NCBI RefSeq assembly: GCF_020991275.1
Contig: NZ_JAJLQY010000003.1
Location: 1 to 64,000 of the forward strand
Direction of reading: 5' to 3'
Length of the DNA: 64,000 nt
Source of the DNA: Actinocorallia sp. API 0066
Lineage (GTDB): Bacteria; Actinomycetota; Actinomycetes; Streptosporangiales; Streptosporangiaceae
Within the stretch, counting starts at the first letter, position 1, and each line of letters opens with the position of its first letter. The notes below the pieces were generated by a model. It made no database searches and was not told the origin of the DNA. It saw only the letters and a list, made by a program, of their open reading frames with translations. This document shows positions 1-64,000 of this stretch, one piece after another. A program made the translations under genes and the position numbers.

Positions 1-1
1 C

Positions 2-238
2 GCCCGGATGTGGATGGAAGAGCGGATCGGCAAGCGCATCAACACCGAACGCGTCGATGAGGCCCTGGAGACCAACCCCGACACCGTGTCGACAGCGTGC
101 CCGTTCTGCCTGGTGATGCTCGGCGACGCCATCAACGAGAAGAAGTCCGCGGGAGAAGCGAAAGAGACCCTGGAAGTCGTCGACGTCGCCCAACTCCTCA
201 TCAAATCCATCAAGGGCGAAGTCCCGGCCGCTTCCTAG
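2..238 (+). CDS. C-terminal end of an HdrD/GlpC-type (Fe-S)-binding protein, partial
   Basis: The gene runs off the left edge; the reading frame is open to the first base and only about 78 residues remain. The piece contains ACPFCLVMLGDA, the second half of a CCG (cysteine-rich) domain as found in heterodisulfide-reductase-like and glycolate/glycerol-3-phosphate-oxidase-type iron-sulfur proteins, preceded by RMWMEERIGKRIN, which is typical of the large actinobacterial members. These act as membrane-associated electron carriers. The GC-rich stem-loop downstream fits the end of a transcript, so the gene is probably not part of the siderophore cluster. The exact electron donor cannot be judged from this fragment. 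Confidence 0.75.
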   Translation, partial: ARMWMEERIGKRINTERVDEALETNPDTVSTACPFCLVMLGDAINEKKSAGEAKETLEVVDVAQLLIKSIKGEVPAAS

Positions 239-288
239 CCGTGACCGCGCGGCGGTGAGCACCAGACCCGTCGCGTGAGAGCTCAGTC

Positions 289-325
289 AAGGCCCGGTTC
301 CGGACATGCTCCGGTACCGGGCCTT
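289..325. terminator. Stem-loop terminator between convergent genes
   Basis: A 15-bp stem with one mismatch (AAGGCCCGGTTCCGG against CCGGTACCGGGCCTT) closes a 7-base loop. It lies between the partial Fe-S protein and the oppositely oriented formyltransferase, so it could serve both strands. Confidence 0.7.
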
Positions 326-383
326 CGCGTTGAGGCGGGCCGTCCTGCCGTGGAGCGGTGACGGGGGACGGCCGGGCCCGGCG

Positions 384-1328
384 TCAGGGCTCGCGGGTGA
401 GATAGCCGCCCATCACGGTGAACAGCTCGGTGGCGGGCAGCTCGGTGCCGTCGTCCAGCCGGACGCGCTCGATGACGAGCCCGTGGCTGCGGCCGCGCCG
501 CGCCTCGGCGCCCGCGACGATGACGACGCCGTCGCCCTCGCGGATGAAGACACGGCCGGGCGTGCCGCCGTAGACGCCCTCCGACAGCGACGCCTTCAGC
601 ACCCGGACACGCTGCCCCTTGTAGTGGGTGAAGGCGTTCGGGTACGGGTCGGACTGGGCGCGGACGAGGCGTTCGATGTCCTCGGCGAGCCAGGTCCAGT
701 CGATCTTGCTGTCCTCGATCGAGCGCTTGTGGAAGAAGTTCGCCCGCGCGCGGTCCTGCGGCGTCAGCTCGGCGGTGCCCGACGCGATGCGCTCCAGCGC
801 CTCGGTGACGATCGGGCCGATGAGGTCCACCGTGCGGTGGAACAGGTCCGTCGCGGTGTCCTTCGGGCCGACGGTGATGGCCTTCTGCACGACGATGTCA
901 CCCGCGTCGAGCTCGGCGTCCATCATGTGCGCCGTGACGCCCACCTCCTTCTCGCCGTTGATGAGCGCCCAGATGAGCGGGGAGAAGCCCGCGTACTTCG
1001 GCAGCAGCGAGTCGTGCACGTTGAGCGTCCCGTGCTTGGGCAGGGTGAAGATCTCCGGCGGGATCCAGGTGCGCCAGTTGTTGGCGACGATGAGGTCGGG
1101 CTCGGCCTCCTTGAGCGCGACGGCGAGCTCGTCGTCCGGCCGGTTCTTCAACACCGTCGGGACGCCGTGCGCGTGCGCGAGGTCGGCCACCGAGTCGCTC
1201 CAGATGCGCTCGTAGGCGTGGTCGCTCTGGGGGTGGGTGACGGCGAGGACGACGTCGTGCCCGGAGTCCAGCAGGGCTTGGAGGGTGCGGTGTCCCCAGG
1301 TCTGGTAGCCGAACATCACGACCCGCAT
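384..1328 (-). CDS. Siderophore formyltransferase (hydroxyornithine N5-formyltransferase-like)
   Basis: This 314-residue protein belongs to the methionyl-tRNA formyltransferase/GART fold family, which moves a formyl group from N10-formyl-tetrahydrofolate to an amine. The catalytic set is visible: N103 and H105 in LNVHDSLLP, and D141/D144 in AELDAGDI. Divergent, iron-boxed placement beside an N-monooxygenase and an NRPS matches CchA of the coelichelin pathway, where N5-hydroxyornithine is formylated to a hydroxamate, so that substrate is inferred rather than tRNA. The start at MRVVMFGYQT is preferred over an upstream in-frame ATG because AAGGAG sits seven bases before it. Length is normal for siderophore members of the family. 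Confidence 0.9.
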   Translation of the reverse strand: MRVVMFGYQTWGHRTLQALLDSGHDVVLAVTHPQSDHAYERIWSDSVADLAHAHGVPTVLKNRPDDELAVALKEAEPDLIVANNWRTWIPPEIFTLPKHGTLNVHDSLLPKYAGFSPLIWALINGEKEVGVTAHMMDAELDAGDIVVQKAITVGPKDTATDLFHRTVDLIGPIVTEALERIASGTAELTPQDRARANFFHKRSIEDSKIDWTWLAEDIERLVRAQSDPYPNAFTHYKGQRVRVLKASLSEGVYGGTPGRVFIREGDGVVIVAGAEARRGRSHGLVIERVRLDDGTELPATELFTVMGGYLTREP

Positions 1329-1375
1329 CAGGGCTCTCCTTGTGGGGGGGATCAAGTAAAGGTTACGCTCCTATA

Positions 1376-1394
1376 TTAGGTGAGCCTAACCTAA
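1376..1394. promoter_or_regulatory. Iron box (IdeR/DmdR1-type operator), divergent
   Basis: TTAGGTGAGCCTAACCTAA matches the actinobacterial iron-box consensus TTAGGTTAGGCTAACCTAA at 17 of 19 positions. It lies in the short divergent gap between the formyltransferase and the monooxygenase, so iron-bound IdeR/DmdR repressor could shut off both genes. Confidence 0.9.
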
Positions 1395-1444
1395 CAAGAG
1401 TTTCGGCTCCACCATGGATCCCCCCTTTCCCGAAAGGCATTGTC

Positions 1445-2761
1445 ATGCCCACTCCCGACCGGCACGTCCACGACCTCGTCGGCATCGGCTTCGGACCGTC
1501 CAACCTGGCGCTCGCCATCGCGCTGCGGGAGCGCGAGGAGCGCACCGGCGAGCGGATCGACGCGGTGTTCCTGGAGAAGCAGCACGCGTTCGGCTGGCAC
1601 CGCGGCATGCTCCTGGAGGGCACGACGATGCAGGTCTCCTTCCTGAAGGACCTGGTCACGCTGCGGAATCCGGCGAGCGGGTTCAGCTTCCTCAGCTACC
1701 TCAAGGACCGCGGCCGGATGGTGGACTTCATCAACCACAAGACGATGTTCCCCTCCCGGATGGAGTTCCACGACTACCTGGAGTGGGCGGCTGCGCCGTT
1801 CACCGACCAGGTCGAGTACGGCGCCGAGGTCGTCGCGGTGACTCCCGTCACGGTGGACGGCGCGGTGGAGTACCTCGACGTGGTGGTCCGCCAGGACGGC
1901 GACGAACTGAGCACCCGCCGCACCCGGAACCTCGTCGTCGCGGTCGGCCTCGAACCGGTGCTGCCGGACGGCCTCGTCCGCGACGAGCGGGTGTGGCACA
2001 GCGAGGAGCTGCTGCACAGGCTGCCGGGCGTGCGGGACCCGCGCAGGTTCGTTGTGGTCGGCGCCGGGCAGAGCGCCGCCGAGGTCACCGACCACCTGCA
2101 CGGCACGTTCCCGGACGCCGAGGTGTGCGCGGTGTTCGCCAAGTACGGCTACACGCCCGCCGACGACAGCCCGTTCGCGAACCGCATCTTCGACTCCGCC
2201 GCCGTGGACCACTGGTTCGACGCCCCCGAGCAGGTGAAAGAGAGCCTGCGCACCTACCACTCGTCCACGAACTACTCGGTGGTGGACCTCGAACTCATCG
2301 AGGAGCTGTACCGCAAGCACTACCAGGAGAAGGTCCAGGGCCGGGAGCGGCTGCGCATCCTCAACACCTCGCGCCTCGTGGACGTCACCAGGGGCGCCGA
2401 CGGGGTGCGCGCGACCGTCGAGCACCTGGTGAGCGGCGAGCGCGCGGTACTGGAGGCCGACGTGCTCGTCTGCGCCACCGGCTACCGGCCCGGCGACCCG
2501 GCGACGCTGCTGGGCGCGACGGGCGAGCTGTGCGAGCGGCTGCCCTCGGGCGCGCTGCGGATCGAGCGCGACTACCGGATCGCCACGTCCGACCTGCTGC
2601 GCTGCGGCGTCTACGTGCAGGGCGCGACCGAGCACACGCACGGCCTGACCTCGACACTGCTGTCGAACACCGCGGTCCGGGCCGGCGAGATCGTCGAGGC
2701 CGTCGCGGTGCGGCTGCGCGACGGCGGGCGCGCCACCGGCGCCTACGCGCTCTCCGGCTGA
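1445..2761 (+). CDS. L-ornithine (or lysine) N-monooxygenase for siderophore synthesis
   Basis: A 438-residue flavin N-monooxygenase of the SidA/PvdA/CchB/IucD family, which uses FAD, NADPH and oxygen to hydroxylate the side-chain amine of ornithine or lysine in the cytosol. Visible motifs are the FAD loop GIGFGPSNLALA (residues 13-24), the NADPH loop VVGAGQSAAEV near residue 205, the substrate-region TNYSVVDLELI and the C-terminal ATGYRPGDP. Ornithine is favoured because the NRPS downstream has an A domain with the hydroxyornithine code and a formyltransferase is adjacent. The start at MPTPDRHVHD follows CGAAAGG and lies just after the iron box. The open frame extends further 5' through the operator, which is unlikely to be translated. 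Confidence 0.93.
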   Translation: MPTPDRHVHDLVGIGFGPSNLALAIALREREERTGERIDAVFLEKQHAFGWHRGMLLEGTTMQVSFLKDLVTLRNPASGFSFLSYLKDRGRMVDFINHKTMFPSRMEFHDYLEWAAAPFTDQVEYGAEVVAVTPVTVDGAVEYLDVVVRQDGDELSTRRTRNLVVAVGLEPVLPDGLVRDERVWHSEELLHRLPGVRDPRRFVVVGAGQSAAEVTDHLHGTFPDAEVCAVFAKYGYTPADDSPFANRIFDSAAVDHWFDAPEQVKESLRTYHSSTNYSVVDLELIEELYRKHYQEKVQGRERLRILNTSRLVDVTRGADGVRATVEHLVSGERAVLEADVLVCATGYRPGDPATLLGATGELCERLPSGALRIERDYRIATSDLLRCGVYVQGATEHTHGLTSTLLSNTAVRAGEIVEAVAVRLRDGGRATGAYALSG

Positions 2762-2863
2762 CCTGTTTCGGCCACCCCCTTTTTTTTCGGCCGCGCACTA
2801 TCGACGTCCCGTGACGCCGGTGCCACCCTGCGCGGCCTTCTGTGGGGCACCCCGCGTTGATGA

Positions 2864-2882
2864 TTAGGTAAGCCTTACCTTA
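2864..2882. promoter_or_regulatory. Iron box upstream of siderophore-binding protein and NRPS
   Basis: TTAGGTAAGCCTTACCTTA is a clear palindromic relative of the 19-bp iron-box consensus. It is 60 bases before the start of the binding-protein gene and probably controls the whole run through the NRPS and MbtH genes, since no terminator is seen between them. Confidence 0.88.
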
Positions 2883-2942
2883 GTATCGCCATGATCGACG
2901 GCCGGCGCCCGACGTCGGCCGGTTCCCCCGAAGAGGACGCAG

Positions 2943-3962
2943 ATGCCCCACGCTTCCCCGTTGTTCCGCCGGATGGCCGCCCTCGCGGTCGCCCTGGCGC
3001 TGCCCCTGGCCCTGACGGCCTGCGGCTCGGACTCCGCCGACGAGCCCGCCGCCACCGGCACCCCCACCCCCGCCGCGGCGGCGTTCCCCGTGACGGTGGA
3101 GCACCTGCATGGTTCGACGACGGTGGACAAGGCGCCGGAGCGGATCGTGACGATCGGGCTGTCGGACCACGAGCCGGTCCTGGCACTGGGGTACAAGCCC
3201 GTCGGAGTCACCGACTGGTTCGAACGCAAACCCTTCACCGACTGGCCCTGGGCCAAGGACGCCTGGGGCGACACCGAACCCGAAATCCTCGGCCTCCGCG
3301 AAGACGGCGTCAAGGTGGAGAAGCTCGTCGCGTTGAAGCCGGACCTGATCTTCGCGATGTACTCCGGCATCCAGAAGGACAACTACGACCAGCTCTCCCA
3401 GATCGCCCCCGTCATCGCCCAACCCAAGGACCACGACCCCTACGCCGCCCCGTGGCAGGACTACACCCTGCTGGCCGGCAAAGCCCTGGGCGTGGAGCAG
3501 AAGGCCAAGGACCTCATCCAGAACATCGCCGACCGGTTCACCCAGGCCCGCAAGGACAACCCCCAATGGGGCACCCTGACGGCGGTGGCCGCCGACTCCT
3601 TCAAGGCGGGCCAGTACTCGGCGTTCCAGAAGGGCGACCCCAAGTCCGCGTTCCTGGCCGACCTCGGCTTCCAGATCCCCGAAGAGATCACCAAGAAGGC
3701 AGGCCAGTCCAACGTCGCCGAATTCGGATCCGAAGGGTTGAACATCCTGGAAGTCGACCGGCTCGTCTGGCTCACCACCGGCACCGAACCCCACGGACGC
3801 ATCAAGAACGACGCCGTCTACAAGGAACTGAAGGTCGCCAAGGAAGGCCGCGACCTCTTCCTCACCTACCAAGACCCACCCATCGGCGCCGCCCTGTCCT
3901 TCAACACCGTCCTGTCGATCCCCTACGCCATCGACCAGGTCGTCCCCCTCATCAAGAAGTAA
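2943..3962 (+). CDS. Ferric-siderophore ABC transporter substrate-binding lipoprotein
   Basis: The 339-residue protein starts with a lipoprotein signal (hydrophobic stretch ending LALTAC, lipid-anchored C27) followed by a Thr/Pro/Ala linker and a FecB/FepB-type periplasmic-binding fold. APERIVTIGLSDHEPVLALG and LVALKPDLIFAMYSGIQ are typical cluster-A/class III binding-protein segments. It should capture the ferric form of the locus product at the outer face of the membrane. No FecCD permease or ATPase of the classical import type is in the window, so the partner permease is elsewhere or is the ABC pair further on. An iron box precedes it and the NRPS follows after 53 bases, suggesting one operon. 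Confidence 0.92.
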   Translation: MPHASPLFRRMAALAVALALPLALTACGSDSADEPAATGTPTPAAAAFPVTVEHLHGSTTVDKAPERIVTIGLSDHEPVLALGYKPVGVTDWFERKPFTDWPWAKDAWGDTEPEILGLREDGVKVEKLVALKPDLIFAMYSGIQKDNYDQLSQIAPVIAQPKDHDPYAAPWQDYTLLAGKALGVEQKAKDLIQNIADRFTQARKDNPQWGTLTAVAADSFKAGQYSAFQKGDPKSAFLADLGFQIPEEITKKAGQSNVAEFGSEGLNILEVDRLVWLTTGTEPHGRIKNDAVYKELKVAKEGRDLFLTYQDPPIGAALSFNTVLSIPYAIDQVVPLIKK

Positions 3963-4015
3963 CCAGCCGACCCCCCTCGGATTGATCCCCCCCGCGAAAG
4001 GCTCAGGTAGTTACG

Positions 4016-7000
4016 GTGTTCAGTGATGGGTTCGCGCTGCCGCTGACCGGGGCGCAGACCGGAATCTGGCTCGCCCAGCAGATCGAGCCGGACAGCCCGG
4101 CCTACAACCTCGGCTGCTACCTGGACCTCACCGCGCGGGACGGAGAACTGCCCGACGTGCCGCGACTCGCCGTCGCCGCGCGCCGGGCGGTCCTGGAGGC
4201 CGAGAGCCTCCACGTCGTCGTGGCGGAGGAGGACGGCGCACCCGTCCAGCGCCTCCGCCACGACCCCGACTGGACGCCCCTCGTCGTCGACCTGTCCGGC
4301 GCGGACGACCCGGAGGCGGCGGCGCACGCGTGGATGCGCGCCGAGTTCGCCACGGTCGCCGACCTGGAGCACGGCCCGCTGTTCGCGCACGCCCTCGTTG
4401 TGCTCGGCCCGGACCGGGTGTTCTGGTACCAGCGGTACCACCACCTCGTCACCGACGGCGCGGGCGTCATCCAGCTGATGCTGCGGGCCGCCCAGCACTA
4501 CAACGGCGAGGACGCGCCCGTCCCGCCGGGCTGGGCGGTGCGGGACATCGTCGGCGGCGACACCGGCTACCGGACGTCGCACGAGTACACCGACGACCGC
4601 GCGTACTGGCACACCGACCTCGCGGGCCTCCCGGACGAGCCCGCGCGGCTCGTCCCCTGCCCGCCCGAGCGCGCGCGCCGGATCATCCAGCACACCCTCG
4701 ACCTGCCGCCCGAGCGGACCGCCGACCTGCGGGCCGCCGCGGCCGCCACGGGCACCCGGTTCTCGCGGCTCCTCATCGCGGCCGTCGCGGCCTACACGCA
4801 CCGCGCGACCGGCGAGCGCGACATCGTGCTCGGCCTGCCGATGACGGGCCGCACGGACGCCGCGCTGTTCCAGACCACCGGGTTCCTCTCGAACGTGCTG
4901 CCGCTGCGGCTGCGGCTCGACCCCGGCACCACGCCCGCCGCGCTGCTGGCGCAGGTGGCCGAGCGGGTCCGGAGCATGCGCGGCCACTCCCGCTACCGGG
5001 GCGAGGAGCTGGCCCGCGACCTGGGCCGCTCGGACGGCCTGCGGGCGCTCACCGGGCCGTCCGCCAACGTCATGCCGTTCCACCTGTTCCCGCACTTCGG
5101 CGGGCTGGGCATGCGGCCGGTCTTCCTGTCGATGGGCCCGGTGGACGACCTCTCGGTGCTCGTCTACGACCAGCCCGAGGGGCTCGGCACCCGGATCGAC
5201 CTGTTCGCCGACGCGGCGGTCTGCACCGAGGACGAGCTCGCCGCGCACGGCCGCCGCTTCCGCACCGTGCTCGACGCGCTCGTCACGGGGTCCGACCGGC
5301 CGTTGGCGCTGCTCGACCTCGCCGACCCGGCCGAACGCGCGGACGTCGCGCGGTTCGCGGACCCGGCCGCCGCCGCCGGGACCGCGGCGCCGCCGCCCGA
5401 GTGGGAGCTGACCTGGCCCGAGGCGTTCGAGCTGCGCGTCGCCGAACGGCCGGACGCGCCCGCGGTCGTCTGCGAGTCCGAGCGGCTCACCTACGCCGAG
5501 CTGAACGCGCGCGCCAACCGGCTCGCCCGGCTGCTGCGCGCCCGGGGCGTGCGGGACGAGGACGTGGTGGCGGTCGCGCTGCCGCGCTCGCTCGACCTCG
5601 TCGTCGCGCTGCTCGGCGTGATGAAGGCGGGTGCCGCGTACCTGCCGCTCGATCTTGACCATCCGGCCGACCGCGTCGCCTACATGGTGGCGGACGCGGG
5701 CGCGCGGCTCGCCGTGTCGGTGGGCGCGCTCGCCGACACGCTGCCGCTGCCCGCCCTCGCGCTGGACGACCCGGCGACGGCGGCCGAACTCGCCGCGCAG
5801 GACCCGGCCGACCTGCCGACCGACTTCCCGCTCGACCGTGCCGCGTACGTCATCTACACCTCGGGCTCGACCGGACGGCCCAAGGGCGTCGTGCTGTCCC
5901 ACGACGGCGTCGGAAGCCTGATGGCGACGGCCGTCGAGCGGATCGGGATCACCGCGGACAGCCGCGTCGCGCAGTTCGCGTCGGTCGGCTTCGACGTGAC
6001 CGTCTGGGACCTCGTCATGTCGCTGTGCGTGGGCGGCACCGCCATCGTCGTGCCGACCGAGCGGCGCGTCGCCGGGCCCGAACTCACCGGGTACCTGGCC
6101 GAGCACCGGGCCACCCACATGATCCTTCCGCCGTCGCTGGTGGCGGCGCTGCCCGCCGACTGCGAGCTGCCCGAAGGCGCCGTGCTCATCGTCGGCACCG
6201 AGACCGTGCCGTCCGAGCTCATCGCCCGGTGGGGGCGGCGGCTCCAGGTCGTCGTCGCCTACGGGCTCACCGAGGCGACGGTGAACTCGACGCTGTGGCT
6301 CGCCGACCCCGACTGGGCAGGGCCCGTCCCCATCGGCGTGCCCGACCCCGGCACCCGCTGCTATGTCCTGGACTCCGCGCTGCGGCCGGTGCCGCCCGGC
6401 GCCGTCGGCGAACTGTACGTGTCCGGGCGGGGGCTCGCGCGCGGCTACCTGGGCCGTCCGGGGCTGACCGCCGAGCGGTTCGTCGCCGATCGGTACGGGC
6501 CGCCCGGATCCCGGATGTACCGGACCGGCGACCGGGCCCGCTGGCGTGCCGACGGGAACATCGACTTCCTCGGCCGCGGCGACGGCCAGCTGAAGATCCG
6601 CGGCTTCCGGATCGAGCCCGCCGAGGTCGAGAGCGTCCTCATGGCGCACCCCGACGTCGCGCAGGCCGCCGTGATGGCGCGCGCCGACCACCGGAACGTG
6701 AAGCGGCTCGTCGCCTACGTGACCGGCGCGCCCGGCCTGGACGCCGCGGACGTGCGGCGGCTGGCGGCCGAGACGCTGCCCGAGCACATGGTGCCCGGCA
6801 CGATCGTCGTGCTGGACGGCGCGCTTCCGCTCACCCCGAACGGCAAGCTCGACCGGCGGGCGCTGCCCGAGCCGGACTGGACGGCGCGCGGCGCGTCCGC
6901 CCCGCCCCGCACGCCCGCCGAGCACGCGGTCGCGGCGATCTTCGCGGAGCTGCTCGGGCTGCCCGAGGTCGGCGCGCACGACAGCTTCTTCGAGCTGGGC

Positions 7001-8695
7001 GGCGACAGCATCAGCGCGATCCAGCTCGTCAACCGGGCCCGCCGCGCCGGGCTCACCCTCACCCCCCGCGACGTCTTCCGGCTGCGCACCGTCGCGTCCC
7101 TGGCCGCCGCCGGTTCCGCCGCCGCGCCCGACGCTGTCGCGCACGACCCGGGCACCGGCACCGTCGCGCCGACCCCCGTCATCCGCTGGCTGCGCGCCCT
7201 GAACGGCCCGATCGACGGCTACCACCAGTCCGTCACCGTCCAACTCCCGCCGGGCCTCCGCCCCGACACCCTCACCGCCGCCCTCCAGGCCCTCCTCGAC
7301 CACCACGGCATGCTCCGCGCCCGCCTCGACCCCACCGACTGGACCCTCCACGTCCCCTCCCCCGGCGCGGTACACGCCCCCGACCTCCTCACCCGCCTCC
7401 CCCTCGATCCCGCAGCGACTCCGGAGGCGGCCGGGGACGGTTCGCCGGGGCGGACCGACACCCGTGCGGCCGCCGAAAGCGGAGCGCCCGGCACCGGGCC
7501 GGATCAGGCCGGACCGCTGGGACGGGCCGACACGCACCCGATCGGGGACACCGACTCGTCCGGCGCGGGAGCGGACATCGCGGGGCAGTGGGGACCGCGC
7601 GGGACCGATGGGGCGTGGGCGGCCGCAGTGGCCGAGGCTCGGGCGCTCGCGGTGGCGGGGCTTGATCCGTGGGGCGGGGTGATGGTGCGGGCGGTCTGGC
7701 TGGACGCCGGGGCGGACGCGCCGGGGCTGCTCGTGCTCGTCGGGCACCACCTTGTGGTGGACGGCGTGTCTTGGCGGGTGCTGCTGTCGGACCTCGCCGA
7801 GGCTGCCGGCGCGCTCGAAGCGGGCGGCGCGGTGCGGCTGCCGCCGGTCGCGACGTCGTTCGGACGCTGGTCGGAACTGCTCGCGGCCGACGTGCCGGAG
7901 CGCCGGTCCGAGCTGGCGCACTGGGCCGAGGCCGTCGCGGAGGTGCCCGACCTCGGGCTCGCGGCGCTCGACCCGGCCGTGGACACCGTCGCGACGGAGC
8001 GGACGCTGACCGTCTCGCTGCCCGTCGAGGAGACGGCGCCGCTGCTGGGCGAGGTGCCCGCCGCCTACCACGGCCAGGTGAACGACGTCCTCCTGACGGC
8101 GCTCGCCGTCGCCGTCACGCGGTGGCGCGGGACGTCCAGCGTCGTCGTCGACCTCGAAGGGCACGGCCGCGAGGAGGAGCGGGTGGCGGGAGCCGCCGAC
8201 CTGTCGCGGACCGTCGGCTGGTTCACCACCGTGTTCCCGGTGCGGCTCGCGCCGGGCGAGGTGGACTGGGCGGACTTCACCGCGGGCGGCGCCGCCGTCG
8301 GCGGGGCGCTCAAGCGCGTCAAGGAGCAGCTGCGCGCGGTGCCCGCGGCCGGGCTCGGCTTCGGTTCGCTGCGCCACCTCGACCCCGAGGCGGCGCTCAC
8401 CGGCGGGACGCCGCCGATCCTGTTCAACTACCTGGGCCGGTTCCGGACCGGCGCGGGCGCCGACTGGCAGCCCGCCGCCGGGCTCGACCCGCTCGCCGCG
8501 GGCCGCGACCCCGGCATGCCGTTCGGCCACGCGCTCGAAGTCAACGCCGTCGTCCAGGACGGCCCGGCCGGGCCCGTGCTCAGCGCCACCCTCTCGTGGC
8601 CGGGCCGGGTGCTCGACGCGGTGTCCGCCGCCGAGCTCGCCGAACTGTGGATCGCGGCGCTGCGCGGCCTCGCCGCGCACCGGGAGGGGCGCGGG
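4016..8695 (+). other. NRPS module 1: C-A-PCP-E
   Basis: The first condensation domain has an intact HHLVTDG (residues 142-148) although nothing precedes it, so it is probably a starter C domain that acylates the first amino acid. A1 spans about residues 463-955 ([11 protein letters not shown] at 614, [10 protein letters not shown] at its end) with signature DVWIIGAVNK. PCP1 carries LGGDS, the form usual before an epimerase. The E domain (about 1050-1560) shows [14 protein letters not shown] at 1244 and RTVGWFT, so residue 1 should be delivered in D configuration. A Gly/Ala/Asp-rich insert of about 80 residues lies within the N-terminal half of the E domain. Confidence 0.88.
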
Positions 8696-11600
8696 CACAC
8701 CCCGTCGGACTTCCCGCTCGTCACGCTCGGCCAGGACGACGTGGACGCGCTGGAGGCGACCGTCGGCCCGCTCGCCGACGTGCTGCCCGCGACCCCGCTC
8801 CAGCAGGGCCTGTTCTTCCACACGCTGTTCGGCGACGCGTTCTCCGACGTGTACACGGTGCAGCAGATCATCGAGCTGACCGGCGCGGTGGACCCCGAGG
8901 CGGTGCGGCGTGCCGTGCAGGGGCTCGCGGACCGGCATCCGGCGCTGCGCGCCGCCTTCCACCACGCCGACGACCGGCTCGTCCAGGTCGTCCCGGAACG
9001 TGCGGAAGTGCCGTGGCAGGTCGTCGACGGCGACGCGGACGCCGCGCGGCTGATCGCCGCGCGGGAGGCCGGGCTGCCGTTCGACCTCGACGCGCCGCCG
9101 CTGATGCGGGCGGCGCTGGTGCGCGACACCGGCAGGGCGCACCTCGTGCTCACCCTGCACCACCTCATCGCCGACGGCTGGTCGGTGCCGCTCATCCTGC
9201 GCGACCTGCTGGACGCGCCCGACACGCCGGTGGACCCGGCGAGCGGCCTGCCCGCCTTCCAGCGCTACCTCGCCTGGCTCGCCGGGCGTGACACCGACGC
9301 GGCCCGCGCGGCCTGGCGGGACGCGCTGGCCGGGCTGGACGAGCCGACGCTGGTGGCCGGGCCGTCCCGGCAGGAGGCTTCAGGCCCGTTCGCCGAGGCC
9401 GACGCGGCGCTCTCGCCCGAGGCGACGGCTCAACTCACCAGCTGGGCCCGCGCCAACGGCCTGACCCTGGGCACCCTGGTCCAGGGCGCGTGGGGCCTGC
9501 TGCTCGGCCGGATCACCGGCCGCCGCGACATCGTGTTCGGCACCACCGTGTCCGGCCGCCAGGCCGACGTGGACGGCGTGGAGTCGCTCGTCGGCCTGCT
9601 GGTGAACACCGTGCCGGTCCGCGTCACGTGGCGTCCCGAGGACCGCCCGGCCGACCTCCTGGCCCGCCTCCAGGACGCGCAGACCGACCTGCTCGACCAC
9701 CAGCACCTCGGCCTCACCGAGGTCCAGCGCCTCTCGGGCCTGGGCGACGCCCTGTTCGACACCCTTGTCGCCGTCGAGAACTACCCGGCCCCCGGCGCCC
9801 TCCGCAGCAGCGACGGCTCCGTCGAGATCACCGGCCTCGACGTCCGCGACGGCAGCCACTACCCCCTGTCCCTCACCGCCCTCCCCGGCGAAACCCTCCG
9901 CCTCCGCCTCGACTACGACACCACCCGCTTCCCCCAAGAAACCGCCACCCACCTCACCACCGCCCTCACCCTCCTTCTCACCGCCCTCCCCACCAACCCC
10001 CCCGTCAGCCACATAGACCTCCTCCCCCCACCCACCCTCAAAACCGCCACCCTAACCGGCCCCACCCACCCCCTCCCCCACACCACCCTCACCACCCTCC
10101 TCACCACCCAAGCCACCCAAACCCCCACCGCCCCCGCCATCCTCCTAGCCACCCCTGAACCCCACAACACTGCCAACAGCAACGAACTAGCCACCGCCAA
10201 GATCTTGCACTCCGGCGCCCGCACCCCGGAACTAGCCAGCGACAAGATACTGCGTTCCGCCACTTCCAACCCAGAACCAGCCACCGACAAGACCTCGCCT
10301 TCCGACCGCGCCAGCTCGAACGCGGGCAAGGCGGCCAGCGCCTCCCAGGACGCACCCGGCGCGGAACTAGCCAGCGACAAGACCTCGCATGGCGGGCAGC
10401 ACGGGGTGTCTTGGCTTTCTTATGGGGAGTTGGAGGAGAGGGCGGAGGGGCTGGCTCGGCGGCTTGCTGGGTTGGGGGTTGGGCCTGGGGGGTTTGTGGC
10501 GGTGGCGGTGCCTCGGTCGTTGGAGCTGATGGTGGGGCTTGTGGGGGTGTTGAAGGCTGGGGCGGCTTATGTGCCGTTGGATGTGGACTATCCGGCTGAG
10601 CGGCTGGCGTTCATGTTGGCGGACAGTGGGGCCAAGGCGGTGGTGACGCTCAGTGGGATCGAGTTGCCTGGGGATGTGGCCCGGGTTGAGCTTGATGTGG
10701 CGTTTGACGGGGCTGAGGGGGAGCCTCGGGAGGCGCTGCCGGAGGATCCGGCGTATCTGATCTACACGTCGGGGTCCACCGGGACGCCGAAGGGTGTTGT
10801 GGTGACGCACGCGGCGATCACGGCGCATCTGGCGTGGGCGCAGGGCGAGTTCCCGATGGGCGCGCGGGACCGGATGCTGCAGCAGGCGTCGGCGAGCTTC
10901 GACGCGTCGGTGTGGCAGCTGTTCTGGCCGCTGTGCGCGGGCGGCGCCGTCGTCCTGGCCGAGCCGGGCGGGCAGTTCGACCCGCTCTACCTCGCGGGCG
11001 CCATCCGCGACCACGAGGTGACGGTCCTGGACATCGTGCCGTCGATGATCCACGCGTTCACCGAGACACCAGAACTTGTCAGTGACAAGACGTGGGCGTC
11101 GTCGCTGCGCCGGGTCTTCGGCGGCGCGGAGGCGCTCACCGACGCCGTCGCCGCGCGCTGGCGCGACCTCGCCGGGGTGCCCGTGGACAACTGCTACGGG
11201 CCGACCGAGGCGACGATCCAGGTCACCTGGTGGGACGGGCACGAGCCGTCCGGCGGCGCGGGCGTCCCCATCGGACGGCCCGTGTGGAACACCAGGCTGC
11301 TCGTCCTGGACGCGTGTCTGCGGCACGTGCCCGACGGGATCCCCGGCGAGCTGTACATCGCCGGGGCCCAGCTCGCGCTCGGCTACCACCGCCGTCCCGG
11401 CCTCACCGCCGACCGGTTCGTCGCCGACCCGTACGGGCCGCCCGGATCCCGCATGTACCGGACCGGCGACCTGGTGCGCCGCCGCCCCGACGGCGCGCTC
11501 GACTACGTGGGCCGGGTGGACGACCAGGTCAAGATCCGCGGCAACCGGGTCGAGCTGGGCGAGGTCGAGGCGCGGATCGCGGCGCTGCCCGGCGTGGCCC

Positions 11601-14600
11601 GCGCCGTCGCCGTCACCGCGGGCCAGGGCGCCGCGCTGCGCCTCGTCGGCTACGCGGTGCCCGAACCGGGCGTGACGCTCGACGGGAACGCGCTGCGTGA
11701 GGAGTTGGCCGCGCGGGTGCCCGCGCCGATGCTGCCGAGCGCCCTCGTGGTGCTGCCCGCGCTGCCGCTCACCCCGAACGGCAAGGTGGACCGGGCGGCG
11801 CTGCCCGTGCCCGCGCCGACCCGGCGCGCGGTGCGGGAGCCCGGCACCGAGCGCGAGCGGCTGCTGTGCGGCATCTTCGCCGAGGTGCTCGGCACCGATG
11901 TCGGCGTCGATGACGACTTCTTCGCGCTGGGCGGCGACAGTATCGCGTCGATCACGGTGTCCAGCCGGGCCCGCCGGGCGGGGCTGCCGCTGAGCCCGCG
12001 CGACGTGTTCGCGCTCCGCACGCCGGGCGCGCTCGCCGCCCTGGAGGCGGCCGAGGAGTCGATCGTGTCCGGCGAGCTGCTCGCCCTCACCGACGACGAA
12101 CTCGCCAGGGTGAGGGAAACCGCCGGGGGCCCGGTCGCGGACGTGTGGCCGCTGTCCCCGCTCCAGGAGGGCATCCACTTCCACGCGAGCTTCGACACCA
12201 CCGCCGTGGACGTCTACACCTCGCAGGACGTGTTCGAGTTCGCGGCTCCGCTGGACGCCGAGCGCCTCCGCACCGCCTGCGCGAGCCTGCTGGCGCGCAA
12301 TCCCTCGCTGCGCGCGGGCTTCACGGGCGAGGGCCTGTCCGGCACCGTCCAGTTCGTCGCCGACGACCTGGCGCCGCCACTCCGCGTCGTTGATCTGTCC
12401 GGATTGTCCCCGGCCGAGCGGGACGAACGGGTTTCCGCCCTGCTGGCACAGGACCGCACCACACGGTTCGACCTGGCCGCGCCGCCCCTCATGCGGCTCC
12501 TCCTGCTGCGCCTCGGCGACCGGGACAGGCTCGTCGTCAGCCACCACCTGATCCTGTGGGACGGCTGGTCGGCGTGGCTGTTCCTGGAGCAGCTCTTCGC
12601 CCTCTACGAGAGCGCGGGCGACCCCACGGGCCTGCCCTCCCCCGGCTCCTACCGCGACTACCTGGCGTGGCTCGCCGGGCAGGACGCCGAAGCCGCGCGC
12701 GCGGCGTGGCGGCACGCCCTCTCCGGCCTGGACGAGCCGACCCTCGTCCGCCCGGACGACGACGGCCTGCACCCGGTCATCCCGGTCAACCTGGACGAGG
12801 TGCTCTCCGCCGAGACGGGCGGCGGCCTCCAAAGGGCCGCGCGGGAGAACGGCCTGACCCTCAACACGTTCATGAACGCCGCCTGGGGCCTCGTCCTGTC
12901 GGCGGCGGTCGGCGGGTCGGACGTCGTGTTCGGCGCTGCCGTCGCGGGCCGCCCGGTCGCGGTGCCGGACGTGGAGAACATCATCGGCATGTTCCTCAAC
13001 ACCGTCCCGGTGCGGGTCGCGCTCGACCCGGCCGAGACCGTCCGGGACCTGCTGCGCCGCCTCCAGGACGAGCGGGTCGCGCTGATACCGCACGAGTACC
13101 TCGGGCTCGGCGACCTCCAGCGGGAGAGCGGCCACCGCCGCCTGTTCGACACGCTCTTTGTGCTGCGGGACGCGGGCGGCGAGGAACGCGGCCTCCAGTT
13201 CACCGCAAGGCACGGCATCGTGGACGTCAGGGGCGTGGACGCCACGCACTACCCGCTCACCCTGATCATCACCCAGGGGTCGCGGCTGCGGGTGACGCTC
13301 TCCTACCGGCCCGACGTGTTCGCCGCCGAGGAGGCCGAGGCGCTGCTCACCCGCTTCACCTCGGTCCTGGATCTCCTGACGGCCGGGCTCGACGCGAAGG
13401 TCGGCACGCTCGACCTGCTGCTTCCCGCCGAGCGCGCGTCCGTCACCGCCGCGTGGGACGCCACCCGCCGCCCGCTCCCCGAGGCGACGATCGCGGAGCT
13501 GCTCGCCGAGCAGGCCGCCCGCACACCCGACGAGACGGCCCTGGTCTGCGGCGCCGAGCGGCTCACCTACGCGGAGCTGGACGCCAGGGTCAACCGGCTC
13601 GCCCGGCTGCTGCTGGCGCGCGGCGCGGCCCCGGAGCGGGTCGTCGCGCTGGCGCTGCCCCGCTCGACGGACATGGTCGTGGCGCTGTTCGCGGTGCTCC
13701 AGACCGGCGCCGCCTACCTGCCGCTCGACCTGGAGTACCCGGCCGACCGGCTGGAGTTCATGCTGGGCGACACCGACCCGGCGTGTGTGCTCACCACGTC
13801 CCGCGCGGCTGCGGCGCTGCCGGAGACGGCGGCCCCTGCCGTCCTCCTCGACGACCCGGACGTCGCGGCGGAGCTGGCGGCGCTGCCGTCCGGGCCGCTC
13901 GCCGACGCCGAGCGCCCCGGCTTCGCGCCCGGCCTCCCGCACCGGCTCGACCACCCCGCCTACGTGATCTTCACGTCGGGTTCGACCGGACGGCCCAAGG
14001 GCGTCGTCACCCCGTACCGGGGCCTGACGAACATGCAGTTCAACCACCGCGAGGCGATCTTCGCGCCGGCGATCGACGCGGCGGGCGGACGGCGGCTGCG
14101 GATCGCGCACACCGTGTCCTTCGCGTTCGACATGTCGTGGGAGGAGCTGCTGTGGCTGGTCGAGGGCCACGAGGTGCACGTCGCGGACGAGAACCTGCGC
14201 CGTGACGCCGAAGCCCTCGTCGCCTACGGGAACGAGCAGCGCATCGACGTCATCAACGTGACGCCGACCTACGCCCACCACCTCATCGACGAGGGCCTCC
14301 TGGACGGGCACCGGCCCCCGCTGGTCCTGCTCGGCGGCGAGGCCGTCTCCGAGCACGTGTGGACGACGCTCCGGGAGACCGAGGGCACCTTCGGCTACAA
14401 CCTGTACGGGCCGACCGAGTACACGATCAACACGCTCGGCGCGTCCACCGGGGAGAGCGCGACGTCCACCGTGGGCCGTCCCATCTGGAACACCCGCGCG
14501 TACGTGCTGGACGCGGCGCTGCGGCCCGTCCCGCCGGGCACGCCGGGCGAGCTGTACATCGCGGGCGTCGGGCTGGCCCGCGGCTACCACCGGCGGCCGG

Positions 14601-17600
14601 ACCTGACCGCCGCGGCGTTCGTCGCCGACCCGTTCGCGGCCGAGCCGGGCGCGCGGATGTACCGGACCGGCGACCTGGTGCGCCGCCGCCCCGACGGGCA
14701 CCTCGACTTCCTCGGCCGCACCGACGACCAGGTGAAGATCCGCGGCTACCGGGTCGAACCCGCCGAGATCGCCACGGTCCTGGAGGACCACGACCTCGTC
14801 GCGCACGCGGCGGTCGTCGCGGACGGGTCAGGCGCGGTGAAGCGGCTCGTCGGCTACCTCGTGCCGCGCGACCCGGCGCCCGATCCGGAGGAGCTGGTGA
14901 CGGTGCTGCGGCAGGCGCTCAAGTCGCGGCTGCCCGGCTACATGGTGCCCGCGGCGCTCGTCCCGGTGGACCGGCTGCCGCTCACCGTCAACGGCAAGCT
15001 CGACGTGCGGGCGCTGCCGAAGCCGGCGATCACCGCGGCCCGCGCGAGCCGCGCGCCGGAGACCGAGGCGGAGCGGGTGCTGTGCGCCCTGTTCGCCGAG
15101 CTGCTCGGCGCGGACCGGGTCGGCGTGGACGACGACTTCTTCGACCTGGGCGGGCACTCGCTGCTGGCGACCCGGCTGGTCGCGCGGGCGCGCGCCGCGC
15201 TCGGCGCGGACCTGGCGATCCGCGACCTGTTCGAGGCGCCGACCGTCGCGGAGCTGGCGGCCCGTGCGGCGGCGGCCGGGGACGGGCGGCGGCCCGAGCT
15301 GGTCCCGGTGCCGGAGCGGCCCGCCGAGCCGCCGCTGTCGTTCGCGCAGCAGCGGCTGTGGGTGATCGAGCAGCTCGAAGGCCCGAGCGCCCTCTACAAC
15401 TTCCCCCTTGTGGTCCGCCTACGGGGTGCGCTGGACGTGTCCGCCTTCCACGACGCGCTCACGCACGTCATGGACCGGCACGAGGCGCTGCGCACCCTTA
15501 TCCGGGACCGGGAGGGCCGCCCCTACCAGGACGTCCTTCCGGCCGGGCAGGCACGGCCCGTCCTGGACGTCGTGGAGGCGACCGAGGCGGGGCTCGACGC
15601 CGTGCTGGCGGCGGCGCTCGGCCGTCCCTTCGCGCTGGCCGAGGAACCGCCGCTGCGCGCCACGGTCGTCCGGCTCGGCCCGGACGACCACGTGGTGGCG
15701 CTGCTGCTGCACCACATCACGACCGACGAGTGGTCGGACGGGCCGTTCCTGCGCGACCTGTCCGTCGCGTACGCGGCGGTGCTGGAGGGCCGTGCGCCCG
15801 AGTGGGCGCCGCTTCCCGTCCAGTACGTGGACTACACGCTGTGGCAGCGGGAGCTGCTCGGCGACCGGACCGACCCCGAGAGCGTCGCCGCGCGGCAGCT
15901 CGCCTACTGGAGGCGGACCCTCGCGGGCGCGCCCGAGCAGCTCGAGCTGCCCACCGACCGGTCGCACCCGGCCCGGCCCAGCGCGGCGGGCGGCGAACTG
16001 CTCGTCGAGCTGCCCGCCGCCGACGGCCTGCGGCGGATCGCGCAGCGGACCGGCGCGAGCATGTTCATGGTGTGCCACGCCGCCGTCGCGGCGCTGCTGC
16101 ACCGGCTCGGCGCGGGCGACGACCTGCCGCTGGGCGTGCCCGTCGCGGGCCGCGCCGACGGCGCGCTGGAGGAGCTCGTCGGGTTCTTCGTGAACACGCT
16201 CGTGCTGCGCGCCGACGTGTCCGGGAACCCGGCGTTCACCGACCTCGTGGGACGGGTCAGGGCCGACGCGCTCGCCGCGTTCTCACACCAGGACGTGCCG
16301 TTCGAGGCGGTCGTGGAGGAGGTCAACCCGGTCCGCTCGCCCGACCGGAACCCGCTGTTCCAGGTGATGGTCGGCTACCGGAACCGGGGCGCCGACGACT
16401 TCGGGCTCGCCGGGCTCGACGTGGTGCCGCAGCCCGTCGAAGCCCGCACGGCCAAGTTCGACCTGGTGCTCTCGTTCGTGGAGGACACCTCGGCCGGACG
16501 GCTCGGATGCGTCATCGAGTACCGCTCGGACCTGTTCGACCGGGCGTCCGTCGCGACCCTCGGACGGCGGCTCGCCACGCTGGTCGATGCCGTCGCGGCC
16601 GAGCCGGAGCGGCCCGTCGGCGGCATCGACGTGCTCACCGACGCCGAACGCGCCCTCGTCCTGGACGGGTTCAACCGGACCGCCCGTGACGTCGAAGAGG
16701 ACACCATGATCGGCCTGTTCCGGCGCAGGCGCGCCGAGCGGCCGGACGCCGTGGCCATCGTGGACGGCTCCCGTACCGTCACCTACGCCGAACTCGACGC
16801 GCTGTCGGACCGGATGGCCAGGCTGCTGGCCCGGCGCGGGGTGCGGACCGAGAGCGTCGTCGGCGTCGCCGTGCCGCGCTCGGCCGAGATGGTCGCGGCG
16901 ATGCTCGGCGCGGGCAAGCTCGGCGCCGCGTTCCTGCCGCTCGACCTCGCCCACCCGGCCGACCGGCTCGCCTACATGCTGGCCGACTCCCAGGCCGCCG
17001 TGGTCGTCGCGACCCAGCAGGTCGCGGGCAAGATCCCCGAGGCGCACGGCGTGACGGCGCTGCTCCTGGACGACCCGGACGTGGCCGTCGAGTTCGCCGG
17101 GATCGAGCCGGGCGGCCAGTTCCCGCCCGTCGCGCTCGACCACGCCGCCTACGTCATCTACACGTCGGGCTCGACCGGACGGCCCAAGGGCGTCGCGGTG
17201 CCGCACAAGGGCATCGGCAGCCTCGTCGCCACGGCGGTGGACCGGATGGGACTGAAGCCGGACAGCCGGGTGCTCCAGTTCGCCTCGATCGGCTTCGACG
17301 TGACGATCTTCGAGCTGTCCATGGCGCTCTGCTACGGCGGACGCCTCGTGCTCATCCCGGACGAGGCGCGCATGCCGGGCCCGGAGCTGACGGACTTCCT
17401 CGCCGCGCAGGAGATCACACACGCGATCCTGCCGCCGTCGCTCGTCGCGGCGCTCCCGCCCGGCTGCGACCTGCCGGAGGGCGCGACGGTGCTCGTCGGC
17501 ACCGAGACGGTGCCGCCGGACGTCATCGAGCGCTGGGCCGGACGGCTCAACCTGCTCGCCGCGTACGGGCTCACCGAGGCGACGGTCAACTCGACGCTGT

Positions 17601-19732
17601 GGCCGTCCGAGCCCGGCTGGACCGGCGCCGTGCCGATCGGCGTGCCCGACCCGAACACCCGCGTGTACGTGCTGGACGCCCGGCTGCGCCCGGTGCCGCC
17701 CGGCGTCGTCGGCGAGCTGTACGTCTCCGGGCGAGGGCTCGCGCGCGGCTACCTGGGCCGTCCTGGCCTGTCCGCCGAGCGGTTCGTGGCGTGCCCGTTC
17801 GGCCCGCCCGGCGCCCGCATGTACCGGACCGGCGACCGGGCCCGCTGGCGCGCCGACGGGAACCTCGACTTCCTCGGCCGCGCCGACGACCAGGTGAAGA
17901 TCCGTGGATTCCGGATCGAACCGGGCGAGATCGCCGGGGCGCTGACCCGGCACCCGGCCGTCAGCCAGGCAGCGGTGCTCGCCGACCGGAGCGGCCGCGA
18001 GGCGCGGCTCGTCGGCTACGCCGTCTGCCCGCCGGACGAGGCGGAGCGGGCGCCCGAGCCCGCCGAGCTGCGGGCGCACGTCGCGGCGCTGCTGCCGGAC
18101 TACATGGTGCCCGCCGCCGTCGTCGTGCTGGACGGGCCGCTGCCGCTCACCCCGAACGGGAAGCTGGACCGGCGGGCGCTGCCCGCGCCCGACTGGTCGG
18201 CGCTCACCGGCGCGGACCGTCCGGCGACGGCGCTCCAGCGCACGCTCGCCGAGCTGTTCGCGGAGCTGCTCGACCTGCCCGGCGTCGGCGCGCACGACAA
18301 CTTCTTCCAGCTCGGCGGGCACTCGATGTCGGCGATGCGGCTGCTCGGCAGGATCAGGGGCCGCCTCGACGCGGACCTGGCGCTGCGCGACATCTTCGAC
18401 GCGCCGACCGTCGCGGAACTCGCCGACCGGCTCGGCGACGCGGCCGAGACGGGACGGCCCAGGCTGCGCCGGATCGAGCGGCCCGAAGCCCTACCGCTCG
18501 CGCCCGCGCAGGAATGGCAGTGGACGCGGTTCGCCTCCGGGCCGGAGCGGCCCGCCGACATGGCGTTCGCGCTGCGGCCGTCCGCCGGGTTCGACCCCGC
18601 CGCGCTGGCCGCCGCACTCGCCGACGTCGCCGCCAGGCACGAGCCGCTGCGCACGGTGTGCGACCCGTCCGGCGGCGGCGTCGTCCAGCGGTTGGCGGCG
18701 CTGGAGTTGGAGACGGTCCAGGTCGCCGACGTGGAGGCGGCGGTGCCCGTCCTGGCGGCCGAACGGCTCGACCTCGCGGCGCTCCCGCCGCTGCGGGCCC
18801 GGCTGCTCACCGACCCGTCCGGCGCGACCGCGCTGCTGCTGACGCTGCACTACATGGGCGTCGACGAGTGGTCGGTCGTGCCCCTGGCCGGTGATCTGGC
18901 CGCCGCCTACACCGCCCGCCTGCGCGGCGCGGCTCCCGAGCTGGCGCCCCTGCCCGTCGGGTACGCGGACTACACCGTGTGGGCGCACGAACTGGTCGCC
19001 TCGACGCAGGACGAGCAGCTCGCCTACTGGCGGGACGCCCTACGGGACGCGCCGCACGACCTCGCCCTGCCCTACGACAGGCCGCGCGCCGGGACGCCGG
19101 AGACGCGCGGCGCGTACGTCGAGTTCACCCTGGACGAGGCGCGGCACCGCGCCGTCGACGCGCTTGCGGCCCGCACCGGCACGAGCATGTTCATGGTGTT
19201 CCAGGCGGCGTTCGCCCTCCTGCTCACCGAGCACGGCGCGGGCACCGACCTGCCTATCGCGTCGCTGACGGCGGGCCGGACCGAGGAGGAGCTGACCGAC
19301 CTCGTCGGCTGCTTCTTCAACACGGTGATCCTGCGCACCGACACGTCCGGCGAACCGGACTTCACCACGCTGCTCGCCCGCGTCCGCGCCGCCAACCTCG
19401 CCGCGCTCGACCACCAGGACGTCCCGTTCGACCGGGTCGCGCGGGAACTCGGCCTTGACGCGCCGCGCGCCATGGTCGTGCACCACGAGCAGGCCCGGAT
19501 GAGCTCGTCGGCGGGCTTCGGCACCTTCACCTACGTGCCGACCGGCGCGCTCAACGCCGACCTCACGCTCAGCTTCTTCGAACCGCAGGGCGACGGGCCC
19601 GTCTCCTGCCTCCTGGAGTACGCGAGCGACCTGTTCGACCGGGCGACGGTCCAGCGCCTCGCCGACGGTCTCGTCACCATCCTCGACGGCGCGCTCGCCG
19701 CCCCGTCGGACCCCGAGAGGAACCCCGCATGA
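4016..19732 (+). CDS. Four-module siderophore NRPS with terminal condensation domain
   Basis: This 5238-residue cytosolic assembly line reads C-A-PCP-E, C-A-PCP, C-A-PCP, C-A-PCP, C. The phosphopantetheine serines are near residues 998 (GGDS), 2642 (GGDS), 3715 (GGHS) and 4770 (GGHS). By alignment to GrsA the A-domain signatures are DVWIIGAVNK, DAWDVGCIQK, DMENLGLINK and DVFILGAVNK; the third is the published N5-hydroxyornithine code. An N-terminal C domain suggests an N-acylated first residue, and the E domain a D-residue at position 1. No thioesterase is present; a degenerate C domain occupies the end, as in siderophore lines thought to release a diketopiperazine. The GTG start has an AGGTAG-like site upstream, and the stop overlaps the MbtH start (ATGA). 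The expected product is a hydroxamate tetrapeptide; its exact structure is inferred. Confidence 0.95.
10184..10393 (+). repeat. Four in-frame copies of a 30-base element in the C2-A2 linker
   Basis: Copies begin at 10184, 10229, 10274 and 10364, each starting GAACTAGCCAGCGACAAGA or a close variant and encoding ELATAK, ELASDK, EPATDK and ELASDK. A fifth, solitary copy starts at 11072 inside A2 (ELVSDKT). The fifth copy contains a perfect palindrome, CTTGTCAGTGACAAG. Spacing between copies is 45, 45 and 90 bases, a multiple of three that keeps the frame open. Confidence 0.8.
11072..11101 (+). repeat. Solitary fifth copy of the linker element inside A2
   Basis: GAACTTGTCAGTGACAAGA starts here and encodes ELVSDKT, placed between the A4 and A5 core regions just before [11 protein letters not shown]. 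It is about 680 bases from the other copies and holds CTTGTCAGTGACAAG, a perfect 15-base palindrome with a one-base centre, so it may be the least decayed copy. Confidence 0.65.
12070..15290 (+). other. NRPS module 3: C-A-PCP loading N5-hydroxyornithine
   Basis: C3 reads [10 protein letters not shown] at residues 2843-2852, one residue longer than HHxxxDG; all codons around it are in frame. A3 (about 3139-3665, FTSGSTG at 3319) has [22 protein letters not shown] and [11 protein letters not shown], giving DMENLGLINK. This is the code reported for N5-hydroxyornithine in coelichelin and erythrochelin synthetases. PCP3 has the ordinary LGGHS, and no epimerase follows, so an L-residue is expected. 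Confidence 0.9.
15310..18460 (+). other. NRPS module 4: C-A-PCP
   Basis: C4 starts with [15 protein letters not shown], the form of domains accepting L-donors, and has HHITTDEWS at residue 3899, a common DE variant of HHxxxDG. A4 (about 4212-4726, YTSGSTG at 4382) has signature DVFILGAVNK, almost the same as A1. Long stretches of A1 and A4 are nearly identical at DNA level, such as the codons for [17 protein letters not shown]4 carries LGGHSMSA at 4770. Confidence 0.88.
18480..19729 (+). other. NRPS terminal condensation-like domain, active-site motif degenerate
   Basis: This domain of about 410 residues follows PCP4 directly and takes the place of a thioesterase. It keeps the fold markers [22 protein letters not shown] and DLVGCFFNT, but the catalytic motif reads [10 protein letters not shown] (residue 4945) instead of HHxxxDG: the second, catalytic His is Tyr and Gly is Glu. 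In erythrochelin-type lines a terminal C domain is associated with diketopiperazine release. Here the chemistry could rely on other residues, or the domain may only be structural. Confidence 0.85.
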
Positions 19733-19941
19733 GCACCAACCCGTTCGACGACGCCGAAGGCAGCTTCCTCGTCCTGGTGAACGCCGAGAACCAGCACTCG
19801 CTGTGGCCGTCGTTCGCGGAGGTCCCGGCGGGCTGGACCGTCGTGTTCGGCCCCGACGCCAGGGACGCGGCGACCGCCTACGTCGAGGCGCACTGGACCG
19901 ACCTGCGGCCCCGCTCCCTCGCCGAGGCGCTCGACGGCTGA
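19729..19941 (+). CDS. MbtH-like protein
   Basis: A 70-residue MbtH-family chaperone that binds and activates NRPS adenylation domains. The family signature is complete: [10 protein letters not shown] at residues 18-27, then PAGW, and the C-terminal WTDLRP. Its ATG overlaps the NRPS stop codon as ATGA, so it is translationally coupled and made alongside the synthetase. Two strong stem-loops follow, ending the operon. Confidence 0.96.
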
Positions 19942-19945
19942 AGCG

Positions 19946-19988
19946 CCCGTGGGTTCCTTCCGGTGTCCTCCCGGAAGGAACCCACGGG
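19946..19988 (+). terminator. Strong terminator after the NRPS-MbtH operon
   Basis: A perfect 18-bp stem (CCCGTGGGTTCCTTCCGG and its exact complement) closes a 7-base loop, five bases after the MbtH stop codon. Confidence 0.85.
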
Positions 19989-20011
19989 ACCCGCAGGGAC
20001 CGGCCCTGCCT

Positions 20012-20047
20012 GAAGGGCCCTCCGGTTCGGCTCCCGGAGGGCCCTTC
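20012..20047 (-). terminator. Terminator after the ABC transporter pair
   Basis: A perfect 14-bp stem (GAAGGGCCCTCCGG and its complement) closes an 8-base loop just beyond the stop of the minus-strand ABC gene. It faces the MbtH terminator at this convergent junction. Confidence 0.8.
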
Positions 20048-20055
20048 GGCGTGCG

Positions 20056-21861
20056 TCAGGGGCGGTGGTCGGACCAGGCGCGCCAGAGCGCGGCGTAGCG
20101 GCCGCCCTGGCGGAGCAGGTCGTCGTGGGTGCCGGTCTCCACGACGCGGCCCTCGTCGAGGACGACGACGCGGTCGGCGGACGCGGCCTGGGTGAGCCGG
20201 TGCGCGACGACGAGGGAGGTGCGGCCCCGCACGGCGGCGTCGGCGGACGCCTCAAGGGCGCGGGCACCCGAGCTGCCCGCCTCGGCCGTCGCCTCGTCCA
20301 GCACGACGACGCGCGGGTCGGCGAGCACGAGCCGGGCCAGCGCGAGCTGCTGGGCCTGCGCGGCGGTGAGGCGGTGCGCGTCGTCGCCGACGACGGTGTC
20401 CAGGCCCTCGGGCAGGGCACGGGCCCAGCCGTCCGCGCCGACCTGTTCCAGGGCCGCCCAGAGGGCGTCCTCGTCGGCGTTGGGGCGGGCGAGGCGCAGG
20501 TCCTCGGCGAGCGGCCCGGCGAACACGTGCACCTCCTGGCTGACCAGCGCGGACGGCCCACCGACCGTCACCGCGCCGCCGCCCGGCGGGTGCACGCCCG
20601 CGACGAGCCGGGCCAGCGTCGTCTTGCCCGCGCCGCTCGACCCGACGAGCGCGACCCGCTCGCCCGGCGCGACGTCCAGGTCCACGCCGTGCAGGACGGG
20701 CCGGTCGGGCCGGTAGGCGTAGGAGGCTTCGCGGACCCGGATGACCGGCTCGTCGGAGGGCTCGGGACGCGCCTCGTCGCCCGTCTCCAGGTCGGCGACG
20801 CCGACGAGGCGGGCGAGGCCGGCCGTCGCGGTCTGCGCGTCGTCGGCGAGGCCGAGCGCGACGTTCACCGGGGTGAAGAGGCTGTGGAAGTACAGCGCGG
20901 CGGCGCTCGCGGTGCCGATGCTGATCGCGTCCCGCCCGACCAGGAAGTACGCGGTGACGAGCACCGCCGTCAGCCCGGCGAACTCGGCGACGTTGAGCCG
21001 GGAGAAGAACGTCGTCACCAGGCGGACGCCGCGCAGCGCGAGGTCCACCGAGGCGTGCGACCGGTCCGCGACGAGCCCGACGTGCCGGTCGGCGAGGCCG
21101 AACGCGCGCACCGTCGGCGCGCCCCCGACCGTCCCCAGCATCTGCTGCTGGAGCGCGCCCGAGGCCACCCGCTGCGCCGCGTACAGGGGCGCCGCCCTGC
21201 GCGTGTACCAGCGCAGCGTCACGATCTGGAGGGGGACGGCCACCAGCGCGACGATGAGGAACCGCCAGTCGAGCACGGCGAGGGCGGCGAGCGTCAGCAC
21301 GATCGTCAGGACGGCCCGGATCAGCGCCGGAACCGCCTCCCGCACCACCTCGGTGACCACGGTGACGTCACCGGTGACGCGCGACGTCAGGTCGCCCGAC
21401 CCCGCCTTCTCGACCCGCGCCAGCGGCAGCGCCAGCGCCCGCTCCACGAACCGCTCGCGGAGCAGCGCGAGCATGCCCTCGCCCGCCCTGGCCACCAGCG
21501 ACACGCCGACGGCGGTCGCCGCCGCCTGCACGAGCGCGATCACCACGAGCGCCACCACCGGCCCCGTCACCGCCCCGGCGGGCTCCCCCGCCGCCACGAG
21601 GTCGATGATCCGCCCCAGCACCGGCGCCGCCAACAACCCGACCACGGTCGCCCCGACCAGCACCGCGACCCCGCCCCACGCGGCCCCCCGGTGCTCCCCG
21701 GCCAGCTCCACCACCGCCGCCCGCACCCGCCGAGGCTCCGCCACCGGCAACAGCACACGCCCGTCCTCGTCCGGGGCGGGTCTGGGTTCCGGGACGGGGG
21801 TGGGGGTGTGGGGGGCGGTGGGGTCGGGGGCCTCGGGCATCGGGGGGTTCTCCTCGGGCAT
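20056..21861 (-). CDS. Type IV-fold ABC transporter subunit, permease plus ATPase (IrtB-like half)
   Basis: A 601-residue half-transporter with an N-terminal six-helix exporter-type membrane domain (about residues 50-340) and a C-terminal ATPase. Walker A is intact (VGSSGAGKTTLAR, about 403-415), as is Walker B (VVVLDEATA), but the ABC signature is degenerate, LTAAQ in place of LSGGQ. The first subunit upstream has the opposite defects, so the pair probably forms a heterodimer with one working ATP site. By position it should move the siderophore or its iron complex. The start overlaps the upstream stop (TGATG); an ATG 21 bases further in has a better GAGGAG site and is an alternative. The N-terminus is Pro-rich and poorly conserved. 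Confidence 0.88.
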   Translation of the reverse strand: MPEENPPMPEAPDPTAPHTPTPVPEPRPAPDEDGRVLLPVAEPRRVRAAVVELAGEHRGAAWGGVAVLVGATVVGLLAAPVLGRIIDLVAAGEPAGAVTGPVVALVVIALVQAAATAVGVSLVARAGEGMLALLRERFVERALALPLARVEKAGSGDLTSRVTGDVTVVTEVVREAVPALIRAVLTIVLTLAALAVLDWRFLIVALVAVPLQIVTLRWYTRRAAPLYAAQRVASGALQQQMLGTVGGAPTVRAFGLADRHVGLVADRSHASVDLALRGVRLVTTFFSRLNVAEFAGLTAVLVTAYFLVGRDAISIGTASAAALYFHSLFTPVNVALGLADDAQTATAGLARLVGVADLETGDEARPEPSDEPVIRVREASYAYRPDRPVLHGVDLDVAPGERVALVGSSGAGKTTLARLVAGVHPPGGGAVTVGGPSALVSQEVHVFAGPLAEDLRLARPNADEDALWAALEQVGADGWARALPEGLDTVVGDDAHRLTAAQAQQLALARLVLADPRVVVLDEATAEAGSSGARALEASADAAVRGRTSLVVAHRLTQAASADRVVVLDEGRVVETGTHDDLLRQGGRYAALWRAWSDHRP

Positions 21862-23546
21862 CAGGACAGGACCGCGGTGCGGTAGGCGGGGTTGGTGAGG
21901 GCCAGGGAGGCGTGGGTGCCCTCGTCGGCGACGGCGCCGTCGGCGACGAGCACCACGCGGTCGGTGACGGCCAGGAGCGCCGGGCTCGTGGTGACCAGGA
22001 CGGTGGTGCGGGACTCGCGGGTGGCGCGCACGCCGTCGGCGATCCGGGCCTCGGTGGCGGCGTCCACCGCCGTCGTCGGGTCGTGCAGGACGAGCACGGG
22101 TGCGGCGGTCGCGAGGGCGCGGGCCAGGGCGACGCGCTGGCGCTGTCCGCCGGACAGCGACCTGCCGCCTTCGGCGAGCCGGGTCCCGCCGCCCTGCGGC
22201 AGGTCCACGACGGCGGCGGCGAGCGCCGGTTCGGCGGCGGGCCCCGCGACGTTCTCGGCGACGGTGCCCTCGAACAGGTCGGCGTCGTGGTCGGCCACCA
22301 CCACGACGCGCCGGACGTCGGCCGGATCAACACCGGCGAGGACGGCGCCGTCGAGCGTCACCGCGCCCTTGTCGGGGTCGGCGTCCCGGCCGAGCAGCCG
22401 CAGCAGCGCGACGGCGGCGCGCGGATCGGGCGCGACCACCCCCAGCAGCTCACCGGGCGCCACCCGCAGGGTCAGCCCCTCCAACGGCCCGTAAGACACC
22501 TCATCGAAGGCGATCTCCCCTTCGACGTCCGTAGGCAGCGTGCCCTTCCCTTCCGGGACGGCGTGCGGCTCCGCCAGCAGCGCCGCGATCCGCTTGGCCG
22601 AGGCGCGGCCCTGCGCGATCTCCGCGTTCGCCCAGCCCAGGATGAGCAGCGGCGTCAGCATGAACTGGGCGAGCCCGACCGCCGCCACGAGGTCGCCGAC
22701 GCTGATCTCGCCCTGCGCCGCGAGCCGTCCGCCGACGAGCGCGACGAGCGCGAGGAAGATCCCGGTCATGCCGAGCACCCCGCCGTCGTGCCACGCCTTG
22801 GTGACGGCGGCGCGCAGCGTCGCGGCGAGCGCGGCCCGGCTGGTGCGCCGGTACCTGGCGACGGCGGCTGCCTCCGCGCCGAGCCCCTTGACGACCCGCA
22901 GCCCGCGCACGAGGTCGGCGGCGACGGCCGAGGCGTGCGCGGCGCGCTCCTGCTCCGCCTCGCTGCGCCGCTCCAGCGGCCGGGCGAGCAGTTGGGCGAG
23001 GACGAGCAGCGGCGGGATGCCCAGCAGCACGAGCAGGCCGAGCGGCACCGAGACCCGCAGCAGCGCGATCCCGCCGACCACGGCGCCGACCACGGCGGCG
23101 ACGGCGGAGGCGAGCGCCACGGTGACGGCGCCGACCCTGCGGGCGTCCTCGGTGGCGATGCTGACGAGTTCGCCGGGCAGCCGTCCGGAGGCCATGCCGC
23201 GCGGGTCGAGGACCCTGCGCGCGATGGAGATCCGCAGCCCGTGCGCGGCGCGTTCGGCGGCGCGTCCGGTGGCCCGGTAGCTCATCCGGTAGCTGACGGA
23301 CAGGCCGACGAACACCAGGGCGAGCACGGCGATCCAGCGGATCAGCGCCCGGCCGTCGCCGCCGCGCACGGCCTGGTCGATGAGCACACCGACGACGACG
23401 GGCACGAGCGCCTCGCCGGCCTGGTGGATCGCTTCGAGGACGGCCCCGGCCGTGGTGTCCCGCCACTGCCCGCCGACCGCCTGCCGCAGCACGCCCCCGC
23501 CCGCGCGGCCGCGCTCGGCCGCCTCCCGTCGCCGCTTCAAGCGCAC
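21861..23546 (-). CDS. ABC transporter subunit, permease plus degenerate ATPase (IrtA-like half)
   Basis: A 561-residue half-transporter with a six-helix membrane domain followed by an ATPase. The signature LSGGQRQRVALARAL is canonical, but Walker A has decayed to VVAPDPRAAVAL and Walker B reads LVLHDPTTAVD, where the usual Asp and Glu are His and Asp. It can therefore supply the signature loop but probably not hydrolyse ATP itself. No siderophore-interacting FAD domain is fused, unlike mycobacterial IrtA. The GTG start at RLKRRREAAERG has GGGAGG six bases upstream, and an iron box lies 22 bases before it, tying the pair to iron starvation. Direction of transport (export or uptake) cannot be read from the sequence. 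Confidence 0.87.
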   Translation of the reverse strand: MRLKRRREAAERGRAGGGVLRQAVGGQWRDTTAGAVLEAIHQAGEALVPVVVGVLIDQAVRGGDGRALIRWIAVLALVFVGLSVSYRMSYRATGRAAERAAHGLRISIARRVLDPRGMASGRLPGELVSIATEDARRVGAVTVALASAVAAVVGAVVGGIALLRVSVPLGLLVLLGIPPLLVLAQLLARPLERRSEAEQERAAHASAVAADLVRGLRVVKGLGAEAAAVARYRRTSRAALAATLRAAVTKAWHDGGVLGMTGIFLALVALVGGRLAAQGEISVGDLVAAVGLAQFMLTPLLILGWANAEIAQGRASAKRIAALLAEPHAVPEGKGTLPTDVEGEIAFDEVSYGPLEGLTLRVAPGELLGVVAPDPRAAVALLRLLGRDADPDKGAVTLDGAVLAGVDPADVRRVVVVADHDADLFEGTVAENVAGPAAEPALAAAVVDLPQGGGTRLAEGGRSLSGGQRQRVALARALATAAPVLVLHDPTTAVDAATEARIADGVRATRESRTTVLVTTSPALLAVTDRVVLVADGAVADEGTHASLALTNPAYRTAVLS

Positions 23547-23567
23547 ACCAGCCTCCCACCCGACAAA

Positions 23568-23586
23568 TAAGGGAAGGCTAACCTAA
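23568..23586. promoter_or_regulatory. Iron box upstream of the ABC transporter pair
   Basis: TAAGGGAAGGCTAACCTAA matches the iron-box consensus at 16 of 19 positions, with the right half perfect. It sits immediately 5' of the minus-strand transporter operon. Confidence 0.82.
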
Positions 23587-23741
23587 CAGTTTTACCCGGC
23601 CCATCCCCTACCCAGGGAAGCCTAAGGAACCATCGGGTGGCCGGGAAGGGCGATCATCGCGCGGCAGCCATGCCGAACCATGAGCAATCACCCCTAAACT
23701 CAACGTAACCCCAGTAATCGACCACTGGCCCGCAAACCACA

Positions 23742-23755
23742 CATAATGTATTATG
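23742..23755. promoter_or_regulatory. AT-rich palindromic box 1, before CoA-transferase
   Basis: CATAATGTATTATG is palindromic except at the two central bases and matches CATAATATATTATG at 13 of 14. It ends 37 bases before the CoA-transferase start. The surrounding 200-base gap otherwise holds only the iron box and no gene. Confidence 0.75.
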
Positions 23756-23792
23756 CGTCACAACCCCTGGTTGATTGAAGCGAGGTCCCTCC

Positions 23793-24968
23793 GTGCAGCA
23801 CAAACCCCTCACCGGCATCCGCGTCCTCGAACTCGGGAGCTACATCTCCCTGCCCTACGCCGGGGCGCTCCTGTCCGCGCTGGGCGCCGACGTGGTGAAG
23901 GTGGAGCGGCCGGAGGTGGGCGAGGACTTCCGGCGCCGCGCCAACGACAAAAGCCCGTTCTTCATCCAGTACAACGCGGGCAAGCGCAGCCTGAGCGTCG
24001 ACCTCAAGCGGCCCGAGGGCGTCGAGCTCGTCAAGGCGCTGGTGCCGCGCTTCGACGTGGTGCTGGAGAACCTGCGGCCCGGCAAGCTCGCCGCGCTCGG
24101 CCTCGGCCCCGACGTGCTGGCCGGGCTGCGTCCCGACCTGATCCACGGCTCGGTCAACGGGTTCGGCGAGGGCGGCCCGCTCGCCCACCGGCCCGCCTAC
24201 GACACGATCGGGCAGTCCTTCAGCGGGCTCTACTCGATCCTCGGCGAGCCCGGCTCCGCCCAGCTGTCCGGGACGATCTTCGCCGACCTCATCAGCGGGT
24301 TCACCACCCTGACCGGGGTGCTCGCCGCGCTCGTCGGCCGGGGCAGGTCCGGCGCGGGCGTGCGGGTGGACACCTCGATCATGGAGGCGGTCAGCACCCT
24401 CACCGCCGACGCGCTCACCCAGTACCACGACACCGGCGCCGCCCCGCACCGGCAGAGCCGCCACCCGCAGGCGCAGAACTTCTGTGTCGCGACGGCCTCC
24501 GGCGAGAGCATCGCGATCCACCTGTCGTCCTCGGAGAAGTTCTGGGGCAACTTCTGCGACGCCATGGGCCGTCCCGACCTCAAGACCGACCCCCGCTTCT
24601 CGGTCTACCGGCTCCGCGAGGACAACTACTTCGCACTCGTCCCGATCGTCGAGGCGGAGTTCGCCAAGCGGACGGCGGAGGAGTGGGACAAGCTCCTCTC
24701 CGAGTTCGACGTCCCCTTCGCCCCGGTCCTCACCATGGCCACCTGGACGACGCACCCGCAGGTCCAGTGGCTCGACCTGCTGGAGCCGACGCCGGACGAC
24801 GGGATGGCGCTGCTCCGGCCGCCGTGGCGCTTCGACGGCGTCCGCCCCGACCGCGGCGGCGTGACGCCCCGCGTCGGCCAGCACACCAGGGAGGTCGCCG
24901 CGGAGGTCTACGCCGCCGCCGAGATCGACGCGCTCATCGAGGCCGGCGTCCTGTTCGCCGACGCCTGA
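23793..24968 (+). CDS. CaiB/BaiF family III CoA-transferase
   Basis: This protein of about 391 residues is a family III CoA-transferase, which moves CoA between carboxylic acids through an aspartyl-CoA intermediate. Family features are the LTGIRVLELGSYISLPYAG start, GADVVKVERP, NKSP-like NDKSPFFIQYN, DVVLENLRPG and the VNGFGEGGPLAHRPAYD segment that includes the catalytic Asp (PAYD). The GTG start is preferred over an upstream TTG because GAGG lies eight bases before it. It is the first gene after an AT-rich box shared with other genes of the region, and is convergent with a second CoA-transferase only 14 bases away. The acid substrate is unknown. Confidence 0.9.
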   Translation: MQHKPLTGIRVLELGSYISLPYAGALLSALGADVVKVERPEVGEDFRRRANDKSPFFIQYNAGKRSLSVDLKRPEGVELVKALVPRFDVVLENLRPGKLAALGLGPDVLAGLRPDLIHGSVNGFGEGGPLAHRPAYDTIGQSFSGLYSILGEPGSAQLSGTIFADLISGFTTLTGVLAALVGRGRSGAGVRVDTSIMEAVSTLTADALTQYHDTGAAPHRQSRHPQAQNFCVATASGESIAIHLSSSEKFWGNFCDAMGRPDLKTDPRFSVYRLREDNYFALVPIVEAEFAKRTAEEWDKLLSEFDVPFAPVLTMATWTTHPQVQWLDLLEPTPDDGMALLRPPWRFDGVRPDRGGVTPRVGQHTREVAAEVYAAAEIDALIEAGVLFADA

Positions 24969-24982
24969 CGCCCGGCGGCCGG

Positions 24983-26125
24983 TCAGCCGTCGGCCACCTC
25001 GGCGCGGATCGCGTCGGTGTGCTCGCCCAGCGCGGGGACGGCACCGGCCGGGACGCGCCAGTCACGGCCGAGCGCGGGCGGCAGCAGGGCGGGCACCGGG
25101 CCGGCCGGCGTGCCGACCTCGCGCCAGCGCTCCCGCTTGACCAGTTGCGGGTGCGCGGCGAGGTCGGCGACGCTGTTCAGCCTGGCGTTGCCGATGCCCG
25201 CCTCGTCGGCGAGTCGCTGCACCTCGGCGAGGTCGCGGGCGGCGCACCAGGCGCCCAGCACGGCGTCGAGTTCCGCGCGCCGCTCCACCCGGTCGGCGTT
25301 GCGGGCGTACCGGGGGTCGGCGGCCAGGTCGGGCCGCCGCAGGAGGTTCTCGGCGAGCCGCCGCCACTCCCGGTCGCTGGTGGTGCCCAGGACGGCCGTC
25401 TGGCCGTCGCGGGTCGGGTAGGCGCCGTAGGGCGCGATCATCGGGGAGCCCATGCCGACGGGCACCGGCTCCTCGCCGCTGTGCAGCACCCCGTTCAGCG
25501 CGAAGCCCATGAACTCGGCGACGACGTCGAGCATCGCGATCGGGATGACCGTGCCGTGCCCGGTCCGCTCCCGCTCGTACAGCGCGGCGAGGATGCCCGA
25601 GTAGGCGTACAGGGCGGTGCCGATGTCGGCGACGGGGATGCCGGGCTTGGCGGGCGCGCCGGGCAGCCCGGTGATCGAGCAGGACCCGCCCTCGGCCTGG
25701 ACGAGCAGGTCGTAGGCGCGCTTGTGGTCGAGCGGCCCGCCCTTGCCGTAGCCGGAGATGTCCACGACGATCAGCCGCGGGTGCCGGTCGAGGAGGTCGT
25801 CGGGCGCGAGGCCGAGCCTGCCGAGCGCGCCGGGCGCGAGGTTGCTGACGAACACGTCGGCCCTGGCCAGGAGCCGGGTGAACACCTCGAAGTCGGCCGC
25901 GTCGGTGAGGTCGAGCGCCGCTGACTCCTTGCCGTGGTTCAGCCAGACGAAGTGCGCGGCCAGGCCGCGCACCACACCGTCGTAGTGCCGGGTCGAGTCG
26001 CCGATCCCGGGGTTCTCGACCTTGATCACCCGGGCGCCGAGGTCGGCGAGGTGGCGGGTGGCGAGCGGTGCCGAGATCGCCTGTTCCAGCGACAGGACGG
26101 TGACGCCCTCCAGGGGAGCGCTCAT
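24983..26125 (-). CDS. CaiB/BaiF family III CoA-transferase
   Basis: A 380-residue family III CoA-transferase with LEGVTVLSLEQAISAPLATR, GARVIKVENPGIGDSTRHYD, DVFVSNLAPGALGRLGL and KRAYDLLVQAEGG, where the Asp of AYD is the expected catalytic residue. The GDSTRHYD and SNLAPGA variants resemble the subgroup that includes itaconate and citramalate CoA-transferases, though this is only a family impression. The start has AAAGGAG seven bases upstream; the longer open frame is rejected because it would run through the AT-rich operator. It is not closely similar to the neighbouring transferase, so the two probably act on different acids in one pathway. Confidence 0.9.
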   Translation of the reverse strand: MSAPLEGVTVLSLEQAISAPLATRHLADLGARVIKVENPGIGDSTRHYDGVVRGLAAHFVWLNHGKESAALDLTDAADFEVFTRLLARADVFVSNLAPGALGRLGLAPDDLLDRHPRLIVVDISGYGKGGPLDHKRAYDLLVQAEGGSCSITGLPGAPAKPGIPVADIGTALYAYSGILAALYERERTGHGTVIPIAMLDVVAEFMGFALNGVLHSGEEPVPVGMGSPMIAPYGAYPTRDGQTAVLGTTSDREWRRLAENLLRRPDLAADPRYARNADRVERRAELDAVLGAWCAARDLAEVQRLADEAGIGNARLNSVADLAAHPQLVKRERWREVGTPAGPVPALLPPALGRDWRVPAGAVPALGEHTDAIRAEVADG

Positions 26126-26198
26126 CGGGCCGCTCCTTTCCGTGACGCGTGCGGGGAAACGGAGCGGACGCGGTGCCGACCGTCGTGAGCAAAGAGCG

Positions 26199-26212
26199 CA
26201 AAATATATCATG
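26199..26212. promoter_or_regulatory. AT-rich palindromic box 2, before the second CoA-transferase
   Basis: CAAAATATATCATG matches CATAATATATTATG at 12 of 14. It lies about 75 bases before the minus-strand CoA-transferase, inside the 298-base divergent gap to the secreted propeller gene. The rest of that gap shows no gene. Confidence 0.65.
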
Positions 26213-26423
26213 TTTGAAGCATTCGACAGCCGCACCCGTGTGCAACTACTTGGACAGTCGGCCGATTCCGGCGTGACTAGTGTCGGGCACCGAGCAGCCG
26301 GAACCACCCCGAAGCGTCCCCGCTCCGGCTGCCCGAGCGACGCGCCTGCGGATCGTAAGCACCCCCTCCGGCGCCTGAACACGGCTCATCCAAGGCCCCC
26401 GACCCACGGAGACGTGAACACCC

Positions 26424-27884
26424 TTGTTCAGGAACACGAAGCTTCACCCGCGCACCGCCGCGACCGCCTCCGCGGCCGCGCTGACCCTGGCGGCCACCGC
26501 GCTGCTGGCCTCCGCGCCCGCCACCGCGGCCCCCGAGCCCGCCGACACCGCCCCGAAGTCCCGCTTCCTGCTGACCGGCGGCACCGCCTCGATGGACACC
26601 GCCGTCTTCCGGCTCGGCCGGGAAGGCTCCCTCGCGAAGGTCCCCGGATCGCCGTACAAGACGGACTTCGGCTTCTCGGTCGTCGTCAGCCCCGACGCGA
26701 AGACCGCTTACATCGCGAGCCTCAAGAACAACTCCATCACCGGCTACCGGATCGGCGCCCAGGGGTCCCTCACCCCGCTGCCCGGCGCCAAGATCGTCGC
26801 CGAGACACCCGTCATCGGCCTCGCCCTCACCCCCGACGGCAAGCGGCTGTTCGCCACCATCGGCGGGCTCAACGGCAAGGTCCGCTCCTACGACGTCGCC
26901 GCGTCGGGCGAGCTCAGGCCCTCCGGCGCCCCCGAGTTCCGCCTCGGCGGCGGCACCCTGCTCAGCCTCCCGGCGGTCACCCCCGACGGGAAGCACCTGT
27001 ACGTCGCGGGCATCTTCGCCAACAACGTCTACGCGCTCAGGATCGGCAAGGACGGCACCCTCACCCAGCTCGGCGACCCCGTGCCGACCGGGAACACCGC
27101 GGTGCTGCCGTCGATCACCCCGGACGGCCGCTTCCTCTACATCACCAACGAGAACAGCGAGAACGTCTCCGGCTTCGCCATCGGCGCGAACGGCAGGCTC
27201 ACCCCGACGCCCGGCTCGCCCTACGCGACCGGCGGCATGCCGCACGGCGTCGCGATCACCGCCGACTCGCGCCGCCTGTACCTGCCCGAGGCGGCGGGCG
27301 GCGACATCCCCGGCTTCGCGATCGGCGCCGACGGCAGGCTCACCCCGCTGCCCGGCTCGCCCTACCCCGGCCCGCGCGACGGCAACATGCCGGGCCTGGT
27401 CAGGCTCAGCCCCGACGGAAGCAAGCTCTTTGTCATCGACGTGCTCACCAGGCACATCTCGTCGCGGATCTACACCTACGCTGTGAACCCCGACGGCAGC
27501 CTCACCGAGTCCGGGCTGCCCGCCGTGGACACCGGCGTGGTGTTCTCCGACGGCCCCGCCACCGTGATCACCCCGAACCTGGGCCCGGTCGCGGCGCTGA
27601 AGGCCACCGGCGGGAACGGCCGCACCAGGACCTTCTCGGCCAGGGAGTCGCGCGACCCGGACGGCACGGTCGCCGCCTACCGCTGGACCTTCGGCGACGG
27701 CACCAGCAGGACCACCACGTCGCCGACCGTCAGCCACACCTACGCGGCCCCGGGGAGGCACACCGTCAGCGTCACGGTGACGGACGACGAGAACTGCTCG
27801 ACCGACCTCTTCTACACCGGCCAGACCGTGCACTGCGGCGGCGGTGACGCCGCCCGCGCGACCACGGAGGTCGCCGTGGACTGA
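26424..27884 (+). CDS. Secreted beta-propeller (lactonase/YVTN-type) protein with PKD domain
   Basis: The 486-residue protein has a Sec signal peptide (KLHPRTAATASAAALTLAAT through ATAAPEP, cleavage around residue 36) and is exported. Residues about 45-385 hold repeated propeller blades of the form TPDGKHLYVAG, TPDGRFLYITN and SPDGSKLFVID, each followed by a GYRIGAQGSLTPL-like strand, as in the lactonase/YncE fold. Residues about 395-480 form a PKD domain (RDPDGTVAAYRWTFGDGT, HTYAAPGRHTVSVTVTD). The role is unknown; such proteins bind surfaces or small molecules. The start appears to be TTG with GGAGA upstream, making the N-terminus slightly uncertain. It sits between two box-controlled catabolic genes, with its own strand and terminator. 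Confidence 0.82.
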   Translation: MFRNTKLHPRTAATASAAALTLAATALLASAPATAAPEPADTAPKSRFLLTGGTASMDTAVFRLGREGSLAKVPGSPYKTDFGFSVVVSPDAKTAYIASLKNNSITGYRIGAQGSLTPLPGAKIVAETPVIGLALTPDGKRLFATIGGLNGKVRSYDVAASGELRPSGAPEFRLGGGTLLSLPAVTPDGKHLYVAGIFANNVYALRIGKDGTLTQLGDPVPTGNTAVLPSITPDGRFLYITNENSENVSGFAIGANGRLTPTPGSPYATGGMPHGVAITADSRRLYLPEAAGGDIPGFAIGADGRLTPLPGSPYPGPRDGNMPGLVRLSPDGSKLFVIDVLTRHISSRIYTYAVNPDGSLTESGLPAVDTGVVFSDGPATVITPNLGPVAALKATGGNGRTRTFSARESRDPDGTVAAYRWTFGDGTSRTTTSPTVSHTYAAPGRHTVSVTVTDDENCSTDLFYTGQTVHCGGGDAARATTEVAVD

Positions 27885-27987
27885 GGCGTGCGCACCCGCC
27901 CCGCGCACGGCTCCCCGCGGGACTCCCGCCCGGCTCACCCCGGGCGCCGAACGGGCCGCCGCCCGCCCCCCACGGCGGTCCCCGGGT

Positions 27988-28016
27988 CCCCCGCCCGCTT
28001 TCCCGGCGGGCGGGGG
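27988..28016 (+). terminator. Terminator after the propeller gene
   Basis: A perfect 11-bp GC stem (CCCCCGCCCGC and its complement) closes a 7-base loop, upstream of the next promoter box. Confidence 0.7.
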
Positions 28017-28041
28017 ATGGAAACCCACCACAGGATCCGAG

Positions 28042-28055
28042 CATAATATATCATG
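28042..28055. promoter_or_regulatory. AT-rich palindromic box 3, before aldehyde dehydrogenase
   Basis: CATAATATATCATG differs from the perfect palindrome CATAATATATTATG at one base. It ends 28 bases before the ATG of the aldehyde dehydrogenase, so it overlaps or closely follows the promoter, a position suited to repression. Confidence 0.8.
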
Positions 28056-28083
28056 TCTAAAATTTACCCCCTGAGGAGGGGCC

Positions 28084-29574
28084 ATGACCGTATCCGCCGA
28101 AGACGCGCTCGCACTCGCGCTCGGTCCCGACGGCAAGGAGGGCAGGCTGCTCATCGACGGCGCCCTCGTGCCCGCCCTTTCCGGCGCCACGTTCGACGTC
28201 GTCGACCCCGGCACCGGCGAGGTCGTCACCCGGGTCGCGCGCGCGGACGCGAGCGACGTGGACGCCGCCGTCGCCGTCGCCCGCACCGCCTTCGACGAAG
28301 GGCGTTGGACCGGTCTGTCCTCGGCCCAGCGCGCCGTCGTGCTCTGGCGCGTCGCCGAGCTGCTGGAGGCCAACGCGGACGCGCTGGCCCGGCTGGAGAG
28401 CCTCGACGTCGGCATGCCGGTCACCCAGGCGCGGCTCATGATCGCCGAGGCGGTCAACCAGTTCCGGTACTTCGGCGGCTGGGCCGACAAGATCGAGGGC
28501 AAGACCGTCGAGATCGGCCCCGGCGAGCGGCGCTTCCACGGCTACACCCTCAGGGAGCCGATCGGCGTGGCGGGGCCCATCACCGCGTGGAACGCGCCGC
28601 TGATCAACCTCGCCATGAAGATCGCGCCCGCGCTAGCGGCGGGCTGCGCGTGCGTGGTGAAGCCCTCCGAGGAGGCCCCCCTCACTTCGCTCGCCGTGGG
28701 CAGGCTGCTGCTCGAAGCGGGCGTGCCCGCCGGCGTCGTCAACGTGCTCAGCGGCTTCGGCGACGCGGGCGCCGCGCTCACCGCGCACCCCGACGTGGAC
28801 AAGATCAGCTTCACCGGGTCCGGCGAGGTCGGCCGGCGCATCATCCAGGCCGCGACGGGCAACCTCAAGAAGGTCGCGCTGGAACTCGGCGGCAAGTCCC
28901 CGACCATCGTGTTCGCCGACGCCGACCTCGCCCAGGTCGTGCCGGGCGTCGCCGTCGGCATCTTCTGGAACACCGGCCAGATCTGCACCTCGGGCAGCCG
29001 CCTGCTCGTGCACCGCTCGGTGTACGACCAGGTGGTGCAGGGCGTCGCGGACGCGGGCCGGGCCACCCGGATCGGGTACGCCACCGACCCCGACGCCGAG
29101 ATCGGCCCCCTGATCTCGCGGCGGCACCTGGAGCGGGTGTCCGGGTACGTCGAGAGCGGCATCGCGGAGGGCGCCACCGTCGTCAGCGGCGGCAAGCGCG
29201 TGGGCGACCGGGGCTTCTTCTACGAGCCGACCGTCGTCGCCGACGTCACCAGCGAGATGAAGATCGTCCGGGAGGAGATCTTCGGCCCCGTCATCGGCGC
29301 GCTGCCCTTCGACGACGTGGACGAGGCCATCGCGATCGCCAACGACACCGAGTACGGGCTGGCGGGCAGCCTGTGGACCCGGGACGTCGGCGTGGCGCAC
29401 CGCGTCGCGCGCGGCCTGAAGGCGGGGCGCATCGGCGTCAACATCCACCGGGCGGGCGGCGTCCAGATGCCCATCGGCGGCTACAAGCAGTCCGGCTGGG
29501 GCCGGGAGAACGGCGCCGACGCCGTTGAGGAGTTCCTGGAGACCAAGTCGGTCGTCGTCAACCTGGACCGTTGA
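28084..29574 (+). CDS. Aldehyde dehydrogenase family protein
   Basis: A 496-residue NAD(P)-dependent aldehyde dehydrogenase that oxidises an aldehyde to its acid. The catalytic pair is present: E267 in LELGGKSP and C301 in GQICTSGSR; ITAWNAPL and SFTGSGEVG mark the cofactor fold. The start has a full GAGGAGG site seven bases upstream, and the N-terminal 25 residues precede the family core. It is expressed from its own box-controlled promoter, and a strong terminator follows. Supplying a carboxylic acid to one of the neighbouring CoA-transferases is a reasonable but unproven role. Confidence 0.92.
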   Translation: MTVSAEDALALALGPDGKEGRLLIDGALVPALSGATFDVVDPGTGEVVTRVARADASDVDAAVAVARTAFDEGRWTGLSSAQRAVVLWRVAELLEANADALARLESLDVGMPVTQARLMIAEAVNQFRYFGGWADKIEGKTVEIGPGERRFHGYTLREPIGVAGPITAWNAPLINLAMKIAPALAAGCACVVKPSEEAPLTSLAVGRLLLEAGVPAGVVNVLSGFGDAGAALTAHPDVDKISFTGSGEVGRRIIQAATGNLKKVALELGGKSPTIVFADADLAQVVPGVAVGIFWNTGQICTSGSRLLVHRSVYDQVVQGVADAGRATRIGYATDPDAEIGPLISRRHLERVSGYVESGIAEGATVVSGGKRVGDRGFFYEPTVVADVTSEMKIVREEIFGPVIGALPFDDVDEAIAIANDTEYGLAGSLWTRDVGVAHRVARGLKAGRIGVNIHRAGGVQMPIGGYKQSGWGRENGADAVEEFLETKSVVVNLDR

Positions 29575-29602
29575 CCCTGAGACGACCGGCCCCACCGAGC
29601 CG

Positions 29603-29636
29603 ACGGCCCAGGGAGACTGCCCTCTCCCTGGGCCGT
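29603..29636 (+). terminator. Terminator after aldehyde dehydrogenase
   Basis: A perfect 14-bp stem (ACGGCCCAGGGAGA and complement) closes a 6-base loop, 28 bases after the stop codon. Confidence 0.85.
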
Positions 29637-29672
29637 CCTCACCTGCCCGGCGGAGGCCCCGGAGACAGCGGC

Positions 29673-29708
29673 GAGCCCGCCGCCCGGGGAACTTCGGGCG
29701 GCGGGCTC
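29673..29708 (-). terminator. Terminator after the VOC gene
   Basis: A perfect 14-bp stem (GAGCCCGCCGCCCG and complement) closes an 8-base loop, 15 bases beyond the minus-strand VOC stop. Confidence 0.8.
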
Positions 29709-29723
29709 GGCGGGGGAAGCGCG

Positions 29724-30185
29724 TCAGCGGAGGACGCGCTCGTGGATCTCCGGGATCGGGTGCGGGATCTTGGCGGTGCCCTCCGGGAGCGACTCCAGGA
29801 CCTCACCCGTCGAGGAGATGATCTCGACGAGGTAGCCGTCGGGGTCCACCGCGATGGTGATCGTGACGCCGCCGACCGACAGCGGCGGCTCGAAGGCGAG
29901 CTCGTGGCCCGCGGCCTTGAGCTCCTCCGCCGCGGCGGCCGCGTCGTCGACGTTGAGGACCACGTTCGTCCACGACGCCTGGCCCGAGTGCACCGGCAGC
30001 GCGTCGCCCGCGATGAGGACGAGCGAAGGCTTGCCGTCGGCGCCGGCCAGGACGACCTCGATGACGTCGGGGCCGGTGAACTCGATGCGGTGCACCTCGG
30101 TGAAGCCCAGAACCGTCGTGTAGAAGGCCACCGACTTCTCGATGTCGCTCACGACGATCTTCGACTGGGCGTAACGGGCTTGCAT
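29724..30185 (-). CDS. VOC (glyoxalase/dioxygenase-fold) family protein
   Basis: A 153-residue protein of the vicinal oxygen chelate superfamily, built from two beta-alpha-beta-beta-beta units: AQSKIVVSDIEKSVAFYTTV with LGFTEVHRIEF, and VVLNVDDAAAAAEELKAAG with DPDGYLVEIIS. Members are lyases, epimerases, dioxygenases or binding proteins, usually with a divalent metal. The metal ligands cannot be placed with certainty, although E in LVEII is a usual one. GGAGG precedes the ATG. It is divergent from a small alpha/beta-barrel protein, with an AT-rich box between them, so it probably belongs to the same catabolic regulon. Confidence 0.85.
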   Translation of the reverse strand: MQARYAQSKIVVSDIEKSVAFYTTVLGFTEVHRIEFTGPDVIEVVLAGADGKPSLVLIAGDALPVHSGQASWTNVVLNVDDAAAAAEELKAAGHELAFEPPLSVGGVTITIAVDPDGYLVEIISSTGEVLESLPEGTAKIPHPIPEIHERVLR

Positions 30186-30328
30186 TCCTGTACCTCCAAG
30201 AGGGGGGGTGAACGGTACGGAAGAACCGCCGCCGAGCGCCCGATCGGCGGCGTGCGCAGCATCATGGACTACGTATTATGTATTGAAACACACACCCAGA
30301 AGAGACGCGCTTCACATCCGAAGCAATG

Positions 30329-30342
30329 CACGATATATTATC
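30329..30342. promoter_or_regulatory. AT-rich palindromic box 4, divergent VOC/small barrel promoter
   Basis: CACGATATATTATC matches the reverse complement of box 3 (CATGATATATTATG) at 12 of 14. It ends 53 bases before the small protein gene. A weaker AT-rich stretch, ACGTATTATGTATTG near 30271, could be a second site nearer the VOC gene. Confidence 0.65.
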
Positions 30343-30395
30343 CATCTCACTTTCCCCCACCCCCGACGCGTCGTCGGGAGAGGAGTCCACACCCC

Positions 30396-30737
30396 ATGGG
30401 TCAGTACACCTACATCGTCCTGACGAACCCGGTCGAAGGCCGCGAGGACGAGTACAACGACTGGTACGACAACACCCACCTGCACGACGCCCTGCGGATT
30501 CCGGGCTTCGTCGCGGCCCAGCGGTTCGAGCTGGCCGACGCGCAGCGGGCCGAGCCGCCGCACCCGTGGAAGTACCTGGCCATCTACGAGCTGGAGATCG
30601 ACGACCCGCAGAAGACCGTCGACGCGCTCGCCGCCGCCTACAACACCCCCGACATGATCATCAGCGAGGCGCTGTCCCAGGTCCGCCTGGGCTGGATCTA
30701 CCAGCCGATCACCGAGCGCCTCGAAGCCAAGCGCTGA
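30396..30737 (+). CDS. Small dimeric alpha/beta-barrel protein (DUF4286-like)
   Basis: This 113-residue protein begins YIVLTNPVEGREDEYNDWYD and continues HLHDALRIPGFVAAQRF, the pattern of DUF4286/EthD-like ferredoxin-fold proteins that pair into an alpha/beta barrel. Relatives are often found in gene sets for breakdown of hydrophobic compounds, where they may act as small isomerases, cyclases or ligand carriers; no activity can be assigned here. The ATG has GGAGAGGAG about eleven bases upstream. An AT-rich box lies directly before it and a terminator follows, so it is probably transcribed alone. Confidence 0.82.
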   Translation: MGQYTYIVLTNPVEGREDEYNDWYDNTHLHDALRIPGFVAAQRFELADAQRAEPPHPWKYLAIYELEIDDPQKTVDALAAAYNTPDMIISEALSQVRLGWIYQPITERLEAKR

Positions 30738-30800
30738 ACCATCGGCGCGTCACCGCCGGAGCCGCCGCCCGACCGGCGGCGCGCTCGGCCGCGTCTCCCC

Positions 30801-30834
30801 CGAGCCCGTCCGCGACCCCGTGCGGACGGGCTCG
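30801..30834 (+). terminator. Terminator after the small barrel gene
   Basis: A perfect 13-bp stem (CGAGCCCGTCCGC and complement) with an 8-base loop. Confidence 0.8.
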
Positions 30835-30951
30835 GCCCGCTCCGAGCTGGTCCGGCACGGCGGGGCTGGCTGCGCGGCACTCGATTTCATCTCGAAACCG
30901 GCGGCCCGTTGCCGTCGATCCGCGCGCGAACTACCGTGCAGGTGAACATCA

Positions 30952-30976
30952 TGCATCATATGAAACTCATGATGCA
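30952..30976. promoter_or_regulatory. Inverted repeat upstream of the sensor kinase
   Basis: TGCATCAT and ATGATGCA form perfect 8-bp arms around a 9-base spacer, about 45 bases before the kinase gene in an otherwise AT-rich pocket. It is unlike the CATAATATATTATG boxes and may be a separate operator. Confidence 0.5.
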
Positions 30977-31019
30977 CGATACGAAAGACTTTTGTGTTTT
31001 GAGGAGGACGGGATGAGCC

Positions 31020-33275
31020 GTGCGCGGTAGACGGTCGGCGACCAGGAGCCCGAGGAGGTCAGGAGCCGCCCCCGTCGGCGGACGGCTCGCCCTCGTCCTG
31101 GTCCTCCCCCTCGTCTCGCTCGTCGCGCTGTGGGCCTTCGCGGCCGGCGCGTCGCTCAACGAGGCGCTGCGAATGCTTGACCTTCGGGCCCAGACCGAAT
31201 ACCTGCACAAACCCATCGAGGGGGTGATCATCGCGATCCAGGAGGAGCGCACGGCGGCCGCCATGGGCACCTCCGACTTCGCCGACAAGGTCTCCAGGAC
31301 CGACACCCTCATCGCCGGGTTCCGCGCCGAGGCGTTCTCCCCGGACAGCCGCGACGTGATGGACCCGATCACCGAGACCCGGCTCCGCGCCGTGGACGAC
31401 GCCCTCACCGGGATCTCCACCCTGCGGGCCCAGGTGAAGGACGCGAACCCGCTCGACGTCGTCAACGGCTACAGCGAGGTCTTTGACACCATCATGTACC
31501 TGATGGGTGTTGTGGTCTCCATCGACGACCTCGACATCCAGCGCAACGGCGCCTCGGTGCTCGACCTGTTCCGGTCCAGCGACCTCCTGATGCGCCAGAC
31601 CGCGCTGCTGGGCGGCCTGCCCCACGACGGGAAGCTCGACCCCGCCCAGCGCGCCGCGTTCGCGGGCTGGGCCAGCGCCCGTGAGCAGTTCTTCCGCCTG
31701 GGCGTGTCCGGCCTCGACGCGGAGTACGCGGCGAAGTTCGAGGCGGCGGCGCGCACCCCCGAGTACGCGCGCCTCACCGACCTGGAGCGGCGGATCGGCG
31801 TCGCCGGGGTCAACACCAAGAACGGGCCGTCCGTCGCCGAGTGGCAGCAGGCCGTCGGCGCCGCGATGCCCGCGCTGTTCGGGCCCACCCCGGACGTCGT
31901 CACCGCGCTGCGCGCCGACGTCGAGCCGATCGGGCGGCAGATCATGACGCGGCTGGTCGTCGCGGGCGGCCTCGGGCTCCTCGCCGTCATCGGGTCGCTG
32001 CTGCTGTCGATCCGGCTCGCGCGGAGCATCACCGGCGACCTCAAAGGGCTGGAGAAGGCGGCGCACACCCTGGCCGACGAGCGGCTGCCCGACGTCGTCG
32101 CCCGGCTGCGGCGCGGCGAGGACGTCGACAGGTCTCTCGCCGAGGCGCCGCTGCCCGGTGACGCCAGGACCAGCGAGATCGTGTCGGTGGCGCGGGCGTT
32201 CGGCACGGTCCAGCACACCGCCGTCGAGGTCGCGATCGGCGAGGCGCACCTGCGGCAGAGCATCGGCAAGGTGTTCGTCAACCTGTCCTGGCGCAGCCAG
32301 GGCCTCCTGCAACGCCAGCTCCAGCTCCTCGACCAGATGGAGCGGCGCGCGGCGAGCCCCGAGGAACTCGACGACCTGTTCAAGGTCGACCACCTGACGA
32401 CCCGGATGCGGCGGCACGCCGAGGGTCTGGTGATCCTGTCCGGAGAGCCGACCGTGCGCGCATTCGACCACCCCGTACCGATCGAGGACATCATCAGGGC
32501 GGCCATCGGGGAGGTGGAGGACTACACGCGGGTCGAGCCGATCGTCTCCCGGTCGTCCTCCATCACCGGCGCCATCGTCGCCGACGTCATCCACCTGCTC
32601 GCCGAACTCATCGAGAACGCCACGGTGTTCTCGCCGCCCGGCACCGAGGTGCTCGTCAAGGCCGAGACGGTCGCCAACGGCCTCGCCGTCGAGATCGTCG
32701 ACCGCGGGCTCGGGCTGTACCCGGACCAGATCGCGGAGCTGAACGGCAGGCTCGCCGACCCGCCCGAGTTCGACCTCGCCGACTCCAGCAGGCTCGGCCT
32801 GTTCGTCGTCGCGCGGCTCGCCGACCGGCACGGCATCAGGGTCGCGCTCCAGCCGTCCGCGTACGGCGGCACGACGGCCGTGGTGCTCATCCCGTCGGCG
32901 CTCACCGTGCACGAGGCGGAGCGGCGGCCCGCCGTCGAGCGGTCGGCGCCCCGGCCGGAGCTGGAGCCGCCCGCGACGTCCTCGGGCGCGCACGCGCGGC
33001 CGCCCTCCCCCGTGCTGGAGCCGCCGCGCGGCGCGGACAACAGGTTCGAGTCCGGGAGCACGCCGGGACGGCTGCCGCGCCGCCGCCGCCAGCAGAACAT
33101 GGCGCCGCAGCTGCGGACCAGCGCCCCACCCGCCGCCTCCCTGCCCGACGACGACTTCGAAGAGCCCGATCCCGAGTCGAGCCGCGCCCTCATGGCCTCG
33201 CTCCAGCAGGGCTGGACGATGGCGCGCGAAGGGAAGAACCCCGCAGACCCCGAGAACGAACGGAACAGACCGTGA
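31020..33275 (+). CDS. Nitrate/nitrite-sensing (NIT) domain sensor histidine kinase, conservon CvnA-type
   Basis: A 751-residue membrane sensor: one helix at residues about 20-43, an external helical NIT-like domain to about 305, a second helix (LVVAGGLGLLAVIGSLLLSI, about 310-335), a HAMP-like linker and a HATPase_c domain with N box LLAELIENATVFSPPG and G box EIVDRGLGLYP. The usual phospho-acceptor helix is replaced by VDHLTTRMRRHAEGLVILSG, as in CvnA proteins of actinobacterial conservons. The last 130 residues are disordered and Pro-rich. The GTG start lies 12 bases after GAGGAGG; an ATG at 31013 is better spaced but opens a five-codon frame ending in TAG. The stop overlaps the next gene (GTGA). 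Confidence 0.87.
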   Translation: MRGRRSATRSPRRSGAAPVGGRLALVLVLPLVSLVALWAFAAGASLNEALRMLDLRAQTEYLHKPIEGVIIAIQEERTAAAMGTSDFADKVSRTDTLIAGFRAEAFSPDSRDVMDPITETRLRAVDDALTGISTLRAQVKDANPLDVVNGYSEVFDTIMYLMGVVVSIDDLDIQRNGASVLDLFRSSDLLMRQTALLGGLPHDGKLDPAQRAAFAGWASAREQFFRLGVSGLDAEYAAKFEAAARTPEYARLTDLERRIGVAGVNTKNGPSVAEWQQAVGAAMPALFGPTPDVVTALRADVEPIGRQIMTRLVVAGGLGLLAVIGSLLLSIRLARSITGDLKGLEKAAHTLADERLPDVVARLRRGEDVDRSLAEAPLPGDARTSEIVSVARAFGTVQHTAVEVAIGEAHLRQSIGKVFVNLSWRSQGLLQRQLQLLDQMERRAASPEELDDLFKVDHLTTRMRRHAEGLVILSGEPTVRAFDHPVPIEDIIRAAIGEVEDYTRVEPIVSRSSSITGAIVADVIHLLAELIENATVFSPPGTEVLVKAETVANGLAVEIVDRGLGLYPDQIAELNGRLADPPEFDLADSSRLGLFVVARLADRHGIRVALQPSAYGGTTAVVLIPSALTVHEAERRPAVERSAPRPELEPPATSSGAHARPPSPVLEPPRGADNRFESGSTPGRLPRRRRQQNMAPQLRTSAPPAASLPDDDFEEPDPESSRALMASLQQGWTMAREGKNPADPENERNRP

Positions 33276-33658
33276 CCGGCGAACTGAACTGGCTGCTCGA
33301 CGACCTCGTCGACCGGGTGCCTGCCGTCCACCAAGCCCTCCTCCTCTCCCGCGACGGCCTGGTGATGGCCAACTCGCGCGGACTCGCCGCCAAGGACGCC
33401 CAGTTCCTCGCCGCGCTCTCCTCCGGGTTCCACAGCCTGGCCAGGGGCGCCGCCGAGCACTACGCGGCCGACCGCATCAACCAGGCCGTCATCGAACTGG
33501 ACGACCGGCTCTTCTTCGTGCTGCCCGCGGGCACCGGCACCTGCCTCGCCGTGCTCAGCGACTCCGGCCCGCAGGCCGCCCAGGTCGCCTACGAGATGGC
33601 CGTGCTCATCGAACGCGTCAGCCGCCACCTCACCGCCGCCGCCCGCACCGGCACCTGA
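33272..33658 (+). CDS. Roadblock/LC7 domain protein (conservon CvnB-type)
   Basis: A 128-residue Roadblock/LC7 protein (LNWLLDDLVDRVPAVHQALL, SRDGLVMANS, FVLPAGTGTCLAVLSD). In conservons these proteins bind CvnA and a small Ras-like GTPase to form a membrane signalling complex. It is translationally coupled to the kinase by a 4-base overlap. The DUF742 protein (CvnC) and GTPase (CvnD) that normally follow are absent: the next 500 bases are repetitive non-coding DNA and then a gene on the other strand, so this is a two-gene remnant or a minimal form. Confidence 0.92.
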   Translation: MTGELNWLLDDLVDRVPAVHQALLLSRDGLVMANSRGLAAKDAQFLAALSSGFHSLARGAAEHYAADRINQAVIELDDRLFFVLPAGTGTCLAVLSDSGPQAAQVAYEMAVLIERVSRHLTAAARTGT

Positions 33659-33744
33659 CCCTCCCGACCCGCCCCATCCACCTGACCCGCCCCATCCACA
33701 CCGGGGCCCGCGGCCCTTCCCCAGCCGCGGGCCTCCCTCCCCTC

Positions 33745-34022
33745 CCCCAGGCCCTCCGCCCACCCCTCCCCCGGGCCTCCGCGCGCCCTCCCCTGCCTTA
33801 CACGCCACACACGCGCCTCACACGCCACACCTGGGCCCTTCGCCCACCCCTCCCCCGGGCCTCCGCCCACCCCTCCCCCGGCCTTCCGCCCACCCTTCCC
33901 CCGGCCCTCCGCGCGCCCCTCCCCCGCCTTACACGCCACGCACGCGCCTTACACACCACGCACGCGCCTCACACACCACACACGCGCCTCACACGCCACA
34001 CCTGGCCTGCACGCCACACCCG
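33745..34022. repeat. C-rich tandem repeat block of two interleaved families
   Basis: The gap between the convergent Roadblock and LtrA genes holds two unit types. Type A, about 22 bases, reads CCTCCGCCCACCCCTCCCCC and begins near 33752, 33774, 33839, 33860, 33882 and 33904. Type B, 17-20 bases, reads GCCTTACACGCCACGCAC and begins near 33795, 33814, 33926, 33946, 33966, 33986 and 34005. The order is A-A-B-B-A-A-A-A-B-B-B-B-B, suggesting the block itself was duplicated. Nearly all cytosines are on the plus strand. No gene is supported here or in the rest of this 500-base gap. Confidence 0.8.
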
Positions 34023-34160
34023 GTTCTCCCGCGAGTCACAACGATCTCTCCTGACGGACAGGCGAGAACCCTCGCGCACCGGGGAAGACTCCGCCATGAG
34101 CCGACCCGACGTGCGGTCCACGCGGTCCAGGCGGTCGCGGGGCGAGGGCGGGTGCGGGTG

Positions 34161-35321
34161 TCAGGGTCGGGTGGCGGTGAGGATCGTGGCGGTTCTGCGG
34201 TGGGTGCGGGCGAGGGTGAAGGCGGTGGGGATGAGGAGGGCGTTGAGGAGGGCGAGGGCGGCCAGCGGCGGGAGCAGCGGCGCGGCGAGGCCCGCGAGGG
34301 CGAAGACGAGGCAGAGGACGGCGCGTTCACGCCAGGCACGGCCGATCGTGGCGCGGTAGTACCAGGCTTGCGCGCCGAGGTAGAGGAGCGTGCCGCCGAA
34401 CAGCAGGAGGGCGACGGGTGTGGAGCCGTGGCCGAGGGGGTGGGCGATGACGAGTTCGCTGCCGACGGCGAAGAGGACGAGGCCGGTCAGGGTGGCGTAG
34501 GTGGTGTTGATGGCGAGGCGGACCGAGCGCAGCGGGTCGCGGGTCGTGGCGAGGTGGCGGGCGATCACGTCCTCGCCGCCGCCGAAGTAGCTGCCCCACA
34601 GGCAGACGAGGGCGACGAACACGCCGGTCGTGCCCGCCACCGTGGGGACGTCCACGGGCGCGTCCGCCACGGCGGGCCCGACGGTGAGGATGGTCTCGCC
34701 GAGCATGATGATGAGGAACAGGCGCAGGCGTTCCAGCATGTGGCCCGCGTCGAACACCACGCTGGCCGAGTGGAAGACACGGCCGGGAAGGGGGTGCGCG
34801 AGGAGCGTGCCGAGGAGGTCGATGAGCGCCGCGGCGCCCCACCAGGCGAGCCGCGGGCCGGGGGCGGCGAGCGCGCCCGCGATCCACAGCGGGGTCGCGA
34901 CGGCGTGCCACACCAGGACGCGCTGGTAGTGGCGGCGCATCTCCGGGCCGGGCGAAAGCAGCGCGCCGATGGCGGGCACGACGAGCAGGATCAGCAGCAT
35001 CGGCACGACGAACGCCCAGGGGCCGCCGCCGAACGCGCGGGAGATCGCCGCGTTCATGAACAGCCCGAGGCCCATGGCCACCACGACCATGAGCCGGGTG
35101 CGCGGCCTGTCGATGTCCAGGAGTGTCGCGCCGAAGCTGGTGAACGCCCAGGTCCCGATGACGCTGACGAGCAGCACTCCCGTCTCGGCCGCGCCGCGCC
35201 ACGTCAGATGCTCAAGGAGGTGGTGGGCGAGTTGGGAGACGGCGAAGATGAAGATGACGTCGTAGAGCAGTTCGAGCGGCGAGACCGCCCGCTTGGTCCG
35301 GGACACGGCGTGGCCTGGCAT
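34161..35321 (-). CDS. Low temperature requirement protein A (LtrA) family membrane protein
   Basis: A 386-residue integral membrane protein with about ten hydrophobic helices. The start of the LtrA family is plain: VSPLELLYDVIFIFAVSQLA, followed by SFGATLLDIDRPRTRLMVV and the central MLERLRLFLIIMLGETILTV. The biochemical role of the family is not established; the name comes from a Listeria cold-growth mutant. The ATG with AGGGTGA six bases upstream is preferred over a GTG three codons earlier. Codons at its 3' end are markedly C-rich. It is not obviously linked to its neighbours. Confidence 0.88.
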   Translation of the reverse strand: MPGHAVSRTKRAVSPLELLYDVIFIFAVSQLAHHLLEHLTWRGAAETGVLLVSVIGTWAFTSFGATLLDIDRPRTRLMVVVAMGLGLFMNAAISRAFGGGPWAFVVPMLLILLVVPAIGALLSPGPEMRRHYQRVLVWHAVATPLWIAGALAAPGPRLAWWGAAALIDLLGTLLAHPLPGRVFHSASVVFDAGHMLERLRLFLIIMLGETILTVGPAVADAPVDVPTVAGTTGVFVALVCLWGSYFGGGEDVIARHLATTRDPLRSVRLAINTTYATLTGLVLFAVGSELVIAHPLGHGSTPVALLLFGGTLLYLGAQAWYYRATIGRAWRERAVLCLVFALAGLAAPLLPPLAALALLNALLIPTAFTLARTHRRTATILTATRP

Positions 35322-35408
35322 GCGCTTCACCCTAGGGCGCGGGCGACCCGGCCCCCGGGACGTCGCTCGGCGTGACGAGGCGTGTCCCGGAGGGCGGGTC
35401 AGGGCTCG

Positions 35409-36296
35409 TCAGACGCCGACGGACTCGGCCAGCGCGATGACGCCCTCGGCCGTCTTCACGTGCGCGATGTCGATGTGCTGGCCCTCGAAGTCGACGGCGG
35501 CGCTGCCCTCGGACTCGGCCTTGCGGAACGCCTCGACCATCCGGCGGTAGAAGTCGACGGTCTCCGGCTTGGGGGTGAACACCTCGTTCGCGACGGCGAC
35601 GTGGGACGGGTGGATGCAGACGAGGCCGCGGTAGCCAAGCCGCCGGGAGTCCTCGGCGAAGCGGCGGCACCCGTCGAGGTCGCGGATGTCCTGCCACACG
35701 CCGGTGACGGGGTGGTGCAGGCCCGCCGCGCGGGCGGCGAGCACGATCCGGCTGCGCAGGTAGAGGGTCTCCAGGCCCTCGGGGGTGAACTCGAAGCCGA
35801 GTTCGCGGCCGACGTCGGCGTTGGGCCCGGTCGCGCCGAGCAGGCTGGAGACGCGCGGGCTGGCGGCGGCGATCTCCTCGCAGCGCGCCATCGACACCGC
35901 CGTCTCGTAGCTGAGGATGAGGCCGATGGAGCCGGGGGCGAGGCCCTCGCGCTCCTCGACGTGCGAGACGACGGCGTCGATGCGCTTGACCTCGTCGGCG
36001 GAGAAGACCTTCGGCAGGAACAGCCCGGCCAGGCCCGGCACCGCGATCGCCTCGATGTCGGCGCCGAACAGGCCGCTGTCGTAGCTGTTGGGCCGCACCC
36101 ACACGTCGGGCCGGACGCCCTGCTCGCGGAGCCGTCCGAGGGTGTCCCGGACGGTCCGGCGCGCCGCCGCCTTGTCGGCGACCGGGACGGAGTCCTCAAG
36201 GTCGAGGATCAGCGCGTCGGCGTCCGCCGCGACCGCCTTCTCGGCCCAGGTGGGCTTGTGCCCGGGGACGAACAGCATGGAGCGGTAGGGGTTCAC
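35409..36296 (-). CDS. CitE-like HpcH/HpaI aldolase/citrate lyase family protein
   Basis: A 295-residue TIM-barrel lyase of the CitE group, which cleaves or forms beta-hydroxyacyl-CoA thioesters such as malyl-, citramalyl- or beta-methylmalyl-CoA with a bound Mg2+. Recognisable segments are YRSMLFVPGHKPTWAEKA, DALILDLEDSVP with the acidic metal ligands, LILSYETAVSM and GATGPNADVGRELG. The GTG start has AAGGAG eight bases upstream; a longer open frame shadows the next gene. It is the last gene of a three-gene minus-strand operon with an enoyl-CoA hydratase and a CoA-transferase, which points to a lyase step after CoA activation and hydration. The substrate is not determined. Confidence 0.9.
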   Translation of the reverse strand: MNPYRSMLFVPGHKPTWAEKAVAADADALILDLEDSVPVADKAAARRTVRDTLGRLREQGVRPDVWVRPNSYDSGLFGADIEAIAVPGLAGLFLPKVFSADEVKRIDAVVSHVEEREGLAPGSIGLILSYETAVSMARCEEIAAASPRVSSLLGATGPNADVGRELGFEFTPEGLETLYLRSRIVLAARAAGLHHPVTGVWQDIRDLDGCRRFAEDSRRLGYRGLVCIHPSHVAVANEVFTPKPETVDFYRRMVEAFRKAESEGSAAVDFEGQHIDIAHVKTAEGVIALAESVGV

Positions 36297-36343
36297 GAGT
36301 CTTCTCCTTGCTCGGTGTGGGGGTGCCCGGCCGGGGACGCCGG

Positions 36344-37138
36344 TCAGAACCGCGGCTTGCGGCGTTCGCGGTGGGAGGCGAGGCCCTCCCTGACCTCCGG
36401 GCCGCCGAACCCATAGAACTCCAGGGCCAGGGAGGCGTCGAAGATGGATCCGGCGACCTGCCGGTACCAGTTGTTGAGCGACTGCTTGGTCCAGCGGATC
36501 GCGGTCGGCGCGCCGGTGGCCAGCTCGCGGGCGACCTCGCGCGCGGTCGGCAGCAGCTCCTCGGCCTCGTCCACGCACAGCGAGACGAGCCCGATCCGCT
36601 CGGCCTCCTCGCCGTTCAGGGGACGGCACGTCATCAGGTAGTACTTGGCCTTGGCCATGCCGCACAGCAGCGGCCAGCAGATCGCCGCGTGGTCGCCCGC
36701 CGCGACGCCGAGCCTGGTGTGCCCGTCGATGATCTTCGCCGTCCTGGTGACGACGGAGACGTCGGCGAGGATGCCCGCGACGAGCCCGGCGCCGACGGCG
36801 GGGCCGTGGATGGCCGAGACGATGGGCTTGGAGCAGTCGAGGAGGTTGTAGACGAGGTCGCGGGCCTCACGCATGACGCGGGAGCGGGTCTCGAAGTCCT
36901 CGGCGATCCGCTCGACCATCTCGAACGCGCCGCCCGCGGAGAAGCCCTTGCCCTCGCCCCTGATGAGGATCGCCTTGACCTCGGGGTCGGCGTCGAACGC
37001 GCGCCACACCTCGGCGAGGTCGGCGTGCGCGCCCTCGCTCACCGCGTTCAGGTTCGGCGCGTCGAAGACGAGTTCGACGACGCCGTGCTCGTCGGGCTTG
37101 TCCACCCGCAGGTGCTCGAAGCGCGCGTAGCGGCTCAT
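36344..37138 (-). CDS. Enoyl-CoA hydratase/isomerase (crotonase) family protein
   Basis: A 264-residue crotonase-fold enzyme. The oxyanion-hole segments are [12 protein letters not shown] and [13 protein letters not shown]. The catalytic region reads [20 protein letters not shown] instead of the usual VGLGVIPGAGGTQ, so the two acid residues of classic hydratases are altered; this HAAICWPLL subgroup is common in actinobacteria and its chemistry is mostly untested. AGAGGA precedes the ATG. It lies in the operon CoA-transferase, hydratase, CitE-like lyase, with its own AT-rich box in the 48-base gap upstream. Confidence 0.9.
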
Positions 37139-37170
37139 GGGGTCCTCTTCTCTCTGTGGGCGGTAGTATA

Positions 37171-37184
37171 CATCATATATTAAG
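37171..37184. promoter_or_regulatory. AT-rich palindromic box 5, between CoA-transferase and hydratase
   Basis: CATCATATATTAAG matches CATAATATATTATG at 11 of 14, and the reverse complement of box 3 at 12 of 14. It lies between the CoA-transferase stop and the hydratase start, 33 bases before the ATG, indicating an internal regulated promoter. Confidence 0.65.
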
Positions 37185-37186
37185 TA

Positions 37187-38431
37187 TTAGCTCTTGTCGG
37201 GCCCGGCGACGACGCCACGGGCGCGCAGCGCGCCGATCTCGGCGTCGCTCAGCCCGAGCCGTCCGGCGAGCACCTCGTCGGTCTCCCGGCCCAGCTCGGG
37301 GGCCTCCCCCGCGCTCCCGTGGTCCCCGTTCCAGCGCAGTGGCGAGCGCGCGGTGATCGCGCTCGCGCCGCACGCCAGCACGGCGTCGGCGAGCACCGGG
37401 TGCGCGCCCGCGCGGTGCTGGGCCACGACCTCAGCCATGCCCCGGTACGGGCCCCACAGGACCCGGTGGCCGGTGAGCGCGGTGTGCACGGTGGTGCTGT
37501 CGCGGGCGGCGAACCAGGGCTTGAGGACGGCTTCGATCGTGTCGCGCACCCGGTACCTGTCGGCCTCGTCGGTCAGGTCGACGCCGAGCGCGGGCTCCAG
37601 CGCGGCGAAGACGTCCGTCGTGCCGGTGGCCGTGCACACGGCCCGCCACTGGCCGGGGGTCAGCGCGACGACCATGACGCGCTCCCCGTCGGCGCAGGCG
37701 AAGTCCACGCCGAACGTGCCGTACAGGTGGTTGCCCTGCCGGGGGCGTCCGGTGCCGCGTTCGGCGGCCTCCGACAGCCAGCCCAGGTTCGCCACCCCGG
37801 CCAGCGCGACGTCGGAGAGCGCGAGTTCGACGAAGGTGCCGCGCCCGGTGCGGGAGCGCTCGTAGAGGGCGGCGAGCACGCCGGTCGAGACGGTCAGCCC
37901 GGCCACGAGGTCCCAGGCGGGGAGCACGTGGTTGACCGGCGCGGCGCTGTGCTCGGGGCCGGTCATGGCCGGGACGCCCAGTTCGGCGTTGACCGTGTAG
38001 TCGACGGCGGGACGGCCGTCCGGGTAGCCCTGGACGCGCACGTGGACGAGGTCGGGGCGGCGGGCCGTCAGCACGTCGTTGGCCATCCAGCCACGGCCGA
38101 CGACGTTGTCCACCAGTACGCCCCGGTGCTCGCCGGGCGCGGTGATCAGCGCGGTGACGAGTTCGCGGCCCTCGTCGGAGCGCATGTCGATCGCGATCGA
38201 GCGCTTGCCCTTGTTCAGCGACGCCCAGTAGTAGGACTCGGCCTCCGGGCCGCCCGTCCCGTCGCCGACGACGGGCCAGCGCCGGTGGTCGCTGCCGCCG
38301 CCGACCGGGTCGATCCTGATCACGTCCGCGCCGAGCTGGGCGAGCGTCATGCCGCCGGTGGGCCCTGCGACGAAGCTCGCGCACTCGACGACCTCAAGCC
38401 CGGCCAGCGGCCGGGCCACGGTGTCCTGCAT
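37187..38431 (-). CDS. CaiB/BaiF family III CoA-transferase
   Basis: A 414-residue family III CoA-transferase, the third in the region. It shows LAGLEVVECASFVAGPTGGM, GADVIRIDPVGGG, LNKGKRSIAIDM and GRGTFVELALSDVALAG. At the position of the usual AYD, the segment reads PAVDYTVNAELG, so the catalytic Asp is probably that of VDY. GGGGAGGG lies eight bases before the ATG; a longer frame would cover the upstream operator. It heads an operon with the crotonase and the CitE-like lyase, so it probably activates the acid these enzymes then process. Confidence 0.9.
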   Translation of the reverse strand: MQDTVARPLAGLEVVECASFVAGPTGGMTLAQLGADVIRIDPVGGGSDHRRWPVVGDGTGGPEAESYYWASLNKGKRSIAIDMRSDEGRELVTALITAPGEHRGVLVDNVVGRGWMANDVLTARRPDLVHVRVQGYPDGRPAVDYTVNAELGVPAMTGPEHSAAPVNHVLPAWDLVAGLTVSTGVLAALYERSRTGRGTFVELALSDVALAGVANLGWLSEAAERGTGRPRQGNHLYGTFGVDFACADGERVMVVALTPGQWRAVCTATGTTDVFAALEPALGVDLTDEADRYRVRDTIEAVLKPWFAARDSTTVHTALTGHRVLWGPYRGMAEVVAQHRAGAHPVLADAVLACGASAITARSPLRWNGDHGSAGEAPELGRETDEVLAGRLGLSDAEIGALRARGVVAGPDKS

Positions 38432-38456
38432 GGCAGACCCTCCCCTATATTTCCCG

Positions 38457-38470
38457 CATAATATATTGTT
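38457..38470. promoter_or_regulatory. AT-rich palindromic box 6, before the CoA-transferase operon
   Basis: CATAATATATTGTT keeps the first eleven bases of CATAATATATTATG and matches at 12 of 14. It begins 26 bases upstream of the minus-strand CoA-transferase start, between it and the LysR gene stop. Confidence 0.72.
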
Positions 38471-38536
38471 CGACATTACTCCTCGTCGCCGGCGGAAGGG
38501 CACCCGGGTATGCCGCAGGACCCCGCGCCCGAGCGG

Positions 38537-39433
38537 TCACCCCACCGTCGGCAGGACGCGTTCGGACAGCTCCAGGACCTTGGCCAGGGCCGGATCCCGG
38601 TCGTCCGCGCGCCACAGGAGATAGCCGGAGATCGGCGGCATCCCCTCGGTGAGCGGGACGATCCGGACGCCGTCCAGTGTCATCTGGGCGACCGCCGAAT
38701 CGGTGGTGAAGTGGAGTCCGACTCCGGCCGCGACGAGCGCGACGCACGTCCAGGAGTCGGGCGCGGTCTGCACGATGTCGGGCGCGAACCCGGCGGTGTG
38801 GCAGCCCGCGACGAACATCGCGTGCACCGCCGACTCCACCGACTCCGGCAGCGCGATGAGCGGCTCGCCGTACAGGTCGGCGAACGAGACCGACTCGGCG
38901 CCCGCGAAGGGGTGCCCGGCCGGGACGGCGAGCACCCCGTGCTCGCGGGCGACCATCCGGCTCTCCACCCCGACGGGCGCGTGCGAGAAGCGGGCGATGG
39001 CGAGGTCCGTCGTGTGGTCGAGCAGCTCCCGGACGGCGGCGGGCCCGTACCGTCCGGGCCGGAACGCCAGGTCGATGCGGCGGTGCCGCTCCCGGACCGC
39101 CCGCGCGAGCGCGCCGACCATCGCCTGGGAGGACGGCCCGGCGAAGCTGAACCTGACCCGGCCGCTCTCGCCCCGGTGCGCCGCCTCGACCTCGCTCCTG
39201 GCCCGCTCCCCCAGCCGGACGATCGCCGCCGCCGGTTCGAGCAGCGCCCGTCCGGCCGGGGTCAGCTCGACCCGGCGGGTCGTGCGGTCGAAGAGCGGGG
39301 TGCCCAGATCGTCCTCCAGCGCCTTGATCGTCCGGCTCAGGTAGGGCTGCGCGAGGTGCAGCCGCCGGGCCGCCCTGCCGAAGTGCAGCTCCTCCGCCAC
39401 GGCGAGGAACACCTCGAGTTGCACAAAGTCCAC
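38537..39433 (-). CDS. LysR-family transcriptional regulator
   Basis: A 298-residue LysR-type regulator with an N-terminal winged helix (LEVFLAVAEELHFGRAARRL, HLAQPYLSRTIKALE) and an effector-binding domain from about residue 90. It starts at GTG and is divergent from the acyl-CoA dehydrogenase operon across a 77-base gap, the usual arrangement for a LysR protein that controls the facing operon in response to a pathway intermediate. The gap contains AT-rich sequence and a repeated TATTGG (GTATTGGTATTGG) but no copy of the palindromic box, so LysR may be a second layer of control. A CoA-thioester or free acid effector is an inference. Confidence 0.9.
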   Translation of the reverse strand: MDFVQLEVFLAVAEELHFGRAARRLHLAQPYLSRTIKALEDDLGTPLFDRTTRRVELTPAGRALLEPAAAIVRLGERARSEVEAAHRGESGRVRFSFAGPSSQAMVGALARAVRERHRRIDLAFRPGRYGPAAVRELLDHTTDLAIARFSHAPVGVESRMVAREHGVLAVPAGHPFAGAESVSFADLYGEPLIALPESVESAVHAMFVAGCHTAGFAPDIVQTAPDSWTCVALVAAGVGLHFTTDSAVAQMTLDGVRIVPLTEGMPPISGYLLWRADDRDPALAKVLELSERVLPTVG

Positions 39434-39510
39434 ACCCCGACTTTATCCATATCCGCATCAATCAGAGAAGTATTGGTATTGGACATGCATCAGAACGGAT
39501 CTGAGAATCG

Positions 39511-40689
39511 ATGACCATGAGTGACGAGAAGGTCAGTGCCGAGGACTTCGCGGAGATCCTCGCGACCGTGCGGCGCTTCATCCGCACCGACGTGATCCCC
39601 CGCGAGATCGAGATCATGGCGACCGACCGCATCCCGGACGACCTGCGGAACGCCGCCGCCCAGATGGGCCTGTTCGGCTACGCCATCCCGGCGCGGTGGG
39701 GCGGGCTCGGGCTCGACCTCACCCAGGACGTCGAGCTGGCCATGGAGTTCGGCTACACCACGCTCGCGCTGCGCTCGCTGTTCGGCACCAACAACGGGAT
39801 CGCCGGGCAGGTGCTCGTCAACTTCGGCACCGACGAGCAGCGCGAGCGGTGGCTGGAGCCGATCGCGTCCGGCGAGGTCATCGCCTCGTTCGCGCTCACC
39901 GAGCCCGGCGCCGGATCCAACCCGGCCGGGCTGCGCACCCGCGCCCGCCGCGACGGCGCCGACTGGATCCTCGACGGCCAGAAGCGGTTCATCACCAACG
40001 CCCCGCTCGCCGGGCTGTTCGTGGTGTTCGCGCGGACCCGCGAACCGTCCAAGGGCGACCCCGGCATCGCCGTGTTCCTCGTGCCCGCCGACACCCCCGG
40101 CCTGTCCATCGCCCCCAAGGACGCCAAGATGGGCCAGGAGGGCGCCTGGACCGCCGACGTCATCCTCGACGGCGTCCGGGTGCCGGACTCCGCGCTCGTC
40201 GGCGGCGCCGAGGACGTCGGCTACAGGGCGGCGATGGCGTCGCTGGCCCGAGGCCGGGTGCACATCGCGGCGCTCGCGGTCGGCTCGGCGCAGCGGGCGC
40301 TCGACGAGTCCGTCGCCTACGCCGAGGCCAACACCCAGGGCGGCGTGCCGATCGGCGACCACCAGCTCGTCCAGGCGATGCTGGCCGACCAGTACACCGG
40401 CGTCGCGGCGGGACGCGCCCTCGTCCGCGAGGCCGCGCTGAAGTACCACACCGGCGAGGACAGGCGCGTCACCCCGTCGGCGACCAAGCTGTTCTGCACC
40501 GAGATGGCAGGGAAGGTCGCCGACCTGGCCGTGCAGATCCACGGCGGCACCGGCTACATGCGCGAGGTGCCCGTCGAGCGCATCTACCGTGAGGTCCGGC
40601 TGCTGCGCCTGTACGAGGGCACCAGCGAGATCCAGCGCCTCATCATCGGCGGCGCCCTCATCCGCGGCCAGCGCGCCGCCCGTTCCTGA
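39511..40689 (+). CDS. Acyl-CoA dehydrogenase family protein
   Basis: A 392-residue FAD-dependent acyl-CoA dehydrogenase introducing an alpha,beta double bond. The family landmarks FALTEPGAGSNPAG, RRDGADWILDGQKRFITNA, MGQEGAWTADVIL and QIHGGTGYMREVPVERIYRE are present, and the catalytic base is probably E369 in LYEGTSEIQR. It opens a four-gene operon (dehydrogenase, SDR, MaoC hydratase, second dehydrogenase) that covers the steps of a beta-oxidation-like spiral. Two ATGs lie six bases apart and neither has a strong ribosome site, so the start could be either. Confidence 0.92.
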   Translation: MTMSDEKVSAEDFAEILATVRRFIRTDVIPREIEIMATDRIPDDLRNAAAQMGLFGYAIPARWGGLGLDLTQDVELAMEFGYTTLALRSLFGTNNGIAGQVLVNFGTDEQRERWLEPIASGEVIASFALTEPGAGSNPAGLRTRARRDGADWILDGQKRFITNAPLAGLFVVFARTREPSKGDPGIAVFLVPADTPGLSIAPKDAKMGQEGAWTADVILDGVRVPDSALVGGAEDVGYRAAMASLARGRVHIAALAVGSAQRALDESVAYAEANTQGGVPIGDHQLVQAMLADQYTGVAAGRALVREAALKYHTGEDRRVTPSATKLFCTEMAGKVADLAVQIHGGTGYMREVPVERIYREVRLLRLYEGTSEIQRLIIGGALIRGQRAARS

Positions 40690-40713
40690 CCCACCCCCCA
40701 CGAGGAGAGAATC

Positions 40714-41454
40714 ATGAGCCTGCTTGAAGGCCGCGTGGCCGTCGTCACCGGCGGCGCGCAGGGCATCGGCTTCGCCATCGCCGAGACGTTCGTCGCGCAG
40801 GGCGCCCGGGTCGTCCTCGGCGACCTCGACCTGGCCGCCACCGAGGACGCCGCCAAGCGCCTGGGCGGCCCCGACGTCGCCGCCGCCGTCCGCTGCGACG
40901 TCACCAAGGCCGACGACGTGGACGCGCTGCTCGCCCGCGCCGTCGAGGGCTTCGGCTCGCTCGACGTGCTGGTGAACAACGCCGGGATCACCCGCGACGC
41001 CACCATGCGCACCATGACCGAGGAGCAGTTCGACCAGGTCATCTCGGTCCACCTCAAGGGAAGCTGGAACGGCACCCGCAAGGCGGCCGCCATCATGCGC
41101 GCGCGGAAGAGCGGCGCGATCGTCAACATCTCGTCGCTGTCCGGCAAGGTCGGGCTCGTCGGGCAGACGAACTACTCGGCCGCCAAGGCGGGCGTCGTCG
41201 GGCTGACGAAGGCCGCCGCCAAGGAGCTCGCGCACCACGGTGTCCGGGTCAACGCGGTGCAGCCGGGGCTGATCCGCTCGGCGATGACCGAGGCGATGCC
41301 GCAGAAGGTCTGGGACCAGAAGATGGCCGAGATCCCCATGGGCCGTCCCGGCGAGGTCGCCGAGGTCGCCAACGTCGTGCTGTTCCTCGCCAGCGACCTG
41401 TCCTCGTACATGACGGGCACCGTGCTCGAAGTGACCGGCGGACGGTTCATGTGA
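40714..41454 (+). CDS. SDR family oxidoreductase (FabG-like 3-hydroxyacyl dehydrogenase)
   Basis: A 246-residue short-chain dehydrogenase with the nucleotide loop TGGAQGIG (residues 12-19), the NNAG motif, and the active site S/Y154/K158 in ISSLSGKV and [12 protein letters not shown] after the second strand suggests NAD rather than NADP. It most resembles FabG/3-hydroxyacyl-CoA dehydrogenases and would oxidise the hydroxy product of the hydratase in the same operon. A GAGGAGAG site precedes the ATG and the gene starts 24 bases after the dehydrogenase stop. Confidence 0.92.
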
Positions 41455-41503
41455 CGGGCTCCGGCGATGCCCGGGACGTCCGAGAAGTCCGAGAGGAGAA
41501 GGC

Positions 41504-41959
41504 ATGACCACGCCGTTCGGCTCGCTGGAGGAGGTCCGCGCCGCGCTCGGCACGCCGCTCGGCCCGACCCCGTGGCTGCCCGTGCACCAGGACTGGATCA
41601 ACGAGTTCGGCAGGCTCACCGGCGACCAGCAGTGGATCCACACCGACCCCGACCGCGCCGCGTCCGGACCGTTCGGCACGACGATCGCACACGGGTTCCT
41701 CACGCTGTCGCTCGTCCCGCAGTTCGGCGCGCAGCTGTTCCGACTGGAATTCGGGAGCGCGCGGGTGAACTATGGACTGAACCGGGTTCGGTTTCCCGCG
41801 CCCGTCCCGGTGGACGCCCGCGTCCGCGCGGCCGCCGAGTTCCGCGAACTCAGCCCCTCGGGAGCGGGGCACCAGCTGACCACCCAGTACACGATCGAGC
41901 TCGAGGGAAGCGCCAAACCGGCCTGCGTCGCCGAGACGCTGACGCTGCTGCTGCCCTGA
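41504..41959 (+). CDS. MaoC-like (R)-specific enoyl-CoA hydratase
   Basis: A 151-residue single hot-dog domain of the MaoC/NodN group. The hydratase motif is visible as FGRLTGDQQWIHTDPDRA, with the Asp and His of D-x4-H, and then GTTIAHGFLTLSL. These enzymes hydrate trans-2-enoyl-CoAs or, in C5-dicarboxylate breakdown, itaconyl- or mesaconyl-CoA. GAGAGGAG lies before the ATG. The position between the SDR and the second acyl-CoA dehydrogenase fits a hydration step after dehydrogenation. Confidence 0.92.
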   Translation: MTTPFGSLEEVRAALGTPLGPTPWLPVHQDWINEFGRLTGDQQWIHTDPDRAASGPFGTTIAHGFLTLSLVPQFGAQLFRLEFGSARVNYGLNRVRFPAPVPVDARVRAAAEFRELSPSGAGHQLTTQYTIELEGSAKPACVAETLTLLLP

Positions 41960-41984
41960 CCGTGCCGAAGGAGACCACCCCGCC

Positions 41985-43181
41985 GTGACCCGCCTCGCCC
42001 AGACCGCCGGACTCACCGACGTGCAGCGGGAGATCCTCGCGACCGTCCGCGACTTCGTGGACAAGGAGATCATCCCGCACGCCCAGGCACTCGAACACGC
42101 CGACGCCTACCCCGCCGACATCGTCGCCGGGATGCGCGAGATGGGCCTGTTCGGGCTGACCATCCCCGAGGAGTACGGCGGTCTCGGCGAGTCCCTGCTC
42201 ACCTACGCGCTCGTCGTCGAACAGATCGCGCGCGGCTGGATGAGCGTCTCCGGCGTGATCAACACGCACTTCATCGTCGCGCACATGATCAGGCAGCACG
42301 GCACGCCGGAGCAGAAAGCCGCCTACCTGCCCCGGATGGCGACCGGCGACGTGCGCGGCTCGTTCTCGATGTCCGAGCCCGACCTCGGCTCCGACGTCGC
42401 CGCCATCAAGACCCGCGCCCGCCGCGACGGCGACGGCTACGTCATCGACGGCAGCAAGATGTGGGTCACCAACGGCGGCACCTCCAACCTGCTCGCCGTG
42501 CTCGTCCGCACCGACGAGGGCGCCGCCAAGCCCCACCAGAACCTCACCGCGTTCCTCGTCGAGAAGCCCGCCGGGTTCGGCGAGGTCGCGCCCGGCCTCA
42601 CCATCCCCGGCAAGATCGACAAGATGGGGTACAAGGGCGTCGACACCACCGAGGCGATCTTCGCCGGATACCGGGTCGCCGCCTCCCAGGTGCTCGGCGA
42701 CGCCCCCGGCGGCGGTTTCGCCCAGATGATGGACGGCGTCGAGGTCGGCCGCGTCAACGTCGCCGCCCGCGCCTGCGGCATCGCGCTGCGCGCCTTCGAG
42801 CTGGCCGTGGACTACGCCCAGCAGCGCCGCACCTTCGGCAAGCGCCTCGCCGACCACCAGGCCATCGCCTTCAAGCTCGCCGAGATGGCCACCAAGGTCG
42901 AGGCCGCCCACCTGATGATGGTCAACGCCGCCCGGCTCAAGGACTCCGGCGCCCGCAACGACGTCCAGGCGGGCATGGCCAAGCTCCTCGCCAGCGAGTA
43001 CTGCGCCGAGGTCACCCAGGAGGCGTTCCGCATCCACGGCGGCTACGGCTACTCCAAGGAGTACGAGATCGAACGCCTCATGCGGGAGGCGCCGTTCCTC
43101 CTCATCGGCGAGGGCACCAGCGAGATCCAGAAGACCATCATCAGCCGCGGCCTCCTCACCACCTACCGGAACCCCGCCTGA
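41985..43181 (+). CDS. Acyl-CoA dehydrogenase family protein
   Basis: A 398-residue FAD-dependent acyl-CoA dehydrogenase, distinct in sequence from the first one in the operon. Landmarks are FSMSEPDLGSDVAAIKTRA, GYVIDGSKMWVTNGG, KMGYKGVDTTEAIF and FRIHGGYGYSKEYEIERLM. The catalytic base is probably E376 in IGEGTSEIQK. The GTG start follows GAAGGAG. Having two dehydrogenases in one operon suggests two different acyl substrates, for example before and after chain shortening, or a branched and an unbranched form. A convergent terminator follows. Confidence 0.92.
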   Translation: MTRLAQTAGLTDVQREILATVRDFVDKEIIPHAQALEHADAYPADIVAGMREMGLFGLTIPEEYGGLGESLLTYALVVEQIARGWMSVSGVINTHFIVAHMIRQHGTPEQKAAYLPRMATGDVRGSFSMSEPDLGSDVAAIKTRARRDGDGYVIDGSKMWVTNGGTSNLLAVLVRTDEGAAKPHQNLTAFLVEKPAGFGEVAPGLTIPGKIDKMGYKGVDTTEAIFAGYRVAASQVLGDAPGGGFAQMMDGVEVGRVNVAARACGIALRAFELAVDYAQQRRTFGKRLADHQAIAFKLAEMATKVEAAHLMMVNAARLKDSGARNDVQAGMAKLLASEYCAEVTQEAFRIHGGYGYSKEYEIERLMREAPFLLIGEGTSEIQKTIISRGLLTTYRNPA

Positions 43182-43200
43182 TCCCCTGCCGACGGCTGAA

Positions 43201-43236
43201 GGCCCGCCGGGCGCCCTGTGCGGCGACCGGCGGGCC
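43201..43236. terminator. Bidirectional terminator between convergent genes
   Basis: GGCCCGCCGG and its perfect complement flank a 16-base loop in the 61-base gap between the dehydrogenase and the NmrA-like gene stops. Confidence 0.75.
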
Positions 43237-43242
43237 TCGGCG

Positions 43243-44085
43243 TCACGCGGAGCGCCAGACGTCGGCGGCGGCGCGCGTGAACTCGGTGAAGTCGGTGGCC
43301 TCCCGGCCGAGCGCGCGCCGCACCCCGTCCGCGACGACCGCCTCGCGGCCCGCCGCGACGGGGGCGAGCACCGACGTCCACATCGCGGCGTCCGCCTGCG
43401 GCCAACCCTGCCCGACGAGCTCCTTGACGAACTCCTCCGCCGGGACGGCGACATAACGGGCGGCGTGCCCGGAGACGCGCTCGATCTCGGCGAGCGCCTC
43501 GGCCAGTGTCAACGCGCGCGGGCCCGACAGCTCGTACACCTCGCCCGCGTGCCCCTCCTCGGTGAGCGCGGCGACCGCGACGTCCGCGATGTCGCCGGTG
43601 TCGACGAACGCGGCCGCCCCGTCACCGGCGGCCAGCCGCACCTCGCCCGCGCGGACCGGGTCGAGGAAGAAGCCCTCGCTGAAGTTCTGCGCGAACCAGC
43701 CGGGCCGCAGGATCGTCCAGGGCACCCCGCTGGCGCGGACCGCCTCCTCGTTGCGCAAGTGGCCGCCCGCGCCGTGGTAGTCTGGGCCGTAGTAGCCGGG
43801 CACGTCCACCCCGCGCGCCGACAGCAGCACGAGCCGTCCGACGCCGAGATCCGCCGCCCGCGCGACGAACGCGGGAACCGTCTCGGCCTCGTCCGGGGCA
43901 GCGACGTACACCCCGGCGACGTCCTCCAGCGCCGGGCCCCACGTCGCCTCGTCCGTCCAGTCGAAGCGCCGCTCCGCCGTCCGGGACGCCACCCGGACCG
44001 GCACGCCGAGCGCGCTGAGCCGGGCGACGACCTGACGGCCGGTCTTGCCGGTGCCGCCGACGACGAGGATCGGGTCGGATGCCAT
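43243..44085 (-). CDS. NmrA/NAD(P)-binding Rossmann family protein
   Basis: A 280-residue atypical SDR of the NmrA/HSCARG or quinone-reductase-like type. It has the nucleotide loop LVVGGTGKTGRQVVARL near the N-terminus, GVPVRVASRTAERRFDWTD, and LRPGWFAQNFSEGF in the substrate half. There is no YxxxK catalytic pair, as usual in this group; members are NAD(P)H sensors or reductases. AAGGAG lies seven bases before the ATG. It is divergent from an XRE regulator, which probably controls it through the palindrome in the gap. Confidence 0.88.
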   Translation of the reverse strand: MASDPILVVGGTGKTGRQVVARLSALGVPVRVASRTAERRFDWTDEATWGPALEDVAGVYVAAPDEAETVPAFVARAADLGVGRLVLLSARGVDVPGYYGPDYHGAGGHLRNEEAVRASGVPWTILRPGWFAQNFSEGFFLDPVRAGEVRLAAGDGAAAFVDTGDIADVAVAALTEEGHAGEVYELSGPRALTLAEALAEIERVSGHAARYVAVPAEEFVKELVGQGWPQADAAMWTSVLAPVAAGREAVVADGVRRALGREATDFTEFTRAAADVWRSA

Positions 44086-44250
44086 GAGAACTCCTTGGAT
44101 TGGCGAAATCAGCTGCGGATCAGGGCGTCTCGGCGGACATCGGGCGCGTCGCCGAGGGGGGCGCTGACCAGCCGGATCCCCCGGCCGGTGCGCGGTGTCG
44201 CCCACCGCCCAGCATGCGGCCGGGCACCCGAGGGCAGCCAGCATCACAGC

Positions 44251-44262
44251 TTGGGTACCCAA
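44251..44262. promoter_or_regulatory. Palindromic operator candidate, NmrA/XRE divergent promoter
   Basis: TTGGGTACCCAA is a perfect 12-bp palindrome placed 21 bases before the XRE start and within the 198-base divergent gap. XRE regulators with a MmyB-like sensor domain commonly act on such divergent oxidoreductase genes. Confidence 0.6.
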
Positions 44263-44283
44263 CCGGTGACTACCCTGGGGACG

Positions 44284-45108
44284 GTGGACACCCGTACGGA
44301 GCTGACCGACTTCCTGATGTCGCGCAGGGCGAGGCTGCAACCGGAGAGCGTCGGTGTGCCGCGCTACGGCGAGCGCCGCCGCGTCCCCGGGCTGCGCCGC
44401 GAGGAGCTGGCCCAGCTCGCCGGGGTGAGCGTCACCCACTACACGCGGCTGGAGCAGGGCAACGGCCGCAGCGTGTCGGCCGAGGTCCTGGACGCCGTCG
44501 CCGACGCGCTGCGGCTCACCGGCGACGAGCGGGAGCACCTGGCGAACCTCGTCCGCCCGCCCCGGCGCGACGCGGGCGGGGCCGGGCCGCAGGGGCGCGC
44601 CGACCTGCTGTGCCTGCTCGACAACATGGCCGAGTCCGCCGCGTTCGTGCACGGCAGGTCCGGCGAGATCCTCGCCTGGAACGACACCGCCGCCCATCTC
44701 CTCGGCGACCTCGACGCCCTGCCGCCCGAGCTGCGCTCCTGGCCCGGCCTCGTCTTCCGCGACGGCCCCTTCCGGTCGATGGTCGACCCGGCGGACTGGG
44801 AGCCCCTGGCCCGCCAGCACACCGGCTACCTGCGGCTGTGCCTGAGCCGCTACCCCCACGACCCCGGCGTCGCCGCCGTCGTCGCGTCCCTGCACGCGGC
44901 CGACGCCGACTTCCGCCGCCTCTGGGCCGAGCACCACGTCGCCGACCGGACCCCGCTCACCTGCCGCCTCCACCACCCCTCCGCGGGCGTCCTGGCGGTC
45001 GCCGTCAACGCGATGAAACCCGCGGGACACCCCGACCAGTGGCTCGTCACCTTCGCCGTCGAGCCCGACTCCCCCTCCCAGAAGGCACTCCGCCTCCTGA
45101 CGGCCTGA
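44284..45108 (+). CDS. XRE helix-turn-helix regulator with MmyB-like ligand domain
   Basis: A 274-residue regulator: an XRE helix-turn-helix at residues about 18-75 (RRRVPGLRREELAQLAGVS, THYTRLEQG) and a PAS-like MmyB ligand-binding domain for the rest (SAAFVHGRSGEILAWNDTAA, HHPSAGVLAVAVNAMKPAG). This family is abundant in actinomycetes and typically sits divergently to an oxidoreductase, as here with the NmrA-like gene. The start is GTG after GGGGA. A small-molecule effector is expected but cannot be named. Confidence 0.92.
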   Translation: MDTRTELTDFLMSRRARLQPESVGVPRYGERRRVPGLRREELAQLAGVSVTHYTRLEQGNGRSVSAEVLDAVADALRLTGDEREHLANLVRPPRRDAGGAGPQGRADLLCLLDNMAESAAFVHGRSGEILAWNDTAAHLLGDLDALPPELRSWPGLVFRDGPFRSMVDPADWEPLARQHTGYLRLCLSRYPHDPGVAAVVASLHAADADFRRLWAEHHVADRTPLTCRLHHPSAGVLAVAVNAMKPAGHPDQWLVTFAVEPDSPSQKALRLLTA

Positions 45109-45142
45109 CCCCCGCCGTCCCGCGCCGTCCCCCGGCCCGAAG

Positions 45143-45182
45143 ACGGCCGCTCCCGACGAAGTCGGGGCCGCGAAGCGGCCGT
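45143..45182 (+). terminator. Nested stem-loop after the XRE regulator
   Basis: An outer stem (ACGGCCGCT with AGCGGCCGT) encloses an inner one (CCCGAC with GTCGGG), forming a branched hairpin about 35 bases after the stop. Confidence 0.6.
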
Positions 45183-45281
45183 CCCCCGGGCCCATCGAAC
45201 ACAGCCCATCGAACACAGCCCGCGCTTCGCCATCCGGGCCGCGACGCATGCCCTCACCAGGCCGGTCGGCCTTCATCCGGG

Positions 45282-45314
45282 CATGTCACGGTGAATGTCA
45301 CGGGCATTGACATG
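45282..45314. promoter_or_regulatory. Nested inverted and direct repeats before the amidohydrolase operon
   Basis: CATGTCA and TGACATG form 7-bp inverted arms; between them GTCACGG occurs twice, eleven bases apart. The site ends about 50 bases before the amidohydrolase start and is a candidate operator for the TetR protein encoded in the same operon. Confidence 0.5.
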
Positions 45315-45366
45315 GGTCCTGGCACGTGGTTGCCTGTGGCGACTCGGTGGAAGGGGAGGCTGCGGA

Positions 45367-46959
45367 ATGTCGGAGTTGTATGTGGGTGGGCGGGTGTTCA
45401 CCGGGGATCGGCGGGCCTGGGCGGAGGCGATCGTCGTCGTCGACGGGCGGATCGGCTATGTCGGGGATGTGGGGACCGCGCGGCGGCTGGCCGGGGCCGG
45501 GGCGACCGAGGTGGATCTCGGGGGCGGGCTGGTGCTGCCCGGGTTCGTCGACGGGCACGCGCACGTGCTGGGCACGGGGGCGGCGGCGCGTCAGGCGGAC
45601 CTGACCGGGTCGGGCGGCCTCGCCGAGATCCAGCGGCGGATCAAGGCGTGGGCGGCGGGCGCGCCCGAAGCCGAGCGGGTGCAGGCTTACGGCTGGCAGC
45701 CGTCCGAGATCCCGGGCGGCCGTCCCACCCGCGCGATGCTGGACGCCGCGGTGCCCGACAAGCCGGTCTACGCGCAGTCCGCCGACTTCCACTCGATCTG
45801 GCTCAACAGCGCGGCGCTCGCCGAGACCGGCATCGACGCGACGACACCCGACCCGCCCGGCGGCGCCATCGGGCGCGACCCGGCCACCGGCGAACCCACC
45901 GGCTACATCGACGAGACCGCCATGCACCGGCTCGTCTGGCCGGTCCTGGAGGGCGCCCAGACCGACGCCGACCGTGACGGCTTCCTCGCCGACGCGCTGC
46001 GCGGCTACCGCGAGTCCGGCGTGACGGCCGCCGTCGACATGGGCCTCGGCGAGGACGACCTGGCGGCCATGGTCCGCGCCGAGCGGGCGGGCACCCTGAC
46101 CGCGCGGCTCGTCGGCCACTGGATGGTCGAGGAGCACGGCGACCCGTTCGCCGCCGTCGCGCGGGCCGCCGAACTCGCCGCGACGCACACCTCGCCGTGG
46201 CTCCGCGTCACCGGAATCAAGATCATCGTCGACGGCACGGTGGACGGCTGCACCGCCGCGCTCGGCAGCCCCTACGCCGACGGCGCGACGCCGGGGCCGA
46301 TCTGGGCGCCCGACGCGCTCGCGCCCGTCGTCGCGGCCGCCGACCGGGCCGGGCTCCAGGTCGCGATGCACGCGATCGGCGACGAGGCGATCCGGATCGC
46401 GATCGGCGCGGTCGAGCACGCCGTCCGCGTCAACGGCCCCGCCGCGCGCCGCCACCGCATCGAGCACCTTGAGGTCGCCGACCCCGCCGACATCCAGCGG
46501 CTCGCCGCGCTCGGCATCACCGCGAGCATGCAGCCCGTCCACGCCGACCCGGCCATCCAGGACAACTGGCGCGCGATGCTCGGCGACGCCAGGGTCGAGC
46601 GCGGCTACCCATGGCCGGAGATGGTCGAGGCGGGCGCGGCGCTCGCGTTCGGCTCCGACTCGCCGACCGCGCCCTACCCGCCGCTGCACAACATGTTCGT
46701 CGCGGCGACCCGCCGCTCGGCCAGCGACCCGGCGCTCGCGCCCAACGTCGCGGCGTACGCGCTGCCGCTGGGCGCCGCGATCACCCACGCCACCCGCGAC
46801 GCCGCGTGGGCCTGCCGGGCGGAAGACCAGTTCGGCAGGCTGGCGGCCGGGCTGCACGCCGACTTCGTCGTCCTGGACCGCGACGTGTTCGCCCTCCCGC
46901 CCGAGGAACTCCTCACCGCCCGGGTCGTCAGCACCGTCGTCGGCGGACGGGGCGTGTGA
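45367..46959 (+). CDS. YtcJ-like metal-dependent amidohydrolase
   Basis: A 530-residue amidohydrolase-superfamily enzyme of the YtcJ/amidohydrolase_3 group, hydrolysing an amide or related bond with a bound metal. The metal site is visible as FVDGHAHVLG (HxH, near residue 62), a His in LQVAMHAIGDEA, a His in RHRIEHLEVAD and the Asp in FGSDSPTAPYPP. GGGGAGG lies eight bases before the ATG. It is the first gene of an operon with TetR and an acyltransferase-like gene, coupled by one- and four-base overlaps. The substrate is unknown; a scavenged amide or N-acyl compound fits both enzymes. Confidence 0.9.
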   Translation: MSELYVGGRVFTGDRRAWAEAIVVVDGRIGYVGDVGTARRLAGAGATEVDLGGGLVLPGFVDGHAHVLGTGAAARQADLTGSGGLAEIQRRIKAWAAGAPEAERVQAYGWQPSEIPGGRPTRAMLDAAVPDKPVYAQSADFHSIWLNSAALAETGIDATTPDPPGGAIGRDPATGEPTGYIDETAMHRLVWPVLEGAQTDADRDGFLADALRGYRESGVTAAVDMGLGEDDLAAMVRAERAGTLTARLVGHWMVEEHGDPFAAVARAAELAATHTSPWLRVTGIKIIVDGTVDGCTAALGSPYADGATPGPIWAPDALAPVVAAADRAGLQVAMHAIGDEAIRIAIGAVEHAVRVNGPAARRHRIEHLEVADPADIQRLAALGITASMQPVHADPAIQDNWRAMLGDARVERGYPWPEMVEAGAALAFGSDSPTAPYPPLHNMFVAATRRSASDPALAPNVAAYALPLGAAITHATRDAAWACRAEDQFGRLAAGLHADFVVLDRDVFALPPEELLTARVVSTVVGGRGV

Positions 46960-47630
46960 TGGCCGAGCGGCGCGCGCGCACCCGGCTCAGCCCGGAGCTC
47001 ATCATCGACGCGGCGTTCCGGGTGTCGGAGCGGGGCGGCGCCCAGTCTTTGACGTTCCAGGCCATCGGCGCTGAGCTGGGCGCGCACCCCACCGCCCTCT
47101 ACCGGCACTTCCGCGACCGCGACGAGCTCATGCTCGCGCTCATCGACGCGCTGCACGCCGAGGCGCTGGACGGCGCGCCCGAGCCGTCCGACGACTGGGC
47201 CGCCGACCTCGCCGAGATGGCCCGCCGGACGCACCGGGTGTTCCTGCGCCACCCGCAGGTCGCGCAGTTCTCCGGCGTCCGCACCGCGCGCCGGACCAAC
47301 GAGTTCCGCAAGGTCGACCGCGTCATCGGCTGCATGCGCCGGGCGGGCTTCACCGACGTGGACGCGGCCCGCTACTACCGGGTCTTCAGCGACTTCGTCC
47401 TCGCCTACGCGGCGCAGGACGCGGCGCTCGCCGCACTCGACCCTCGGACCCGCGAAGGCGACCTGACCGCCTGGCAGGTGGACTACCGGATCCTGCCCGA
47501 GGGCAGATACCCCCACATCGACGCCGTCTCGGGCGTTCTCCCCGCCCTGGACGACCCCGCCAACTTCGAGACGGCGCTGGAACTCATACTCGACGCCCTG
47601 CGCGCGCGGGCGGAGCGGGCACGCCCGTGA
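46959..47630 (+). CDS. TetR-family transcriptional regulator
   Basis: A 223-residue TetR regulator with the helix-turn-helix SPELIIDAAFRVSERGGAQS, TFQAIGAELGAHPTALYRHF and RDRDELMLALID. The C-terminal ligand domain is of the common TetR_C type. Its ATG overlaps the amidohydrolase stop (TGATG) and its stop overlaps the next start (GTGA), so it is co-translated with both. It probably regulates its own operon through the repeats upstream of the amidohydrolase. Confidence 0.92.
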   Translation: MAERRARTRLSPELIIDAAFRVSERGGAQSLTFQAIGAELGAHPTALYRHFRDRDELMLALIDALHAEALDGAPEPSDDWAADLAEMARRTHRVFLRHPQVAQFSGVRTARRTNEFRKVDRVIGCMRRAGFTDVDAARYYRVFSDFVLAYAAQDAALAALDPRTREGDLTAWQVDYRILPEGRYPHIDAVSGVLPALDDPANFETALELILDALRARAERARP

Positions 47631-48349
47631 CGATCACCGTCTTCGCCTCGCCCCCGCTCCCGCCCGCCGCCCGTGGCGAGCACTTCGGCGCCGCGCTGCG
47701 CCCCGAGATCGAGGCCACCTGGGACGCCTACGCGAGCCTGTTCGCCGCGCACGGCCTCGACGAACGGCTCGTCCACGACGTCGGCGTCCGCACCCTCGAC
47801 CTGGTCGCGGACTGGGCGCCGGGGCTCGCCGCCGAGATCGCCGGGATCGCCTGCGGCGCGGCGCTCGACCTGTGGCGCGTCGCCGCGCTCAACGCGCGGT
47901 CCGAGGTGCTCGCGCACGTCCGGCACCCGCTGCCCGGCGAGTGCTCCACGGCCGTCCACCTGCCCGGCGACGGCCCGCCCCGCACCATCCAGACGTGGGA
48001 CTGGTGCGAGCGGATGGACGGCGTCAAGGTCGTCTGGCAGTACCCGAACGACGCGGGACGGACGGTCAAGACGTTCACCGAGTACGGCGTACTCGGCAAG
48101 ATCGGGGTGAACAGCGCGGGGCTCGGCCTCCACTTCAACCTGCTCCAGCACGACGCCGACCGGGCCGCCGCCCTGCGCGAACACAGGGAGGAGGGGTCCG
48201 CGCTCTGCTGTCATCCGACCGAGGACGCCCCGCTCCAGGACCGTTGGAGAACACTCCTCACCATCGCCCTGGACGTCGAACGAGGCACCCTCACCTACCA
48301 CGACGGCTCGCCCTGCACCGCCACTCCGCAGACCTGGGCGCGCCTCTGA
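47627..48349 (+). pseudogene. C45-type acyltransferase/peptidase with internal deletion
   Basis: The 240-residue product matches the C45 (acyl-CoA:6-APA acyltransferase-like) family at both ends. The N-terminal part includes the autocatalytic Cys in LPGECSTAVHL, then TIQTWDWCERM and GKIGVNSAGLGLHFNLLQHD. The last 50 residues correspond to the family's C-terminus (SALCCHPTEDAPLQDRWRTL, RGTLTYHDGSPCT). Members are normally about 330-350 residues; the central stretch of roughly 100 residues that should follow LLQHDADR is missing without a frameshift. The fold is unlikely to survive this, so I call it a remnant, though the frame is open and coupled to TetR. Confidence 0.72.
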
Positions 48350-48415
48350 CGCGGCGAGGGCTCGTCGTCGGAGCCCTGGCCGCAGGCGGGCGGGCGCGAT
48401 CATCGCGGTCACCTT

Positions 48416-48426
48416 TGGTATACGAT
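48416..48426. promoter_or_regulatory. GntR-type operator before the GntR gene
   Basis: TGGTATACGAT, centred on the palindrome GTATAC, lies 27 bases before the GntR start and resembles FCD-subfamily GntR sites. Autoregulation is inferred. Confidence 0.6.
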
Positions 48427-48452
48427 CCTTAGGCGTTCGAACGAGGTGTTGA

Positions 48453-49166
48453 GTGAAGGTGTCCGGGGTGGAGGCGGTGGTCGCGATCCAGGCCAACAGG
48501 CGGAGGCAGCAGCTACCCGAAGAGGTGGCCAGCTACGTCCGCGAGCAGATCATGTCGGGGGCCTTCCGGCCCGGTGACTTCCTGCGGATCGATCGCATCG
48601 CGGAGGCGGTCGGCGTCAGCAACACACCGGTCCGTGAGGGCCTGGTGGCGCTGGCGAGCGAGGGTTTCATCCAGGCGGTCCCCCGCCGCGGCTTTGTCGT
48701 CTCGCCGTTCACCCGGCAGGACGTGCGCGATCTGTTCTGGGCCCAGGGCAAGCTGGCCGGCGAACTCGCCGCCCGCGCGGCCAAGAAGATCACCCCCGAG
48801 CGGGTCGCCCGGCTCGACTCCATCATCGAGCAGCACGACGCGGCGGCCGCCACCGGCGACCGCGACCTCATCGCCTACCTCGGCCACTCCTTCCACCGCG
48901 AGATCAACCTCGCCGCCGACTCGCCGCGCCTCGCGCACCTGCTGGCGGCCGTCGTCAAGCATCTGCCGAACCGGTTCTACGCGTCGTTGGAGAGCCAGGT
49001 CGAGGCGACGTCCAAGCAGCATCCCGCGCTCGTCGAGGCGCTGCGCGAGCACAACACGCGCAAGGCGCGCACGCTGATGGAGGAGCACATCAGCGACAGC
49101 GCCGCCCATGTCATCGACATGCTGGAGGCGCAGGGCCTCTGGGCGGACGAGGCCAACGGGGACTGA
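48453..49166 (+). CDS. GntR-family (FCD subfamily) transcriptional regulator
   Basis: A 237-residue GntR protein: the winged helix at residues about 18-85 (LPEEVASYVREQIMSGAFRP, GVSNTPVREGLVALASEGF) and an all-helical FCD effector domain with the likely metal ligands in HSFHREINLAA and the later His residues. FCD members respond to organic acids and often control catabolic operons. The GTG start has GAGG six bases upstream. It is transcribed alone between a putative operator and a strong terminator. It is a candidate but unproven regulator of nearby catabolic genes; its own operator does not look like the CATAATATATTATG boxes. Confidence 0.93.
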   Translation: MKVSGVEAVVAIQANRRRQQLPEEVASYVREQIMSGAFRPGDFLRIDRIAEAVGVSNTPVREGLVALASEGFIQAVPRRGFVVSPFTRQDVRDLFWAQGKLAGELAARAAKKITPERVARLDSIIEQHDAAAATGDRDLIAYLGHSFHREINLAADSPRLAHLLAAVVKHLPNRFYASLESQVEATSKQHPALVEALREHNTRKARTLMEEHISDSAAHVIDMLEAQGLWADEANGD

Positions 49167-49186
49167 CCCCGGCCCAGTGAACGCAA

Positions 49187-49220
49187 GAGCGGGGCGGGGC
49201 CTGTCGGCCCCGCCCCGCTC
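49187..49220 (+). terminator. Strong terminator after the GntR gene
   Basis: A perfect 15-bp stem (GAGCGGGGCGGGGCC and complement) closes a 4-base loop. Confidence 0.85.
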
Positions 49221-49348
49221 GTTCGCCATGGCGCCGGCGCCCCCTTCACCACCCCTGACGCGGGAGCGTCGGCGCCACGGCCGTCCCGCTCCGGCCGGAG
49301 CGGGGTGCCCGCGTCGACGGGCGGCGCGCCACGCCGACGACGTAGATC

Positions 49349-49370
49349 ATATTGCGCACAATATATTAGG
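49349..49370. promoter_or_regulatory. AT-rich palindromic box 7 with overlapping inverted repeat
   Basis: CACAATATATTAGG (49357-49370) matches CATAATATATTATG at 11 of 14. It overlaps ATATTGCGCACAATAT (49349-49364), a second inverted repeat with a 4-base centre. Further on, TGCCCGTAACGGGCA (49425-49439) is another perfect palindrome, and CAATATAATGTTT follows near 49466. The 467-base gap between GntR and the GAF regulator thus holds several operator-like sites but no supported gene. Confidence 0.62.
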
Positions 49371-49633
49371 CATCACACATACAACAAGCCTTGAAGATTT
49401 CTGCGCAGGTCAACCGGCCCGTAATGCCCGTAACGGGCAAGATGTGGTTGCCATCACAGTCCCGTCAATATAATGTTTCGTGCGTCATGGCGGGCCGCCC
49501 CTCCGGAACCTCCGGTCACCCCGCGCGCGACCACCGGCCGGCGTCACCCGCCGAAAGTGCCGGATCGGCGGCCCGGGACGGTCGTCACGAGGCCGGGAGG
49601 CGTCGAGCCCCGGCGAGACGAGGTGGTCTTGCT

Positions 49634-51238
49634 ATGCACGGTGTTACCTCACCCCCCGCCGCCGCTACCGAGCGTCCGGAAATCGTCTCCTCATGGAGCC
49701 GATCGCGGCTGAACGGCGTACGCCGGGAGGACGCCCCCCGGCTCGACCAGGGCATGGTCGACCTCGAGGGCAGCCTCGTCCGCGCGGCCGGACCGGTCCT
49801 GGAGCAGGCCAAGGCCGAGCTCGACGGGGCGCCGTTCGTCCTCCTGCTCGCCGACCGCACCGCCCGGATCATCGACCTGTGGTCCCCCGACCCCGGGTTC
49901 CGGGACACGCTCGGCGGCCTCGGCATCGCGGCCGGCACCCGGCTCAGCGAGGAGGAGATCGGCACCAACGCCGTCGGCACCCCCGTCGAGACGCGACAGG
50001 GCCTGCTGGTGCGCGGCCCCGAGCACTTCATGGAGGCGTTCCGCACCTTCACCTGCTACGGGCACCCGATCATCCACCCGATCACCCGGCGGCTCGAAGG
50101 CGTCATCAACATCTGCGGCACCTCCGACGCGGGCTACGGGCTGTTCTCGCCGCTCGCCCGCCGCCTCGTCCAGGACATCCAGGAACGGCTCCAGCAGGAC
50201 TCGACGCTCGCCCAACGACGGCTGCTCGCCGAGTTCCAACTGGCCGCCCGGCCCCGGAACCGGCCCGTCATCGCCGTCGGACAGGGCCTCGTGTTCGCCA
50301 CGCCGACCGCGCTCGACCTGCTGGAGCCCGCCGACCACGCCGCCGTCCGGACATACGCGGAGCAGGCGCGGGTCGAGCGCGGCACGCACGAACTGACCCT
50401 CGTCTCCGGCCGCACCGTCCAGCTCGCCTGCGCGCCGATCGACGGCGTGGACGGCGTGCTCATCGACATCATCACCGCCCCCGAGACCCGCCGCTCCCGG
50501 CCCGCCGTGCGCCAGGACGTCAGATGGCCGCTGCTGGTCGTCGGCGAGACCGGCACCGGCCGCACCACCGAGGCGCGCGCGGCCACCGGCCCCGACGCCG
50601 TCGAGGTGGACGCCGCCGAGATCGTCAGGCAGGGCGAGCGACCCTGGGCGACGGCCGTCACCGGCCTCCTCGCGCAGGACGGGCCCGCCGTCATCGTGGA
50701 GAACGTCCAACTGCTCTCCGAGCCGCTGACGACGCTGCTCGCCCAGCGGCTGCGCGACACCCGGCGGCACGTGGTGCTCACCAGCACGCCCGGCGACCAC
50801 CTCGACGACGCGCACGCGCCGCTCGCCGCCCTGTGCGACGGCCGCCGCGAGCTCGTCCCGCTGCGCCGCCGCAGGCACGAGGTGCCCCGGCTCGCCCAAC
50901 GCATGCTGGAGGACGTCACCGGGCACACCAGGACCCGGCTGACGTCCGACACCCTGCGCGTCCTGGCCGCGCAGAACTGGCCGGGCAACCTCGCCGAGCT
51001 GCTCCGGGTCGTCAAGGCCGTCGCGGCGACAAGATCGGCGGGCGACATCATCCCGGCCGACCTGCCCGCCTCGCACCGCGACCTGCCCGCGCCCGACTCG
51101 CCCTTCCGGCAGGCCGAACGCGAGGTCATCGTCACCGCGCTCAAGGCCGCCAAGGGCAACAAACTGCAGGCGGCGCGCGCCCTCGGCGTCAGCAGGTCCA
51201 CCCTGTACAACCGGATGCGCGCGCTGCACATCCATTGA
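49634..51238 (+). CDS. GAF/AAA/Fis-type transcriptional regulator (AcoR-like)
   Basis: A 534-residue regulator resembling AcoR. An N-terminal GAF-type sensor is at about residues 60-200 (FVLLLADRTARIIDLW, GTRLSEEEIGTNAVGTPVE, TCYGHPIIHPITRRLEGVIN). A reduced AAA module follows, with Walker A GETGTGRT at 304-311, and a C-terminal Fis helix-turn-helix (GNKLQAARALGVSRSTLYNR). The AAA part lacks the GAFTGA loop used to contact sigma-54 and is shorter than in true enhancer-binding proteins, so it probably acts with ordinary sigma factors. An aldehyde dehydrogenase follows directly, the usual target. The ATG used has GAGG about ten bases upstream; longer frames run back through the operators. Confidence 0.85.
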   Translation: MHGVTSPPAAATERPEIVSSWSRSRLNGVRREDAPRLDQGMVDLEGSLVRAAGPVLEQAKAELDGAPFVLLLADRTARIIDLWSPDPGFRDTLGGLGIAAGTRLSEEEIGTNAVGTPVETRQGLLVRGPEHFMEAFRTFTCYGHPIIHPITRRLEGVINICGTSDAGYGLFSPLARRLVQDIQERLQQDSTLAQRRLLAEFQLAARPRNRPVIAVGQGLVFATPTALDLLEPADHAAVRTYAEQARVERGTHELTLVSGRTVQLACAPIDGVDGVLIDIITAPETRRSRPAVRQDVRWPLLVVGETGTGRTTEARAATGPDAVEVDAAEIVRQGERPWATAVTGLLAQDGPAVIVENVQLLSEPLTTLLAQRLRDTRRHVVLTSTPGDHLDDAHAPLAALCDGRRELVPLRRRRHEVPRLAQRMLEDVTGHTRTRLTSDTLRVLAAQNWPGNLAELLRVVKAVAATRSAGDIIPADLPASHRDLPAPDSPFRQAEREVIVTALKAAKGNKLQAARALGVSRSTLYNRMRALHIH

Positions 51239-51353
51239 CGCCGTTCCGCGCGGGTGTCCAGTTTCTTGAACAGTCGCGCCGCCGGAATCTCACTACCGTC
51301 GAAATCCAAAGGTGCCGGACCTGTTCGGCAGCGGGAAAGCGACAGAGGTGAGC

Positions 51354-52904
51354 ATGACTGAGACTCCGGTCGGCACGGCCATCACCGGCCCTCGTGGAAT
51401 TCCGCACTACCGGATGTTCATCGGCGGCGAATGGGTCGATTCCGATGAGCTGTACGAACTGATCAACCCCGCCACCGAGGAAGTGTTCGCCACCGCCGCC
51501 AAGGGCGGCATCGCGCACGCCGACCAGGCGGTCGCCGCCGCCAAGCGCGCCTTCGAGAGCGGCGAGTGGCGCGACACCCCGCCGCTGGAGCGCGCCGCCG
51601 TGATCGACCGGGTCGTCGCCGCGATCGCGGGCCGGATCGAGGAGCTGGGCAGGCTGGGCTCCCTGGAGGGCGGCGCCCCGATACGGCTGTCCACCGCGCT
51701 GTCGGTCGGCTTCCCGCTCCTGCACATGGGGCACTACGCGGACCTGACCCGCAGGTACGAGTGGGAGCGCGCCGCCCCCGTCGCCGGCCCGGTGCTGAGC
51801 GCGAGCGTCATCCGCCGCGAGCCGCTGGGCGTCTGCCTCGGCATCGTGCCGTGGAACTTCCCGCTGATCATCGCGGTGTGGAAGTCGATCCCGGCGATCG
51901 CCGCGGGCAACACCGTCGTCCTGAAGGTCGACGAGAAGACCCCGATCGGCGCGCTGGAACTCGCCCAGACGCTCCGTGCGGCCGGGCTGCCCGACGGCGT
52001 CCTCAACGTCGTCACCGGCGACGGCGAGACCGTCGGCGCGCACCTGGTGGCGCACCCCGACATCCGGCTCGCGTCCTTCACCGGCTCCACCGCGGTGGGC
52101 CGCGAGGTCGGCCGCAACGCCGCGGGCAACATCAAGCGGACCATCCTGGAGCTGGGCGGCAAGGGCCCGAACATCGTCCTGGACGACGCCGACCTGGACG
52201 TCGCCGTCGACGGCTCGATCTACGCGTTCCTGCTGCACGCTGGCCAGGCGTGCGAGTCCGGCACCCGGCTGCTGCTGCCGTCGTCGCTGCACGACGAGTT
52301 CATCGAGCGGCTCAGGGCCCGGCTCGGCACCCTCAGGATCGGCGACCCGCTCGACCCGGCCACCGACATCGGCCCGGTGATGAGCGCCGAGCAGCACCAG
52401 CGCATCCTCGGCTACATCGAGGCGGGCAGGAAGGAGGGCGCGACCGTCGCCATCGGCGGCAACGTGCCCACCGGCCCCGGATTCGAGAAGGGCTACTGGA
52501 TCGAGCCGACCGTCTTCACCGACGTGCGCAACGACATGTGCGTCGCGGCGGAGGAGATCTTCGGCCCCGTCCTCTCGGTGATCCGCTACGACTCCGTCGA
52601 GGACGCGATCAAGATCGCCAACGACACGGAGTACGGCCTGTCCGCGGGCATCTGGAGCACCGACATCCCGCGCGCGCTGGAGATCGCCAAGCGGCTCGAA
52701 GCCGGATCGGTCTGGATCAACGACTGGCACAACATCTCGCACAACCTGCCGTTCGGCGGCTTCAAGCAGAGCGGCAACGGCCGTGAGCTGGGCCCCGACG
52801 CGCTCGACGAGTACACCGACCCCAAGGCCGTCACCGTCAACCTGGCGGGCGGCCTCGCGAACCGCCCCTACGGCCTCGTCCTGGGCACTCCCCCCGGCGC
52901 CTGA
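51354..52904 (+). CDS. Aldehyde dehydrogenase family protein
   Basis: A 516-residue NAD(P)-dependent aldehyde dehydrogenase, unrelated at close range to the one near 28 kb. The active site is complete: E266 in LELGGKGPN and C300 in HAGQACESGTR; GIVPWNFPL and SFTGSTAVGREVG mark the cofactor fold. AGAGGTG precedes the ATG. It follows the GAF/AAA/Fis regulator in the same orientation after 115 bases, an arrangement typical of inducible aldehyde or alcohol oxidation. Two stem-loops follow. Confidence 0.93.
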   Translation: MTETPVGTAITGPRGIPHYRMFIGGEWVDSDELYELINPATEEVFATAAKGGIAHADQAVAAAKRAFESGEWRDTPPLERAAVIDRVVAAIAGRIEELGRLGSLEGGAPIRLSTALSVGFPLLHMGHYADLTRRYEWERAAPVAGPVLSASVIRREPLGVCLGIVPWNFPLIIAVWKSIPAIAAGNTVVLKVDEKTPIGALELAQTLRAAGLPDGVLNVVTGDGETVGAHLVAHPDIRLASFTGSTAVGREVGRNAAGNIKRTILELGGKGPNIVLDDADLDVAVDGSIYAFLLHAGQACESGTRLLLPSSLHDEFIERLRARLGTLRIGDPLDPATDIGPVMSAEQHQRILGYIEAGRKEGATVAIGGNVPTGPGFEKGYWIEPTVFTDVRNDMCVAAEEIFGPVLSVIRYDSVEDAIKIANDTEYGLSAGIWSTDIPRALEIAKRLEAGSVWINDWHNISHNLPFGGFKQSGNGRELGPDALDEYTDPKAVTVNLAGGLANRPYGLVLGTPPGA

Positions 52905-52927
52905 CCGCGCCCCCCGGAATCCGGCGG

Positions 52928-52960
52928 CCGCTCGGCACGCGCGCCCGAGTTGCCGAGCGG
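52928..52960 (+). terminator. Terminator after aldehyde dehydrogenase
   Basis: A perfect 10-bp stem (CCGCTCGGCA and complement) with a 13-base loop, 24 bases after the stop. Confidence 0.7.
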
Positions 52961-53005
52961 TCGCCGGTGTCCATCATCGGGTGACGACCGGTGATGCTCC
53001 GAAAA

Positions 53006-53048
53006 CCCGGCCTGTGGTCCTCCCTCGGGGGCGGCGCCACAGGCCGGG
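53006..53048 (-). terminator. Terminator after the alpha/beta hydrolase
   Basis: A perfect 12-bp stem (CCCGGCCTGTGG and complement) with a 19-base loop, just beyond the minus-strand hydrolase stop. Confidence 0.7.
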
Positions 53049-53090
53049 CCTGGATCCTCTCTTCGTCTGTTCGTCCTACGTCCGAGGAGG

Positions 53091-53981
53091 TCAGAGGTGC
53101 TTGCCGAAGAAGTCGGTCAGCTTCGCGACGGCCTCGGCCACGTAGGGGTCACGGTCGTACAGGTCGACGTGGGTGGCGCCCTCGATCACGTACAGCTCGG
53201 CGGTGTCCCCCGCCGCCGCGACCGCGTCCCTGCTGTAGTGCAGGGTGAACGCCTCGCTGCCCACGATCATCACGAGCGGACGCGGCGCGATCTTGGCGAC
53301 GTCGGCGAAGGCGTCGAACTGGTCGAGGAGCTGCGCGCTGCGCAACGCCCACTGACCCGTCGCCCGCTCGTGCCCGGCACGGGACGTCTTGTAGTAGTCG
53401 AAGAACTCCCGGACGGGGGCGGGCGTCGTGTCGTCCACCTCGGTCGGAACGGCGCCCGCGTAAACGACGGGCTTGCCCTTGAGCTCCTCGGCGCGCAGCC
53501 GTCCGGACTGCTCGACGAGCCGCTGGAAGCCCTCGGGGTCGGCGTCGCGGAAGAAGCTCGGCACGTCCGCGCCGCTGACCGTCGCGACCGCCTTGATGAG
53601 GTGCTCGGTCTGCGCGGCGAACGGGACATAACCGCCCGAGCCGCAGATCCCGACGGCACCGATCCGCTCGGCGTCGACATCGTCGCGGGACGCCAGGTAG
53701 GCGACGGCCGCGCGGAAGTCGTCGGCCCGCTGGACCGGGTCCTCCAGACCGCGCGGCTCACCCTCGCTCTCGCCCTGGTAGGCGGCGTCGAACGTCAGGG
53801 TGATGTACCCCTGTGCGGTGAGCCTCGCCGCGTACAGGCCCGCGGTCTGCTCCTTGACGCCCGTCGTCGGGTGGCCGACGACGATCGCGGGACGCGGCCC
53901 TGTGGCAGGGGTGTCGGGGGTGTACAGGTGGCCGGCCAGCCGGAGGCTGTTGTTCAGGAACGAGACATCAGTCCTCGCCAT
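53091..53981 (-). CDS. Alpha/beta hydrolase (dienelactone-hydrolase-like)
   Basis: A 296-residue alpha/beta hydrolase. The nucleophile elbow is GICGSGG (Ser), with the upstream VVGHPTTGVKEQ oxyanion loop, the strand TLTFDAAYQGESEGEPRG and the terminal His in EGATHVDLYD. This YcjY-like group includes uncharacterised esterases and lactonases. AAAGGCGG lies before the ATG. The gene stands alone; the 262 bases upstream, to the ArsR-family gene, show no coding sequence and no clear motif. Confidence 0.9.
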   Translation of the reverse strand: MARTDVSFLNNSLRLAGHLYTPDTPATGPRPAIVVGHPTTGVKEQTAGLYAARLTAQGYITLTFDAAYQGESEGEPRGLEDPVQRADDFRAAVAYLASRDDVDAERIGAVGICGSGGYVPFAAQTEHLIKAVATVSGADVPSFFRDADPEGFQRLVEQSGRLRAEELKGKPVVYAGAVPTEVDDTTPAPVREFFDYYKTSRAGHERATGQWALRSAQLLDQFDAFADVAKIAPRPLVMIVGSEAFTLHYSRDAVAAAGDTAELYVIEGATHVDLYDRDPYVAEAVAKLTDFFGKHL

Positions 53982-54243
53982 GGTGCCGCCTTTCTCAAGC
54001 TTTTCTGTGCAGTGTCGTCGGGGTCGCCGGAGGAGCGCTGATCCTTTTGTGCGGAAGGATCTCTCCGGTGGCCCCGGCGGCCGTTTCTTCTCGGCCTCAC
54101 TCTCGACTCTCCCCGACACCGCACCGTTCCACGAGGGGCGAACTCCAGCCCCCGACAGGCTTGTCCCAGGGACAATTACCGCCCCTTCTACTTTCGGCTG
54201 TTCGCGAGCCGACAGACGGTGAGCGCGTCGCGGGTCCGTGGTC

Positions 54244-54597
54244 CTAGCTTTCTGGCGGCGTGGGCGGCGGTGGCGTCAGGTGGTCGGCCAAAGCGAGTGA
54301 CTGGGTGATGAGGTGGTGGAGGTGGGTGTGCTTCAGCGCGTAGATGACGCGGCGGCCGTCCTTGCGCGTCGTGACGAGCCCGGCGAGCCGTAGCCGCGCG
54401 AGGTGCTGGCTGACGGCGGGGCGTGCCGCGCCGCAGACCTCGGCCAGGGACGTCACGTCCGCCTCGCCTGACGTCAGCTCATAGAGGATCCGCAGCCTCG
54501 TCCGGTCGGCCAGCAGCGCGAGCAGCTCCGCCGCCGCACCGAACCGCGCCTCGCCCGTTTTGTGCTGGTGCGAACCGCTGGCAGGTGATAGATGCAT
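54244..54597 (-). CDS. ArsR/SmtB-family metalloregulator
   Basis: A small winged-helix repressor (117 residues from the start chosen). It shows the ArsR fold: LLALLADRTRLRILYELTSG, ARPAVSQHLARLRLAGLVTT and RKDGRRVIYALK, followed by HTHLHHLITQSLALADH, a His-rich last helix like the alpha-5 metal site of SmtB/CzrA zinc sensors. It diverges from a CDF metal exporter across a short gap with a palindrome. Starts 12 and 18 bases further upstream are also in frame, but these would overlap the operator; no ribosome site distinguishes them. Confidence 0.85.
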   Translation of the reverse strand: MHLSPASGSHQHKTGEARFGAAAELLALLADRTRLRILYELTSGEADVTSLAEVCGAARPAVSQHLARLRLAGLVTTRKDGRRVIYALKHTHLHHLITQSLALADHLTPPPPTPPES

Positions 54598-54607
54598 GCG
54601 TGCGCTC

Positions 54608-54617
54608 ATATGCATAT
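54608..54617. promoter_or_regulatory. ArsR/SmtB operator candidate
   Basis: ATATGCATAT, a perfect palindrome inside a longer AT-rich stretch, lies between the divergent metalloregulator and CDF genes, as expected for a zinc-type ArsR operator. Confidence 0.6.
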
Positions 54618-54671
54618 ATTGACCCTGGAAGCCGCATCCGTCCACCTCCCCTTCCGAAGGGAGCACCCACC

Positions 54672-56450
54672 ATGCCCACCGCCGACCACGGACACGGACA
54701 CGGACACGGACACGGACACGGACACACAGGCGAACACGGATCCGGGCAGGAGCGCGGGCACGGGCACGGAGTCGCTCACGGGCATGGTCATGGGCATCGA
54801 GACGGGAGCGAGCCCGGGCGGGGGTCGGGGTGGGTTCGTGGGGTTCTGGGGTGGGTGGGGCATGTCGTGCGGCCGCATTCTCACGGGGTGGCGGGGCGGG
54901 TGGACGGGGTGGTGGAGGCTTCGGGAAAAGGGATGCGGGCGCTGTGGGTTTCACTGGCCGTGCTGGGGGTAACGACCCTGGCACAGGCTGTGGTGGTGGG
55001 GATGTCGGGGTCGGTGGCGTTGTTGGGGGACACCGTGCACAACGGAGCTGATGCGTTGACGGCTGTGCCGTTGGGCGTGGCGTTCCTGGTCGGTAGGCGG
55101 GCGGCCACGCGGCGGTTCACCTACGGGTTCGGGCGGGTGGAGGATCTGGCGGGGCTGGTGATCCTGGTGACGATCGCGGCGTCGGCGGCGTTCGCGGGAT
55201 GGGCGGCGGTAAAGCGGTTGCTGGATCCCCGCGAGCTGGAACATCTGGCGGCCGTGGGCGTGGCCGCCGTCGTCGGGTTCCTCGGGAACGAGTGGGTGGC
55301 GCGGTACCGGATCCGGGTGGGCCGCGAGATCGGCTCGGCCGCGCTCGTCGCGGACGGCCTGCACGCCAGAACGGACGGCTTCACCTCACTGGCGGTGCTG
55401 GCCGGGGTGGCGGGCGCGGCGCTGGGCTGGCCGCTCGCCGACCCGGTCGTCGGGCTGCTCATCACCGCCGCGATCCTGTTCGTTCTGCGGGACGCGGCCC
55501 GCGAGGTCCTGCACCGCGTGCTGGACGCCGTCGATCCCGAACTCGTCGACACCGCCGCGAGGGCGGTCGCGGCGGTGCCCGGCGTCCACGGCGTCGGCGA
55601 GCTACGGCTCCGCTGGATCGGCCACCGCCTACGCGCCGAAGTCGCCATCGTCGTGGACGGCGACCTCACCGTGCACGAAGCCCACCACCTCGCCGTCGAG
55701 ACGGAACACGCCCTCCTACACGCCGTCCCGAAGCTCACCGCCTCCCTGGTCCACGCCGACCCCACCCCACTCCCCCACCACCCCGACCCCCACCACCCCC
55801 TCATCCACCACACCGTCTTACCCCCTGACCCGCCGCGCCGCGCCGTGGGGCGGCGCGCGACGGGTCAGGCGTGGGCGGGGGCGTGGGCGGCGACGGCTCG
55901 GGCGGTGTCCTCGGCGACGAGGTCGGCGTTGACGGCGGCGCCCGCCATGACGCCCGCTCCCGTCGCGACCGAGACCATCGCGGCGAGGTCGCCGACGTTG
56001 CCCGCGGCCCAGACGCCCGGAACGTCGGTGCGCCCCGTCGGCTCGGTCGTGATGACGGCACCGCCCATCGGATGCGGCGCCGGGGTCCCGCCGAGCTGCT
56101 CGTACAGCTCCGTACGGGCCACAAAGCGCGGGCTGACGGTCACCGCGTCCACCGGGACCTCGGTGCCGTCGGTGAGGACGACCGCGTGGAGGGTGCCTTC
56201 GGTGGCGCGCAGATGGCTCACCGGGGTCTCGACGAGGCGGATGCCGAGCGCGGCGAACCGGGTGAGCGTCTGCGCGTCCGGTTCGGGCCCGGTGTGCCGG
56301 AAGACGGTGACGGCGTCGGTGAGCTGGCGGAACAGGAACGCCTGGTGGGTGCTGAGCGGGCTGGTCACGACGATGCCGACCCGCCGCCCACGCACCTCCC
56401 ATTGGCCCGCGGCTGGTCGCTGGACGCGCTCGCGGCCCGGTGTGGCATGA
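54672..56450 (+). CDS. CDF-family metal cation efflux protein, stop codon bypassed
   Basis: A cation diffusion facilitator that exports Zn2+-like ions in exchange for protons. A His-rich N-terminus of about 45 residues precedes six membrane helices (about residues 85-285). The two intramembrane sites are VHNGADAL and LHARTDGF, and a cytosolic domain ends in a His-rich tail near residue 383. Normal members end there, but the frame is open for another 208 residues that are antisense to the next gene. A TGA at 55826-55828 follows a run of five C; a sixth C would put it in frame, so a one-base deletion (real or a sequencing error) is likely. GAAGGGAG precedes the ATG. Only the part to about 55828 is believable protein. 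Confidence 0.8.
   Translation: MPTADHGHGHGHGHGHGHTGEHGSGQERGHGHGVAHGHGHGHRDGSEPGRGSGWVRGVLGWVGHVVRPHSHGVAGRVDGVVEASGKGMRALWVSLAVLGVTTLAQAVVVGMSGSVALLGDTVHNGADALTAVPLGVAFLVGRRAATRRFTYGFGRVEDLAGLVILVTIAASAAFAGWAAVKRLLDPRELEHLAAVGVAAVVGFLGNEWVARYRIRVGREIGSAALVADGLHARTDGFTSLAVLAGVAGAALGWPLADPVVGLLITAAILFVLRDAAREVLHRVLDAVDPELVDTAARAVAAVPGVHGVGELRLRWIGHRLRAEVAIVVDGDLTVHEAHHLAVETEHALLHAVPKLTASLVHADPTPLPHHPDPHHPLIHHTVLPPDPPRRAVGRRATGQAWAGAWAATARAVSSATRSALTAAPAMTPAPVATETIAARSPTLPAAQTPGTSVRPVGSVVMTAPPIGCGAGVPPSCSYSSVRATKRGLTVTASTGTSVPSVRTTAWRVPSVARRWLTGVSTRRMPSAANRVSVCASGSGPVCRKTVTASVSWRNRNAWWVLSGLVTTMPTRRPRTSHWPAAGRWTRSRPGVA
54687..54726 (+). repeat. Hexanucleotide repeat encoding His-Gly dipeptides
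   Basis: CACGGA repeats about six and a half times at the start of the CDF gene, coding for alternating His and Gly. Slippage would change the number of metal-binding dipeptides without altering the frame. Confidence 0.85.
55865..56404 (-). pseudogene. C-terminal half of a thioredoxin-reductase-like flavoprotein
   Basis: About 180 residues remain, from WEVRGRRVGIV to the stop, matching the second half of the actinobacterial thioredoxin-reductase-like FAD oxidoreductases (LSTHQAFLFRQLTDAVTVF, EVPVDAVTVSPRFVARTELY, TDVPGVWAAGNVGDLAAMV). The N-terminal FAD loop and the CPYCHG segment that should precede WEVRG are gone. At the break the sequence runs straight into a plus-strand XRE regulator that is also missing its start. 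One deletion across a divergent promoter explains both. The remnant also lies antisense to the overrun of the CDF frame. Confidence 0.8.
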
Positions 56451-56929
56451 GCGCGTCGAGCCTCAGCCGGATCGAGACGGGCCACCGCCGGATCGCCCTC
56501 GACCAACTCGTGCCGATCGCGCGGGCACTGGACACGACGCTCGACCAGCTCGTCGAGTCCGCGACCGACGAGGACGTGGTGATCAGGCCGCAGCGCAGCC
56601 AGGTGCCGGGCATGACGACGTGGCTGCTGTCCCGCGAACGCTCCCTGCACGGCGTGACCATCGCGAAGATGCGGATCACGCCCGAACGCCCCGACACCGA
56701 ACGCCTCCACGTCCACCCGGGCTACGAGTGGTTCACCGTCCTGGCGGGCACCGTCCGTCTCCGCCTGGGCGAACGCACCATCCTGGTCGAGGCCGGAGAC
56801 GCCGCCGAGTTCCCCACCATGACCCCCCACTCGATCGCCGCCCACAACGCCCCGGTGGAGATCCTCACCATCTTCGACCACAACGGCGAACGAGCCCACC
56901 TCTCCCCGGCCCCGACCGACCCCACCTGA
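56402..56929 (+). pseudogene. XRE-cupin regulator lacking its 5' end
   Basis: The frame encodes most of an XRE helix-turn-helix (LARGWSLDALAARCGMSASS, LSRIETGHRRIALDQLVPIA) and a complete cupin domain (LHVHPGYEWFTVLAGTVRLR, VEAGDAAEFPTMTPHSIAAH) and ends normally. The first 20 or so residues with the start codon are missing; sequence before LARGW belongs to the opposite-strand reductase remnant. An in-frame ATG at 56447 could yield a 160-residue protein, but this would lack the first helices of the DNA-binding domain. Such regulators usually face a reductase, as here. Confidence 0.78.
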
Positions 56930-56991
56930 GCGCGGATTCCCCAACATCCCGTTTCGCCGCTATTATCCGATTCCTAGGTGTGGCGTCGATC

Positions 56992-57495
56992 ATGGCGCAT
57001 CCGGCGGATCGCCTTCTGGAGTGGAACGTGGTGATGGATGGGGCTCTGTTGCCCTACGAGGCGCAGCAACCCGTTCGCCCGCCGCTGAGGCATTGGCTGC
57101 TCTATCGGCTGTTCGACAAGCGAGTGCCCTACCCGTACCGGTTCTGGGTGCGCCATGACGTGCGATCCCGATGGTTCCTGTTCAAGCACGCTGTTGGTTG
57201 GCTCCTCCTTTTCCCGACCTTCTTCCTGGCACTCTGCGGCGGTGCGTGGCTGGTGCCCTCCCTCATCGCCCCGGCCATCGACTACGTCGGACCGCCCCTG
57301 TGGCTGCCTCCCGCGATGTACGCCTCGGCCCTGCTCGGACGCGCGCTCACCCTTCCCCGCATGCGTCGGAGAATCAGGCGCGACACCCTGCGCAAACACG
57401 ACTTCCACGAGGACGGCGCCCCCGTCGTCCATCCGCCGCCGTCGCCGTTCCCGCCGCCGTTTCCGCCGCCCGCCCCCGGCTGGCGCTACCGCTGA
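56992..57495 (+). CDS. Small membrane protein, DUF5313-like
   Basis: A 167-residue protein of unknown function. An amphipathic start (PPLRHWLLYRLFDKRVPYPY, RFWVRHDVRSRWFLFKH) leads into two membrane helices (about residues 63-85 and 95-120), a basic stretch (LPRMRRRIRRDTLRKHDFHE) and a Pro-rich tail. The WVRHDV pattern with two helices resembles actinobacterial DUF5313 proteins. The ATG has no strong ribosome site, and a GTG four codons earlier is an alternative. It stands alone after the truncated regulator. Confidence 0.72.
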   Translation: MAHPADRLLEWNVVMDGALLPYEAQQPVRPPLRHWLLYRLFDKRVPYPYRFWVRHDVRSRWFLFKHAVGWLLLFPTFFLALCGGAWLVPSLIAPAIDYVGPPLWLPPAMYASALLGRALTLPRMRRRIRRDTLRKHDFHEDGAPVVHPPPSPFPPPFPPPAPGWRYR

Positions 57496-57644
57496 CCCGC
57501 CGCGCCCGGCACACAACACTCTTCCACCGGGGGCAGGAGTCAGGACCGTCCGCTTCACCCCGTGGGCTTTAAGCTGTCGGGCGGGTCGGGTTCCGCCTCG
57601 GCGTAGGGCGCTTTCCGGGTGCCGGGGCCAGGCGGACGCCGGGG

Positions 57645-58250
57645 TCAGGGGGTGAGGCGGCCGAGGGAGGGGAGGAAGCGGCCTACGCGGGAGGCGTAGG
57701 TGGTGTAGGCGGGGCCGTGGGTGCGGAGGAGGTAGGGCTCTTCGACGGCGCGGACCTGGAGGTGGATGGAGACCACGGTCAGGGCGAGGCCCGCCAGCGA
57801 GACGGGGTTGGGGACGGCGGCCGTGAGGCCGAGCGCGGTCACGATCATGGTGGTGAAGATGGGGTTGCGGGCCAGGGCGAACGGGCCGTGGGTAACCAGG
57901 GCGGTGTGTTCGGTCTCGTCCACACCGATCCGCCAGGACGCCCCCATCGCGGCCTGGGCGACGACCGTCCCGGCGACGCCGAGCAGGGCGACGACGAGGC
58001 CGGGGAGCGCGACGGCCGGGTGGTCGAGGAAGCCGACGGGGTCGAGACCGGCGAGCGCGGCGACCGGGCCCGCCGCGCCGGTGAGCAGCGCGGCGACGAA
58101 CAGGATGCGGACCCACCACTGGGCGGAGCCGGGCGCGAAGCCGCCGCCGCGGAAACCGGTGTCGGCGGTGGCCCGCCACTGCCTCCAGGTGCGCAGGCCG
58201 AACGCGAGGGCGAACCAGACCAGGTAGACGACGAGCGCGGCGAGCGCCAT
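57645..58250 (-). CDS. Isoprenylcysteine/phospholipid methyltransferase-family membrane protein
   Basis: A 201-residue integral membrane protein with four to five helices and the ICMT/PEMT-type C-terminal core: ALVTHGPFALARNPIFTTM, then AVEEPYLLRTHGPAYTTYAS, where the RNP and E-E/Y elements bind S-adenosylmethionine. It is translationally coupled to the transporter upstream (TGATG) in a three-gene metal-response operon, a frequent but unexplained association. The substrate is unknown. Codons near its end are very C-rich. Confidence 0.85.
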   Translation of the reverse strand: MALAALVVYLVWFALAFGLRTWRQWRATADTGFRGGGFAPGSAQWWVRILFVAALLTGAAGPVAALAGLDPVGFLDHPAVALPGLVVALLGVAGTVVAQAAMGASWRIGVDETEHTALVTHGPFALARNPIFTTMIVTALGLTAAVPNPVSLAGLALTVVSIHLQVRAVEEPYLLRTHGPAYTTYASRVGRFLPSLGRLTP

Positions 58251-58975
58251 CAGTGTTCTCCTTCGGAAGGGGTGGGGCCGCAGCACACGCGACCGTCCTG
58301 GCGGGCGACCGGAGCGCGAGCGGACGTGGCGGCGGGGGTGGGGACGGGCGTGGCGCAGCAGGTGTCGCCGCGCCAGGCGGCACGGCCCTCCCGGACGGCG
58401 GCGGCGGCGATGACGAGCGCGGCGACCGGGTCGGCCCAGGCCCAGCCGAACAGGCTGTTCACCGCGAGGCCGACGAGCAGCACCGCGGACAGGTAGGTGC
58501 ACAGGAGCGTCTGACGGGAGTCGGCGACGGCGCTCGCCGAGCCCAGCTCCCGCCCCGCCCTCCGCTGCGCGTACGAGAGCCCCGGCATGACGGCGAGCGA
58601 CAGCGCGGCGAGCACGAGCCCGACCGACGTGTGCGAGGCTGCCTCGCCCACGCCCGTCAGCGCCCGCACCGACTCGGCGGCGACGTAGGCGGCGAGCGCG
58701 TAGAAGGACACGGCGATGACGCGCAGGGCCGTCCGCTCCCGCCGCGCCACCTCGGCCGGGTCGCGCGCGGCGAACTGCCAGGCGACGGCGCCCGCCGACG
58801 CCACCTCGATCACCGAGTCGAGCCCGAAGGCGATGAGCGCGCCCGACGACGCGACGGCGCCCGCCCCGATCGCGACGACCGCCTCGACGACGTTGTAGGC
58901 GATCGTCCCCGCGACCAGCAGCCTGACCCGGCGTACCAACACCGTCGCTCGGGTCGGCGAAAGGACGGCTGCCAT
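58250..58975 (-). CDS. CDF-like cation efflux protein
   Basis: A 241-residue membrane protein of the cation transporter (CDF-like) group with about six helices, shorter than classical CDF proteins because it lacks the cytosolic ferredoxin-like domain. Likely metal ligands are FGLDSVIEVAS in the second helix and VADSRQTLLC in the fifth; the tail carries two vicinal cysteine pairs, DTCCAT and RVCCGP, suited to thiophilic metals. It is coupled to the ArsR gene upstream and the methyltransferase downstream by TGATG overlaps. With the CmtR-like sensor, cadmium or lead is a likely substrate; this is inference. Confidence 0.87.
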   Translation of the reverse strand: MAAVLSPTRATVLVRRVRLLVAGTIAYNVVEAVVAIGAGAVASSGALIAFGLDSVIEVASAGAVAWQFAARDPAEVARRERTALRVIAVSFYALAAYVAAESVRALTGVGEAASHTSVGLVLAALSLAVMPGLSYAQRRAGRELGSASAVADSRQTLLCTYLSAVLLVGLAVNSLFGWAWADPVAALVIAAAAVREGRAAWRGDTCCATPVPTPAATSARAPVARQDGRVCCGPTPSEGEH

Positions 58976-59304
58976 CAGCAGCAGCCCTTGTCGGCGGCGT
59001 CGGGACAGACCGTGGGATCTACCGCGAGGACGAGACCGAGCAGGTCGTCCAGCGCGTGCGCGAGCCTCTCGTCGGCGAGTTCGTACCGGGTGCGCCGTCC
59101 TTCCGGCAGCGCGACGACGAGCCCGCAGCCGCGCAGGCACGCGAGGTGGTTCGACAGGTTCTGCCTGCTCGTCCCTACCAGTTCGGCGAGGTCGGCCGGG
59201 TAGGCGGGCGCCTCCCGCAGCGCGAGCAGCAGCCGCGCGCGGGTCGGGTCGGACAGCGCGTGGCCGAAGCGGGCGAGCACCGCGCCGTGCGTCGAGGTCT
59301 CCAT
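58975..59304 (-). CDS. ArsR-family Cd/Pb-type sensor (CmtR-like)
   Basis: A 109-residue winged-helix repressor. C56 and C60 lie in the recognition helix (NHLACLRGCGLV), and C100 in the tail (DPTVCPDAADKGCC), the same spacing as C57, C61 and C102 that bind Cd2+ or Pb2+ in mycobacterial CmtR. Metal binding should release it from its operator and allow expression of the coupled efflux and methyltransferase genes. A palindromic pair just upstream is a fitting site. Confidence 0.9.
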   Translation of the reverse strand: METSTHGAVLARFGHALSDPTRARLLLALREAPAYPADLAELVGTSRQNLSNHLACLRGCGLVVALPEGRRTRYELADERLAHALDDLLGLVLAVDPTVCPDAADKGCC

Positions 59305-59325
59305 GCCGCCAAAGTACAGCGGAAG

Positions 59326-59351
59326 CTGAATTCAGTAAAGGCTGAACTCAG
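59326..59351. promoter_or_regulatory. Operator candidate for the CmtR-like sensor
   Basis: CTGAATTCAG (perfect palindrome) and CTGAACTCAG, sixteen bases apart centre to centre, lie immediately upstream of the sensor gene; the second overlaps the stop of the next minus-strand gene. Confidence 0.65.
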
Positions 59352-60403
59352 CGGGCCTGGGCGTCGAGGGCGCGGACGAGGTCGATGCCGCGCGCGAGGT
59401 TGTCCAAGCGGGCGGGGAGGGTGTCGCCCGCCGGGTAGAGGCGAACCGTGGTGACGCCCGCGGCCTTCCAGGCGGCGAGCCGGGCGCGGACCATCTCCTC
59501 GGTGCCGATGAGCGTCGTCGCCAGGACCATCTCGTCGGGGATGAGGGCGGCCGCGCCGGCGCGGTCGCGGGCCTGCCAGCGGTCGCGGACCTCGGCGGCG
59601 ACGTCGGCCCAGCCCTGACGGCTGTAGGCGTTGTTGTAGAAATTGGTGCTCCCGGTGCCCATCCCGCCCAGGGAGAACGCGAGTTCCAGCTTGCGGGAGC
59701 CGACGATGCCCGGAAGCTCCGCTTCGTCCCGGACGATGTTGATCTCGGCGCCCTGGCAGAGGTCGAGGTCGGTGCGAGTGCGTCCGGAGCGGACGAGTCC
59801 GGCGTCCAGGTGGGTGAGGTAGGCGTCCTCGGCGGCCTCGGGGATGAAGCTCGTGCCCAGCCAGCCGTCCGCGAGTTCGCCGGTGAGCTCCAGCATGCGC
59901 GGCGAGAGCGTCGCCAGGTAGACGGGCACCGCTACCGGCGGAAGGCTCAGCCTCATGGGACGGCCCTGCCCGCCCGGCAGAGGGATGGTGAACGCGCTGC
60001 CCTCGTAGGAGAGCTTCTCTCCGGTGAACACGCGACGGACGATCTCGACCGTCTCGCGCATCCGCGTCAGCGCGCGCGCGAACGGCACACCGTGGAGTCC
60101 TTCCAGCACCTGCGGCCCCGACGCGCCCAGGCCGAGCAGGAACCTTCCGCCGGACAGGTGCGCGAGCGTCATCGCCGTCTGCGCGATCGTCACCGGGGAG
60201 CGGGTGCCGAGCTGGATGACGCCCGAGCCGAGCAGCATCCGTTCCGTCCGCGCCGCGAGATAGCCCAGCGGGGACGGCGCGTCGCTCCCCCACGCCTCGG
60301 CCACCCAGCACACGTCGAGCCCGAGTTTCTCGGCCTCCACGACGTACTCCGTGAGTTCCGTCCAGTCGCCCGCCGAACCCTCGACCGTCGTCGCCGTCCG
60401 CAT
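59348..60403 (-). CDS. LLM-class (F420-dependent type) oxidoreductase
   Basis: A 351-residue luciferase-like TIM-barrel flavin/F420 enzyme. Segments typical of F420-dependent members are EYVVEAEKLGLDVCWVAEAW, RTERMLLGSGVIQLGTRSPV, GGRFLLGLGASGPQVLEG and VPVYLATLSPRMLELTGELA. F420 rather than FMN is inferred from this pattern. Its start overlaps the stop of the SRPBCC gene (TGATG), forming a two-gene operon divergent from an HxlR regulator. The substrate is unknown. Confidence 0.9.
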   Translation of the reverse strand: MRTATTVEGSAGDWTELTEYVVEAEKLGLDVCWVAEAWGSDAPSPLGYLAARTERMLLGSGVIQLGTRSPVTIAQTAMTLAHLSGGRFLLGLGASGPQVLEGLHGVPFARALTRMRETVEIVRRVFTGEKLSYEGSAFTIPLPGGQGRPMRLSLPPVAVPVYLATLSPRMLELTGELADGWLGTSFIPEAAEDAYLTHLDAGLVRSGRTRTDLDLCQGAEINIVRDEAELPGIVGSRKLELAFSLGGMGTGSTNFYNNAYSRQGWADVAAEVRDRWQARDRAGAAALIPDEMVLATTLIGTEEMVRARLAAWKAAGVTTVRLYPAGDTLPARLDNLARGIDLVRALDAQAR

Positions 60404-60918
60404 CACCGCTCCCGTTCCGCGCGCGCCTTGATCGCCGCGAGGTTGGCCCTCATCCCGGTCTCGAACTCGCGGAGCCGGACGAAGACGATCTTCTGTTCCT
60501 TGTCGGGCATGGCCTCGATGGCGAGGCTCAGCCCCGACGGCGCCGGGCCGAGCTGTCCGCTCTGCTCCAGGACGGTGCCGCCGTCGTCGTCCGGCCGCAG
60601 CGTGAACCGCCACAGCCCCGACGGGTGCGCCGGGTCGCCGACGGCCCAGGCGAACCGCTCGGGCTCCACGCACTCCACGATGGTGCTGACGGTCTCCCAG
60701 TCGCCCAGTGACGGGTGCGCGCTGCGGCCCAGGAACCTGGCGCCCTCACGCGGCCCGGTCGCGCCGTCGAGCCAGAAGACCTCCTCCAGCTCGGCGCTCA
60801 ACTCCGGCATCAGGCCGATGTCGCTCACCAGTGCCCACACCCGTGAGGCGGGCGCGGCGATCCGCGTGGTGACGGCGACCGTCGGCGCGTCGGCGTAGAC
60901 CTGGCCCGTCCATTCCAT
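60403..60918 (-). CDS. SRPBCC-family (polyketide cyclase/START-like) protein
   Basis: A 171-residue helix-grip protein: VTTRIAAPASRVWALVSDIG at the start, a mid-region DGATGPREGARFLGR and the long C-terminal helix RLREFETGMRANLAAIKARA. The fold makes a hydrophobic cavity, so it may bind or present the substrate of the coupled oxidoreductase. GGAGG precedes the ATG. The 120-base gap to the divergent HxlR gene should hold both promoters. Confidence 0.9.
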   Translation of the reverse strand: MEWTGQVYADAPTVAVTTRIAAPASRVWALVSDIGLMPELSAELEEVFWLDGATGPREGARFLGRSAHPSLGDWETVSTIVECVEPERFAWAVGDPAHPSGLWRFTLRPDDDGGTVLEQSGQLGPAPSGLSLAIEAMPDKEQKIVFVRLREFETGMRANLAAIKARAERER

Positions 60919-61039
60919 GGTCTAGAGACCTCCTTCAACCGGTGGAGCTCAATAGTTGCGTAGATGGACTGACTAGGCAAGGGGAAGATTCCGGCTTTGG
61001 AGTGCTGAGTCTTTTTGATGGATCGTCTAGGCTTGGGGC

Positions 61040-61564
61040 ATGAGGCGTACGTCGTTCGCGAACTGGCCCTGCTCGATCGCCCGCACCATCGACGTGCTCG
61101 GCGACTGGTGGACGCCGCTCGTCCTGCGCGAGTGCTTCTACGGCGTCCGACGGTTCGACGAGTTCCAGCAGCAGCTCGGCATCGCCCGCAACACGCTGTC
61201 CGACCGGCTGAAGCGCCTCGTCGAGGTCGGGCTGCTGGAGAAGCGCGTCTACGAGACGCAGCCCGTCCGGCACGAGTACGTGCTGACCGCGTCGGGCCGC
61301 GACTTCTTCCCCGTGCTGGCCGCGCTGAACGCGTGGGGCGACCGGCACCTGGCCGACCAGGACGGCCCCCCGATCGTGTTCCACCACACCGCCTGCGACC
61401 ACGACGGCGAGGCCGAGGTCGTCTGCACCCACTGCCGCGCCCCCCTGCACGCCGACGACGTCGTCCCGCGCCCGGGGCCCGGCTACCCGGCCCGCCTCCT
61501 CACCCGCCCCGACGTCCGCGCCCGCTTCCACCTGGACGACCCGGCCCCCGCCCCCGAATCCTGA
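61040..61564 (+). CDS. HxlR-family regulator with C-terminal CxxC domain
   Basis: A 174-residue regulator. The HxlR winged helix fills the first 105 residues (CSIARTIDVLGDWWTPLVLR, IARNTLSDRLKRLVEVGLLE). The remainder has cysteines and histidines in HHTACDHDGEAEVVCTHCRA, a possible zinc or redox site seen in a subset of HxlR proteins. It is divergent from the SRPBCC/F420 oxidoreductase pair and probably controls it. Confidence 0.92.
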   Translation: MRRTSFANWPCSIARTIDVLGDWWTPLVLRECFYGVRRFDEFQQQLGIARNTLSDRLKRLVEVGLLEKRVYETQPVRHEYVLTASGRDFFPVLAALNAWGDRHLADQDGPPIVFHHTACDHDGEAEVVCTHCRAPLHADDVVPRPGPGYPARLLTRPDVRARFHLDDPAPAPES

Positions 61565-61672
61565 ACCGGGAGCCGTCCGCGACCCGACGTTTCCGGCCTC
61601 CGCGCCCGCCGGATGATCTAGGCTGGGGCGACGCCGCCGCCCGGCGGGACGGACCCTGGAGTTCACACAGCA

Positions 61673-62158
61673 GTGACCGCACGTTTCTCCCGCCCGCGCC
61701 TGGCCGCCGCGGCGGTACTGTTCCCGCTCGTGCTCGGCACCGGATGCGCCGCCGAATCCGCGGACGAGGCCCCGCCGTCGGCTGAGCCGAGGCCGACGGA
61801 AGCCGGCGACCCCGCCAACACGCTCGACCGCTCCCGTGCGCTGCCCTCCGCCGCACCGGCCAAGGGCCAGGAGAAGATCCTCGCGGAGATCCTCGACTAC
61901 GAGGTGCAGCCCGACGGCAGCACCGTCCGCGTCTGGGTGGCGCTGCCCACCGAGGACACCACCGCCTGCGGCACCAGGGCCACCGAAACCGCCAAGTCGG
62001 TCACCCTCACCATCACCCTCTGCTTCACCAAGACCACCTCTCCCCCCACCGCCGACGCCTCCCCCACCGCTTACACCGACATCCTCCTGAAGTCGCCCGT
62101 CAGCTCCCGGGCCCTCCTGGACCCCACCGGCCTTCTCATCCCCGACCTCCCCTCCTGA
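61673..62158 (+). CDS. Putative lipoprotein of unknown function
   Basis: A 161-residue exported protein. The signal ends LVLGTGC, a lipobox with Cys at residue 25, followed by an Ala/Pro/Glu linker. The mature part has no recognised domain; two cysteines (TTACGTRA and TLCFTKT) could pair. The GTG start lacks a strong ribosome site but the signal peptide begins properly there. Its codons become very C-rich toward the end. Confidence 0.75.
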   Translation: MTARFSRPRLAAAAVLFPLVLGTGCAAESADEAPPSAEPRPTEAGDPANTLDRSRALPSAAPAKGQEKILAEILDYEVQPDGSTVRVWVALPTEDTTACGTRATETAKSVTLTITLCFTKTTSPPTADASPTAYTDILLKSPVSSRALLDPTGLLIPDLPS

Positions 62159-62261
62159 CCCCGATACTGGCGGGTCTGGGGGGATTCGGGGGATCGCGCA
62201 CGATCACGGCGGCGCCTGTCCTAGATTGACGAGCCAGTCCATCCGGTGAAGTGAGGTATTC

Positions 62262-62828
62262 GTGCGCGTTGGTGTGGTGTTGTTCGTTGTGGTGGCGGCC
62301 GTGTTCGGGAGCGGTGGGCAGGCAGGGGCGGCGCCCAAGCCGAGCCTGAAGTTCGCGAAGATCCAGTACGACGCGCCGGGGCCGGACACCCGGGACAACT
62401 CCCAGCTGAACCGGGAGTACGTCGTCATCAAGAACACGGGGCGGAAGGCGGTGCCGCTCAGGAACTGGACGTTGCGGGACGCGCAGCGGCACACCTACAA
62501 GTTCCCGAAGTTCACCCTGAAGCCGGGCAAGACCGTCACGGTGCACACGGGCAAGGGCAAGAACACGGCGGCGCACCTGTACATGAACCGTAGCTGGTAC
62601 GTCTGGAACAACGACAAGGACACCGCGACCCTGCGCAACGCCAAGGGCGTCAAGGTAATCTCCCGCTCCTGGGGCAAGCCCAAGCCCAAGCCGCAGCCGT
62701 CCCTCGACCCGCGCTTCAGCACCTGCGCCCAGGCCAAGGCCAACGGCTACGGCCCCTACTACAAGGGCCGCGACCCCGAGTACCACTGGTACATCGACCG
62801 TGACGGCGACGGGGTCGTCTGCGAGTGA
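62262..62828 (+). CDS. Secreted lamin-tail plus Excalibur-domain protein
   Basis: A 188-residue secreted protein with a signal peptide (VGVVLFVVVAAVFGSGGQAG). A lamin-tail-like immunoglobulin domain covers about residues 28-135 (NREYVVIKNTGRKAVPLRNW, FTLKPGKTVTVHTGKG), and an Excalibur calcium-binding domain the last 40 (STCAQAKANGYGPY, DRDGDGVVCE). The two domains are joined by a Lys-Pro linker. The DxDGDGxxCE loop binds Ca2+ in related proteins. Similar proteins are thought to work at the cell surface, sometimes with nucleases; no nuclease domain is present here. Confidence 0.88.
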   Translation: MRVGVVLFVVVAAVFGSGGQAGAAPKPSLKFAKIQYDAPGPDTRDNSQLNREYVVIKNTGRKAVPLRNWTLRDAQRHTYKFPKFTLKPGKTVTVHTGKGKNTAAHLYMNRSWYVWNNDKDTATLRNAKGVKVISRSWGKPKPKPQPSLDPRFSTCAQAKANGYGPYYKGRDPEYHWYIDRDGDGVVCE

Positions 62829-62922
62829 CCGCCCCTCCCCGGGAAGTTCGCCTGCGGTCAAGCACGCTCAAGGACTGAACGGCCAAGCGCTTCGTCCAGA
62901 TATGTGCGGGTACGGAACGTAG

Positions 62923-63576
62923 ATGAGGCTTTTGCGGCTTCCCGGGGTGTACCGGCCTCGCCGTGACACCTGGGTCCTGTGCCGCGCCCTGCGAGAGGCG
63001 AAGGTCCCGCAGGGCGCCCGGGTCCTCGACCTGTGCACCGGGACGGGCCAGGTCGCCGTCGTCGCGGCCCGCTGCGGGGCGGCCCGGGTGACCGCGGTGG
63101 ACGTCTCGTGGCGGGCCGTGGCCTGCGCCGCGGTGAACGGCCTCGTCCGACGGCTCCGGGTGAAGGCGCGCAAGGGCGACCTGTTCACACCCGTCGCGGG
63201 CCAGCGGTTCGACGTCATCACGGTGAACCCGCCCTACGTGCCGCGCGCGCACGGCGGCCCGCGCAGGCACGGCAGGGAGCGCGCCTGGGACGCGGGCCGC
63301 GACGGCCGCGACCTGGTGGACCGGGTCTGCGCCGAGGCCCCCGGCATGCTCGCGCCCGGAGGCGTCCTCCTCATGGTGCACTCGGACCTGTGCGGCGTCC
63401 CCCGGACGCTCAGCGCGCTCCGGGAGGGCGGCCTGCGCGCCGAGGTCGTCACCCGCGAGCGCGACCCGTTCGGCCCCGTGATGCGCCCCAGGGCCGCCGA
63501 CTTCGCCGCCCTGGGGCTCATCGCGCCGGGCCGGGCGCACGACGAACTCGTGGTGATCCGTGCCGAACGCCGCTGA
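62923..63576 (+). CDS. HemK-like S-adenosylmethionine-dependent methyltransferase
   Basis: A 217-residue class I methyltransferase. The SAM loop is VLDLCTGTGQVAVVAARCGA, the acidic residue is in VTAVDVSWRAV, and the catalytic NPPY is in DVITVNPPYVPRAHG, as in HemK/PrmC and MTQ2 enzymes that methylate Gln or Asn side-chain amides. It lacks the N-terminal domain of PrmC and is closer to the short HemK2 type. Its 3' end overlaps the CDGSH gene by 17 bases, so the two are probably co-expressed. Confidence 0.88.
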   Translation: MRLLRLPGVYRPRRDTWVLCRALREAKVPQGARVLDLCTGTGQVAVVAARCGAARVTAVDVSWRAVACAAVNGLVRRLRVKARKGDLFTPVAGQRFDVITVNPPYVPRAHGGPRRHGRERAWDAGRDGRDLVDRVCAEAPGMLAPGGVLLMVHSDLCGVPRTLSALREGGLRAEVVTRERDPFGPVMRPRAADFAALGLIAPGRAHDELVVIRAERR

Positions 63577-63784
63577 CCGGCCCCGCCGCGTCCTGCTCGA
63601 TCCGCGCGGTCCGCTGCTCGTCGAGGGGCCCGTCGAGATCGTCCTCCCCGACGGCACCGCCACGGTGTGCGAGAGGTTCATGGTCGCCATCTGCCAGTGC
63701 AGGCGCAGCCGCACCTATCCGCTGTGCGACACGAGCCACCGGCGCGCGCGGGCGCGTCCCTCAGGGGAGCGGCTCCAGGAGTGA
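63560..63784 (+). CDS. CDGSH-type iron-sulfur protein
   Basis: A 74-residue protein with the 2Fe-2S motif CQCRRSRTYPLCDTSH: three Cys and one His in the CDGSH pattern, with Thr in place of Gly in CDGSH, a variant common in actinobacteria. It is expected to carry a labile cluster for electron or cluster transfer. Start GTG lies within the end of the methyltransferase. The neighbouring minus-strand gene encodes an iron-containing-redox-enzyme-like protein, a frequent partner of CDGSH genes. Confidence 0.9.
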   Translation: MPNAADRPRRVLLDPRGPLLVEGPVEIVLPDGTATVCERFMVAICQCRRSRTYPLCDTSHRRARARPSGERLQE

Positions 63785-64000
63785 CGTCCGCCCTTCCCGC
63801 CAGGCGCCAAGGAGGTGGGCTTCCAGGCGGTCCTCCAGCCATCCCGTGGCCCGGACGCCGAACACCACGTCCGCCGCCAGCTCGGGCTCCCGGGCGAGGA
63901 GGTCCCCGATGACGTCCCTACGCAACACCTGCTCGTGGACGGCGTCCGCCTCGACGTGCTCGGTGTGGAAGACCAGCGCTCGTGGGCTCGCGCCCAGCCG
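63761..64000 (-). CDS. C-terminal end of a haem-oxygenase-fold (iron-containing redox enzyme) protein, partial
   Basis: Reading leftward from the edge gives 79 residues to a TGA at 63761. They include ALVFHTEHVEADAVHEQVLR and WLEDRLEAHLLGAWREGRTS, the pattern of the iron-containing redox enzyme family with the all-helical haem-oxygenase-like fold; the EHVEADAVHE segment carries probable Glu and His metal ligands. The gene starts outside the window. Its 3' end overlaps the convergent CDGSH gene by 24 bases. Confidence 0.8.
   Translation of the reverse strand, partial: RLGASPRALVFHTEHVEADAVHEQVLRRDVIGDLLAREPELAADVVFGVRATGWLEDRLEAHLLGAWREGRTSLLEPLP

Follow-up and report, generated by a model that had tools for sequence, protein, structure and literature searches.

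Operators of the FadR subfamily follow the form TKGT-N2/3-ACMA, and the BioR site, TTATMKATAA, falls outside this consensus according to PMC4494728. In the VanR group of FCD regulators, Atu1419 of Agrobacterium fabrum is described in PMC7797058 with the operator ATGTATACAT, whose G is read by Arg45, and a G-to-A plus C-to-T change abolishes its binding. McbR (YncC) of Escherichia coli, also an FCD protein of the VanR group, is said to bind ATATAT (PMC13343897).

The palindrome studied here, CATAATATATTATG, is made up almost only of A and T and is located at promoters of degradation genes of a GC-rich actinomycete (the host, Actinocorallia sp. API 0066) and of some relatives. We put at nearly four in five the probability that it is the operator of the GntR/FCD protein encoded at positions 48453–49166 (+ strand) and of the paralog that contig C43 encodes, both of which would repress a regulon divided between two loci. 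In comparison with the FadR subfamily operators as given in PMC4494728, the palindrome suits the two-base-spacing register, but the invariant GT/AC is replaced by AT/AT; the usual GT-Nx-AC form is absent and most sites have the core ATATAT. It shares with the Atu1419 system, as far as PMC7797058 describes it, an FCD-type GntR protein (whose repressor role is predicted here), a short A/T-rich palindrome with two-base spacing, catabolic targets and sites overlapping −10 boxes, as these seem to do in the relatives. However, Atu1419 requires G3/C8 and Arg45, whereas A/T is found at those positions of the DNA here and Asn, Ile, Ser or Thr in the close homologs. Like McbR, the Gordonia, Tsukamurella and Leucobacter homologs carry Ile at the position of the G-reading Arg, although the sequence similarity to McbR is only remote (E = 3.3e-12); furthermore, McbR is said in PMC13343897 to bind very many AT-rich sites, while here they are few and belong to one regulon only. 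Finally, with BioR there is in common a regulator of the FadR subfamily and an A/T-rich site departing from GT/AC. Nevertheless, the site sequences differ and BioR is a biotin regulator. Literature searches with the core ATAATATATTAT returned unrelated papers only, and those on the operator gave no recognisable paper, as judged from titles and the beginnings of abstracts.

Distribution of the palindrome

The window, i.e., the whole stretch of 64 kb that was analysed, has a GC content of 73%. A pattern search of it located all seven sites claimed in a preliminary description, and nothing else within 4 mismatches of CATAATATATTATG. Sites were also scored with a matrix trained on nine sites of this same genome, the scores of those nine being thus not independent. 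The gene calls come from a GC-frame script, with approximate starts; six of the sites end about 25–75 bases before the likely start, in agreement with the proximity to start codons that had been proposed. The first, CATAATGTATTATG (23742–23755; 1 mismatch, score 30.9), precedes a plus-strand CoA-transferase III gene starting at 23775 or 23793, whose orthologs have a site scoring at least 14 in 5/5 other clusters. CAAAATATATCATG (26199–26212; 2 mismatches, score 27.4) precedes a CoA-transferase III gene of the minus strand with likely start at 26125, and its orthologs have a site in two of five clusters, with a third (G006:C2:160751) found by separate search. An aldehyde dehydrogenase gene at 28084 (+) is preceded by CATAATATATCATG (28042–28055; 1 mismatch, score 29.4), as are both of its two orthologs by a site. 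Between the VOC gene (29724–30185, minus strand) and the gene of a small barrel-like protein (30396–30737, +) lies CACGATATATTATC (30329–30342; 3 mismatches, score 28.5), which precedes the latter, and a weaker copy at 30267–30280 (score 18.4) precedes the VOC gene. Next, CATCATATATTAAG (37171–37184; 2 mismatches, score 31.5) precedes a crotonase gene (36344–37138, minus strand) and CATAATATATTGTT (38457–38470; 2 mismatches, score 24.0) a third CoA-transferase III gene, also on the minus strand and with likely start at 38431; orthologs of these two have a site in 4/5 and 3/5 cases, respectively. The C43 CoA-transferase orthologs have one in just 1/4 clusters and the CitE orthologs in none of five.

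The last of the seven, CACAATATATTAGG (49357–49370; 2 mismatches, score 26.7), precedes the gene of a GAF/AAA/Fis-type regulator (49391–51238, +; Pfam HTH_8 and AAA lid), and a site also stands directly ahead of its homologs in genomes G004, G006 and G007. This regulator had been called divergent, but it is not, because the site is situated between two genes of the same strand, those of the GntR and GAF/AAA/Fis proteins. A weaker copy (49469–49482, score 16.1) falls within the annotated start region of the GAF/AAA/Fis ORF, the true start of which is probably further downstream since its homologs align only from residue 68–88 onward. The matrix scan gave another weak site at 30947–30960 (score 15.1), some 60–70 bases before a NIT-domain histidine kinase gene at 31020 (+). 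A 34% relative of this kinase adjoins a site in G004. In the promoter of the GntR gene there is only a poor match, TTTGGTATACGATC (48414–48427, score just 8.2), which is uncertain as a degenerate self-site. Apart from the seven sites and the three weaker copies, no score of 10 or more was obtained elsewhere in the window.

In the 7.01-Mb genome there are eight strict sites (at most 2 mismatches), six in the window and two on contig C43, and the reversed pattern gave no matches under the same limit. The presence of six of the eight inside 64 kb has a binomial probability of 1.6e-11. A strict search of 341 genomes of the family gave matches in 50; the 340 other than the host have 56 in total, with a maximum of three per genome, versus 23 for the backwards control. 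Four more genomes from an order-wide search had no matches. Scores of at least 14 were reached by 2/287 control promoters in other loci and 2/89 in a further set, by none of 15 in the window outside the cluster and by 4/62 in G334, a genome with its own A/T-rich palindromes. Confined to two loci and nearly absent from the 340 genomes, the motif is not a product of chance, in agreement with the earlier view. The idea was not refuted when a similar density elsewhere, or a generic −10 feature, was looked for. In addition, promoters of orthologs in other genera carry sites as well and both half-sites are conserved, so that the palindrome as the shared operator of a catabolic regulon, as had been suggested, is well supported.

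The GntR/FCD regulator as candidate binder

The protein encoded at 48453–49166 has an N-terminal GntR winged helix-turn-helix (PF00392, 57.1 bits; cut-off 27) and a C-terminal FCD domain (PF07729, 68.8 bits; cut-off 24.3). In an alignment, the histidine triad H148, H190 and H212 was kept in 40/40 homologs; its equivalence to the FCD metal site (TM0439, LldR) was taken, on sequence only, from the spacing to residues quoted in PMC4746285. The two strict sites of C43 flank a paralog with 65% identity, and each of the two loci that hold the eight strict sites of the genome has thus a GntR/FCD gene. The preliminary description considered that no local regulator had an obvious claim to the site. This is not supported: the GntR/FCD protein is the sole local regulator with relatives at every site-bearing cluster examined, although these clusters were gathered via GntR, so that its occurrence in each of the 11 genomes reflects selection. 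Among the 75 matches listed for the 11 genomes, 36 are at most 30 kb from a GntR gene of this clade, where 1.3 or fewer would be expected, and seven are at most 1 kb away (0.04 expected), two remote homologs, G003:C214 and G005:C147, being excluded from the count; without the host genome, 27 of 59 matches listed are within 30 kb of a GntR homolog (about 1 expected).

Promoters of the GntR genes themselves scored at least 14 in 14/40 cases, one of them a training site, and in 13/38 outside the host genome, against the 2/287 and 2/89 of the control promoters; several of the 13 are closely related to one another, the site of L011 and L012 belongs also to a divergent crotonase gene, and that of L084 resembles another motif. 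Homologs of 40–51% identity have a promoter site in 5/20 cases versus 2/287 controls (p = 1.4e-5). On the other hand, none of the four matches of S. elongata, whose GntR is 74% identical and has the same helix, is near that gene. Of two Tsukamurella, one has a single match, not near GntR, and the other has no matches. The genomes of four more close homologs in the family are without a strict site, and so are several homologs without the catabolic cluster.

The G-reading Arg of the recognition helix, a residue typical of these regulators without strictly defining them, was kept in 0/40 homologs of the alignment, its place being taken by Asn, Ile, Ser or Thr in the close ones, and it is present in the remote homolog L020 (34%). 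As judged from the sequences, the site is a GntR-type operator in which the usual GT/AC has turned into AT/AT, matching the lost arginine. These paired changes, loss of Arg in the protein and a change of G to A in the DNA, mirror the published operator mutation that abolishes Atu1419 binding.

Promoter position and alternative explanations

A −35 box was identified 21–29 bp upstream of 13/71 sites, several of which are orthologous to each other and none of which is in the host genome. TTGAC occurs in this favoured interval in 13/104 gene-facing orientations versus one of at most 38 others. The sites thus seem to overlap −10 regions in the relatives, and therefore repression is suggested, likely by covering the −10 region. 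The possibility that GntR binds and yet activates is unlikely: it has a precedent in CitO, an FCD protein described in PMC4746285 as activating with citrate, but the same source places CitO protection at −41 to −65 and −51 to −74, unlike the sites studied here, which are 25–75 bases ahead of start codons and, in the relatives, over the −10. The same frequent location of the relatives' sites at −10 distance below TTGAC boxes could also mean that the motif is just a strong A/T-rich −10 element of accidentally palindromic look. We give hardly any credit to this and rejected it, as strict sites are limited to two loci of the genome and nearly absent from the family, promoters outside the cluster lack the motif and both half-sites are conserved.

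With regard to other binders, Fis-type regulators often bind inverted repeats, and the GAF/AAA/Fis protein, with sites ahead of its own gene and of its homologs in G004, G006 and G007, might be an activator acting on the palindrome with GntR as bystander, besides being a proposed member of the regulon. This is improbable, since relatives of at least 50% were found only in those three genomes; site clusters are also present in G005 and G010, but the best relatives there reach 43% and 36%, and in G009 there is no relative at E 1e-60. Moreover, such a binder leaves unexplained the sites before GntR homologs elsewhere. It is slightly less probable still that another regulator of these clusters is responsible, for instance the XRE protein of C43 (L005:12774–13670). 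It has relatives of 63–67% in three Saccharopolyspora clusters, but none at E 1e-50 in G010, where an exact consensus site exists, and in G009 the best is of 45% and distant from the cluster; the XRE promoters are also without a site (scores up to 5.2). Both candidates were discarded as missing from several site-bearing genomes. The LysR, XRE, TetR and histidine kinase proteins of the window were also discarded, as they have no relative of at least 50% in the other stretches.

Proposed regulation and its significance

Returning to the GntR/FCD protein as repressor, its dimer would read the palindrome with the two-base spacing of part of the FadR subfamily and a core AT-AT-AT instead of GT-N2-AC. 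Its targets at the two loci, which it would repress from a position over the −10, would be the genes for CoA-transferases and an aldehyde dehydrogenase, together with those for a crotonase, a lyase, hydratases and the regulator of Fis type. The dimer may then be released from the DNA when an intermediate, either a carboxylate or a CoA thioester, occupies the FCD metal site. Binding, repression, effector and pathway are all predicted. None of the CoA-transferases reached the cut-off of an NCBIfam model. Regarding the Rip pathway of itaconate, RipB hydratase and RipC lyase were the best or near-best models for two C43 proteins, yet their 124.6 and 166 bits stayed below the curated cut-offs of 340 and 375 bits, respectively.

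A wider proposal, to which we give even chances, is that an actinobacterial FCD clade without the G-reading arginine reads the AT-only core ATATAT, that at about 70% GC such an operator amounts to −10 DNA, and that the clade governs an undescribed and patchily distributed CoA-dependent catabolic pathway, with operators that diverged by subclade. An operator that was orphan gains a candidate regulator, and the matched Arg/G pair bears on how GntR proteins read DNA. The catabolic regulon would be common to the host organism, Saccharopolyspora, Gordonia and Tsukamurella, and the operator matrix may be used for finding more genes of the pathway.

Operator sites and their gene context

All seven sites of the A/T palindrome CATAATATATTATG that the preliminary description placed between 23742 and 49370 were recovered as written in a mismatch search of the window, in which no other place had four or fewer mismatches to it. 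At two mismatches or fewer, the complete genome (7.01 Mb in 44 contigs) contained eight places, six in the window and two on contig C43, and the reversed pattern used as control gave zero matches. The window is 0.9% of the genome yet holds 6/8 of these strict sites (p = 1.6e-11). Matches at this stringency were present in 50 of 341 family genomes; the 340 other than the own genome gave 56, vs 23 for the backwards control, with a maximum of three per genome. A matrix trained on nine own-genome sites identified extra copies at 30267, 30947 and 49469, the remaining window scoring below 10. A further own-genome site outside both loci, CATCATATATTGTC (contig C6, 38732; 8733 of stretch L049), has three mismatches.

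Pfam assigned three CoA-transferase III genes (a, 23775; b, 24983; c, 37187), an aldehyde dehydrogenase (28084), a VOC protein (29724), a crotonase (36344) and an acyl-CoA dehydrogenase/SDR/MaoC/acyl-CoA dehydrogenase run (39511-43181), together with regulators of the LysR (38537), XRE-MLTR (43465), TetR (within the ORF at 46611), GntR with FCD (48453-49166, forward strand) and Fis (49391) types. On C43, one site is flanked by the genes of a CitE/RipC-like lyase and a CoA-transferase, the other precedes a RipB-like hydratase, and a second GntR/FCD gene sits between the two sites. The GntR proteins share 65% identity and the same recognition helix, which gave the first indication of the binder.

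The cluster also includes a beta-propeller plus PKD-domain protein (26424-27884), with 52-54% relatives in two Saccharopolyspora clusters. The genes at 31020-33658 encode a NIT-domain histidine kinase and, after it, a Roadblock/LC7 protein. A weak operator-like site precedes the kinase, a 34% relative of which adjoins a site in S. indica. The adjoining region 1340-23546 looks like a siderophore cluster, with an ornithine/lysine monooxygenase, a periplasmic binding protein, two ABC transporters and an ORF of 5238 aa.

Sites in related genomes

A profile from the two GntR proteins retrieved 12 loci. Identity was 59-74% for ten, which come from four Saccharopolyspora, two Gordonia, three Tsukamurella and one Leucobacter MAG. 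In these ten genomes plus the own one, CATNATATATNATG gave 76 matches with two mismatches or fewer, vs 17 for the backwards control. No more than 30 kb separated 36 of the 75 listed matches from a GntR of the clade, where at most 1.3 were expected; for 7 of them the distance was 1 kb or less, against an expectation of 0.04. With the own genome left out, 27 of 59 listed matches were within 30 kb. In S. indica, 10/11 matches fell at 358018-439180 of one contig, surrounding the GntR at 378429, and in G. sihwensis a site identical to the consensus lies some 2.3 kb away from the GntR gene. Near GntR there were 0/4 matches in S. elongata and 0/1 in Tsukamurella M9C, and the Tsukamurella 1534 genome had none.

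Conservation at promoters was scored in clusters with an ortholog of at least 50% identity, counting sites of score at least 14 near its start. Sites were found for CoA-transferase a in 5/5 clusters (some common to neighbours and up to about 300 bp off), b in 2/5 (a third was found separately) and c in 3/5, aldehyde dehydrogenase in 2/2, crotonase in 4/5 and C43 MaoC in 4/4. Counting against the regulon were CitE (0/5), the C43 CoA-transferase (only 1/4) and the C43 acyl-CoA dehydrogenase (only 1/5). The operon-internal SDR and window MaoC had sites in 0/5 clusters each, and the VOC gene had no ortholog of at least 50% in the examined stretches of related genomes. The first acyl-CoA dehydrogenase (39511) carries a site in 5/5 other clusters and its own copy has no operator; the divergent LysR gene (38537) may have taken over its control here.

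The candidate regulator

The LysR, XRE, TetR and histidine kinase proteins of the window were rejected as binders, having no relative of at least 50% in the other stretches, as was the C43 XRE protein, whose 63-67% relatives occur only in G004, G005 and G006. In G004, G006 and G007 a site stands directly upstream of the homologous Fis-type gene; however, relatives of at least 50% were restricted to these three genomes, and the best values elsewhere were 43% in G005 and 36% in G010, with none in G009, all three of which carry sites. GntR is present in all 11 genomes, but these were selected through it, so that its presence excludes the other regulators more than it proves GntR.

The promoters of the GntR genes provided a partly independent test. 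Outside the own genome 13/38 scored at least 14, and among homologs of 40-51% identity 5/20 promoters had a site (some of the five being near relatives) vs 2/287 among the remaining promoters in those loci (p = 1.4e-5). S. ipomoeae encodes three GntR/FCD paralogs within 8 kb (L013, 3299-3961, 8958-9620 and 9998-10657), and each of them has a site located 74-81 bp upstream of the aligned start. Against this, the self-site of the window GntR is poor (8.2), and strict sites are absent from the genomes of four other close family homologs (G198, G209, G286, G302). In the 15-20 kb around three of these homologs, GntR was the only one of the queried cluster genes with a counterpart; in G302 there is also one acyl-CoA dehydrogenase. 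The self-promoter sites scored 18.7 in G302 and a poor 7.7 in G286.

Two other sequences were observed. Upstream of the GntR homologs in L081, L083, L084, L086 and L087 a different common sequence surrounds ATTCTATAGAAT, and these homologs have Ala in the recognition helix (SATPVREAL), as if operators had diverged by subclade. The family member G334 has three palindromes CATAATT(A/C/G)ATTATG on one 90-kb contig (C2 10901, 56705 and 77230; L097-L099), with an arm resembling the operator and a different centre, perhaps the operator of another regulator.

PMC4494728 describes FadR-subfamily sites as TKGT-N2/3-ACMA and reports specific contacts between Arg and G. Set in the register with two-base spacing, CATAATATATTATG becomes TAAT-AT-ATTA, differing from such sites by G to A and C to T. 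By the residue pattern in Table 1 of that source, FadR Arg45 corresponds to Asn57 of GntR (S-N-T-P-V-R-E). Arg was found at this position in 0/40 aligned homologs: the 20 of at least 57% identity have 12 Asn, 6 Ile, 1 Ser and 1 Thr, and the other 20 have 13 Val, 5 Ala, 1 Ile and 1 Thr. It is present in a remote homolog of 34% (L020). In Atu1419, G3 of ATGTATACAT is recognised by Arg45, and the double change of G3 to A and C8 to T abolished binding (PMC7797058). E. coli McbR, with Ile at the equivalent position, is said, second-hand, to bind an ATATAT motif (PMC13343897). Protein and operator change together, and we infer the residue-base contact itself. The operator is real and largely explained as the predicted site of an FCD-type GntR, of an unusual AT-only class; no description of this operator was found in titles and abstract openings of open-licence papers.

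Mode of action and purpose of the regulon

Only 4 of the 71 sites scoring at least 18 in the stretches lie deep inside genes, though this is 62% of the sequence there. At 13 sites TTGAC stands 21-29 bp before the centre, facing the gene, against 17 others over the remaining -100 to +95 and 1 in the same interval in opposite orientation. Three promoters of CoA-transferase b have the sequence TTGACC-N17-TAATAT, so that the palindrome would contain the -10. The 13 sites all belong to genomes other than the own one, and several of them form orthologous pairs; the predicted repression by GntR is therefore supported, not settled. All 40 aligned homologs (40/40) retain the FCD histidine triad; in CitO, metal at this site is needed for citrate sensing (PMC4746285), and we infer an inducer of carboxylate type.

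In S. indica and S. oryzae genes from both the window and C43 loci are united in one cluster, which in S. indica also has MmgE/PrpD proteins, hydantoinase-like subunits and transporters. The NCBIfam models that surfaced (RipB, RipC and 2-methylfumaryl-CoA isomerase), all far below cut-off, hint that the chemistry of the regulon may be that of methyl-branched C5 dicarboxyl-CoA.
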